Shown: positions 1 through 40,409 of the stretch, piece after piece
Layout of the letters: each line of letters starts with the position of its first letter
Numbering within the stretch: the stretch's first letter is position 1
Assembly (NCBI GenBank): GCA_016281475.1
Contig: JAEEIS010000023.1
Coordinates: forward strand, 1 to 40,409
DNA length: 40,409 nucleotides
Source: Bacteroidales bacterium
GTDB taxonomy: Bacteria; Bacteroidota; Bacteroidia; Bacteroidales; P3
Direction: 5' to 3'
Made by a program: the position numbers and the translations under genes
The notes under the pieces: generated by a model
Databases searched by the model: none
The model's input: the letters and a program-made list of their open reading frames with translations, nothing else
Told to the model about the DNA's origin: nothing

Positions 1-202
1 CACTGGTAAAGTGTTCGTCTCCTTCGTGGTTGAGAAGGACGGCAGCGTGGGACAGGTGAAGGTGCTTCGTGACATCGGCGGCGGATGCGGCGCAGAAGCT
101 GTGCGCGTCGTGAAGTCGATGCCCAAGTGGAAGCCCGGCAAGCAGCGCGGCAAACCCGTGCGTACGCAGTTCAACCTGCCTGTCAACTTCGACCTGCAGT
201 AA
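1..202 (+). CDS. TonB-family energy transducer, C-terminal domain (5' end missing)
   Basis: The reading frame is open from base 2 and ends in TAA at 200-202, so only the last 66 codons lie in the window. The visible part matches the TonB C-terminal domain as found in Bacteroidota: a beta-strand with FVVEKDGSV, a GGGC..EAVRVVKSMPKWKPGKQRGKPV segment pattern and a closing FNLPVNF strand. In this family the domain contacts the TonB box of outer-membrane TonB-dependent receptors and passes on inner-membrane proton-motive energy. The membrane anchor and proline-rich linker must be upstream. A GTG at base 11 could be read as a start, but the homology runs through it, so the gene is truncated by the window edge, not short. 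Family assignment is firm; which receptors it serves cannot be told. Confidence 0.85.
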   Translation, partial: TGKVFVSFVVEKDGSVGQVKVLRDIGGGCGAEAVRVVKSMPKWKPGKQRGKPVRTQFNLPVNFDLQ

Positions 203-236
203 AGGCGCGTGGCTAACGCCACAAGCTATTGAAGAT

Positions 237-275
237 AAGGGCTGCCTGTCGCATGATTGGCAGCCCTTGGTTTAT
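237..275 (+). terminator. Rho-independent terminator after the TonB gene
   Basis: A perfect 10-bp stem (237-246 AAGGGCTGCC with 259-268 GGCAGCCCTT) encloses a 12-nt loop and is followed by a short T-rich stretch. It lies 34 nt after the TonB stop. The tail is not a pure T run, so efficiency is uncertain. Confidence 0.7.
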
Positions 276-280
276 TTAGT

Positions 281-316
281 TATAGAGACGATAGATTTGA
301 TAGAATAGATAGATAT
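281..316 (+). repeat. Period-9 degenerate tandem repeat in the leader of the ABC-F gene
   Basis: Four consecutive 9-nt units (281-289, 290-298, 299-307, 308-316) share the pattern nATAGAnnn, for example GATAGATTT and GATAGAATA. The array ends five bases before the ATG at 322. A -7-like TAGATTTG sits inside it at 292-299, so promoter and repeat may overlap; the -33 partner is poor. Confidence 0.6.
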
Positions 317-321
317 TATTT

Positions 322-2235
322 ATGCTTGCTGTCAATAATCTTTCGGTGCAGTTCACTGGCACCAACCTATTTGACAATGTGACATTCAATATCGGCGACC
401 GCGACCGCATAGGCCTGGTGGGCAAGAACGGCGCGGGAAAGTCGACACTGCTGAAGATACTGTGCGGCTGGCAGCAGCCTGAGTCGGGCACGATGGTGAT
501 AGCCACGGGCCAGGAGGTGGGCTACCTGCCGCAGGAGATGGTGCCCGACACGGTGCGCAGCGTGCTCGACGAGGCGATGACCGCCTTCAGCCGCATCGAC
601 GAGCTGCTGGCCCTGCAGCAGCGGCTGACGGAGGAGATTGCTAAGCGGACCGACTACGAGTCGGCCGAGTATACCCGCCTGCTGAACCGCCACAACGAGG
701 TGACGGAGCAGGTGGCGATGTTGGGAGCCGACAGCCGGCAGGAGAAGACGGAGAAGGTGCTGCTGGGCTTGGGGTTCCGGCACAGCGACTTCGGACGGCC
801 GGTGGCGGAGTTCAGCGGCGGCTGGCAGATGCGCGTGGAGCTGGCAAAGCTATTGTTGCGCCAGCCCGACTTCCTCCTGCTCGACGAGCCGACGAACCAT
901 CTGGACATCGAGTCGATTCAGTGGCTGGAGAATTTCTTGCAGGGCTACTTGGGAGCGGTGGTGCTGGTGTCGCACGATAGGACGTTCCTCGACAACATCA
1001 CCAAGCGGACTATCGAAATTACCGCTGGGAGGATATACGACTACAAGTGCCCCTACTCGGAGTATGTGGTGCAGATGCAGGAGCGGCGGGCGTCGCAGAT
1101 GGCTCAGCTGACGGCACAGCAGCGGCAGGTGGCACAGATAGAGGCGTTCATCGAGCGGTTCCGCTACAAGGCGACGAAGGCGAAGCAGGTGCAGTCGAGG
1201 GTGAAGATGCTGGAACGGATGGAGATGGTGCAGCTGGACGAGGTGAGCACCGAGAGCATCCATTTCCGTTTCCAACCCGCGCCGCACAGCGGCAAAATAG
1301 TGGTGGAGACGCAGGGGCTGGGCAAGGCTTACGGCGACCTGCGGGTGTTCGACGGGGTGGACATGCTGATCACCTCGGGACGACGCATTGCCTTTGTGGG
1401 CAAGAACGGCGAGGGCAAGAGCACGATGGCGAAGATTATCGTGGGCGACATCAAGGACTACACGGGGTCGTTCCGGCTGGGAGCCAATGTGCAGGTGGGC
1501 TACTATGCACAGAACCAGGCGGCAATGCTGGACGGCGAGAAGACCGTGTTCCAGACCATCGACGACATAGCGCAGGGCGATATACGGCCCAAAATACGTA
1601 ACATTCTGGGCAGCTTCCTGTTCGACAGCGAGGACTGCGAGAAGAAGGTGAAGGTGCTGTCGGGCGGCGAGAAGGCACGACTGGCATTGGCAAAGCTGTT
1701 GCTGACACCGTCGAACCTGCTGGTGCTGGACGAGCCGACGAACCATCTGGACATGGACTCGAAGGACATTCTGAAGAACGCCCTGCTGCAATACACGGGA
1801 ACGCTGATAGTGGTGTCGCACGACCGCGACTTCCTACAGGGGCTGACCGACGAGCTGTATGAGTTCCGCGACGGGGCGGTACACGAGTTCAAGGGCGACA
1901 TATTCGAGTTTACCGAAAGCCTGAACGCCCGCCAACAGGCATCGGCACCCAAACCCGCAGCCGCCACAGAGACGAAGACGCAAGGACGGCTGAACTACGA
2001 GCAGAGCAAGGACCGCGAGCGAGAACTGCGCAAACTACGCAACGCGGTGGAGAAGATAGAGAAGGAGATAGAGGCACTCGAGAGCGAGATAGCAAAGAAA
2101 GAGGCGATCCTTGCCTCCGGCAACTCGCAGGACAAAGATTTCTACACCAGCTACCAGGCCTTAAAAGACTCCCTCGACGACAAAATGGAGGAATGGGAGA
2201 CGGCGACCATTGCGGTAGAGGAGTTTAAGGGATGA
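322..2235 (+). CDS. ABC-F family ATPase (ribosome-associated, duplicated ABC domains)
   Basis: A 637-residue soluble protein with two ABC ATPase domains and no membrane segments, which is the ABC-F layout. Domain 1 has Walker A GKNGAGKST (34-42), signature FSGGW near 164 and Walker B with DEPTNHLD from about 188. The linker between domains (about 235-310) is charged and helical. Domain 2 has Walker A GKNGEGKST (about 360-368), signature LSGGEKA near 446 and DEPTNHLD from about 470. The C-terminal 100 residues form a Lys/Glu-rich coiled coil. Known ABC-F proteins bind the ribosomal E site and ease stalled translation; a few give ribosome-protection antibiotic resistance. The exact subfamily (Uup/YdiF-like) cannot be fixed by eye and nothing here shows a resistance role. 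Codons on this strand favour G at the third position (CTG, GTG, ACG), unlike genes further right. Confidence 0.93.
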   Translation: MLAVNNLSVQFTGTNLFDNVTFNIGDRDRIGLVGKNGAGKSTLLKILCGWQQPESGTMVIATGQEVGYLPQEMVPDTVRSVLDEAMTAFSRIDELLALQQRLTEEIAKRTDYESAEYTRLLNRHNEVTEQVAMLGADSRQEKTEKVLLGLGFRHSDFGRPVAEFSGGWQMRVELAKLLLRQPDFLLLDEPTNHLDIESIQWLENFLQGYLGAVVLVSHDRTFLDNITKRTIEITAGRIYDYKCPYSEYVVQMQERRASQMAQLTAQQRQVAQIEAFIERFRYKATKAKQVQSRVKMLERMEMVQLDEVSTESIHFRFQPAPHSGKIVVETQGLGKAYGDLRVFDGVDMLITSGRRIAFVGKNGEGKSTMAKIIVGDIKDYTGSFRLGANVQVGYYAQNQAAMLDGEKTVFQTIDDIAQGDIRPKIRNILGSFLFDSEDCEKKVKVLSGGEKARLALAKLLLTPSNLLVLDEPTNHLDMDSKDILKNALLQYTGTLIVVSHDRDFLQGLTDELYEFRDGAVHEFKGDIFEFTESLNARQQASAPKPAAATETKTQGRLNYEQSKDRERELRKLRNAVEKIEKEIEALESEIAKKEAILASGNSQDKDFYTSYQALKDSLDDKMEEWETATIAVEEFKG

Positions 2236-2262
2236 GAGGGTGTTTCGCACAGAAGGGAAGCG

Positions 2263-3540
2263 TCAGTTCTGTAAGAGAATCCAGCGATACACTGGCAAGA
2301 CTTCAATGTTGAGGCCTTTGGCCTGGATGGTGTCTTCTTGGTCGCGGGTAACGATGACGGCTTTCTTCAAGGGGCGGATGCCATGCAGGGCGGTCAGTGC
2401 CTTAACCTCCCTTTCGAGGGTGAGGCTGTCGTTGATGTCCATCGATGCCTGTACTGCCATATCTGCCTCTGGAATGTAGAAATCCACTTCCACGTTGTGG
2501 TTGTAGTAGAACACGCGTGGCTCGTCAGTGTTGCTGTATCTCCGGAGCAGGTGAATGGCGCACAAGTTTTCCAGAAGTTTCTCCTCTCCGTTGAACAGGA
2601 AGTTGTTCAACAGGCCGTTGTCGGAGAAATAACGTTTCTTGATGGTCTCCTGTTCTGTGAAGGGAGATACAAAATTGGTCAGGGCAAAGGTCATGTAGCT
2701 GTCCTCGAAGTATTGCAAGTAGTCTTTTACTGACGACAGGCTCACTTTCTCACCCGTAGACTTAACGATATTCTGTAGTCGGGTCAACGAAACGGGCTGC
2801 GTTACGCACTCGGCTAGTTTCTTTGCCAAGAGACGGATGCTTCGTGCATTTCGGATAGCATTGCGTACCACGATGTCGCCCAAAAGGATTTTTTGGTACA
2901 GGCTGTTCACCCATTCTCGTTTGTCAATCAGCTCGAAGGTCTCGGCAAAACCACCGTATGTCAGATAGGAGTCCATCTGCCGTGCGATGTTGCGTAGAAC
3001 ATTGGCATCGAACATCCAGTTGTTGTGAAGTTCGGTTTGGTGATACAATAGATACTCGGTAAAGGAAAACGGCCAGACTTCGCGGATGATGAAACGCCCG
3101 CCAAGGGTTGTTGCCACCTCGCTACTGAGCATCTTTGCATTGCTCCCAGTTACCATCACTCGATATTGTTGGTCAGCCAGTCGGCGCACAAACTGCTCCC
3201 AGCCATCGATTACCTGAACCTCGTCGAGATAGACAAACGGCCTGTGGTCGCCAAACAGTTCTGCATAGCAGTCGAGAATCAATCCGAGTTCGGAGGCTTG
3301 CATGTAGCGGGTACGCTCATCCTCAAAATTAATGTAGAGAAAATCCTCTACCCTCATAGTTCCGGTGGCAATGCGCTGCTGCATATCCTGTATCATCAGG
3401 CACGATTTACCTGCCCTGTGGATGCCAACAAGAACGTAATTCGCCTTATCCTCAAAAGTGATTGGGCGAACCACCAGCCGCCTTTCCCTTACTTCCTGCT
3501 GGCGTTCAAGGATGACCCTTTTTACAATCTGCTTGTCCAT
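2263..3540 (-). CDS. AAA ATPase with DUF4143 (AAA_14 family)
   Basis: A 425-residue protein with the AAA_14/DUF4143 plan. The Walker A region reads GIHRAGKS (39-46). Walker B is FVYLDEVQ with D106-E107, followed by the WEQFVRRL helix and a sensor stretch VMVTGSNAKML. Then comes the LGGR...WPFSFTEYL element typical of the family. The C-terminal part holds a restriction-endonuclease-like strand pair (VEVDFYI...AVQAS, 350-366) in which the usual catalytic Glu-x-Lys is replaced, so nuclease activity is doubtful. These ATPases are common and often variable between strains, but their function is unknown. It converges with the ABC-F gene (27 nt between stops). A 12-bp inverted repeat lies just upstream of its start. 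Family call is firm, role open. Confidence 0.88.
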   Translation of the reverse strand: MDKQIVKRVILERQQEVRERRLVVRPITFEDKANYVLVGIHRAGKSCLMIQDMQQRIATGTMRVEDFLYINFEDERTRYMQASELGLILDCYAELFGDHRPFVYLDEVQVIDGWEQFVRRLADQQYRVMVTGSNAKMLSSEVATTLGGRFIIREVWPFSFTEYLLYHQTELHNNWMFDANVLRNIARQMDSYLTYGGFAETFELIDKREWVNSLYQKILLGDIVVRNAIRNARSIRLLAKKLAECVTQPVSLTRLQNIVKSTGEKVSLSSVKDYLQYFEDSYMTFALTNFVSPFTEQETIKKRYFSDNGLLNNFLFNGEEKLLENLCAIHLLRRYSNTDEPRVFYYNHNVEVDFYIPEADMAVQASMDINDSLTLEREVKALTALHGIRPLKKAVIVTRDQEDTIQAKGLNIEVLPVYRWILLQN

Positions 3541-3555
3541 ACCAAGAATTACTTT

Positions 3556-3600
3556 AACCTATACGTTGAAATATTTTCCAATTTCTATAACGTATAGGTT
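3556..3600 (-). promoter_or_regulatory. 12-bp perfect inverted repeat upstream of the AAA ATPase gene
   Basis: AACCTATACGTT (3556-3567) and its exact reverse complement AACGTATAGGTT (3589-3600) are separated by 21 nt. The inner arm begins 15 bases before the minus-strand ATG. On the minus strand a TTGG and a TAGGTTAA resemble weak -33/-7 elements within the spacer and arm, so a dimeric repressor binding both arms would cover the promoter. A leader-RNA hairpin is the alternative. Confidence 0.55.
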
Positions 3601-3627
3601 TAAATAATATTGTATGGAAGTGTGATT

Positions 3628-4866
3628 TTATTCTGCTGAGGAGGCGGCGAGGCCGGCGGCGTAGCCGGTGGAGAAGGCTATCTGTAGGTTGTAGCCTCCG
3701 GTGTCGGCATCGAGATCGAGGAGCTCGCCCACGAAATAGAGGCCGGGAACGAGGCGCGACTCCATGGTCTTGGGGTTAATCTCCTTGGTGCAGACTCCGC
3801 CCTGAGTGATGATGGCGGTGTCGTAATCGCCCGTGCCGGTGAGGGTAAACTCGACATTCTTGAGGAAGTTGAGCAGGCGTTTGCGCTCGGCGGCATTGAT
3901 TTGATGCAGCCGTTTGTAGTATTCGATATGCAGCCGTTTGAGTGCAAGAGGAATGACCTCGGCGGGGAGCCAGAGACGCAAAGCGTCGTGGAAGAGGCGT
4001 GTGCCGTTGCTGTTGAGGTCGGCGATAAGGCGGTGGTCGAGTACGTCGGCAGCGACGGCGGGCTTGAGGTCGATGTGTGCGATGAGGCGTTCGCCACCGT
4101 GGAGCAGACGACTGACCTGCCGGCTGGCAGAGAGGACGATGGGTCCGTCGAGACGGTGGTCGGCAAAGGTCATCTCGCCGAAGGCATCATATAGTTTTTT
4201 GCCATCGGGACGGGTAATGGAGAGGGCGACATTCTTGAGGATAAAGCCTTCGAGTTCCTGCGGTATTTCCTCCTCACAAAGGAGCGACACCAGGGCAGGC
4301 ACCTGCGGCACGACGGTGTGGCCCGCCTCCTGAGCAAGACGGTATCCGATGCCTGTGGAACCAGTAGTGGGATAGGCCAAGCCACCGGTGGCAATGATAA
4401 TGGCATCGCCACGGACCGTGGTGCCGTCCTGCAGACGGACGCCATGGCGGTCCTCGGTGAGGGACTTGACGGCACAATTCTTGCGTATGGTGACATTGGA
4501 ACGGCCCTCGAGGTCGTTGATGAGGGCGAGGAAGATGTCGAGCGACTTGCCACTCTTGGGGAAGACGCGACCTCCACGCTCTTCAACCAAAGGCACGCCG
4601 CGCTGCTCGAAGAACTCCATGAGCTGCGCATTGGAGAACTGGGCAAAACTGTTGCGCATCCACTGGCGGTCGGGACCGATGTGGGTGAGGGTGTCCTTCA
4701 GCTGCGCCGTGTTGGTGAGGTTGCATCGACCCTTGCCGGTGATGCGCAGCTTGCGACCCGGCTGGTCCATCTTCTCAATCAGCACCACCTCGGCACCATG
4801 GCTGGCGGCAACGACGGCGGCCATCATGCCAGCTGCGCCGGCACCTACGATAACAACTTTTGCCAT
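3628..4866 (-). CDS. HI0933/YhiN-family FAD-dependent flavoprotein (BaiN-like)
   Basis: A 412-residue flavoprotein. The N-terminus carries the dinucleotide-binding GxGxxG loop (residues 8-13, GAGAAG) and then the family-specific GRKLRITGKGRCNLTN stretch (37-52). A second FAD-contact region reads IIATGGLAYPTTGSTG. The C-terminus has the hallmark TQGGVCTKEINPKTMES... then LYFVGELLDLDADTGGYNLQ, which closes over the flavin. Known members include YhiN and BaiN (annotated in some clostridia as a bile-acid 7-dehydroxylation reductase), but for most the substrate is unknown, so none is assigned here. The start ATG overlaps the stop of the universal stress protein gene by one base (TGATG), so the two are co-transcribed and probably translationally coupled. 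Confidence 0.9.
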   Translation of the reverse strand: MAKVVIVGAGAAGMMAAVVAASHGAEVVLIEKMDQPGRKLRITGKGRCNLTNTAQLKDTLTHIGPDRQWMRNSFAQFSNAQLMEFFEQRGVPLVEERGGRVFPKSGKSLDIFLALINDLEGRSNVTIRKNCAVKSLTEDRHGVRLQDGTTVRGDAIIIATGGLAYPTTGSTGIGYRLAQEAGHTVVPQVPALVSLLCEEEIPQELEGFILKNVALSITRPDGKKLYDAFGEMTFADHRLDGPIVLSASRQVSRLLHGGERLIAHIDLKPAVAADVLDHRLIADLNSNGTRLFHDALRLWLPAEVIPLALKRLHIEYYKRLHQINAAERKRLLNFLKNVEFTLTGTGDYDTAIITQGGVCTKEINPKTMESRLVPGLYFVGELLDLDADTGGYNLQIAFSTGYAAGLAASSAE

Positions 4867-5702
4867 CAGGTCTTGGAGATATAGAAAATGTCGGCAGGAT
4901 GGACGCAGAGCACCGGCAGCTGCGAGTTGTGGACAATCTGCTGGGCATTGGTGCCAAGGAAGAACTGGGAGATGAGGCGGTCCTGCTCGGTGTTGATGAC
5001 CACGAGGTCGGCCTTGATAGAGTCGGCATAGCCGAGGACGGCATCGCTGTAGTTGCTATACTTCTTGACCACAGAGGTGAACTTGACCCCTTCGCTGGCA
5101 AGGAATTCGGCTGTTTGAACCATGTAGGCGCGGAGCTGCGAAGCCTGGTCGGGCGAGTCCATGAGGCCGAGGATGTGGATTTCGGAATCGAACATGCGGG
5201 CCATCTGGGCTGCGGGCGGCACCTTCTGACGGGAGTTGATATTGACACGGATGGGCACTACGATGCGTTCAAGAGCCTTGTGGAAGTCGTAGCCTTGACG
5301 GACGGTGAGCACGGGGACGGGAGCCTCTTGGACGATGCGCACGGCGGTGCTGCCCATCCAATACTTCTCGAAGCCCGAGGCGCCGTTGGTGCCGATGACG
5401 ATGAGGGGAGAGTTCTCGTGCTGAGCCTGCCGAGCAATGACGGCACCGACCTTGCCGGAGCAGATTTCCCAACGGATTCTGCCCGAACGGAGGTTGGTCC
5501 TGTGCTGGTCGCAAAGTGCTTCCAACTTCTCCTCAGCCAAATGGGTCATGACGGTGAGCTGCTCCTCGTCAATGAGCAGTTTCTCACGTTTGGCCCAGAC
5601 GATTTTGATTCCACATTCCAACTTGTTGGCTATGTCGACAGCCAATTCCAACGCCACGTACGACCCTTTGGAGAAGTCCGTACCTACAATGATAGATTTC
5701 AT
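4866..5702 (-). CDS. Tandem-domain universal stress protein (UspA family)
   Basis: A 278-residue protein with two Usp domains. Domain 1 starts MKSIIVGTDFSKGS with Asp9 and holds the full ATP-binding pattern G-2x-G-9x-G-S (G104, G107, G117, S118). Domain 2 (about 145-278) has the same fold, but the equivalent loop begins NTEQD, so its first two glycines are lost and it may not bind nucleotide. Usp proteins act in the cytoplasm during starvation or stress; the precise task is rarely known. It is the first gene of a two-gene minus-strand operon with the flavoprotein, suggesting a shared redox or stress setting. The start is supported by the conserved N-terminal strand. Confidence 0.9.
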   Translation of the reverse strand: MKSIIVGTDFSKGSYVALELAVDIANKLECGIKIVWAKREKLLIDEEQLTVMTHLAEEKLEALCDQHRTNLRSGRIRWEICSGKVGAVIARQAQHENSPLIVIGTNGASGFEKYWMGSTAVRIVQEAPVPVLTVRQGYDFHKALERIVVPIRVNINSRQKVPPAAQMARMFDSEIHILGLMDSPDQASQLRAYMVQTAEFLASEGVKFTSVVKKYSNYSDAVLGYADSIKADLVVINTEQDRLISQFFLGTNAQQIVHNSQLPVLCVHPADIFYISKT

Positions 5703-5766
5703 GCTATATCTTGGTTTTATTTGCTGTAAATATAAGTAGGTAACGACACAAAAAAGGTTTTAGTAT

Positions 5767-5816
5767 ATATAGATGTAAATAAAAATTTACTATATGCCAT
5801 TTTTTTTGTACTTTTG
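5767..5816 (+). promoter_or_regulatory. Promoter of ruvB with adjacent inverted repeat
   Basis: TACTTTTG at 5809-5816 matches the Bacteroidota -7 box TAnnTTTG; the start codon follows 20 nt later, giving a very short leader. The -33 position has only a weak TTTAC. Just upstream an imperfect hairpin (5767-5795, core GTAAAT-AAAA-ATTTAC at 5775-5790) could be an operator, shared with the divergent stress-protein gene. Confidence 0.6.
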
Positions 5817-5836
5817 CAAATTCAAAGAACACTCGA

Positions 5837-6859
5837 ATGAACAATAATCTAGATGCCACAGGCCGCGGACAGACGGCACAAGAGCGTGAGGTAGAGCGCG
5901 CACTGCGACCCAAAGGGTTTGACAGTTTCGCGGGACAGCAGAAGGTGCTGGACAACCTGCGCGTGTTTGTCGGTGCCGCCAAGCAGCGTGGCGAACCCTT
6001 GGACCATGTGTTGCTGCATGGTCCCCCAGGATTGGGCAAGACTACCCTCTCATATATCATAGCCAACGAGCTGGGCGTGAACATCCGCATGACATCGGGG
6101 CCCGTGCTGGACAAGCCGGGCGACCTGGCAGGAATGCTCACCTCGCTGGAGACGAACGACGTGCTGTTTATAGACGAGATACACCGCCTTTCGCCAGTGG
6201 TGGAAGAATATCTCTACTCGGCGATGGAGGACTACAAGATAGACATCCTTATCGAGTCGGGGCCGGCGGCACGGAGCGTGCAAATCAAACTGAAGCCTTT
6301 CACCCTCATTGGGGCGACCACACGGTCGGGCATGCTGACGGCACCATTGCGTGCCCGTTTCGGTATCAACTGCCGCCTGCAATACTACGACGCTGAGACG
6401 TTGGCCAGCATCGTCAACCGGTCGGCGGGACTGCTGCAGGTGAAGATAACGTCGGAGTCGGCCTTCGAGATAGCCCGCCGCAGCCGTGGTACCCCCCGAA
6501 TAGCCAACCTGCTGCTGCGCAGGGTGCGCGACTTTGCACAGGTGAAAGGCGACGGCACCATCACGCTGGACATTGCCCGCTATGCGCTGAAGGCGTTGAA
6601 CGTGGACAGCAACGGCCTGGACGAAATGGACCTGCGCATCCTCGGCACCATCATCGACAAATTCCATGGAGGACCTGTGGGCATCAACAATATCGCCACT
6701 GCCGTGGGCGAGGACTCGGGCACGGTGGAGGAGGTGTACGAACCCTACCTGATACAGGAAGGCTACCTACAGCGCACCCCCCGGGGCCGCGAAGCCACCC
6801 CCCTAGCCTACCAACTGATGGGGAAACTGAAGCCTGGGGAACAGCCGGAGCTATTCTAG
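5837..6859 (+). CDS. ruvB: Holliday junction branch-migration helicase RuvB
   Basis: A 340-residue protein, the usual length for RuvB. It has Walker [10 protein letters not shown] (62-70), Walker B FIDEIHRL, sensor 1 GATTRSG and the arginine-finger stretch [10 protein letters not shown]-terminal winged-helix domain follows, ending with the conserved [17 protein letters not shown] pattern. RuvB hexamers drive branch migration of Holliday junctions together with RuvA, and RuvC then cuts; ruvA and ruvC are not in this window, as is common in this phylum. The gene opens a plus-strand run with hutI, an ABC ATPase and rlmB, though an 87-nt repeat-bearing gap separates it from hutI. Identification is certain. 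Confidence 0.98.
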
Positions 6860-6865
6860 GAGAAA

Positions 6866-6919
6866 AAAATCGGAGTTATCTGAAAAATCGGAATAATCAG
6901 AACATTCAGAATAATCGGA
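6866..6919 (+). repeat. Period-9 degenerate tandem repeat between ruvB and hutI
   Basis: Six adjacent 9-nt units, 6866-6874 through 6911-6919, follow the pattern nnnATCGGA with drift (ATAATCGGA, ATAATCAGA). A partial seventh (ATAATTATT) may follow. The array starts 7 nt after the ruvB stop and ends 27 nt before the hutI ATG. Read on the minus strand the unit core is TCCGA, the same core as in the array at 32734-32787. Confidence 0.75.
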
Positions 6920-6946
6920 ATAATTATTAGACAACATATTATAACC

Positions 6947-8182
6947 ATGAGAACACTGATTAAGAATATCAAATCGCTGCTGCAGGTGGAGAAGTGCCCT
7001 CGGCCGCGTGTGTTTGGTGCCGACATGGCACATATCGACCATATCGGAAACGCCTATCTTATTGTCGAGGACGACAAGATTGCCGCCTTCGGAAAGATGG
7101 ACGAGCTGAAAGAGCAGACCTTTGACAAGGAGGTGGACGCAACAGACAGAATGGTACTGCCCTCGTTCTGCGACTCGCACACGCATCTATTGTACGCTGG
7201 AAGCCGCGAGATAGAGTATATCGACAAGATACGCGGCCTCTCATACGACGAGATAGCCAAGCGCGGCGGCGGCATACTAAACAGTGCCAAGCGCGTGCAG
7301 GAAGCAACTGAGCAACAGCTCTACGACGATGCCATGGCACGACTCGACACCATCATCCGCTATGGCACCGGTGCGGTGGAAATCAAGTCGGGCTACGGCA
7401 TGACACCTGAAGCAGAGTTGAAGATGCTCCGAGTCATCCGCCGACTGAAAGAGAACAGCCCCCTGACCATCAAAAGCACCCTGCTGGGCGCACACGGCAT
7501 ACCGATGGAGTATCGTGGACGACAAGAGATGTTCGTTGACCTTGTCATCGAGAAGATGATACCGCAGGCTGCCGACGAGGGGTTGGCGGACTACATCGAT
7601 GTGTTCTGCGACGAAGGCTTTTTCACCGTAGAGGACACCGAGCGGATGCTGGAGGCCGGAGCACGTTACGGTATGCGCCCGAAAATACATGCCAACGAAA
7701 TGGCATGCAGTGGCGGAATTCAGTGTGCCGTGAAGTACAACGCATTGAGCTGCGACCACTTGGAATACACTGGCAATGCCGAGATACAATGCCTGCTGGG
7801 CAGCGAAACAATGCCCACCGTGCTGCCTGGTGCGGCCTTCTTCCTGAATATGCAGCACGCCCCCGTGCGCAAGATGATGGAGGCAGGGCTTGCCGTAGCC
7901 ATGGCATCGGACTACAACCCCGGCTCGTCGCCGTCGGGCAACATGCAGCTAGTGCTCTCATTCGCCTGCGTCAACTATAGAATGCTGCCCGAAGAGGCCA
8001 TCAACGCCACCACCATCAACAGCGGCTACGCCATGGGCGTAAGCGACCAGCTGGGTTCCATAGCCGTGGGTAAGAAGGCCAACTTCTACCTCACCACAGA
8101 GATACCCACCTACGAATATCTGCCCTACGCCTACGGCGAGAACAAGGTGTGGAAGGCGTTCCTCAACGGTAAAGAATACTAA
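6947..8182 (+). CDS. hutI: Imidazolonepropionase
   Basis: A 411-residue amidohydrolase. It hydrolyses 4-imidazolone-5-propanoate to N-formimino-L-glutamate, the third step of histidine breakdown. Visible family features: the metal-binding [13 protein letters not shown] with H78 and H80, substrate-loop GGGI, the [12 protein letters not shown] strand, IHANE with H248 and E251, DHLEY with H271, and the metal-ligand region [11 protein letters not shown] with D322. The length and motif order fit HutI rather than other amidohydrolases. No hutH, hutU, hutG or ftcD lies nearby, so the pathway genes are either scattered or incomplete. The next gene starts 2 nt after its stop, so the ABC ATPase is co-translated with it. 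Confidence 0.95.
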
Positions 8183-8184
8183 CT

Positions 8185-8850
8185 ATGATTACCGTCGAAA
8201 GACTCAATAAATCATACGGTTCGCTGCATGTGCTGAGGGACATCGACCTGACCATTGGCGAAGGAGAGGTGGTAAGTGTCGTAGGCGCATCGGGGGCAGG
8301 TAAGACCACCCTGCTGCAACTGCTGGGGACACTAGACCGGCCTGACAGCGGACGCATACTCTACAACACACGAGACACGCAGCCAGTGGACGTGACCCGA
8401 CTTGATGAGAAAGCCCTCGCGCGCTTCCGTAATCGCCATATCGGTTTCGTGTTCCAGTTCCACAACCTGCTGCCCGAATTCACCGCATTGGAGAACGTGT
8501 GCCTGCCCGCACTCATCGCGGGACGGAGCATGGAGGAGGCAACAGATGAGGCTATGAAATTGCTCCAATTTCTGAAAGTTGAGGCACGGGCAAGCCACAA
8601 GCCTGCCCAGCTGTCTGGCGGTGAACAACAGCGTTTTGCTGTGGCACGAGCACTCATCAACCGTCCCACCGTAGTGCTTGCCGACGAGCCTTCGGGCAAC
8701 CTCGACACCCATCACGCCGAAGAGCTACACGACCTCTTCTTCCAGCTGCGCGACCAGTACCGTCAGACATTCGTCATCGTCACCCATAACACCACACTAG
8801 CACAAAAAGCCGACCGTCAGATAATGATCAAAGACGGAGCCATCGTTTAG
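8185..8850 (+). CDS. ABC transporter ATP-binding protein, LolD/MacB type
   Basis: A 221-residue single ABC domain with Walker [10 protein letters not shown] (34-42), Q-loop region [18 protein letters not shown], signature LSGGEQQR from about 143 and Walker [13 protein letters not shown] with D167. The [16 protein letters not shown] and DEPSGNLD wording and the length match the LolD/MacB/FtsE group, which power extraction of lipoproteins or other substrates from the inner membrane. No permease partner (LolC/E or MacB membrane part) is adjacent; in Bacteroidota the ATPase is often encoded apart from it. It starts 2 nt after hutI and ends 4 nt before rlmB, so it sits in the middle of an operon. 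The lolD name is plausible, not proven. Confidence 0.88.
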
Positions 8851-8854
8851 ACCT

Positions 8855-9637
8855 ATGATACAGAACAATAATACACAAAAAAAACAAGAGGGCAAAGGCA
8901 CTTCCTCTGCCACCTCCACCATCTATGGCCTGCGACCTGTAATTGAAGCCATAGACAGCGACGTGCAGATAGACCGAGTGCTGCTGCAAAACGGACTATC
9001 AGGGGCACTTGCCACCGACCTGAAAAACCGCATCCGCGAAAAAGGAATACCCTTCCAATTCGTCCCCATAGAGAAACTGAATCGCCTTACGAAAGGCAAT
9101 CACCAAGGGGTGGCGGCACTGATTGCGCCCATCCAATATCAGTCTGCCATAGAACTGATTCTTAGGTTAATGGAAGAGAAAGATGCACCTTTGCTGATAC
9201 TGCTCGACCGAGTAACCGACGTGCGTAACTTTGGTGCCATCGTACGCACGGCAGAATGCACCGCAGCCGACGCAGTCATCATTCCCGACCATGGCAGCGC
9301 ACAGGTGGGCGACGACGCAGTGAAGACCTCGTCAGGTGCCCTGCTGCGCGTGCCCATCTGCCGCGAAAGCAACCTCAAGACTGTGCTCAACCTGGCCCGA
9401 CAGTGCGGGATGCAGGTGGTGGCAGCCACGGAAAAGGGGGCGACCGACTACTTGGAAGTCGATTTCAAACAGCCCACCCTGCTAGTCTTGGGGGCCGAAG
9501 AGACTGGCATCAGTCCCGAGTTGCTGAAGTTGGCCGACGTGCGAGCCAAGTTGCCCATACTGGGACAGATACAGTCGCTCAACGTGAGTGTGGCCGCCGC
9601 CGTGTTCATGTACGAGGTGCTGCGCCAACGCCGCTAA
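8855..9637 (+). CDS. rlmB: 23S rRNA 2'-O-ribose methyltransferase of the TrmH/SPOUT family (RlmB-like)
   Basis: A 260-residue protein with an N-terminal substrate-binding domain opening IYGLRPVIEAI and a C-terminal SPOUT knot domain. Motif 1 is DRVTDVRNFGAIVRTAE from residue 118, with the catalytic-type Asn and Arg; motif 2 is LVLGAEETGIS near 211; motif 3 is SLNVSVAAAVF near 241. These fit RlmB, which methylates G2251 of 23S rRNA using S-adenosylmethionine. A related TrmH-family methyltransferase with another RNA target cannot be fully excluded by eye. The first 20 residues are Gln/Lys/Thr-rich and likely disordered. It is the last gene before a strong terminator. Confidence 0.9.
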   Translation: MIQNNNTQKKQEGKGTSSATSTIYGLRPVIEAIDSDVQIDRVLLQNGLSGALATDLKNRIREKGIPFQFVPIEKLNRLTKGNHQGVAALIAPIQYQSAIELILRLMEEKDAPLLILLDRVTDVRNFGAIVRTAECTAADAVIIPDHGSAQVGDDAVKTSSGALLRVPICRESNLKTVLNLARQCGMQVVAATEKGATDYLEVDFKQPTLLVLGAEETGISPELLKLADVRAKLPILGQIQSLNVSVAAAVFMYEVLRQRR

Positions 9638-9657
9638 CACAACACTCCCCAAACAAG

Positions 9658-9690
9658 AGAGCCAATACCGCTGGGGTGTTGGCTCTTTTT
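9658..9690 (+). terminator. Rho-independent terminator after rlmB
   Basis: A 12-bp stem (9658-9669 with 9675-9686, one G-U pair) with a 5-nt loop is followed directly by TTTT. It lies 20 nt after the rlmB stop and should end the ruvB-hutI-ABC-rlmB transcript. Confidence 0.88.
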
Positions 9691-9994
9691 GCATTGTCTT
9701 CAGAGCATCTTGAGAAGAAAAATGAGAAATAGCGTTAAAAAAATATAAAAAAATAGGGTTTAGGGTGTCCGTTTTTGCATTTTTGAGAGTATATATAGAG
9801 GGCAACAAAATAGTGTTGAGAAAAGACCAATACAAGCCCATGGTAAGTAATAATAAATATTAAAAATAAAAAAAATGTTGCTAATTCGTTTTTTCTTTGT
9901 AACTTTGTAAGTTCAAAAATGGCTATATTTATACCCAAATAAAGCCGTTTTTGACGTATACTAAATTGTAAATAAATAAAATATAAAAATACAA
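9691..9994 (+). other. AT-rich gap before the giant surface-protein gene
   Basis: No coding frame with support is seen in these 304 nt. The stretch is AT-rich with A runs and holds the promoter at 9878-9907 and a leader of about 80 nt. Reverse-strand open frames here are low-complexity and look like chance. Confidence 0.6.
9878..9907 (+). promoter_or_regulatory. Promoter of the giant T9SS protein gene
   Basis: TTG at 9878-9880, exactly 19 nt, then TAACTTTG at 9900-9907, matching the Bacteroidota TTTG-N19-TAnnTTTG pattern. Transcription would start near 9914, leaving an A-rich leader of roughly 80 nt without a Shine-Dalgarno box. Confidence 0.72.
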
Positions 9995-12900
9995 ATGAAA
10001 AAAAGATTTTTGCTCTTTGGACTGATTTTTGCCTTGACAACAGTCATGTCCCATGCCCAAATCTATGAAGTCTACACACAAGACTTCGAGACTGGCACGC
10101 CCGCCACCTATACGGGTTCTTCGAGTACGGACGTAACAACACAGACGACCATCGTATCGGGTGGTAGCCGTGCGTTGAAGATGCTCCACCGGCAGGGTAC
10201 TGAGACAATCGTCACGCTTGACACAATTGACCTCTCATTCATCAGATTCAACTACTATGTGCTAGAATTCATGCACATCAACTGGATTGATCCTTCAAAC
10301 AACAATTGTGCATCGGCACTTGACTGCAGCATAATAGAGGCTAAGTGCGAGGGAGAGGCAACGTGGACCCAGCTCAACAGTACCCACTACAGAACAGAGA
10401 ATGGCAGCACCGACTTCCCCAGCACGTCATCGTTCAGCATCCATTCGTATCCTGAATGGGATAGAGCCCCGGGACTCAACAACACATTGTGGATAAAGGA
10501 GCGCTTCGACCTAGACCAACTGTTCTACACGCCCCTGCAGGAGAATAAAAAGTTGATACTCCGTTTTCGCGTGAAGGAGAGACTCACTGCCACCGCGCAG
10601 GACGCTTGGTACATTGACGATATTCGTATCCGCGCCTCGACCCAACCGATTAGAACCCCCAAAATCACCATGCGTTCGTATCCCGACATGCTGAACTATC
10701 CGAGCAGCCGCGGAGCCAAAATGATTGCCGACGTGACGACAACGGTGTCGCAAGGCATCAATGGCGACTCGGTGTATATCGAGTACCGCGTGGGCAACAG
10801 CACAGAGGTGCACAGATCCTACATGCATCGACAAGGGACGGGCAACCGTTTTGTGGGTCGTATTCCCATGTATGGCTATGACACACTGATCCACTACCAT
10901 GTAATAGCGCAAGACTCGACAGTTAACCATAACACTGTGTACTTTCCCGACAACATGAACCAATGGCTCACATACAGATGTGTACGAGGGAAGACCCACT
11001 CCGCCACCCCACCAGGAACACAAACCACGACACATGTTTTCCCATTTCCATCCCTTGCAGACAACCGATCGGAATGGATATACGATAGTGTGACTATGGC
11101 AGACATGGGATATGGACCAGGAAACATCAAAACATTCCGATTCCTACGCGCGTATATGTCACCCAACGATGTGACACGTCCGCACCTCCAGATCCGCATG
11201 ATGAATTCTCCAAATTCGCTTATACGCGACGGAATTTCAACATATTACACATCATCAGATATGCAGATAGTCTACGATTCGGCCTTTACGTTTGAACAGG
11301 CGGCCGCACTCTCGTACAAGACTGTCAACTTGCAGGATACGTTCTTCTATGCCGGATCGGACATAGTGATACAGATACTCTATGATGGAACCGGCCCCCA
11401 CAACCCATCGTGGGAACAGCTAAAACATATCCCGACACCTACCAACAAACAATCGCTATACTCAACTGATGCAGAAGCCTCATTAGGCTGGGATGCCTTT
11501 GGAGCCAACCTTGTGGATTTCGCAGGAGGCAATCCTGCAACCACACGTCCTTTTATGGTGTTTTTCGAGACTCAGAATGTGCCACTGATATATGACTGCG
11601 GTATTTCCGGAATGTCTTATCCAAGTTACGACACGCCCTGCCATATTGGAACCGACTCGGTGGTGGTGTGGCTGAAGAACTACGGCGTGAGTCCGATGAA
11701 TGCGGTGAGAATATGGTATCGGATAGACAATGGCAATCTGGTCCATTACGACTGGACCGGGACGCTCAACGGAGGCGACAGTGTGCGTGTGCATGTGTGC
11801 GACAGCCAGATGTTTACCGTAGGCTACCACACCATCAGAGCATGGGTGGACGACACCATCACCATCGACACGCTGCATATGCGCGACCATGAGCCATACA
11901 ATGACACGATGTTCACACCCTTTGCCTCATGCGACGGTCCCTATAGTGGTGTTCGTACAATTGGCAACGCCCCTAACGACAACTTCAGAACATTGGAGGA
12001 CTGCCTATATGTGTTGAGCCGCTGCGGCATTGACGCTCCGCTGACTGTCAAGATGCCAGCCGGCGTGTACGATGTCACAAAGTTCCCCTATATTCCAGGC
12101 ACCTCGGCGACCAACTATGTGCAGTTTGAACCTGCCATCGCTACAGGCACGGTTACATTCCGTCGTGCACGCCGCGGCGAGAATGTGCGAGAGCCGATGC
12201 TGGTGGATCTGACCGAGGCTCACGGTATCCGTTTTAACAACATTACGTTCAGCAATGGACGATATACGGACAACCGTTGTGATGTGCTTGCACAGTTGGG
12301 CGACAACAGCGCGTACTGCCAGTTTATCAATTGTACATTTGCCGACAGCAACACCATCAACAGTTCGGCCCAGTCGCTGATTAACACGGGCAATGCCGAC
12401 TCGGTCACCATTACCAACTGTACCTTCTATGGTGGTACGATAGGTGTGGACGTAACGGGTGCCGCACCTGACGTTCGCTCCAGTGGCAACGTGGTCAGCT
12501 TTAACAACTTTACCAACCAAGTGAATAGTGCCATCCGTCTTGTCAACCAGGATGCCGCAGTGGTGGACAGCAACTTTGCCAACGACGTGCTTACCAATGC
12601 CAGTTACATCATATTGGGACAGTACTGCTACAACGGCACACGCATCACCCGCAACCGCGTTTACTCGACGAAAGGTACTTGCTGTATCGGTGTGTCGGAC
12701 ATGCACGGTAACGAGAGCAACTACTGTATTGTTGCAAACAACATGTTGGTGTCGGTGGACGACGGCACTAGTAACATGCTGACCACCCCGCTCAACATCA
12801 TCAAGGGTTCGTATATTAAAACGGTATTCAATTCAGTAAGAATGAATGCACCGACGCGAGTCAACGTGGCAGGTGCCACATTTGGTGGTGACGTTATCAG

Positions 12901-15900
12901 CAACAGCTATTTCCAAAACAACGTGATAGCCACATTCGACACCTCGAACTACGCCTTCTCGTTCATACCTGGTGACAATGCTGCCACCCTGCATGTGGAT
13001 CACAACTGCTATTATTCTATCAGCGGTGTGCTGAACAAGCTGAGCGGCTCGAACTATAACAACCTGAACGGTTGGCGCAACGCTGTGCCTGGCGACGTCG
13101 GATCAGTGAGCGGAAACCCCAACTACACCAATGGATCGGTATGTCGTGTGGACTTGCGCTCATTCAACGCCCTGCTCCGTAACGTGGGCGTGCCTGTACC
13201 AGAGGTAACGATAGACCTCTTCGGTTCGACTCGTTCGGCCACAGCTCCCAGCCTAGGTGCCTACGAGGTGACTGCCCTTTCGGTCGATTTCAGGCCGGAA
13301 GAGTTTGTAACGCCTATGGAAGACTACTGCGGAGCCCCCGCCAGCATACCTGTGGAAGTGGCCATCCGCAATACGGGTAACGGAACATATACCGCCAGCA
13401 GCGCCTCGCCCATGACGGTCTATTACAGCATTGACAACGGTCCTGTCCAATCGTTCGTGGTGAACCGCGACTGCGGTCCCAACGACACCATCCACTTCCT
13501 CTCAACCCGCACCATGGCTCTGCCTAGCGGTGCCGGCAACACCGACCGTACATATAATATTAAATGGTGGGTGAAATGCAACCTCGACCCCGATGACTTG
13601 AACGATACCAGCACGTGGACCGTTCTTTCGAGATACGCTGCACCCGCACCTACCGTAATCAACCAGAACGTGGCTTACAACAACGTTGCCACCATCACTC
13701 CGACGGCAGGCGTGAACACCTGGCCGGTGAGCTACTACACCTCGGGCAACGGCCGCCAACAGCGTTCGGGCATCTCGTGGTACCACAGTTTGGAAGATAC
13801 GGCAGCATTCTTCTATGGTCCCACCCTGACCACCACACCGCTCTACGACGACACAACCTTCTACATCTCGCAGAAGCGTAACCTGCCGTTGGTGAAAATC
13901 ACGGAGGTGCAGGTAAGCCGCACGGCTCCCGGTGTCACCTACCCCCTGCCCTCATGGATGCACGCACAAACCACATTTGCCGTTGAGCTGACCAACTGTG
14001 GCGACTATCCCGCCCAAATTGAGGGCGACAGCATCATAGTGGTGCAGAGCAACGCCGCAGCAAAGATATGGGTACTGCCCAATGTCACCATACAGCCGGG
14101 AGAGAATCTGATACTGCAATTCAGAACGTCGACCGTGGCAAGCGATTCGACCCACACAATCTATGCACCCAGCACCGCAACCGTAACGCCCCCTTATACC
14201 GCCAACTTCGGCGTTATCTATCGCGACGGACATGGTGTTGCCGATGCTGTTGCTTTCAACAACGTCATCACCACTTCCTCGACCCAACCCATCAATTGGA
14301 GCAACCAGCAGATTCCTGCCGCCGTGTGGCAGGGCAGTGCCATCGACCTGGCCCGCAACGGCAACACGGCCAACACACCCACTGCCGGTGCACGCCGCAT
14401 TGCATGGCCCACCAACGCCGCCACAGCCTCGCCCACTGCCAGTGCCTCGCTATGGCAGGTGGCAACAGACTCTCTCCGTATGCACATTGGTGAGACCGAG
14501 AGCAACCTCATCCGCTATTTCGACAACGGCTGCGAAGGCTTCCGCTCGGCGGTGAACATCCATGTGACGGGTGTTCCCAACACCGACCTGTTTGTTGACG
14601 AGCCTGTGGTAGACACGGGCTGTAATCTGACCACCGCCGAACCCGTCTCTGTGTTGGTGCACAACTACGGTGCGAACCCTGTTCCCACAGTTGTAGTGAA
14701 ATATAGCCTTGACGGTGGCACCACCATCGTCTGTGCCGATACTATTGCGTCGGGTATTGGCACCCGCTCGGAGGTATATCACACCTTCAGTACCCCCATC
14801 AATATGCAGACCAGCCACGATACGGTGTTCCACATCAAAGCGTGGGTAGACGCCGTAACGGGCGACAACGCCCATGCGAACGACACCAACGAGGGCTACT
14901 ACACTGCCAAATACACACCCTCAGTTCCTCAGGTGGACACCGTCCAGACGGTCAACTACGGCGAGCGTCTGACGATAACGGCATCCGGGCTGCCTTCAAC
15001 CGACAGAACCATCTGGTACGACAAAAACATGAACAATCTGGGTGTCACCAATGGAACGTATATCACCGACTATATCTATCGCCGCGACACTATGTTTGTT
15101 CGTTCCGTCGCCCTCATGGATTTGGCCAACACCCATATCGGCACCTTGGCCTCGGTGAAGAACAACAGCTATCCTTCGCCCTACAACCCCAAGACCCGCT
15201 ACGTCAAGGAGCAATACCTTGTCACAGCCCAGCAGCTACAAGATGCTGGACACGCAGCTGGCGACATCAGCTCCCTGTCGTTCTACCTTGAATCGCTTGG
15301 AGCAAACGTCTCGACCTTTACCTATAGCTATTACACCATCAAGATGGGTACTACCACCCAGAGCGTTTTCGCCAACGGAACCTTCCTCTCTGGGCTGACA
15401 CAGGTGTACAATAAAACCAACTACACCCTCACCAGCAACGACCTCGGATGGGTACGACACAATTTGGATGCGCCATTTGCATGGGACGGTACTTCCAACA
15501 TCGTTATCGAGATTACCCGCGCACTTAGCACTGCGGGTATTAACAATGGTGCCAACACCCGCTACACGGCACAGGCTAACACCGTCATCTCCAAGCAACA
15601 TGCTACCACCGACCAAGCCTCGCAGACATCAGGCACCAAGGGTAACGACCGACCCGACATCCTGTTTGGTTTCCTCGAGCCCGTGGGCTGCGAGAGTGCC
15701 ACCTCACCCATATATATTAATGTAACCAATATACCCGACAACGACGCATCCCTCAGCTGGCCCGAAGCTCTCGACACGACGGTCATCGCCTCGTGCGATA
15801 CGACGAGCCTGGATGTGGTGCTGGAAAACAGAGGTAACAACGACATCACCAGCTACACTCTGCGCTACAAGATAGACAACCAGAACTGGCAGCAGATTAC

Positions 15901-18900
15901 TGGCAACGCCAACAACCTTCCTCTTGGCTACAACCGTACCGTACCCTTGCTGAGCACCCATTTCACTCCCGGCCGTCACACCGTCATCGCAGTAGTGAAC
16001 ATTACCGGCGACACCGTGCCGACCAACGACACCATCCGCCGCACCTTCAACGTCCGCTTCTGCGCCGGCACCTACAGTATCGGCTCCTGCGGCAGCGACT
16101 ATCCCTCTATCACCACAGCCCTCGACACCCTGCACAACTCAGGTGTGGCAGGCCCCGTGGTCTTCGAACTATGCGAGCAGACCTTCAACGAGCAGCTCAA
16201 TATCGAGCATGTGGACGGTACCGACGTGAACAACACCGTCACATTCAAGACTGTTTCTGGTGCTACCGACTTGGCGAAAATTACCCATACGCCAACCAAC
16301 ACCAGCAACCATGTAATGTCTATCAACGGTGCCGACTACATCACCTTCGACAGCATCTACTTCTACGCCAATTACACTAGCGGCTCGGGCAACAACATAT
16401 TTGCCAATGTGGCCAAAGTCGAACAATCCAACTTCATTAACTTCCGCAACTGCGTGCTGCGTTCCAAGATGACCACAGCATCGTCGACCAACGCCAACCT
16501 GCTGCTCCTGGGCGACAATAACCACTATATCACTGTCAACCACTGCGTACTCGACAGCGGATACTACTCCGTTCGCTCCATCGGCAATAACCAAAGCGAC
16601 AATATTTCTGTCACCAACTCCGACATCCTCAACTTCTGGTTCCAGGGTGTCTACCTTCGCAACACCGACACTGTCACTGTCACAGGCGACAGCATCGCAT
16701 CGGGTGTGACCGTTGCTGGCAAGCCCTTGACCGGTATCTACATTGCTGGGGCAAAACATGCCAGCATCCAACGCAACTATATCCATCTTATCGACAGCCG
16801 CACCGGCGGCAAACGAGGTATAGTCCTTAACAACTGCCGTGGTACCAATATCGACCGCGTCACCGTATATAATAATATGGTTTCAGTATATGGTACTGGT
16901 GTCGCATCGCTCTCCTCGTCGGGTATCTGGGTAGACTCTCTCTCCAAGCATGTCAGTGTCTACTACAACACCTGCAACCTCTATGCCGGTGCCAATCAGG
17001 CTGCCACCCGCACCTTTAGCTGTCAGAATTCTTCTTACATCCACGCCTTGAACAATATCTTCAAGAACGAGAGTAAGGGCTTTGCCTACTATATCGCCAT
17101 TGACACCTGTATGTCAAGTTCAAACTATAACGTCTACTGGACCAATGCCGATACCCACGCCACCACTGGTGTCATCAAGTTCGCCTGGTGGGGTGTCAAC
17201 TGCAACAACCTCGACAGCCTGCGGTTACTGAACCATGCCGACAACAACTCATACCAGACCTACCCCTACTTCGTCGACAGCATCTACAACCTAAGCACTA
17301 CGTTGGCACAATTTGCCGACCGAGCCCAGTACAACCCCGATGTCATCACCGACATCAAAGGCTGCATCCGTCCGCAGATTCCTAAACCCACTATCGGTGC
17401 CTATGAGTTCAATTGCATCCGTGAGACCCACGATGTTGCCGTTGCAGAAATTACAGAGCCCTATGTACCCTCTGTCACCACTGGCAACAATCCCATCGTG
17501 CTCAATATCGAGACCGACTCCATCATGGTCCGCGCCAAATTCTTCAACAACGGTACTGCTGTTGAGCAAAACCTCACTTGGTATGCCTACATGGGAGACA
17601 CCTACCCTGTGGTACAATCCGCAACACGCACCATCAACCGTCTTGCAGCGCAAGCATTCTACGAAGACTCTGTCCTTCTTGAGTCACCGCTAGGCATTGT
17701 CGACACTCAAAATATCGTTGTTGTCATCAATATGGCTCCTGGTATCGTCGACCAACGCCCCGAAGACAATATCGACACCGCCCAAGTATTCATTTATCCT
17801 GCCTACGACCTGCAAGTCGTCTCTGTCGCAGTCGACAGCACCTGCGATCCTGCTCACTGCCGTATGTACAGCGTGCCACTACGCTACACACTGAAGAATG
17901 CCGGTAAGAAGGACTTCCCCGGCGACTTCTCCTTCACCCTCGGCTATGACTACTATTGCCACCAGCCCTCTACACAGAGCTTCCCCAACTTCCCTGGCAG
18001 CAGCAGCCTCGACGTGCAAACCTTTGGCGGTCTCGCACTGCCCGTCGGCACTCCGCGCGAAGTCACATTGTCCGCTGCCTACGAGCCCAACCTCTATCCC
18101 ACAGGCACCCTGCTTGACATCACTGCACGTCTGCGTGGATTCGTCACTGCCCAGTACGACATCAAACAACACAACGACACTACTAACTATATCAACATCA
18201 CTTCCAACCACACACCTGAAGCACCTGTCGCCCACGATACCATGGTCGACTACGGTACCTACGGCAACCTCTGGGCCACTCAGGGCGAAACACGTGCCAT
18301 CCGTTGGACTCGCGACACCACCGACGGCAGTTTCTTCTACAACGGCAACAACAACTACAACCGTTCCACACACTGGAGCAACACGCCGCAATACTTCCAC
18401 GACTCCCTCTACTACCTCTACTGCCTCAGCTCGCGCAACTGTACTAGTTACTACTCTCAAATCAATGTTGGCATCAACATGCCACTCACCTACGATGTAT
18501 CCATCTCCGAGGTTCGCTCGCCTCGTGGCAGCGGACGTGTCTATCTCGAAAAAGACACCGTCACCCTCCGCGTTGTCAACTATGGTGCACAACCCATCTC
18601 CAACATTCCTATCGCATTCAAATTCATGGATGCCAATGGGCGCATTACCTATCTCGAAGTCCACGACACCGTCCGTGCTACCATACCCGGGCGTGTTGGC
18701 GACAATGTGCATTATTATGACCACACCTTTGGCGGGTGCCTCGACGACACTGCAATGCTGATGATCAACCTGCCACTAGCCAACAGGTCTTATACCCTTA
18801 ACGCATGGGTGTATCATCCCGATGACCAACAACGTGGAAACGACACGCTACGATTCCTCCATACCTTCAAAGCCCTTGCCGAAACTACGTACGACACCAT

Positions 18901-21900
18901 TAACAAGTACACTCCCACCAGCGTCGAGGGATTCGACATTACCCACGTCTCCTTCAACGAACTCGACAACCGCATGCCCGACCTCATCGGCTACGACAAC
19001 CTCTGGCTGGGTTCATATAATCCAACCAACGCCGAGATTCCGACACTCTTCGTCCGTCGTGGTACTCAAGACACCCTCACTATCGAGGTCGCCAACAATC
19101 TCGACGAACTCGACTCCACCACAGCAGCCAGCCTTTGCGTGGCCATCGACTACAATCGTGACGGGCAATACGACTTCATGAGCGAAGAAAACCTCACTCG
19201 TAGACCTTTGGCTGGCAATGCTGTCAAAGTGCACAGCCGCCAGCCCTTTAAAATGCCTCTCACCATCCCCGAGAGTGCCCACTACGGTTACATGCGTATG
19301 CTTGTGTGGGTACATGGCGACTCAACCATCTACACCAACGGCCTGCATACTGCCACCGTTCACGACAATGGGCAGCTGCAACAATACATGCTCTATGTAC
19401 AGGAAGACTGCATGCTTGATACGGTGGATGCCGCTCTTACTCGCGTCGTCACACCTCGCAATCATATTGTCTCCGACGCCGACTACCAAGTCACCATCAT
19501 GCTTGCCAACAAGGGTTCCGAGACACTCACCCAAGCTAAAATCAACTATCGTTTCGTCAACGTCAACCAACCCGAACCGTTCTTGCACGACTCAATCCAA
19601 TGGGCCGGCAACCTCGAACCGGGTATGAGCGTACCTGTCATCCTCAACACCGTTCGCTTCCCCGAAGGCACCACCAACCTCTATTGCTCCGTTGAAGCCG
19701 AAGGCGACACCTTCCACATCTCCAACAACAATCTACAGTACCAGTACCACCGCTACTTCGTCCTCGAACCTCGCTACATAGACAGCTTCGATCAAGCCAT
19801 TGATCGGTGGTATGCCCCCGTTGGCTACAACGCATTTACCCGCAACTACTTCGAACGCGGCATGCCTGCCAAGAGCACCATATCCTCAGCCTACTCACAA
19901 CCCAACGCCTACATCACCAGTGCCACCGAATCCATCGTATCCGGCAAGCACGGCAACCGTAGCGTACTCTACTCACCTATCATCAACATCCAGCAAATTC
20001 ATCCCGACACCATCACCTTCCTCCTCAGTATGAGCGTGGCACAAGGTGCCCTCCTGCGTATGGAGTACATCGACTACCAAGGGATTTGGCGTCTCGTCGA
20101 AGACCCGAGCATCCGTTGGGGAGGCACCGAACCAAGCGGAAGTTGGTATGATGAGGAAGCTGGTTGGAACGGAACTAACAATCAAAACGGGGCCTACAGG
20201 TTCCTATCCTTCCCCACCTCGCTCATCAGCACCGACTTCCCACAGCACGTACAATTCCGTTTCGTGTTCACCACTCCCGTTGCCACCTCTCCCGCTGCCA
20301 ACTTTGGCGACGGTGTGGCTATCGACAATCTGGTCATCGGTCGCAAACGCCGTAATGTAGACGTAGGTGTCCGCGAAATTCTCTATCCCACTGCCCCGCA
20401 GTTCGGTCAGACCATCTATCCGCGTGTCCGCATCCACAACTACGGACTCGACAGCATCCACAACTTTATGGTCTGCTACCGTCCTTACGGCACATACCTG
20501 GCCCACGAGGCAATATGTCCCACTTGGATACCTGCAGGCGGAGACATTGAATACGAATTCCCGACTCCGTTCACCGTCACCAGCAACTTCCCCGACACCT
20601 TTGAGATTTGCGCCTTCACCAAAGTGCAGTCCGACTACTACCGCGATAACGACACCACCTGCTCCATCTATGGGCTCTCACCGCTTGCCAACGACCTCTA
20701 TCTATATGCTATCACATCGCCACTCGCTAGTGCTGTGGCAGGCGACAGCATTAACATCACCGTCCGTCTGCGTAACTTTGGTCAGAACGAGATTGACGAA
20801 TGCGTGGTCCGCTACCTCTACAACGACAACGACACTGTCACCGAACGCATTGTCTTCTCAGACTACCTTGGTCGCAACCTCCGCTCTACCGAATTCTTCA
20901 ACTATACCTTCCAACATCGCGAACGGGCCACCATGGGCACCATGCGTCTGACCACATGGTGTGAATACCAATACGATGTCTACCCCTACAACGACACTAT
21001 CTCCAAGGAAATTGCCGGCATCTCAGCCATCACCGACATGCAAGCCACTGCAGGTATGATTGACAATCGTCAAACCACAGACAACCACATCTGTATCGTC
21101 CTTGACAATGTCGGTGCCCGTGCAGCCAACGATTTCTTGGTAGGATATGTTTACGACCGCGACCCTTCTACGCGCTTCGAAGAAATATTCCACCGCGATC
21201 GACCGCTCCCTGCTGGCGGACATACCGTGCACCGTTTCAGCCGTCAGGTCCCCAACCGTTCCTACGAATGGTCATACATCATGGTCTATTGTAGCGTACC
21301 TGGCGATACCAACCAACACAACGACACCTCCGAGGTCATCCAACCCTACCTCACCGACCTACAATACGTCAAGATCCAAGTCGAAGAGAACATGAGTGAC
21401 TCTTGCAGACTACGCGCTGTCATCCGCAACAACGGCAACGTGAGCTATCTCCAGTGGGTACGTGCTTACTTTGCCATCAACGGAGCACCCGAGACTTACC
21501 ACAAGTTTGAAGAAGGCCAATACCTCATTGCTCCTGGCGAAGAGCGCCACATGCTATTCCCACAAAGAATTCCAAAGAGTAGCATTCGTCAGTATATCGG
21601 ATCCGGACGTCTCATGATGCCTAATGCAGACTCTGATCCCACTAACGACCAGACCACCATCATCGAAGTTGTCAACTACTTCGAAGACGTGCCTCGCGTG
21701 GATGAGCCCGAATTCGTTCTTGAGCAGAACTATCCTAACCCATACGACGGCTCCACTCGCATCGAGTTCGCCTTACCCTATAGCGGTTCTACACGATTCT
21801 TTGTAACCGACGTGGTGGGACGTCTCGTCCATGAAGAGACAGCCTTCTACAGCGAAGGTCGCCACACGCTCACCTTCAACAAGGGCTCTCTGCCCAGTGG

Positions 21901-21964
21901 GGTCTACTACTACGGCCTCGAGTTCGATGGTAAGCGACGTATGCACAAGATGATTATCCACTAG
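9995..21964 (+). CDS. Giant secreted multidomain surface protein with T9SS type A sorting domain
   Basis: A 3989-residue protein. Residues 1-21 are a signal peptide (KKR, hydrophobic core, SHA|Q). An N-terminal jelly-roll-like domain ends near AWYIDDIRI (about 205-213). Two beta-helix blocks (about 646-1092 and 2024-2472) are rich in ITNCTF / NNMVSV-type rungs and each ends in a GAYE motif, as in choice-of-anchor right-handed helix proteins. Around them are about a dozen CARDB-like beta-sandwiches (from about 530, 1096, 1528, 1915, 2479, 2603, 2833, 3146, 3454, 3566, 3678, 3788), Ig-like modules, a lamin-tail-like stretch (about 1298-1480), a GEVED-like domain (about 3029-3135, AIDYNRDGQYDF) and a MAM-like domain (about 3260-3450). 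The last 80 residues are a type A sorting domain (EQNYPNPYDGSTRIEFALP, then VTDVVGRLV, then LPSGVYYY). Family knowledge predicts export by T9SS, cleavage of the tail and attachment to the cell surface. Adhesion is an inference; no enzyme site was found. Confidence 0.93.
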   Translation: MKKRFLLFGLIFALTTVMSHAQIYEVYTQDFETGTPATYTGSSSTDVTTQTTIVSGGSRALKMLHRQGTETIVTLDTIDLSFIRFNYYVLEFMHINWIDPSNNNCASALDCSIIEAKCEGEATWTQLNSTHYRTENGSTDFPSTSSFSIHSYPEWDRAPGLNNTLWIKERFDLDQLFYTPLQENKKLILRFRVKERLTATAQDAWYIDDIRIRASTQPIRTPKITMRSYPDMLNYPSSRGAKMIADVTTTVSQGINGDSVYIEYRVGNSTEVHRSYMHRQGTGNRFVGRIPMYGYDTLIHYHVIAQDSTVNHNTVYFPDNMNQWLTYRCVRGKTHSATPPGTQTTTHVFPFPSLADNRSEWIYDSVTMADMGYGPGNIKTFRFLRAYMSPNDVTRPHLQIRMMNSPNSLIRDGISTYYTSSDMQIVYDSAFTFEQAAALSYKTVNLQDTFFYAGSDIVIQILYDGTGPHNPSWEQLKHIPTPTNKQSLYSTDAEASLGWDAFGANLVDFAGGNPATTRPFMVFFETQNVPLIYDCGISGMSYPSYDTPCHIGTDSVVVWLKNYGVSPMNAVRIWYRIDNGNLVHYDWTGTLNGGDSVRVHVCDSQMFTVGYHTIRAWVDDTITIDTLHMRDHEPYNDTMFTPFASCDGPYSGVRTIGNAPNDNFRTLEDCLYVLSRCGIDAPLTVKMPAGVYDVTKFPYIPGTSATNYVQFEPAIATGTVTFRRARRGENVREPMLVDLTEAHGIRFNNITFSNGRYTDNRCDVLAQLGDNSAYCQFINCTFADSNTINSSAQSLINTGNADSVTITNCTFYGGTIGVDVTGAAPDVRSSGNVVSFNNFTNQVNSAIRLVNQDAAVVDSNFANDVLTNASYIILGQYCYNGTRITRNRVYSTKGTCCIGVSDMHGNESNYCIVANNMLVSVDDGTSNMLTTPLNIIKGSYIKTVFNSVRMNAPTRVNVAGATFGGDVISNSYFQNNVIATFDTSNYAFSFIPGDNAATLHVDHNCYYSISGVLNKLSGSNYNNLNGWRNAVPGDVGSVSGNPNYTNGSVCRVDLRSFNALLRNVGVPVPEVTIDLFGSTRSATAPSLGAYEVTALSVDFRPEEFVTPMEDYCGAPASIPVEVAIRNTGNGTYTASSASPMTVYYSIDNGPVQSFVVNRDCGPNDTIHFLSTRTMALPSGAGNTDRTYNIKWWVKCNLDPDDLNDTSTWTVLSRYAAPAPTVINQNVAYNNVATITPTAGVNTWPVSYYTSGNGRQQRSGISWYHSLEDTAAFFYGPTLTTTPLYDDTTFYISQKRNLPLVKITEVQVSRTAPGVTYPLPSWMHAQTTFAVELTNCGDYPAQIEGDSIIVVQSNAAAKIWVLPNVTIQPGENLILQFRTSTVASDSTHTIYAPSTATVTPPYTANFGVIYRDGHGVADAVAFNNVITTSSTQPINWSNQQIPAAVWQGSAIDLARNGNTANTPTAGARRIAWPTNAATASPTASASLWQVATDSLRMHIGETESNLIRYFDNGCEGFRSAVNIHVTGVPNTDLFVDEPVVDTGCNLTTAEPVSVLVHNYGANPVPTVVVKYSLDGGTTIVCADTIASGIGTRSEVYHTFSTPINMQTSHDTVFHIKAWVDAVTGDNAHANDTNEGYYTAKYTPSVPQVDTVQTVNYGERLTITASGLPSTDRTIWYDKNMNNLGVTNGTYITDYIYRRDTMFVRSVALMDLANTHIGTLASVKNNSYPSPYNPKTRYVKEQYLVTAQQLQDAGHAAGDISSLSFYLESLGANVSTFTYSYYTIKMGTTTQSVFANGTFLSGLTQVYNKTNYTLTSNDLGWVRHNLDAPFAWDGTSNIVIEITRALSTAGINNGANTRYTAQANTVISKQHATTDQASQTSGTKGNDRPDILFGFLEPVGCESATSPIYINVTNIPDNDASLSWPEALDTTVIASCDTTSLDVVLENRGNNDITSYTLRYKIDNQNWQQITGNANNLPLGYNRTVPLLSTHFTPGRHTVIAVVNITGDTVPTNDTIRRTFNVRFCAGTYSIGSCGSDYPSITTALDTLHNSGVAGPVVFELCEQTFNEQLNIEHVDGTDVNNTVTFKTVSGATDLAKITHTPTNTSNHVMSINGADYITFDSIYFYANYTSGSGNNIFANVAKVEQSNFINFRNCVLRSKMTTASSTNANLLLLGDNNHYITVNHCVLDSGYYSVRSIGNNQSDNISVTNSDILNFWFQGVYLRNTDTVTVTGDSIASGVTVAGKPLTGIYIAGAKHASIQRNYIHLIDSRTGGKRGIVLNNCRGTNIDRVTVYNNMVSVYGTGVASLSSSGIWVDSLSKHVSVYYNTCNLYAGANQAATRTFSCQNSSYIHALNNIFKNESKGFAYYIAIDTCMSSSNYNVYWTNADTHATTGVIKFAWWGVNCNNLDSLRLLNHADNNSYQTYPYFVDSIYNLSTTLAQFADRAQYNPDVITDIKGCIRPQIPKPTIGAYEFNCIRETHDVAVAEITEPYVPSVTTGNNPIVLNIETDSIMVRAKFFNNGTAVEQNLTWYAYMGDTYPVVQSATRTINRLAAQAFYEDSVLLESPLGIVDTQNIVVVINMAPGIVDQRPEDNIDTAQVFIYPAYDLQVVSVAVDSTCDPAHCRMYSVPLRYTLKNAGKKDFPGDFSFTLGYDYYCHQPSTQSFPNFPGSSSLDVQTFGGLALPVGTPREVTLSAAYEPNLYPTGTLLDITARLRGFVTAQYDIKQHNDTTNYINITSNHTPEAPVAHDTMVDYGTYGNLWATQGETRAIRWTRDTTDGSFFYNGNNNYNRSTHWSNTPQYFHDSLYYLYCLSSRNCTSYYSQINVGINMPLTYDVSISEVRSPRGSGRVYLEKDTVTLRVVNYGAQPISNIPIAFKFMDANGRITYLEVHDTVRATIPGRVGDNVHYYDHTFGGCLDDTAMLMINLPLANRSYTLNAWVYHPDDQQRGNDTLRFLHTFKALAETTYDTINKYTPTSVEGFDITHVSFNELDNRMPDLIGYDNLWLGSYNPTNAEIPTLFVRRGTQDTLTIEVANNLDELDSTTAASLCVAIDYNRDGQYDFMSEENLTRRPLAGNAVKVHSRQPFKMPLTIPESAHYGYMRMLVWVHGDSTIYTNGLHTATVHDNGQLQQYMLYVQEDCMLDTVDAALTRVVTPRNHIVSDADYQVTIMLANKGSETLTQAKINYRFVNVNQPEPFLHDSIQWAGNLEPGMSVPVILNTVRFPEGTTNLYCSVEAEGDTFHISNNNLQYQYHRYFVLEPRYIDSFDQAIDRWYAPVGYNAFTRNYFERGMPAKSTISSAYSQPNAYITSATESIVSGKHGNRSVLYSPIINIQQIHPDTITFLLSMSVAQGALLRMEYIDYQGIWRLVEDPSIRWGGTEPSGSWYDEEAGWNGTNNQNGAYRFLSFPTSLISTDFPQHVQFRFVFTTPVATSPAANFGDGVAIDNLVIGRKRRNVDVGVREILYPTAPQFGQTIYPRVRIHNYGLDSIHNFMVCYRPYGTYLAHEAICPTWIPAGGDIEYEFPTPFTVTSNFPDTFEICAFTKVQSDYYRDNDTTCSIYGLSPLANDLYLYAITSPLASAVAGDSINITVRLRNFGQNEIDECVVRYLYNDNDTVTERIVFSDYLGRNLRSTEFFNYTFQHRERATMGTMRLTTWCEYQYDVYPYNDTISKEIAGISAITDMQATAGMIDNRQTTDNHICIVLDNVGARAANDFLVGYVYDRDPSTRFEEIFHRDRPLPAGGHTVHRFSRQVPNRSYEWSYIMVYCSVPGDTNQHNDTSEVIQPYLTDLQYVKIQVEENMSDSCRLRAVIRNNGNVSYLQWVRAYFAINGAPETYHKFEEGQYLIAPGEERHMLFPQRIPKSSIRQYIGSGRLMMPNADSDPTNDQTTIIEVVNYFEDVPRVDEPEFVLEQNYPNPYDGSTRIEFALPYSGSTRFFVTDVVGRLVHEETAFYSEGRHTLTFNKGSLPSGVYYYGLEFDGKRRMHKMIIH

Positions 21965-23277
21965 TGCTACAAGCGTTCATAGCACACATCCGGCAGCAGC
22001 ACCTCTTCCTCACAGGGCAGCAGGTGCTGCTTGCTGTTAGTGGTGGTATCGATTCAGTGGTGCTCACCCACCTTATGCACTCCGCTGGATACTCCTTTGC
22101 TATAGCCCACTGCAACTTCCACCTCCGTCCCTCCGACTGCGACCGCGACGAAGCCTTCGTCCGCCAACTAGCCTCAACCTATGCTGTGCCCATTCATGTG
22201 GCCCAGTTCGACACCCGAACCCACGCCGCCCAACATCACCAGAGCATCGAACAGGCTGCACGGGAACTGCGCTACGACTACTTCGAACAGCTACGCCAAA
22301 CCCATGGCTATGCCGCCATCCTCACCGCCCACCACCGCGACGATTCCACCGAGACCTTTTTCCTCAACCTCCTCCGGGGAACTGGGCTTGCAGGTCTTCA
22401 CGGCATCCTACCCATCCAAGGACACATCGTCCGCCCCCTGCTTCCTTTTGGGCGTAGCGACATCGAAGCCTATGCCGTCCAACACCACCTCACTCATGTC
22501 GAAGACTCCACCAACGCCTCCCTCGACTACCTTCGCAACCAAGTGCGCCACCAACTCATGCCACTTATGCGACAACTCCAGCCCGCTGCCGACCACACCA
22601 TCCATCAGACCATCCTGCATCTCCAGTCCACAGAACAGCTCTATCAAACCCTGCTTGAGCCTCTGAAGCAACAACTCTCCCACCCCCAGCCTGACGGCAC
22701 CACACGCATCGACCTCTGCGGCACCTTCACCGTCCCACCAAGTGACGAACCATCGTCTCTGTTACGACAGCAGCTCTATTTCGAACTACTCAAACCCTAC
22801 GGCTTCAATGCCGCCACCATTGCCAATATTCTTACCGCCACCCAACCAGGCAAAACATACCATACCACTACTCACACCGCCTACCTCGACCGTCAGCAAC
22901 TAATCGTCTGCCCTATTGCCGCCACCTCAGCCACCACCATGCCTGCCATCACCATCCAAACAATCTCACCCCAAGGCTTCGACCCTCGCCAACTGCCATC
23001 CCACCGTGCCGCCTTCGATGCCGACTCCGTCTCTCTACCCCTGCGCCTACGCCACTGGCAGACTGGCGACCGTTTCCAACCCCTTGGCATGGCACATGGC
23101 TCCCAACTCATCAGCGATTATTTCTCTGACCACAAATACAGTCAACTAGACAAAATGGCACAACTACTCCTTGTCGATGCCACCGACAGCATACTCTGGA
23201 TTGTCGGCCATCGCACCAGTCACCCCCATCGCATCACACCCCACACCCGTCTCGTTCTCACTGTCGAAATATCTTGA
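21964..23277 (+). CDS. tilS: tRNA(Ile)-lysidine synthase
   Basis: A 437-residue protein that converts C34 of the CAU-anticodon tRNA-Ile to lysidine, so that it reads AUA. The PP-loop SGGIDS (26-31) marks the ATP site. It is followed by AHCNFHLRPSDCDRD, the RELRYDYF helix, AHHRDDSTETF and the GLAGLHGI loop, all typical of TilS. The C-terminal TilS_C-type domain contains WQTGDRFQPLGM and the ending SDYFSDHKYSQLDK. The start is GTG at 21964-21966, whose G is the last base of the TAG stop of the giant gene (TAGTG). No ATG start would keep the SGGIDS region, so the GTG is well supported. No independent promoter is visible, so an essential modification enzyme appears to depend on a 12-kb upstream gene or on a promoter inside it. 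Confidence 0.95.
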   Translation: MLQAFIAHIRQQHLFLTGQQVLLAVSGGIDSVVLTHLMHSAGYSFAIAHCNFHLRPSDCDRDEAFVRQLASTYAVPIHVAQFDTRTHAAQHHQSIEQAARELRYDYFEQLRQTHGYAAILTAHHRDDSTETFFLNLLRGTGLAGLHGILPIQGHIVRPLLPFGRSDIEAYAVQHHLTHVEDSTNASLDYLRNQVRHQLMPLMRQLQPAADHTIHQTILHLQSTEQLYQTLLEPLKQQLSHPQPDGTTRIDLCGTFTVPPSDEPSSLLRQQLYFELLKPYGFNAATIANILTATQPGKTYHTTTHTAYLDRQQLIVCPIAATSATTMPAITIQTISPQGFDPRQLPSHRAAFDADSVSLPLRLRHWQTGDRFQPLGMAHGSQLISDYFSDHKYSQLDKMAQLLLVDATDSILWIVGHRTSHPHRITPHTRLVLTVEIS

Positions 23278-23290
23278 AACCCCACCAAAT

Positions 23291-26200
23291 ATGGACAACA
23301 GCCGTTTTATTATATGCCGTGCGGCAGCCGGATCAGGCAAGACCTACACCCTGGTACGCCAATACCTACAACTCGCGTTCTCTGCATCCGAAAGTCAGTT
23401 GTCGCAACGTTTCTCACACATTCTCGCCATCACATTCACCAACAAGGCCGCCAACGAGATGAAGGAACGCATCTTGCACGAGTTGGACAACATTGCCGCC
23501 CTAGGCACCGAAAGTCCCATGGGTGACGACATTGCACAACGGCTAGACCTATCGGACTCCACTATACGCCATTATGCCGCCACCGTCCGCCAAGCCATTT
23601 TGCACAACTATTCCGACCTAGCCGTCTGCACTATCGACAGTTTCATGCATCGCATCGTCCGCACGTTTGCCCACGACCTCAACCTACCCCTCAACTTCGA
23701 TGTCTACATCGACAAAGACAACCTCATACAGAATGCCGTAGACGAATTGATGGCACTCGCTGGCACCGAAGGTCAGGAGGAATTAACCGAGATGCTGTGC
23801 GAATTTGCCGAAAGCCGGATGAACGAGGGAAAGAGCTACATGATAGAGCACCAGCTTGCCGAACTATCGGAAGAGCTGTTCAAAGAACAGTCCGGAGTCT
23901 TTCTCGAATCCCTAAAACACATCGATACCGCACAATTTCGCGACATACAGCACCAGATGGTCGCAGCCAACCGACTCTACGAACGTCAGTTGCGCGACAT
24001 AGGCAACGAAGCCTTGTCCGTCATTGCCGATGCAGGACTGGCTATTGACGACTTCTTCCACGGCAATACAGGCGCGGGTGCATTCTTCCGCAAAATGACA
24101 GAAGGCGTACCCAACACACCCAACAGCTACGTGCTGGCCTATCTCGAAGGAGACAAACTAGGCAGCAGCAAATGCAGCCCCGCCACACGCAACGCCCTCA
24201 GTGCCACAAAGCCACGGCTACAAGAATTGTACCAACGCTACCTTCAACTGCACAACAGCGAGGGTCGTCTATACAATACGCGCCGACTTCTGTTGCGCAA
24301 CATCTATTCCCTTGCCCTGCTTAACAAATTGGGCGAATTGGTCGAAGGCTACTCCCGCGACAACGAAATCGTCCACATCGCCGAGTTCAACAAACGCATC
24401 GCCGACGTGGTGCGCGACGAGCCTGCCCCCTTCATCTACGAGCGGTTGGGCAACCGCTACTGGAACTACCTCATCGACGAATTCCAAGACACCTCACGTA
24501 TGCAGTGGCTCAATCTGGTACCACTGGTGGAAAATGGCGTTGCCTCCAACCACACTTCGCTAGTCGTAGGCGATGGCAAGCAGGCTATCTACCGTTTCCG
24601 TCAAGGCGACGTGGAACAGTTCGTCTCTCTGCCTCATGTCGATAGTCCCCTACACGGACACATCTTCGAGCATCCCAACGTAAGCAACATCACTCATCTC
24701 GACAGGAATTTCCGCACAGGGCGCACCATTGTGGAGTTCAACAACGCCTTCTTCGAATGGGTCATCCGCAACCGATTCCCCGACAATGCCGAATTAAAAG
24801 ACATCTACCTAGGCAGTGGCGAACGTCCCGATCTGGTGCAAACCCCTGTCAAAGAAGGCGGCTATGTCCAACTTGGGTTTTGGGAACTTGGCGAAGGACA
24901 TGATTCGCTGTGGCAGGAAATACTCAACGACATACATCGGCAAGTGGACGAGCTTGGGTACAGCTATCGTGACATCACCCTGCTGGCACGAGACAAAGTC
25001 ACCCTGGCCGAAATTTCCGCCTTCCTTACCGAACATCGTGTACCTGTTGTGTCGAACGAGTCCTTCCTGCTGACGCAGAGCCAAGTGGTCATGATGCTAC
25101 GCAGTCTGATGCAATACCTCATCGACGGCACCGACCGCGTCGCTGCCGCACGAGTATTAATTTACCTGCGCAACCTAGGCATCGTACAGCGCGATTTCTC
25201 GGCCGACTTCCTAGCCTCTATAACAGTTCCCATACCCAGTCTCGACGCACTCCTACAGGCTGAAGGACTACCTCTGCGTTGCGACCGACTCCGTAGGCTA
25301 GGACTCTACGACTGCTGTGAGGAGGCTTTGCGAATGCTACACCTCGGCGGCATCGAAACCGCCTACACTGCCACCTTTCTCAACGTGGTGGCAAAATACT
25401 GCACCAACCACCGCCAAGATCTGACAGAATTTGTGGAGTGGTTCGACGAGCAGCAAGACAAACTCTCCACCAGCACCTCCTCCGACCTCGATGCCGTGCG
25501 TCTGATGACAATACACAAGGCCAAGGGACTCGAGGCTCCCATTATCATCTACCCCATCCTCAATAAACCCAACCGTCAAGACAACATCTGGGTGCACATC
25601 GACGAGACAAAGGGGCTTTCGCTACCCGCCGGTCTGATTCTGCCCAGCAAAGACCAACACACAGTTTTCGACAACGAGAACAGCGACGAACTGCGCAAGT
25701 GCGACATGGACCGCATCAACATCCTCTATGTCGCCCTCACCCGCCCTCGTGAGAAATTACTTGTCTATTGTCAGGCCCCCAAAAAGGATGGCACCACCGA
25801 CTACACCTCTCTTCTACAGGACTATCTCGCCACACGGTCAGACACCCACGAGCTGCGCCCGCAAGTGTATGCACTGAGCAACGACAACGCCAACGTCCGT
25901 ACCTCAACCGACAAGGACTCATCCCACAACATCCAGCTCCTGACTCTAAGCTATCCCGACTGGACGCATCGCATCGCCATCGCCGACCAATCGTCTGCCC
26001 TGTTTGGCGAACTAGACGAAACCGCCATCCGTCGTGGCAACCAATTGCACGACCTATTGGCCCAACTTCTACACCGCGACGAAAGCGATACCGTGCTGTC
26101 CGCATACCTTTTGCATCACCCCATAGAAGAGGATGAAGCAGTCCTGCTGGGCAACACCCTCCACAATATGATGCAGCAAGAAGAAGTATCTCGATTTTTC

Positions 26201-26452
26201 GACCCCGCCTACCGTTGCATGAACGAATGCAGTCTCGTCTGGCAGGGCGAAGTGCTCCGCCCCGACCGCATCGTCTACACTCCTACCGAAACATGGGTTG
26301 TGGATTTCAAAACTGGTGTTCCCCGCCACGAACACCGCACCCAAGTGGCCCGTTATTGTCAGGCCATCGCCGCCATCACTCATTCCGACACCGTCAAAGG
26401 CTATCTCCTCTATATCGGTCCCGACCGCTGCCAAGTGCTGCCCTGCGAATAG
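23291..26452 (+). CDS. UvrD-type helicase with C-terminal PD-(D/E)XK nuclease (AddA/RecB-like)
   Basis: I start the gene at ATG 23291, 13 nt after tilS, giving 1053 residues; an in-frame start at 23171 would lie inside tilS and lacks homology. Superfamily 1A motifs are in order: Walker A AAAGSGKTYTL (11-21), Ia LAITFTNKAANEMKERI, motif II LIDEFQDTS (D396, E397), motif III VVGDGKQAIYRFRQG (about 425), IV LDRNFRTGRTIVEFN, V VRLMTIHKAKGLEAP and VI LYVALTRPREKLL. The end carries a nuclease motif, RPDRIVY then WVVDFKTG (about 990-1010), as in AddA and RecB. Such enzymes process double-strand breaks for recombination and degrade foreign linear DNA. The usual partner nuclease-helicase (AddB type) is not adjacent. 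Confidence 0.92.
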   Translation: MDNSRFIICRAAAGSGKTYTLVRQYLQLAFSASESQLSQRFSHILAITFTNKAANEMKERILHELDNIAALGTESPMGDDIAQRLDLSDSTIRHYAATVRQAILHNYSDLAVCTIDSFMHRIVRTFAHDLNLPLNFDVYIDKDNLIQNAVDELMALAGTEGQEELTEMLCEFAESRMNEGKSYMIEHQLAELSEELFKEQSGVFLESLKHIDTAQFRDIQHQMVAANRLYERQLRDIGNEALSVIADAGLAIDDFFHGNTGAGAFFRKMTEGVPNTPNSYVLAYLEGDKLGSSKCSPATRNALSATKPRLQELYQRYLQLHNSEGRLYNTRRLLLRNIYSLALLNKLGELVEGYSRDNEIVHIAEFNKRIADVVRDEPAPFIYERLGNRYWNYLIDEFQDTSRMQWLNLVPLVENGVASNHTSLVVGDGKQAIYRFRQGDVEQFVSLPHVDSPLHGHIFEHPNVSNITHLDRNFRTGRTIVEFNNAFFEWVIRNRFPDNAELKDIYLGSGERPDLVQTPVKEGGYVQLGFWELGEGHDSLWQEILNDIHRQVDELGYSYRDITLLARDKVTLAEISAFLTEHRVPVVSNESFLLTQSQVVMMLRSLMQYLIDGTDRVAAARVLIYLRNLGIVQRDFSADFLASITVPIPSLDALLQAEGLPLRCDRLRRLGLYDCCEEALRMLHLGGIETAYTATFLNVVAKYCTNHRQDLTEFVEWFDEQQDKLSTSTSSDLDAVRLMTIHKAKGLEAPIIIYPILNKPNRQDNIWVHIDETKGLSLPAGLILPSKDQHTVFDNENSDELRKCDMDRINILYVALTRPREKLLVYCQAPKKDGTTDYTSLLQDYLATRSDTHELRPQVYALSNDNANVRTSTDKDSSHNIQLLTLSYPDWTHRIAIADQSSALFGELDETAIRRGNQLHDLLAQLLHRDESDTVLSAYLLHHPIEEDEAVLLGNTLHNMMQQEEVSRFFDPAYRCMNECSLVWQGEVLRPDRIVYTPTETWVVDFKTGVPRHEHRTQVARYCQAIAAITHSDTVKGYLLYIGPDRCQVLPCE

Positions 26453-26454
26453 CC

Positions 26455-29400
26455 CTACCGCAACAATGTCACAAGGCCTGTCGTCGACAGGCGGTCGTGC
26501 GTAGGAGTGGTATATAGGCAGATATATGCATACGCCTCCTGTCTCAGTGGCATGCCGTTGCAGGTGCCGTCCCACCACTCGTCCATGTCCGTGCTGTGAA
26601 ACACCAAGGCTCCCCGACGGTCATAAATCCACAACTCGTAATCCGTGATGCCGAACCCGATGGGACCAAACCTATTGTTTGTGCCAAGCGAGGGGGTAAA
26701 CACATTGGGGAACATCAGCAGGTGCCGTAAGACGGGAACGACGCGCTCCGCCGTGTCGGTGCAGACATCGTTATATGCCACCACCGCCACCCTCACGCTG
26801 TCCGCATCGTCCCGGGCAGTGTAATACAGCACCGGTCCCTCCTCGTCCTGCTCCTCTCCGTCCACAAGCCAATGCCTGCCTGCCGCATGTCGACTGCGGT
26901 CAAGGGCCGTAATATCCATTTTGTCATATCCCAGCCATTCGGGTGCCACCTCAAGGTCGGCAACAATCTCCATCAACGGCATCAGCTCAACGGTATCAAC
27001 CACCGGGCAGGCTGGCCTATCTTCATACTCACATTGCACATAATAGGTGGTCCTCTGTCTCGGGGCGACACGTACCTCACCTTCGTCTGTCAGATAAGGC
27101 AGCGGGGCGACAGCCGACGAGGCACTCCATCGGTACACCAAGCCGTCCTCACCCACAAACGCCACACTCCCGGGCTCCGCCAGCGAAGGGTCTGCCATGC
27201 GATATGTCCCTTTGAGATAGTAATATGGACTCTCCTGACAAACCCGGGCTATCTCATAAGCACCGACCGGCAGCGGTCGGGTCGTCAACGTCAAATGGTA
27301 CGACGAGTCGCACCCATCAACCGACTTCAGATGGACATCATACACCCCCGCAGCATCGAAACTCATATCGCCCAATGGATACACCTCGCCTTGGCAGACG
27401 GTGTCTTCCAACTCCTGATAGAAAAACTGTTGCTGTGCCAACTGTAACGAATGCCGCCAACAGCCTACATCAACATAATAAAATCCCGGCCAATAGAAAT
27501 TCAGATTGTGGAAAGTGTATACACCACCCGTACAAACCGTATCAAACACCGTATCACTCAAATGGTTGGCTACAACGTTCTGACGTACCGAATCGCGACA
27601 CTGACCATTGGCAAGCATCGCCACCAGCTCCACGTCGAACGTACCAGTCTCAAAGGCATGTATCGGACTGATGGCAGTAGATTCCATACCATCCCCAAAA
27701 CGCCATAGATATTGCTCGCAAGGCTCATTTGTAGGCTGGTCGTGAGCCTCGTCACGGGTAACCACGCTGTGGTTTTCAAACCTGAACGAATATCCGCAAC
27801 TATCTGTCGGCACCACCGTGAATGCAGCCATAGGGTAGCGAGTACCTGCATTCGTGGTTAGCGTAACGCCACAACTGCTGTCGCCCGTGGCAAAAGAAGC
27901 ACGGCACCTATACACCCCTTCCCCCACCACCAACAACGAATCAGCCCGACTGAGCGTGCTGTCTGGCGTATCAGCACGATACCACCTATACTCAAAGCCC
28001 TTGGGGGCATAGAATATGTTGGTATCGGTATTCCCGCAATAGGCCGATTGCAACCGTTTGTATCCGCTCTCCAATGTGAAATAGGTATAGCCAAAGTGTC
28101 CCCCTTGCGCACAATCATAGTTGTCCAACATCACATAGATGGTTCGTCCGTGCAAAGGTGTCAAGTCTACGCCCACTGTCGTCCAATCGCGCCACTTCAC
28201 AAGACCTATACCCGGATGCCACATCGTATCCCCTACCCCAGCCACAAAATTGGCATAATAGCAGCTGTCTATCAACTCACCCGTAGAGTCTAGCACACTC
28301 AATATAAATTGAGGTTGGTTCTCACTAGTGTGACCGGGATCCTCTTCTACAATGGCATAACGGAGCAATATCAAGTCATACTGATTGGTGTCCACTTTGA
28401 GAATATAGGTAATCGACTCCTCCAAGGCATGGGTATTACTATTCCCCAGCCGCACCGACCGACAATGGCCTTTAGGGATTGTGCGCAACTGCGACCCCGT
28501 GTAATAATCCCTCTCATTCATGTCGGTATGGACTGTATGTCGAGAGGTTACACTCTGCGGGCCATGATCAACAACACCTATCCCAGTTGAAGGACTCACA
28601 TAAGTACCTATGCGACAAATCACATTGTCAGAATAAAGGTCGGAGAAATTAATTTGGTTGGCCGCATCCGACGAACAAAGTGTCTTAAAACTGCCACTGA
28701 CGCTGTCGCTCCTACACCCTTGACCACAAACCGCATATACATAATACTCATAATCCGTCGATGGAAGAAGATTGTTGAGTACCACACTCGTATCAACCAC
28801 AACCAACTGTGTCCACTCTTGGCTGGCACCAATCTGACGATAGGCAAACCCATACCTTATCACCCTGAGCGAATGCCTCCAACTCACACATGCCTGCTCG
28901 TCGGCGACACGTGTCACTCTCACTTTACTCGGCATTCCGCAACAAGCTATCGTATCGGGCACAAGCCGATAGTAGCGGTTCTCGCCCGGCCAGTCGAAAA
29001 AGCCCGTCTGCCAATAAACCACATTGTCCGATACTGCGTTGTACATATTGACATACACTTCCGTGCCATATTCGCCCTTTATGCCTATCCAGAATATATT
29101 AAACTGATAGGAATAGCCACGGTCACCATACAGATACAGGATTCCGCCGTCCCGCTCCGAAATCTGCACCTGGATATGACGTACAGACAACCCCTCCACA
29201 TTTATCCCATATTCAATCACACACACTCGATTCCCCGCAGCACCCACCACCTTCCAATGCACCGACTCGGCTCTCAGTCCCGCACCATACGAAGCCAAGA
29301 GAGGGGGCGTGACAGTATTGCCATACCCCTCCCGTGTAGGTTCAAAACCAATTGTACCTACGAAGTCAACAGACAATTGCCGGTAAAACGAGCCACAAAA

Positions 29401-29592
29401 GTAAAATTCGAAACCTAAGTCTATCATCCGTGTCGGGTCGATATAATACTGGGCACCCGTCATATCGACCCACAGCGTCGAATCAACCCCCGTCTCAAAC
29501 CGATAGCCTCCCACTGTCTGCCCTTTTGCAGAGCCGACACTGAAAACCAGCATTACGCCGACTATCCATAACAACCGCCTCAATAGACCCAT
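26455..29592 (-). CDS. Secreted FN3/PKD protein with T9SS type B (gliding-associated) sorting domain
   Basis: I use ATG 29592 (1045 residues); a GTG two codons earlier is possible. Residues 1 to about 24 are a signal peptide (LLRRLL, hydrophobic core, SAKGQ). Next come an N-terminal beta domain, a fibronectin type III-like domain (about 216-304, CVSWRHS...TDYEYYVYAVC), a jelly-roll region, a PKD domain (about 590-675, LWRFGDGMES), two CxGxxY...GCDS-type short modules (to about 785) and an Ig-like stretch. The tail (about 960-1045) is the CHU_C/type B sorting domain: FPNVFTPSLGTNNRFGP, YELWIYDRRGALVFHS, WWDGTCNG. Type B cargo is carried out by T9SS and held at the surface, often through partner proteins. 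The stop is 2 nt from the stop of the helicase gene, so the two converge tail to tail. Confidence 0.92.
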   Translation of the reverse strand: MGLLRRLLWIVGVMLVFSVGSAKGQTVGGYRFETGVDSTLWVDMTGAQYYIDPTRMIDLGFEFYFCGSFYRQLSVDFVGTIGFEPTREGYGNTVTPPLLASYGAGLRAESVHWKVVGAAGNRVCVIEYGINVEGLSVRHIQVQISERDGGILYLYGDRGYSYQFNIFWIGIKGEYGTEVYVNMYNAVSDNVVYWQTGFFDWPGENRYYRLVPDTIACCGMPSKVRVTRVADEQACVSWRHSLRVIRYGFAYRQIGASQEWTQLVVVDTSVVLNNLLPSTDYEYYVYAVCGQGCRSDSVSGSFKTLCSSDAANQINFSDLYSDNVICRIGTYVSPSTGIGVVDHGPQSVTSRHTVHTDMNERDYYTGSQLRTIPKGHCRSVRLGNSNTHALEESITYILKVDTNQYDLILLRYAIVEEDPGHTSENQPQFILSVLDSTGELIDSCYYANFVAGVGDTMWHPGIGLVKWRDWTTVGVDLTPLHGRTIYVMLDNYDCAQGGHFGYTYFTLESGYKRLQSAYCGNTDTNIFYAPKGFEYRWYRADTPDSTLSRADSLLVVGEGVYRCRASFATGDSSCGVTLTTNAGTRYPMAAFTVVPTDSCGYSFRFENHSVVTRDEAHDQPTNEPCEQYLWRFGDGMESTAISPIHAFETGTFDVELVAMLANGQCRDSVRQNVVANHLSDTVFDTVCTGGVYTFHNLNFYWPGFYYVDVGCWRHSLQLAQQQFFYQELEDTVCQGEVYPLGDMSFDAAGVYDVHLKSVDGCDSSYHLTLTTRPLPVGAYEIARVCQESPYYYLKGTYRMADPSLAEPGSVAFVGEDGLVYRWSASSAVAPLPYLTDEGEVRVAPRQRTTYYVQCEYEDRPACPVVDTVELMPLMEIVADLEVAPEWLGYDKMDITALDRSRHAAGRHWLVDGEEQDEEGPVLYYTARDDADSVRVAVVAYNDVCTDTAERVVPVLRHLLMFPNVFTPSLGTNNRFGPIGFGITDYELWIYDRRGALVFHSTDMDEWWDGTCNGMPLRQEAYAYICLYTTPTHDRLSTTGLVTLLR

Positions 29593-29610
29593 GACCACTT
29601 CTTTTTCTTA

Positions 29611-29634
29611 TATATTATAACGTATATTATAACG
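29611..29634 (-). repeat. Exact 12-nt tandem repeat in the leader of the type B cargo gene
   Basis: TATATTATAACG occurs twice in direct succession (29611-29622 and 29623-29634), 18 nt upstream of the minus-strand start codon. Both copies are identical. Confidence 0.8.
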
Positions 29635-29668
29635 CCACCTTCACCAAAATATTGTATAAAAATGCGCC

Positions 29669-29676
29669 CAAATATA
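29669..29676 (-). promoter_or_regulatory. -7 box for the type B cargo gene
   Basis: Reads TATATTTG on the minus strand, matching TAnnTTTG; transcription would begin near 29662 and give a leader of about 70 nt including the 12-nt repeat. A good -33 box was not found. Confidence 0.45.
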
Positions 29677-29726
29677 TAAAAACAAGCCTACCAACGAAAA
29701 AAAACGTCAGTATTAAAAAAAAGTCG

Positions 29727-29734
29727 TATCTTTG
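29727..29734 (+). promoter_or_regulatory. -7 box for the mutA operon
   Basis: TATCTTTG matches TAnnTTTG, 36 nt before the ATG. The -33 region is poor. It is divergent from the promoter at 29669-29676, so both genes share one 178-nt control region. Confidence 0.6.
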
Positions 29735-29770
29735 CTTTTTAGCGACAGATAATAATAAAAACACAACATA

Positions 29771-31639
29771 ATGGAAGACAACAAATTGTTCAGCGAGTTC
29801 CCGCCGGTATCCACCGAAAAATGGGAGGAAGTCATCAATAAAGACCTCAAAGGTGCCGACTACGAGAAGAAACTAGTCTGGAAAACCATCGAAGGTTTCA
29901 AAGTGAAGCCCTACTACCGTGCCGAAGACTTGGAAAACCTCGAATACCTCGACAGCAACCCAAGCCAAGCCCCCTTCACTCGTGGCAAACATGCTGACAA
30001 TAACGTCTGGGACATCCGTCAGGACATCTCCGCCGACAGCCTTGCCGAAGCCAACGCCCTCGCCATCGAGGCCCTCAATCGCGGTGCCAACAGCATCGGA
30101 TTCTGCACCTGCAAGGTCAAAAACCTCGAAGACATGCAAATCCTCCTCAAGGACATCCACCCCGAAGCCTGCAAGGTCAACTTCACCTGCGGCAAGAACA
30201 TGCTCGACATCCTCAAGCTGTTCGTCGAAGTGGTGAAACAAGGCGGTTTCGACCCCGCCAAAGTCGAGGGCAGCTGCAACTTCGACATCTACGGCCGCGC
30301 CCTGCTCCACGGACAGTTCAAGGGTGGCGAGGAACAGTGCTACCAAGAGGCTAAAGAACTGGTCGAATACGCCAAGGCCAACCTGCCCAAGTTCCATGTG
30401 CTAGCCGTCAACGGCCGCCACATCCACAACGCCGGCTCCAACATCGTGCAGGAACTCGGCTTCACCCTCGCCGCCGCCAACGACCTCCTCGCTCACCTCA
30501 CCGACCTCGGCCTCGATGTCAAGGACGTCGCCTCCCGTCTCGTCTTCAACTTCGCCACCGGCAGCAACTACTTCATGGAAATTGCCAAAATCCGCGCCGC
30601 ACGACTCCTCTGGAGCAAAATCGTGGAGCAATACCACCCCGCCTGCGAATGCTGCAACAAGGTGTTCATCAACGCCACCAGCTCCCTCTGGAACAAGTCG
30701 GTCTACGACCCCTACGTCAACATGCTCCGCACCACCACCGAGACCATGAGTGCCGCCATCGCCGGTGCCGACAGCATCACCACCAACCCCTTCGACATCG
30801 CCTTCGAAAAGAGCGACAGCTTCGGCTACCGCATCGGCCGCAACCAGCAGCTCCTCCTCAAGGAAGAAAGCTACATGGACAAAATCGTCGATCCCGCCGG
30901 CGGCAGCTACTATATCGAAAACCTCACCGACAGCATCGCCCAGTACGCCTGGCAGCTCTTCCTCTCCGTCGAAGAGAAAGGCGGCATGGCCAAGGCCATC
31001 CGTGCCAACTATGTGCAGGACGAAGTCGAAAAGATAGCCCAACAGCGCGACATGGACATCGCCACCCGCCGCACCACCATCCTCGGCACCAACCAATACC
31101 CCAACCTGCTTGAGAAGATGGCAGACAAAATCACACTCCCTGCCGACGGAGGCAAGAAATGCTGCTGCGACTGCACCCCCGAGTTCAAGACCCTCCGCCA
31201 ATACCGCGGTGCCGAAGCCTTCGAGCACCTGCGCCTCGCCACCGAACGCAGCGGCATCCGCCCCAAGGTCTTCCTCCTCACCTACGGCAACCTCGCCATG
31301 CGCAAGGCTCGTAGCGGCTTCGCCACCAACTTCTTCGGTGTGGCAGGCTACGAGATTATAGACAACCCCGGCTTCAAGACCGCCGAAGAAGGTGTCAAGG
31401 CAGCCCTCGAGGCCAAGGCCGACATCGTGGTGCTCTGCTCCAGCGACGACGAATACGCCGAGCTCACCCAGCCCGCCTGCCAAGGCCTCAAAGGCAAGGT
31501 CCGCAGCATCGTCCTCGCCGGCTACCCCAAGGACATGGTCGAAACCTACCAGGGCTACGGCATCGACGAGTTCATCCACGTCAAGACCAACGTCCTCGAC
31601 TGCCTCACTAAGTTCCAGAAACTCTTCGGCATCGAATAA
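29771..31639 (+). CDS. mutA: Methylmalonyl-CoA mutase small (beta) subunit
   Basis: A 622-residue protein whose N-terminus (LFSEFPPVSTEKWEEVINKDLKGADYEKKL-type opening) and TIM-barrel region match the small subunit of the MutA/MutB heterodimer used by Bacteroidota to interconvert succinyl-CoA and methylmalonyl-CoA on the way to propionate. The C-terminal flavodoxin-like domain (about 495-622) lacks the DxHxxG cobalamin-binding motif, reading GNLAMRKARSG at that place, which fits the non-catalytic subunit. The catalytic large subunit gene mutB normally follows directly, but here an LptF/LptG-type gene starts 2 nt after the stop. So either mutB lies elsewhere or the locus was rearranged. Codons end strongly in C. 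Confidence 0.93.
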   Translation: MEDNKLFSEFPPVSTEKWEEVINKDLKGADYEKKLVWKTIEGFKVKPYYRAEDLENLEYLDSNPSQAPFTRGKHADNNVWDIRQDISADSLAEANALAIEALNRGANSIGFCTCKVKNLEDMQILLKDIHPEACKVNFTCGKNMLDILKLFVEVVKQGGFDPAKVEGSCNFDIYGRALLHGQFKGGEEQCYQEAKELVEYAKANLPKFHVLAVNGRHIHNAGSNIVQELGFTLAAANDLLAHLTDLGLDVKDVASRLVFNFATGSNYFMEIAKIRAARLLWSKIVEQYHPACECCNKVFINATSSLWNKSVYDPYVNMLRTTTETMSAAIAGADSITTNPFDIAFEKSDSFGYRIGRNQQLLLKEESYMDKIVDPAGGSYYIENLTDSIAQYAWQLFLSVEEKGGMAKAIRANYVQDEVEKIAQQRDMDIATRRTTILGTNQYPNLLEKMADKITLPADGGKKCCCDCTPEFKTLRQYRGAEAFEHLRLATERSGIRPKVFLLTYGNLAMRKARSGFATNFFGVAGYEIIDNPGFKTAEEGVKAALEAKADIVVLCSSDDEYAELTQPACQGLKGKVRSIVLAGYPKDMVETYQGYGIDEFIHVKTNVLDCLTKFQKLFGIE

Positions 31640-31641
31640 GG

Positions 31642-32733
31642 GTGAAGGCCTTTTCCAAACTTGACAGATACGTTCTCGCCAAGTACCTGAAGACATTCCT
31701 CCTGGCGATGGCACTCATCATTGTCATCGTCATCACATTCGACGTATCAGAAAAACTCGACGACTTCCTTGGCGGCCACGCGCCCTTCAAGGAAGTCGTC
31801 TTCCAATACTACCTCAACTTCATCCCCGGCTTCATCAACCTCTACAGCCCGCTCTTCATCTTCATCAGCGTCATCTTCTTCACCTCCAAGATGGCGGGCC
31901 ACACCGAGATAATAGCCATCCTCAGCAGCGGCATCAGCTACCGCCGTCTGCTGCGCCCCTACCTCTACGGCTCCCTCATCGTCGCACTCATCGTCCTCGC
32001 CTTCGGCAACTTCCTCATCCCCGTCAACAACCGCTCACTCGCCGACTTCGAAAACCAATACATCTACATACACCACCCCAACTACTTCAGCAACATGCAC
32101 TTCCAGCAGCGTCCTGGCGTGCAGGTCTATGCCCAAAGCTACGATGCCAACAACATGCGCGTCAACGATTTCCACCGCGACGTCTACGACGAACAGTACC
32201 ACCTCACCGACCGCATCACCTGCCGCACCATCACCTTCGACACCGTCTCCGGCAAATGGAACTGCGAAGGCTTCGTACACCACACCATCGACGGCCGCAA
32301 AGAGCACATCTCGCGCGACGAAGGCACCTCGCTCCGCGCCCTCGACGTCACCCCCGACGACTTCAACTCCTCCGCCGCCAACATCGCCACCATGAACTCC
32401 ATCGACCTCCACCACTACATCCATCGCGAAAAAATGCGTGGCTCCTCCGCCGTCGTCGCCGCCAAAATCGAACTCTACCAACGGCTCCTCAACCCCCTCG
32501 CCATCATCGTCATGACCTTCATCGGCGTGGGAGTCTCCAGCCGCAAGACCCGAGGCGGCATCGGCGTCCACCTCGCCATCGGCATCACCCTCGCCTTCGG
32601 ATTCATCGTCTTCATGAAAATCTCCACCGTCTACGCCGTCTTCGGCACCCTCAACCCCTTCGTCGCCGTCCTCCTCCCCCAATTCATCTTCGGCATCATC
32701 GCCCTCTACGTAATCCGCACCGCCCCCAAATAA
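31642..32733 (+). CDS. LptF/LptG (YjgP/YjgQ) family permease
   Basis: A 363-residue membrane protein. The opening KLDRYVLAKYLKTFLLAMALIIV is the typical LptF/G first helix, and this supports the GTG start at 31642, 2 nt after mutA. Three N-terminal helices, including the NLYSPLFIFISVIFFTSKMAGHTEIIAILSSG-type segment, are followed by a periplasmic beta-jellyroll (about 135-270), then three C-terminal helices with SSRKTRGGIGVHLAIGI. LptF and LptG form the inner-membrane part of the lipopolysaccharide export machine with the ATPase LptB. I cannot tell F from G. The spacing suggests translational coupling with mutA, which has no obvious functional link. The stop is immediately followed by a 9-nt repeat array. 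Confidence 0.9.
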   Translation: MKAFSKLDRYVLAKYLKTFLLAMALIIVIVITFDVSEKLDDFLGGHAPFKEVVFQYYLNFIPGFINLYSPLFIFISVIFFTSKMAGHTEIIAILSSGISYRRLLRPYLYGSLIVALIVLAFGNFLIPVNNRSLADFENQYIYIHHPNYFSNMHFQQRPGVQVYAQSYDANNMRVNDFHRDVYDEQYHLTDRITCRTITFDTVSGKWNCEGFVHHTIDGRKEHISRDEGTSLRALDVTPDDFNSSAANIATMNSIDLHHYIHREKMRGSSAVVAAKIELYQRLLNPLAIIVMTFIGVGVSSRKTRGGIGVHLAIGITLAFGFIVFMKISTVYAVFGTLNPFVAVLLPQFIFGIIALYVIRTAPK

Positions 32734-32787
32734 AACATCCGCCCCATCCGAAAACCCCAACCATTCCGACCTCTCCGACCTCTCCAA
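32734..32787 (+). repeat. Period-9 degenerate tandem repeat between the LptG-like gene and sufE
   Basis: Six adjacent 9-nt units start on the base after the TAA stop (32734-32742, 32743-32751, 32752-32760, 32761-32769, 32770-32778, 32779-32787). Most follow nnnnTCCGA or nnnATCCGn, for example CCTCTCCGA; the third unit (AAACCCCAA) is diverged. An A run and AAAATATG with the sufE start follow. Confidence 0.78.
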
Positions 32788-32805
32788 AAAAAAATCTCCC
32801 AAAAT

Positions 32806-33228
32806 ATGACCATCCAAGAAATCGAACAAAACATCATCGACGAATTCGCCTCCTTCGACGAATGGCTCGACAAATACGCCTACATCATCGACCTCGGCAA
32901 AGAATGCCCCGTCATCGACGAAAAGGACAAGACCGAAAGCAACCTCATCAAAGGCTGCCAAAGCCGCGTATGGCTCAGCTGCGAGCACCGCGACGGCCGC
33001 CTCTGGTTCCGCGCCGACAGCGACGCCGTCATCACTCGCGGCATCATCAGCCTCCTCATCCGCGTCCTCAACGGCCAGACTCCCCACGACATCCTCGCCG
33101 CCGACCTCCACTTCATCGACCAGATAGGCCTCAAGGAACACCTCTCACCCACCCGCTCCAACGGCCTCACCTCCATGGTCAAACAAATCAGGCTCTACGC
33201 CCTCGCCTTCTCGCAGATGAATCAGTAA
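32806..33228 (+). CDS. sufE: SufE-family sulfur acceptor
   Basis: A 140-residue protein of normal SufE length. The active cysteine is C51 in NLIKGCQSRVWL, the family hallmark; the N-terminal helix with FASFDEWLDKYAYIIDLGKE and the end region SNGLTSMVKQIRLYA also fit. SufE takes persulfide sulfur from the cysteine desulfurase SufS and passes it to the SufBCD scaffold for iron-sulfur cluster assembly in the cytoplasm. No sufB, C, D or S gene is in the window, but a DUF59 gene follows, so this looks like the tail part of a split suf cluster. The start codon follows an A-rich, almost G-free leader. Confidence 0.95.
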   Translation: MTIQEIEQNIIDEFASFDEWLDKYAYIIDLGKECPVIDEKDKTESNLIKGCQSRVWLSCEHRDGRLWFRADSDAVITRGIISLLIRVLNGQTPHDILAADLHFIDQIGLKEHLSPTRSNGLTSMVKQIRLYALAFSQMNQ

Positions 33229-33237
33229 CAACCATTT

Positions 33238-33265
33238 CAATTTTCAACTTTCAACCCCCAATTCC
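33238..33265 (+). repeat. Period-7 tandem repeat leading to the DUF59 start codon
   Basis: Four adjacent heptamers of the form CAAYYYY (33238-33244 CAATTTT, then CAACTTT, CAACCCC, CAATTCC) run up to one base before the ATG at 33267. The whole gap from the sufE stop to this ATG contains no G. Confidence 0.8.
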
Positions 33266-33266
33266 C

Positions 33267-33584
33267 ATGTCCCCCACCAAAGAAACCCTCCACGACGCCA
33301 TCGTCAACTGTCTGAAAAACATATATGACCCCGAGATTCCCGTCAACATCTACGACCTCGGCCTCATCTACAACATCGACATCGACGACGACTTCAACGT
33401 CCGCATCCTCATGACCATGACCGCCCCCGACTGCCCCGAAGCCGAATACATGTTCATGGAAGTGCGCCAGATGGTAGGCTACATCCAAGGCATCAAAAAC
33501 GTCGACGTTGAGCTCACCTTCGACCCCCCATGGGACTGGAACACCCTCAGCGACGAAGTGAAATGCGAACTCGGCCTCCTGTAA
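33267..33584 (+). CDS. DUF59/MIP18-family iron-sulfur assembly protein (SufT-like)
   Basis: The true start is ATG 33267, giving 105 residues; the long frame running in from upstream is arginine-rich out-of-frame translation. The motif DPEIPVNIYDLGLIY (21-35) and the TAPDCP segment with C56 mark the DUF59 fold, and the end carries the LTFDPPWDW stretch that often closes these proteins. SufT-type members help mature or deliver iron-sulfur clusters; PaaD-like members serve oxygenases. Its place directly after sufE favours the SufT role. It is preceded by a G-free heptamer leader and followed by another before the next gene. Confidence 0.92.
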   Translation: MSPTKETLHDAIVNCLKNIYDPEIPVNIYDLGLIYNIDIDDDFNVRILMTMTAPDCPEAEYMFMEVRQMVGYIQGIKNVDVELTFDPPWDWNTLSDEVKCELGLL

Positions 33585-33592
33585 CGGAAGCA

Positions 33593-33627
33593 TAACTTTC
33601 AACTCTCAACTTTCAACTCTCAACTCC
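33593..33627 (+). repeat. Period-7 tandem repeat leading to the ABC permease start codon
   Basis: Five adjacent heptamers (33593-33599 TAACTTT, then CAACTCT, CAACTTT, CAACTCT, CAACTCC) end one base before the ATG at 33629. As in the previous gap the last unit is followed by C and then ATG, and the array has no G. Confidence 0.85.
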
Positions 33628-33628
33628 C

Positions 33629-34762
33629 ATGCGTCTCCACGACCTCCTCTCCCGCCGCCAGCGCCGCTTCCTGCGCCAGCAGGCCCCCGCCCAGGGCACC
33701 TCCCTCTCCGCCCTGGCGTGGCACCGCTTCTGCCGCAACCGGCTCTCCGTCGCCAGCCTCGTCGTCATCGGCCTCTTCGCCCTCGTGGCCATCCTCGGCT
33801 ACCTCATCACCCCCGACCACACCCCCCACTGCAACCAGCAATACCTCGAACTCGCCACCCTCAAGCCATTCACACCCATACAATTCACCTACGTCGACGA
33901 CGGACTTCCCCAGCCCAGCCGCAACCCGCTGCGCCGCATGCTCGTCGGCGAGCCCCTCCCCTACACAGCCATACCCACCTACGCCACCACCCCCGTGGGC
34001 GACAGCCTCGACATCGAAAGCTACACCGGCTCCACCCCCAACGACGGACCCGTGCGCCGCGTGGCACAGTCGCAAATAGTCAAATCCACCACCCGCACCT
34101 TCATCCTCGGCACCGACGCCTACGGACGCGACGTGCTCAGCATGCTCATGATAGGCAGCCGCGTCAGCCTCTCCGTCGGCTTCATAGCCCTCCTCATAGC
34201 CCTCCTCATCGGCATCACCCTCGGCGCACTCGCCGCCTACCACGGCGGATGGGTCGACAACCTCGTCACCTGGCTCATCAACGTCGTCTGGGCCATCCCC
34301 ACCGTCCTCCTCGTCATCGCCATCACCTTCGCCCTCGGCAAAGGATTCTGGCAAGTCTTCGTAGCCGTCGGCCTCACCATGTGGGTCGACATCGCCCGCG
34401 TGGTACGCGGCCAAGTCTACAGCGTCAAGGAAAAAGAATACGTCGAAGCCGCCCGCGCCCTCGGCTACAGCTCCTTCCGCACCATCTTCCACCACATCCT
34501 GCCCAACATCACCGGAGCCGTCATCGTCGTCGCCGCCGCCAACTTCGCCAGCGCCATCCTCCTCGAGGCCGGCCTCAGCTTCCTCGGCATCGGCGTGCAG
34601 CCCCCCATGCCCTCGTGGGGCACCATGGTCAAGGACAACTACAGCTACATCCTGCTCGACAACGCCTACCTGGCACTCCTCCCCGGAGCCGCCATCATGC
34701 TCCTCGTCCTCGCCTTCATGCTGCTGGGTAACGGCATCCGCGACGCCCTCGACGTCAAATAA
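33629..34762 (+). CDS. ABC transporter permease, OppC/DppC type
   Basis: A 377-residue inner-membrane permease. The N-terminus has the OppC-type cytoplasmic lead (RLHDLLSRRQRRFLRQQ) and a first helix near 40-60, followed by a long periplasmic loop. The BPD_transp_1 domain starts near 150 with LGTDAYGRDVLSMLMIGSR, and the ATPase-contact EAA loop reads EYVEAARALGYSSFRTIFHHILPN from residue 270. Such permeases import di- or oligopeptides or nickel with a second permease, an ATPase and a binding protein. None of these partners is in the window. The very strong C-ending codon bias leaves a long but meaningless open frame on the opposite strand. Confidence 0.92.
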   Translation: MRLHDLLSRRQRRFLRQQAPAQGTSLSALAWHRFCRNRLSVASLVVIGLFALVAILGYLITPDHTPHCNQQYLELATLKPFTPIQFTYVDDGLPQPSRNPLRRMLVGEPLPYTAIPTYATTPVGDSLDIESYTGSTPNDGPVRRVAQSQIVKSTTRTFILGTDAYGRDVLSMLMIGSRVSLSVGFIALLIALLIGITLGALAAYHGGWVDNLVTWLINVVWAIPTVLLVIAITFALGKGFWQVFVAVGLTMWVDIARVVRGQVYSVKEKEYVEAARALGYSSFRTIFHHILPNITGAVIVVAAANFASAILLEAGLSFLGIGVQPPMPSWGTMVKDNYSYILLDNAYLALLPGAAIMLLVLAFMLLGNGIRDALDVK

Positions 34763-34864
34763 GCCGCCCACCCCGTCCCCCTGGCAGTTCCCGACAAACC
34801 CCGATTTTCAACCAATCCATATCAAGCACTTCTTCGCTCCTACAGCCCCAAAGGATACCCCAAT

Positions 34865-34914
34865 CAGTAATAATCGGTACAATGCGGTAGGAATCCGTAC
34901 GAAACGGTACGGCG
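34865..34914 (+). repeat. Period-10 degenerate tandem repeat
   Basis: Five adjacent 10-nt units (34865-34874, 34875-34884, 34885-34894, 34895-34904, 34905-34914) share CGGTAnnAAT, for example CGGTACAATG and CGGTAGGAAT; the first is more diverged. Two neighbouring units can pair as CCGTAC/GTACGG, giving a small possible hairpin. Confidence 0.72.
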
Positions 34915-35024
34915 GATAAAATAAATATGTATAGGGGCTGGAGAACAAGGCTTGGACAGATGCCTCCCTAATCAAAAAAAATCTAAAAAAAGAGGAAAAA
35001 ACATCCAATTAACAAAAAAAGTTG

Positions 35025-35032
35025 TACTTTTG
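35025..35032 (+). promoter_or_regulatory. -7 box for the lipoprotein genes
   Basis: TACTTTTG matches TAnnTTTG and is followed by GCAAAT as at the ruvB promoter. The -33 region lacks a clear TTTG. The leader would be about 58 nt and A-rich. Confidence 0.6.
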
Positions 35033-35097
35033 CAAATCGATAAGAGACGAAAAAAACAATTATTAATCCTATAAACAATTAAAAAACAACACAAAAC

Positions 35098-35952
35098 ATG
35101 AAAAACATTGTTAAGTTATTCAGCGTTATGTTTGTCGCTGGCGCCATGATGCTTGTCAGCTGCGAACCGGACCCCAACAACCCCACTCCCACCACGCCTA
35201 AGTACACCATCACCGTGACTGCTAACGATGCAGCTTATGGCACCGTGACTGGCGGCGGCGAGTACGACTCTGCAGCTACCGCAACCCTGACCGCCACCCC
35301 CAACGAGGGCTACAAGTTCGTCAACTGGAACGACGGCAATGAGAGCAACCCCCGTATCATCACCGTTACTGGCAACGCCACCTATACCGCCAACTTCGCC
35401 GAAGTCGCCGGTGTGAATGTTACCTTCGGTACTAACACCTGGACTGCTGGTTACACCAACGGCACCATGGGTTCCAACGCCCTCTTACTTGCTGCCACTC
35501 AAAGTGAGACTCCCCAGTCCTATCCTCTTTTCTACCTCATGTGCTACTTTGAAGGTGCTCCCACCACTGGTACTATTACCGATGCTCCTTGGATGGAAGA
35601 AACTGGTGATGGCATGGTGAGCATTCATTTTGGCCATCAAGCTTGGTTGTGGTACTACGAGAACACCTCTTGGGACCTCAGCGCAGAAAACAGAACCGGT
35701 GACTGGTGGGCAAAGAACTTGACCTACAACATCACTGCTCTGGATGCCGACGCTATGGTTATGAGCGCTGTTGTGAACGCCGAGATGGTTCATGTTACTG
35801 AGATGGTTGACGAGCAGGGTTACCTCACCACCATCGATTTCAACGATTCCGCACTGAGCAATAAGAGCCTTACCGCCAACATCGTGAACCAGAGCCTCAC
35901 CGCTGCTAAGGGCATGAACAAGGTTACCACCGCTGTGGCTAAAATGAAATAA
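35098..35952 (+). CDS. Lipoprotein with a Listeria-Bacteroides-type beta repeat
   Basis: A 284-residue predicted lipoprotein: basic start, hydrophobic segment and lipobox LVSC with C22, followed by a Pro/Asn/Thr-rich linker. Residues about 35-100 form a bacterial repeat of the InlB-B/Flg_new kind (TVTANDAAYGTVTGGGEY...PNEGYKFVNWNDG...YTANF), a small beta module common on Bacteroidota surface proteins. The remaining 180 residues (FGTNTWTAGYTNGTMGS onward) look like a beta-rich domain that I do not recognise. Codons use more T and less strict C endings than the genes to the left, so expression or history may differ. A second lipoprotein gene begins 17 nt after the stop and is likely in the same transcript. 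Confidence 0.82.
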   Translation: MKNIVKLFSVMFVAGAMMLVSCEPDPNNPTPTTPKYTITVTANDAAYGTVTGGGEYDSAATATLTATPNEGYKFVNWNDGNESNPRIITVTGNATYTANFAEVAGVNVTFGTNTWTAGYTNGTMGSNALLLAATQSETPQSYPLFYLMCYFEGAPTTGTITDAPWMEETGDGMVSIHFGHQAWLWYYENTSWDLSAENRTGDWWAKNLTYNITALDADAMVMSAVVNAEMVHVTEMVDEQGYLTTIDFNDSALSNKSLTANIVNQSLTAAKGMNKVTTAVAKMK

Positions 35953-35969
35953 CCTAATATTTCTGAACA

Positions 35970-36395
35970 ATGAAAAAGTCCGTTAAGATATTAGCCTTTG
36001 CATTGGCAGTAATGGGTCTTACCGTTGCTTGCAACAACAATGCTCCTGTCGAGGAGTTGATTGACACCGTAGTCCCCGTCGACACCGTGGTCGAAGAGGT
36101 TATCGACAGCACTCCCGTTGAGGAGGTCGTAGTGGAGGAGCCCGTCAAGAAGGCCACCACCCCTAAGAAAAAGGCCACCAAGAAGGAAGAGCCCAAAAAC
36201 GAAGTCAAGGTTGATGCCAGCAAGATGACTGTAAACACCGCTTCGGGCACAAGCGTATCTATCAACAAGAAGGGCGGCGCCTCTGTCAGCACCAAGAGCG
36301 GTGAAGGCAAGGTCGATGCCAGCAAGATGTCCGTGAACACCAATAGCGGTTCTGTATCCGTTGGCAATGGCGGTGTCGCTATCAAGAAAAACTAA
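35970..36395 (+). CDS. Small acidic-then-basic lipoprotein of unknown function
   Basis: A 141-residue predicted lipoprotein with signal and lipobox LTVAC (C21). The mature part opens with a Val/Glu/Asp/Pro-rich, repetitive segment (about 25-58, units such as VDTVVEEV and VEEVVVEEP), then a Lys-rich patch (about 59-78). The C-terminal half contains two copies of a KVDASKM(T/S)VNT-SG-VS module (about 79-100 and 112-133) made of Ser/Gly/Val strands. The layout suggests an extended, low-complexity stalk followed by small repeats. I do not recognise a family. It shares the transcript of the preceding lipoprotein and is followed by a terminator. Confidence 0.8.
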   Translation: MKKSVKILAFALAVMGLTVACNNNAPVEELIDTVVPVDTVVEEVIDSTPVEEVVVEEPVKKATTPKKKATKKEEPKNEVKVDASKMTVNTASGTSVSINKKGGASVSTKSGEGKVDASKMSVNTNSGSVSVGNGGVAIKKN

Positions 36396-36416
36396 CACCG
36401 TTTCATAACTTTACAT

Positions 36417-36449
36417 AAAGAGTCTGGGACGTGATTCCAGACTCTTTTT
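36417..36449 (+). terminator. Rho-independent terminator between two lipoprotein genes
   Basis: A perfect 11-bp stem (36417-36427 AAAGAGTCTGG with 36437-36447 CCAGACTCTTT) with a 9-nt loop runs into a T tract. It begins 21 nt after one lipoprotein stop and ends 26 nt before the ATG of the next gene. Confidence 0.9.
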
Positions 36450-36475
36450 AATTGCAAGACAACAAGACAAGTAAA

Positions 36476-36925
36476 ATGAAGTATTATGCAACAATGGCGG
36501 CTGTGTGCCTGATGTGCCTCATTGCCGCCTGCAACAGAGATGAAAAAGAAATAGCCCGCGTGGCACAAGGCTATCTGGACGCAACAGGTAACTATTTGAT
36601 TGACGAAGCAATGCCCTATGCCAATCAAGAAACGCAAGAAAAGACACTCACATTCTTGCGTGACAAACTAATACCGATGACACCGAAAGAGTATATGGAG
36701 TCGAACACGCCTGCTACTATCGAGTTGGGCGAAATAACCATAGCTGGCGACACTGCAGTGGTGGGTTATAAAAAGACCACACCAATCAAGGAACTGGAGA
36801 GCGAAATCATGGTTGTAAAAGAAGAAGGCAAATGGTTGGTGTACGTTCCGCTAGTGCTGCCAGAGGGTATCTTCATCGACGGTAGGAACGCCACCCTCAG
36901 CGATGCCAATAGCGGGGATGAGTAG
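36476..36925 (+). CDS. Small lipoprotein, DUF4878-like
   Basis: I start at ATG 36476 (149 residues); an upstream in-frame TTG at 36452 lies against the terminator hairpin and adds no signal-peptide features. Lipobox LIAAC gives C19, followed by NRDEKE, an acidic stretch similar to the lipoprotein surface-export signals described in Bacteroidota. The mature part (ARVAQGYLDATGNYLIDEAMPYA..., then a beta half with GDTAVVGYKKT and EEGKWLVYVPL) looks like the NTF2-like DUF4878 group, small envelope proteins of unknown function. The assignment is by pattern only. Two 8-nt direct repeats (CAAGACAA at 36455-36462 and 36463-36470) precede the start. There is almost no room for its own promoter after the terminator. 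Confidence 0.72.
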   Translation: MKYYATMAAVCLMCLIAACNRDEKEIARVAQGYLDATGNYLIDEAMPYANQETQEKTLTFLRDKLIPMTPKEYMESNTPATIELGEITIAGDTAVVGYKKTTPIKELESEIMVVKEEGKWLVYVPLVLPEGIFIDGRNATLSDANSGDE

Positions 36926-36928
36926 CTA

Positions 36929-37279
36929 CTAGTCCTCCATGGCGGCATCGATGCGGGCGAGCACCGAGTCGTGGACGCGCTCGTAGATGTCGGGGTGGTC
37001 GCCATACCAGCGGACGCTGCGCTCGAAGTCGTCGCGCGTGATGTCGTAGGAGGCTAGCAGGCTGTCGTAGGAGGCCAGCATCTCGGGGTGCAGGGTGTCG
37101 TACTGATAGCCTGTCTCGATGGCGTAGAAGCCTTCGAGGAGATAGGCCTGCTCAAGGAAGTCGACCATCGTGGTTTCGGAGAATACGTCGGCAGGCGGCG
37201 TGGCTTCGTGTGAGCATCCTGCGACAACGACGCAGAGCATCAAAAGGACTGAAAGTGTGGTATGTCTGATAGTGTTCAT
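36929..37279 (-). CDS. DUF4296-family lipoprotein
   Basis: ATG 37279 gives 116 residues; the extra 13 codons upstream in the open frame do not suit a signal peptide and overlap the promoter. The signal ends in lipobox VVAGC (C22). The mature part (ETTMVDFLEQAYLLEGFYAIE, then YDSLLASYDITRDDFERSVRWYGDHPDIYERVHDSVLARI) follows the DUF4296 pattern, a helical family found almost only in Bacteroidota and of unknown function. It has its own well-formed promoter and converges with the DUF4878-like gene (3 nt between stops). Confidence 0.87.
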   Translation of the reverse strand: MNTIRHTTLSVLLMLCVVVAGCSHEATPPADVFSETTMVDFLEQAYLLEGFYAIETGYQYDTLHPEMLASYDSLLASYDITRDDFERSVRWYGDHPDIYERVHDSVLARIDAAMED

Positions 37280-37307
37280 AGGGTATGTATGAGGTGTTAT
37301 TGAGATG

Positions 37308-37339
37308 CAAAAGTACAATTATTTTCCGATTGGTGCAAA
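37308..37339 (-). promoter_or_regulatory. Promoter of the DUF4296 lipoprotein gene
   Basis: On the minus strand TTTG (37339-37336), a 20-nt spacer and TACTTTTG (37315-37308) match the Bacteroidota promoter. The ATG follows about 29 nt downstream of the -7 box. Confidence 0.7.
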
Positions 37340-37344
37340 AAAAG

Positions 37345-37375
37345 TTTGCCATGTCGCAAAAAATGTGTATCTTTG
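37345..37375 (+). promoter_or_regulatory. Promoter of tRNA-Val
   Basis: TTTG at 37345-37348, exactly 19 nt, then TATCTTTG at 37368-37375: a full match to the Bacteroidota consensus. Transcription would start near 37382, about 37 nt before the mature tRNA. Confidence 0.78.
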
Positions 37376-37418
37376 CAAATCGTTACGAGAGATGACGAGA
37401 TGCTTTCGCCTCGTATAA

Positions 37419-37493
37419 GGGAGTATAGCTCAGTTGGTTCAGAGCGTCTGCCTTACAAGCAGAAGGTCATTGGTTCGAACCCAATTACTCCCA
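37419..37493 (+). tRNA. tRNA-Val (anticodon TAC)
   Basis: A 75-nt cloverleaf: acceptor stem GGGAGTA/TACTCCC, D stem GCTC/GAGC, anticodon stem TCTGC/GCAGA with loop CTTACAA, T arm ATTGG-TTCGAAC-CCAAT and discriminator A. All stems pair perfectly. The CCA end is not encoded. It has its own promoter and terminator, so it is a single-gene transcript. Confidence 0.97.
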
Positions 37494-37497
37494 CACA

Positions 37498-37529
37498 AGC
37501 CAGCAGAAGAATATACTGCTGGCTTTTTT
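37498..37529 (+). terminator. Rho-independent terminator after tRNA-Val
   Basis: Nine-base stem AGCCAGCAG (37498-37506) with CTGCTGGCT (37516-37524), 9-nt loop, then a run of T. It begins 4 nt after the tRNA. Confidence 0.92.
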
Positions 37530-37757
37530 GTAATAGAGTGGAATAGTTCTTTCCAAAATAGCTGCTAATCCGGCTGAGAGTTCTTTTGGCAAGAAAAATG
37601 GCACAAAAAAGAATAAAACAAATCACTATAATATAAATAGTTAAAAATTAGGTTAAGAAAGTTTAACATTTTATTTTGAAAAAAGTGCAACAAAAACGGC
37701 TTTTTTCAGTCTATATAGCGTCGAAGGACAAAATGTGACTAACAAAACTACAAAAAA

Positions 37758-40409
37758 ATGACACATAAGACAACTATATGGGGACGCGCAATGCTTCTAG
37801 TGCTGCTGACACTGGCAGCAGGGAACGCTATGGGGCAGCAGCAGAACTACTGCAGGGGACTGAAGAACCCGACCAATTTCGTTATCACCGGCACCAACAT
37901 TGCAAACGCGCAGTGGTATGGATTTGAGGGTAGCCGCGAATATCAGACCAGCGTATGCGGCAACTGGGGCATGAAGCTTTGGGGCACCCAGATAGCGGCA
38001 GGGCAACTTACCTCCCGCTCTTCCTCGTCGAACTGCTCAAGCAGTTCCTCCACCAATATCAACGGCCAGTCGGATACGTATAACCGTTTCGTAATCAAAG
38101 GACCGGGCTATGACCCCCTCACCTTCAACCACCTCTCCTATCTGCCGCCCGACAGCACCTACACCAGCTCTATCCGACTGGGCAACAACTGTGGCGGCAC
38201 GCATGAGGCTGAGATGCTGTGCTACCAGTTCGATGTGCGCCCGCAGAACTCGCTCATCTTCATCTGGTACGCCCTGTCACTACAGAACGGACAGCATGGA
38301 ACGTCGGACAACCCCGAATTTGCTATCGAAATCGAGCGCCGAGTCAGCGGCAACACATGGGAGCGCATCGGCGGCGACACGCTGTGCTACATACGCCCCA
38401 CCCCGACGGGTAGCGGCACCGATGTGTCGCCCTTCTTCGTGGGTTCGAACGGCCTGCACACGGGTGCCACCTACGAATGCAACATCTACCTGCCGTGGAA
38501 CAAGGTGGCCATCAACCTCAACAAGTATATCTACGAGACCGTACGCATCAAGATTGGCGCGGGCGACTGCAACTATTCGGCCCACTATGGCTGCGCCTAC
38601 ATCGCGGGCGAATGCCAGGCTATGGAGATTAAGACTTCGGGATGCCCTGCGGGTGCCACCACCTCGGTGCAGAGACTTTCTGCGCCTCCGGGACTGACCA
38701 GCTACGCTTGGTATAAGAGCAATTCGGGCATGGACGGCATCGCTAGCCTGATGGCGGTGCCCGATAGCATCAACTTCACACTGGTGAGAGCAGACAGCCC
38801 CGACAACACATACGATTGTAGAGTGGAGGACTTCTTCCTGACCGAAGGTCCCAATGCAAACACCTACACCAACATTCAGGTGTTTCGCTGCGACATGACT
38901 TCCGCCATGAACCCCAATATCCCCTTTATCTCGAAGGTGTATGTGAGCGTGCAGAACACAAAGCCCTCCATGAAGATAGACTCGCTGAAGACCTGCGACA
39001 GCGAACTGAAGCTCACCAACATGAGCTATGTGCCTAACGACAACAACGGCTGCGACACCTCGGTTACGAAGTGGTGGTTCTATTCCGGCTCCGACACCAC
39101 CACGGTAGTCGTCGACTCCATGATGGGCGGCAAGGCCTACCACCAGTACGACTCGTCAGCCTTGTATGCAGTGAAGGTACGTTCATACAACCGCGACGAC
39201 CACGAGTGTTACAGCGACAGCACCTACACCATCTTCGCCCTCGGTCGCCCGACGCCCGTACTCGAGCCCTCGGCCACCGAGGTCTGCGTCGCCGAAACCG
39301 TGATACTCGAGGACCGCACCCCCAACAGCAGACGGCGCGACTGGATTTTCCACAATGTCGACGGCAACGGCAACGACGAGACCCACCCGAACGGCCCGCA
39401 GCAGATTTCGAAAGTATTCGAGCAATACAAGAACCCCGTGGAGATGGTGGCCTACAATGGCCTCTTCACCACCGACAGTATCTTTGTAACCGACACCACC
39501 TGGTGTACCAGCAGTGCCTTCGACACCATCGAGGTTTTCCAACATCCAGAACTGGAGGTGACGGGCGACACAGTAGTATGCAACGGCCAGCAGACCGACA
39601 TCACCGTCTCCACCGAGACCGAGGGCTGCTCCTACCGCTGGTATCTCGACACCCTCCCGGGCTCCACTCAGATTGCCGAGGGCCAGACCCTACGCGTGCT
39701 GCCCTACGACGACACCTGCAGATACTACGTCAAGGTCATCAGCACCAAGCAGTGCGTGGCATGGGACAGCGTCAACGCTTACCGCGTCAACCCGCGCCTC
39801 TCCATCACCCGGCACGACATGTGCGATGGCGACGCGGTGTCGCTGAGCGCAGAAGCCGCCTACAGCTACTCCTGGACCGCCGAGCCGCCAGACTCCACAC
39901 TCGACATGCTGCTTGACGAGGCCGGCCACGGACCCGCCGACATCACCGTCACGCCGCACCAGACCACCACCTACACCCTCATTGGCCACGGCACCAACGA
40001 GTGCAACGCCAGCCCCCTCACCGAGACCATCACCGTACACCCCGTCCCCGTCGCCACCGTGGAATACTACCCCAACTTCGTGGACTCGGACAACCCCATT
40101 GTCACACTTACCGACGCCTCGCCATACAGCGTGAGACGCGTGTGGTACTTCAACGAGGGCACCGCCATGGAGACCACCTCACCGTGCAGCCACAACTTCG
40201 GCGAGGTGCCTTCCGACTCGGTCGAAGTGACGCTCGTCGCTTATAACGACCTCGAGTGCTCCGACACCGCCGTGTTCCGCCTCCCTGTCACCCAGTTCAC
40301 CTTCTTCGCGCCCAACGTTTTCACTCCAGAGCGTCCCGACAACAGCACCTTCCAGATCTACACTGCCAACGAGCAGGAGAACTTCTCAGTCTACATCTAC
40401 GACCGTGCC
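37758..40409 (+). CDS. Secreted PKD/Ig-type protein with T9SS type B sorting domain (3' end missing)
   Basis: The frame is open from ATG 37758 to the window edge (884 codons, no stop). A signal peptide (WGRAMLLVLLTLAAGNAMG|QQQ) is followed by an N-terminal domain common in Bacteroidales surface proteins (FVITGTNIANAQWYGFEG..., then FIWYALSLQNGQHG...NPEFAIEI, and an ending like HYGCAYIAGEC near 280). A Ser-rich stretch (SRSSSSNCSSSSST) lies near 86-99. The middle has PKD- and Ig-like beta modules with DTV/CNGQ/YRWYLD patterns. The last visible residues, FFAPNVFTPERPDNSTFQIY then VYIYDR, are the opening of the type B (gliding-associated) sorting domain, so only the last few dozen residues should be missing. 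Cell-surface exposure by T9SS is expected; the ligand is unknown. Its promoter is unclear; an inverted repeat GAAAAAAG/CTTTTTTC lies at 37678-37707. Confidence 0.9.
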   Translation, partial: MTHKTTIWGRAMLLVLLTLAAGNAMGQQQNYCRGLKNPTNFVITGTNIANAQWYGFEGSREYQTSVCGNWGMKLWGTQIAAGQLTSRSSSSNCSSSSSTNINGQSDTYNRFVIKGPGYDPLTFNHLSYLPPDSTYTSSIRLGNNCGGTHEAEMLCYQFDVRPQNSLIFIWYALSLQNGQHGTSDNPEFAIEIERRVSGNTWERIGGDTLCYIRPTPTGSGTDVSPFFVGSNGLHTGATYECNIYLPWNKVAINLNKYIYETVRIKIGAGDCNYSAHYGCAYIAGECQAMEIKTSGCPAGATTSVQRLSAPPGLTSYAWYKSNSGMDGIASLMAVPDSINFTLVRADSPDNTYDCRVEDFFLTEGPNANTYTNIQVFRCDMTSAMNPNIPFISKVYVSVQNTKPSMKIDSLKTCDSELKLTNMSYVPNDNNGCDTSVTKWWFYSGSDTTTVVVDSMMGGKAYHQYDSSALYAVKVRSYNRDDHECYSDSTYTIFALGRPTPVLEPSATEVCVAETVILEDRTPNSRRRDWIFHNVDGNGNDETHPNGPQQISKVFEQYKNPVEMVAYNGLFTTDSIFVTDTTWCTSSAFDTIEVFQHPELEVTGDTVVCNGQQTDITVSTETEGCSYRWYLDTLPGSTQIAEGQTLRVLPYDDTCRYYVKVISTKQCVAWDSVNAYRVNPRLSITRHDMCDGDAVSLSAEAAYSYSWTAEPPDSTLDMLLDEAGHGPADITVTPHQTTTYTLIGHGTNECNASPLTETITVHPVPVATVEYYPNFVDSDNPIVTLTDASPYSVRRVWYFNEGTAMETTSPCSHNFGEVPSDSVEVTLVAYNDLECSDTAVFRLPVTQFTFFAPNVFTPERPDNSTFQIYTANEQENFSVYIYDRA

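What the first reader, a model, noticed from the sequence alone, without database searches (positions are those of the whole stretch)
281..34914. Intergenic gaps built from different short, strictly periodic, degenerate tandem repeats
Seven gaps carry arrays with an exact period but a gap-specific unit: period 9 at 281-316, 6866-6919 and 32734-32787; period 12 at 29611-29634; period 7 at 33238-33265 and 33593-33627; period 10 at 34865-34914. Units drift in sequence but keep their length, and arrays stop at start codons or begin at stop codons. Genes themselves are not affected. I know of no named element of this kind. Possible explanations are replication slippage fixing unstructured spacers, a translation-leader function in a phylum that does not rely on Shine-Dalgarno pairing, or phase variation by copy number.
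Basis: seen in the sequence. Interest (0 to 1): 0.78.

Follow-up and report, generated by a model that had tools for sequence, protein, structure and literature searches.

The report
Stray ends of small genetic elements
The odd, strictly periodic DNA runs between these bacterial genes are most likely loose ends of a family of small genetic elements that carry one protein gene of unknown function, which would tie two old puzzles of bacterial genomes together and make both testable.

Summary
The arrays are real: 8 of 14 gaps exceed dinucleotide shuffles at p<0.05; two of the seven cited (29611, 34865) are weak. They are not leaders conserved with the operon: at four gaps, 3-4 of 28-29 relatives carry an array, mostly with another unit. 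Following the units into relatives leads to one gene family. Four-helix-bundle "S23 / 23S rRNA intervening-sequence" genes (PF05635/TIGR02436) and longer TIGR04258 genes lie among exact-period arrays; for the TIGR02436 type the two sides are usually inverted copies (own flanks best match in 21/31, 16/26, 9/12 loci; random genes 1/120). Period follows protein subfamily: mostly 7 for TIGR02436, 9 for TIGR04258. Bacteroidota genomes without PF05635 have 1 array in 289 sampled gaps, genomes rich in it 14 in 356 even away from such genes. The window's three period-9 units recur in or beside TIGR04258 genes of its two nearest relatives, whose orthologous ruvB gap has no array. So the window arrays are best read as gene-less arms of such elements. 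Unproven: movement, the protein's role, and why gene-less arrays far outnumber gene-bearing ones.

The parts
282..313 (+). Period-9 array, core ATAGA plus variable N4, about 3.5 units, ends 8 bp before the ABC-F start codon; read as a gene-less arm of a TIGR04258-type element
   Evidence: p=0.002; same core and period on both sides of a TIGR04258-type gene in G002:C5 (there the gene reads in two frames, so it may be broken)
6869..6924 (+). Period-9 array, core TCNGA, about 6 units, begins 9 bp after the ruvB stop; read as a gene-less arm of a TIGR04258-type element
   Evidence: score 23, largest of 500 shuffles 13; 77-85% matches over 37-60 bp in TIGR04258 loci G001:C51 and G002:C68 (4 of 8 non-orthologous hits); orthologous gaps of G001 and G002 have no array
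32757..32785 (+). Period-9 array TCCGACCTC, about 3 units, lptG-sufE gap; read as a gene-less arm of a TIGR04258-type element
   Evidence: p=0.006; TCCGACCNNTCCGACC right after the TIGR04258 domain, inside the 3' end of the frame, in G001:C16; array of the same unit in the same gap of L001, not of L002
33235..33266 (+). Period-7 array TTTCAAC, ends at the start codon of the DUF59 gene; read as a gene-less arm of a TIGR02436-type element
   Evidence: p=0.006; drifted version (TTCTCAA) in the same gap of L001
33594..33626 (+). Period-7 array (AACTTTC/AACTCTC), 4.7 units, 2 bp before the oppC-like start; read as a gene-less arm of a TIGR02436-type element
   Evidence: p=0.002; the same heptamers follow GACAAATGAAGGCGGCAGCC in a gene-less element of G001 (L105); none in this gap of L001 or L002
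34862..34911 (+). Degenerate period-10 stretch with CGGTA cores; doubtful member
   Evidence: p=0.010, not significant after correction; no parent element was searched for
29611..29634 (+). Two exact copies of a 12-mer (TATATTATAACG); probably a chance or unrelated duplication
   Evidence: p=0.042; no parent element was searched for

Best explanation
The five good arrays in the window are gene-less arms (copies or scars) of small dispersed elements whose full form is: array - S23-type four-helix-bundle gene - array, the second array being, for the TIGR02436 type, usually the inverted copy of the first. Array period goes with the protein subfamily (mostly 7, sometimes 8 or more, for PF05635/TIGR02436; 9 for TIGR04258). 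Shown by computation: arrays on both sides, the inverted relation for TIGR02436-type loci, the period-subfamily link, the link with presence of the family across sampled genomes, and that the window's period-9 units are units of TIGR04258 loci in its nearest relatives. Inferred: (1) units multiply by slippage and the two arms are kept alike by copying between inverted arms at a fold-back; (2) the element or its arms reach new intergenic sites, more often without the gene than with it; (3) when transcribed, two-armed copies fold into a long stem that RNase III can cut, as published for the S23 intervening sequence of 23S rRNA, so insertion between operon genes is tolerated; (4) the protein, a toroidal homopentamer in the published structure described in PMC4990558, binds the arms in a register equal to the period.
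For: PF05635 in 10 of 10 clade genomes, 0 of 14 control genomes. Flank array score>=12 within 150 bp: upstream 37/50, downstream 34/50, both 29/50 of S23-family genes, against 15%, 17% and 4.5% of 557 ordinary genes. Upstream flank against reverse complement of downstream flank: own pair is the best of all in 21/31 (clade TIGR02436), 16/26 (phylum sample), 9/12 (plasmids, ten cyanobacterial); random genes 1/120; direct orientation over the same threshold 1/31 and 3/26. Period on the protein tree: 16 changes, shuffled mean 32, 0 of 200 as low. Genomes: 1/289 gaps in the 16 genomes with no PF05635 hit against 16/362 in 17 genomes with 6-16 hits (Fisher p=0.0008); leaving out gaps within 300 bp of such a gene 1/289 against 14/356 (p=0.0025). 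Window links. An S23 gene inside 23S rRNA (L244) has a modest period-7 run (score 13) in its right flank. PMC4990558: tandem heptamers in front of the S23 ORF of a 23S rRNA intervening sequence, copy number differing between strains, cleavage by RNase III in vitro (passages).
Against: The window holds no S23-family gene. Most arrays in the clade are not next to such a gene: only 4 of 49 in the G001 sample and 2 of 45 in the G003 sample are. Gene-less arrays are not clearly inverted pairs: within 700 bp an inverted match is found for 18/49, 7/45 and 12/43 arrays, a direct match for 13/49, 8/45 and 7/43, chance about 2.2, 2.2 and 0.4 (the higher counts included arrays complementary to themselves, which its control did not). 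Of 21 ORFs with complementary flanks among 1,766 scanned, only 3 are S23 genes. For TIGR04258 the inverted relation is weak: own best in 9/40, direct matches over threshold in 10/40 against 9/40 inverted (CTAG is its own reverse complement, many ORFs were truncated), and only 19/41 have a scored array. Two of 12 plasmid loci (L236, L243) have direct, not inverted, arrays. Arm mismatches show no preference for G-U-compatible changes (85 against 87), so selection on an RNA stem is not supported. Of six same-site gene pairs picked by eye, two (L133/L155, L146/L148) have both own arm scores above both crossed scores; the rest are mixed or uninformative. The zero and rich genome groups also differ in G+C, and stretches of the rich group came mostly from contigs known to hold PF05635 hits. 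Period-11 arrays occur without PF05635 (G070).
Confidence: 0.66

Rival explanations
1. Plain slippage repeats: intergenic DNA in these bacteria is prone to expansion of units of 7-11 bp, fixed where no gene is hit; S23 genes have nothing to do with it.
For: Arrays far exceed shuffles in two clade genomes and in loci of other Bacteroidales (31/181, 32/199, 35/450 gaps against 0.2-0.4% shuffled); most lie far from any S23-family gene; direct partners are about as common as inverted ones in the G003 sample; units differ between sites.
Against: Inverted flanks of one gene family, period following protein subfamily, near absence in sampled genomes without the family, homologous units at unrelated sites in TIGR04258 loci.
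Confidence: 0.18
2. The arrow is reversed: arrays or array hairpins come first by another process and S23-family genes insert into, or settle beside, them.
For: Gene-less arrays outnumber gene-bearing ones; genes sit at one site with 60-66% protein identity while arrays differ (five pairs).
Against: Insertion into a direct array would leave direct, not inverted, arms; period goes with protein subfamily; sampled genomes without the genes lack arrays; Y1 transposase genes in the same clade have no such flanks (0 of 5 score 12 or more).
Confidence: 0.1
3. Translation or regulatory leaders: arrays in front of start codons bind a post-transcriptional regulator, as proposed for TAACTGA repeats (PMC4679880).
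For: Five window arrays end 0-22 bp before a start codon; several TCCGACC arrays of G001 lie just before an ATG (L270, L275, L276).
Against: Same operon gaps in relatives: arrays in 4/29, 3/28, 4/28 and 3/28, mostly with different units and periods; inverted, gene-flanking arrangement around S23-family genes; no conserved unit.
Confidence: 0.03
4. Phase-variation switches by copy number.
For: Copy number of heptamers before an S23 ORF differs between strains in a published case (PMC4990558, passages).
Against: Genes behind the window arrays look housekeeping (sufE, DUF59, ABC-F, oppC-like); arrays are degenerate and intergenic; no strain data.
Confidence: 0.02

Closest known systems
Intervening sequences (IVS) of 23S rRNA with an S23 ORF (PF05635, 23S_rRNA_IVP)
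   Same: S23-family ORF between inverted terminal sequences that pair into a stem; tandem heptamers at the ORF in the published case (PMC4990558, passages) and a period-7 run in L244
   Different: The other copies inspected here lie outside rRNA as far as seen, mostly between protein genes; flanks are exact-period arrays; gene-less arrays are dispersed; TIGR04258 copies use period 9
Cyanobacterial STRR and other long simple sequence repeats, heptamers prominent (Mrazek 2007 as told in PMC4679880; GGGAATC repeats of Xanthomonas, PMC4692102)
   Same: Degenerate exact-period heptamers in intergenic DNA; 70 inverted pairs reported in one Xanthomonas genome (PMC4692102, passages)
   Different: No gene was linked to them in the passages read (S23 not mentioned); here they flank S23-family genes, including on cyanobacterial plasmids. 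That STRR arrays belong to this family is my inference
TAACTGA direct repeats (PMC4679880)
   Same: Heptamer arrays, often just before start codons, also in five Bacteroidetes
   Different: One fixed unit; no S23 link (0 mentions of S23 or 'intervening' in the main text)
MITE / REPIN with RAYT
   Same: Short dispersed sequences without a gene outnumbering a single-gene source
   Different: The gene is not a known transposase; the five Y1 (RAYT-like) loci of this clade have no exact-period flanks
Avd of diversity-generating retroelements
   Same: Resembles PF05635 (PMC10053308, passages)
   Different: Whether a reverse transcriptase lies next to these genes was not looked for

Membership tests
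S23/IVP intervening-sequence element | S23-family ORF inside the element | tested here: not met
   window has none by two profiles of my own; full copies in relatives do
S23/IVP intervening-sequence element | Inverted terminal arms able to pair | tested here: inconclusive
   of two window arrays scored for a partner, one had an inverted or self-complementary match and one had none; met for full TIGR02436 copies (21/31, 16/26, 9/12)
S23/IVP intervening-sequence element | Location within 23S rRNA | tested here: not met
   window arrays are intergenic; the only Rfam hit over gathering score in the window is a tRNA. Met for L244
S23/IVP intervening-sequence element | Excision by RNase III | not testable with these tools
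   published for 23S rRNA cases (PMC4990558); no RNA data here
Dispersed arms of S23-family elements (the class proposed here) | Unit and period shared with arrays at a full element in a close relative | tested here: met
   three period-9 arrays; for a period-7 array only a gene-less element of G001, which is weaker
Long simple sequence repeat / STRR | Tandem heptamers in intergenic DNA beyond chance | tested here: met
   33235-33266, 33594-33626
TAACTGA repeats | Unit TAACTGA | tested here: not met
   window units differ
MITE / REPIN | Terminal inverted repeats matching a full-length element that encodes a transposase | tested here: inconclusive
   gene-bearing loci found, but the gene has no known transposase activity; Y1 loci show no such flanks (0 of 5)

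The most novel reading that the evidence does not exclude
S23-family ring proteins are the moving or copying factor of a widespread class of bacterial element whose ends are not fixed sequences but exact-period arrays: the pentamer reads the arms by spacing (7, 8 or 9 bp per step, set by subfamily) rather than by sequence, so units can drift freely as long as length is kept. This would explain why arrays keep their period while the unit changes, and would make tandem-heptamer repeats of Cyanobacteria, Beggiatoaceae, Xanthomonas and Bacteroidota debris of one element class.
Probability: 0.25. Interest if true: 0.93.

Novelty: new variant of a known kind. Interest (0 to 1): 0.78.

Why it matters
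Two puzzles meet: the many S23/IVP-type genes (PF05635) with no known function, and unexplained heptamer repeats in bacterial genomes. If arms and gene form one element, its mobility, its protein-array register and its RNase III processing become testable, and part of the intergenic variation in Bacteroidales and Cyanobacteria gets an origin. It also predicts a rule: array period tells protein subfamily.

Tried and rejected
Leader or regulator model: rejected by turnover at orthologous gaps. RAYT/Y1 transposase as source: L012 has such a gene between complementary flanks, but these are palindromic repeats and 0 of 5 Y1 loci have exact-period flanks. RNA-stem selection by wobble asymmetry: no signal (85:87). 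Operon preference: neighbour orientation of S23-family genes is about that of ordinary genes (clade +S+ 27 of 46 against 268 of 469 control triplets). Duplex energies between flanks were a poor measure because RNAduplex finds strong pairs in ordinary 150-mers too (own best of 13 in 22 of 49, 3.8 expected), so local alignment was used. Column test for a fixed core: 18 of 70 arrays with non-uniform columns at p<0.05 (7/24 p7, 6/10 p8, 4/20 p9, 1/13 p11, 0/1 p6, 0/2 p12; arrays with fewer than 6 mismatches were left out): suggestive only. Corrected on checking: the inverted-partner count (25 of 49) was not like for like and is replaced (18 of 49); confidence lowered from 0.70 to 0.66 for that.

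Dropped before counts: L143, L144, L145, L152 (S23-like genes at one conserved site; the downstream gene looks like kdsA, my reading; little or no array) from then on, but kept among the 50; L202 and L197 (duplicates); L223 and L225 (stops in the frame); in the tree also ORFs under 95 aa and flanks scoring under 13 (75 of 111 kept). Inspected: 50 of 63 rows, 28 of 32, 27 of the 29 new loci (many more rows there without loci), 12 of 31 plasmid records. The TIGR04258-rich extra sample (33 gaps) gave one period-9 array: too small to use.

Prior-print searches (not all aimed at this point) listed no paper that I could see to link S23-family genes as a class with flanking arrays; the library lacks most subscription journals, so this is not proof of novelty. 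Papers: PMC4679880 abstract, sections 3 and 12 and passages; PMC4990558, PMC4692102, PMC3936711, PMC10053308, PMC11270868 passages; the others listings only. Recalled, from no call: STRR as a named class of Calothrix repeats; RNA-binding rings such as TRAP as an analogy.
Full report
WHAT WAS CLAIMED AND WHAT IS THERE. Of 14 gaps in the window (2,285 bp), 8 hold a period stronger than dinucleotide shuffles at p<0.05. Five arrays are convincing: 282-313, 6869-6924 and 32757-32785 (period 9), 33235-33266 and 33594-33626 (period 7). The period-10 stretch at 34862-34911 is marginal, and the 12-mer at 29611-29634 is two copies only. In several arrays here and in relatives the unit is a fixed core with a variable remainder (ATAGA-N4; TCNGA-N4; CTAG-N5); a formal test of this is suggestive only (18 of 70 arrays).

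WHOSE GENOME. No whole genome is held for the window. The methylmalonyl-CoA mutase gene leads to uncultured Bacteroidales, many from rumen or gut, nearest L001 (90%) and L002 (89%), with Candidatus Colimorpha merdihippi (L029) among the wider relatives. The gene order mutA-lptG-sufE-DUF59-oppC is seen in 28 of L001-L030, which gives a natural experiment at four gaps.

THE SAME GAPS IN RELATIVES. Arrays (score 12 or more) are present in 4 of 29, 3 of 28, 4 of 28 and 3 of 28 relatives for the four gaps, with units such as TCTAGAAAA, ACTAG-N4, TCCGACC and YTTAACC. L001 shares versions of two window arrays; L002 has no array in these gaps. In the ruvB gap both nearest relatives lack an array. So arrays come and go fast and are not part of the operon's conserved control.

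CLADE-WIDE FREQUENCY. In 400 kb each of two relatives, 31 of 181 and 32 of 199 gaps hold an array of score 15 or more, against 0.45 and 0.75 expected from shuffles; in loci of other Bacteroidales 35 of 450 against 1.95; the loci nearest the window have few (4 of 105 against 0.80). A pattern of four CTAG cores at exact 9-bp steps with free spacers matches 56, 9, 251, 56, 77 and 0 times (overlapping matches counted) in six genomes; the backward control matches 0 times in all six.

THE GENE IN THE MIDDLE. In L021 the mutA-lptG gap is 611 bp, against overlap to 201 bp in the others, and holds a 121-aa gene of the S23 / 23S rRNA intervening-sequence family (PF05635) between inverted heptamer arrays. 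PF05635 occurs in 10 of 10 clade genomes and 0 of 14 control genomes. I looked at 50 of the 63 rows found. Two families are involved: TIGR02436, about 120 aa, and the longer TIGR04258 (four proteins tested). Arrays of score 12 or more flank S23-family genes upstream in 37/50, downstream in 34/50 and on both sides in 29/50; for 557 ordinary genes of G001 and G003 15%, 17% and 4.5%.

INVERTED ARMS. I aligned each upstream flank to the reverse complement of every downstream flank. The own pair wins in 21 of 31 TIGR02436 loci of the clade and in 16 of 26 loci from a phylum-wide sample; for random genes in 1 of 120. For TIGR04258 it wins in only 9 of 40, direct matches are as frequent, and only 19 of 41 have a scored array; there the inverted rule is weak, partly because CTAG is self-complementary and many frames were truncated. 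S23-family genes on 12 of the 31 plasmid records found (ten cyanobacterial, one Gemmatimonadota, one Azospirillum) show the rule in 9 of 12, with units such as AGTAGGG and GGGAACA; two of the exceptions (L236, L243) have direct arrays on both sides. The Azospirillum copy lies inside 23S rRNA and its right flank holds a period-7 run of score 13. A published 23S rRNA intervening sequence has tandem heptamers before its S23 frame, differing in number between strains, and is cut out by RNase III (PMC4990558, passages).

PERIOD FOLLOWS PROTEIN. On a tree of 75 proteins with scorable arrays (of 111), period classes need 16 changes against 32 for shuffled labels, never matched in 200 shuffles. Period 9 is nearly confined to the TIGR04258 branch (14 of 15 in the main clade; a sister pair with period 8; one TIGR02436 protein with 9); TIGR02436 has mostly 7, sometimes 8, rarely 6, 10 or 12. 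Within TIGR02436 period 8 is not clearly clustered (35 of 500 shuffles as low). Only 131 columns were available, so inner forks are weak.

PRESENCE ACROSS GENOMES. The 16 genomes without a PF05635 hit: 1 array in 289 sampled gaps (period 11). Seventeen genomes with 6-16 hits: 16 in 362 (Fisher p=0.0008, per-genome rank test p=0.0043, first half). Leaving out gaps within 300 bp of an S23-family gene: 1/289 against 14/356 (p=0.0025 and 0.01). The groups also differ in G+C, and the rich group's stretches came mostly from contigs known to hold hits; shuffles predict about none in either group of the first half.

THE WINDOW'S ARRAYS TRACED. 6869-6924 has eight non-orthologous matches in the two nearest relatives, four of them, at 77-85% over 37-60 bp, in TIGR04258 loci (G001:C51, G002:C68); the rest are arrays without such a gene seen. 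ATAGA-N4 arrays lie on both sides of a TIGR04258-type gene in G002:C5, which reads in two frames. TCCGACCNNTCCGACC lies right after the TIGR04258 domain, inside the 3' end of the frame, in G001:C16, and recurs elsewhere, also before start codons without such a gene nearby. The heptamers of 33594 recur in a gene-less composite element of G001 (L105). The window itself has no such gene.

HOW IT PROBABLY WORKS. Shown: association, inverted arms of the TIGR02436 type, period-subfamily link, absence of the ruvB array from both nearest relatives. Inferred: slippage grows the arms; fold-back copying keeps the arms alike; arms spread or are left behind without the gene; transcripts with two arms fold and can be cut by RNase III. 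The protein is described as a toroidal homopentamer (PMC4990558 on Lin 2006); a clade protein (L160) matches PDB 2rld, deposited with five chains. A ring with one contact per repeat unit would explain constant length with drifting sequence; this is a proposal only.

WHAT SPEAKS AGAINST. Most arrays have no S23-family gene within 250 bp: 45 of 49, 43 of 45 and 42 of 43 in three samples. Inverted partners within 700 bp are found for 18/49, 7/45 and 12/43 arrays, direct ones for 13/49, 8/45 and 7/43, chance about 2.2, 2.2 and 0.4, so gene-less arrays are often single or continued in the same direction. Only 3 of 21 ORFs with complementary flanks are S23 genes, though such genes are rare in the 1,766 scanned. 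Arm mismatches show no wobble preference (85:87). Same-site gene pairs favour arm covariation in two of six. Period 11 looks like another class. Movement itself was not observed.

VERDICT. A real and widespread feature. The window's arrays are most likely gene-less arms of S23-family elements, a wider form of the known rRNA intervening sequences. The link between this gene family as a class and exact-period arrays was not seen in ten searches of an open-access library, which is not proof that it is unpublished.

Noticed in passing
window 1-40409: GC skew of the + strand turns from positive to negative at about 8 kb while gene strands are mixed before that point, as at a replication terminus.
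   Followed up: no
window 9995-21964: A single open frame of 3,989 aa next to a TilS gene; not examined.
   Followed up: no
L163, L167: TIGR04258-type proteins of 246 aa with a cysteine-rich, zinc-finger-like C-terminus (my reading), flanked by period-8 TTATAACG arrays.
   Followed up: partly
L153, L165, L171, L180: Period-9 arrays run in frame into TIGR04258 genes and encode three-residue repeats (NQS/NQN, TSP/TPP) at the protein ends.
   Followed up: partly
L143, L144, L145, L152: S23-like genes of about 150 aa at one conserved site in four genomes with little or no flanking array: apparently a settled, vertically kept copy.
   Followed up: partly
L016, L018, L019, L021, L025: Period-11 arrays, several in inverted pairs, in the gap before mutA; no link to an S23-family or Y1 gene was established.
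   Followed up: partly
L236, L239, L246: S23 genes between cas6 and cas4 and between cmr genes on cyanobacterial plasmids; their reported co-occurrence with cas genes (PMC3936711, passages) may be mere insertion.
   Followed up: no
L093, L105 (G001): Gene-less multicopy elements with a shared core GACAAATGAANGCGGCAGCC (5 in 400 kb) between GTGATTA arrays and other heptamer arrays.
   Followed up: partly
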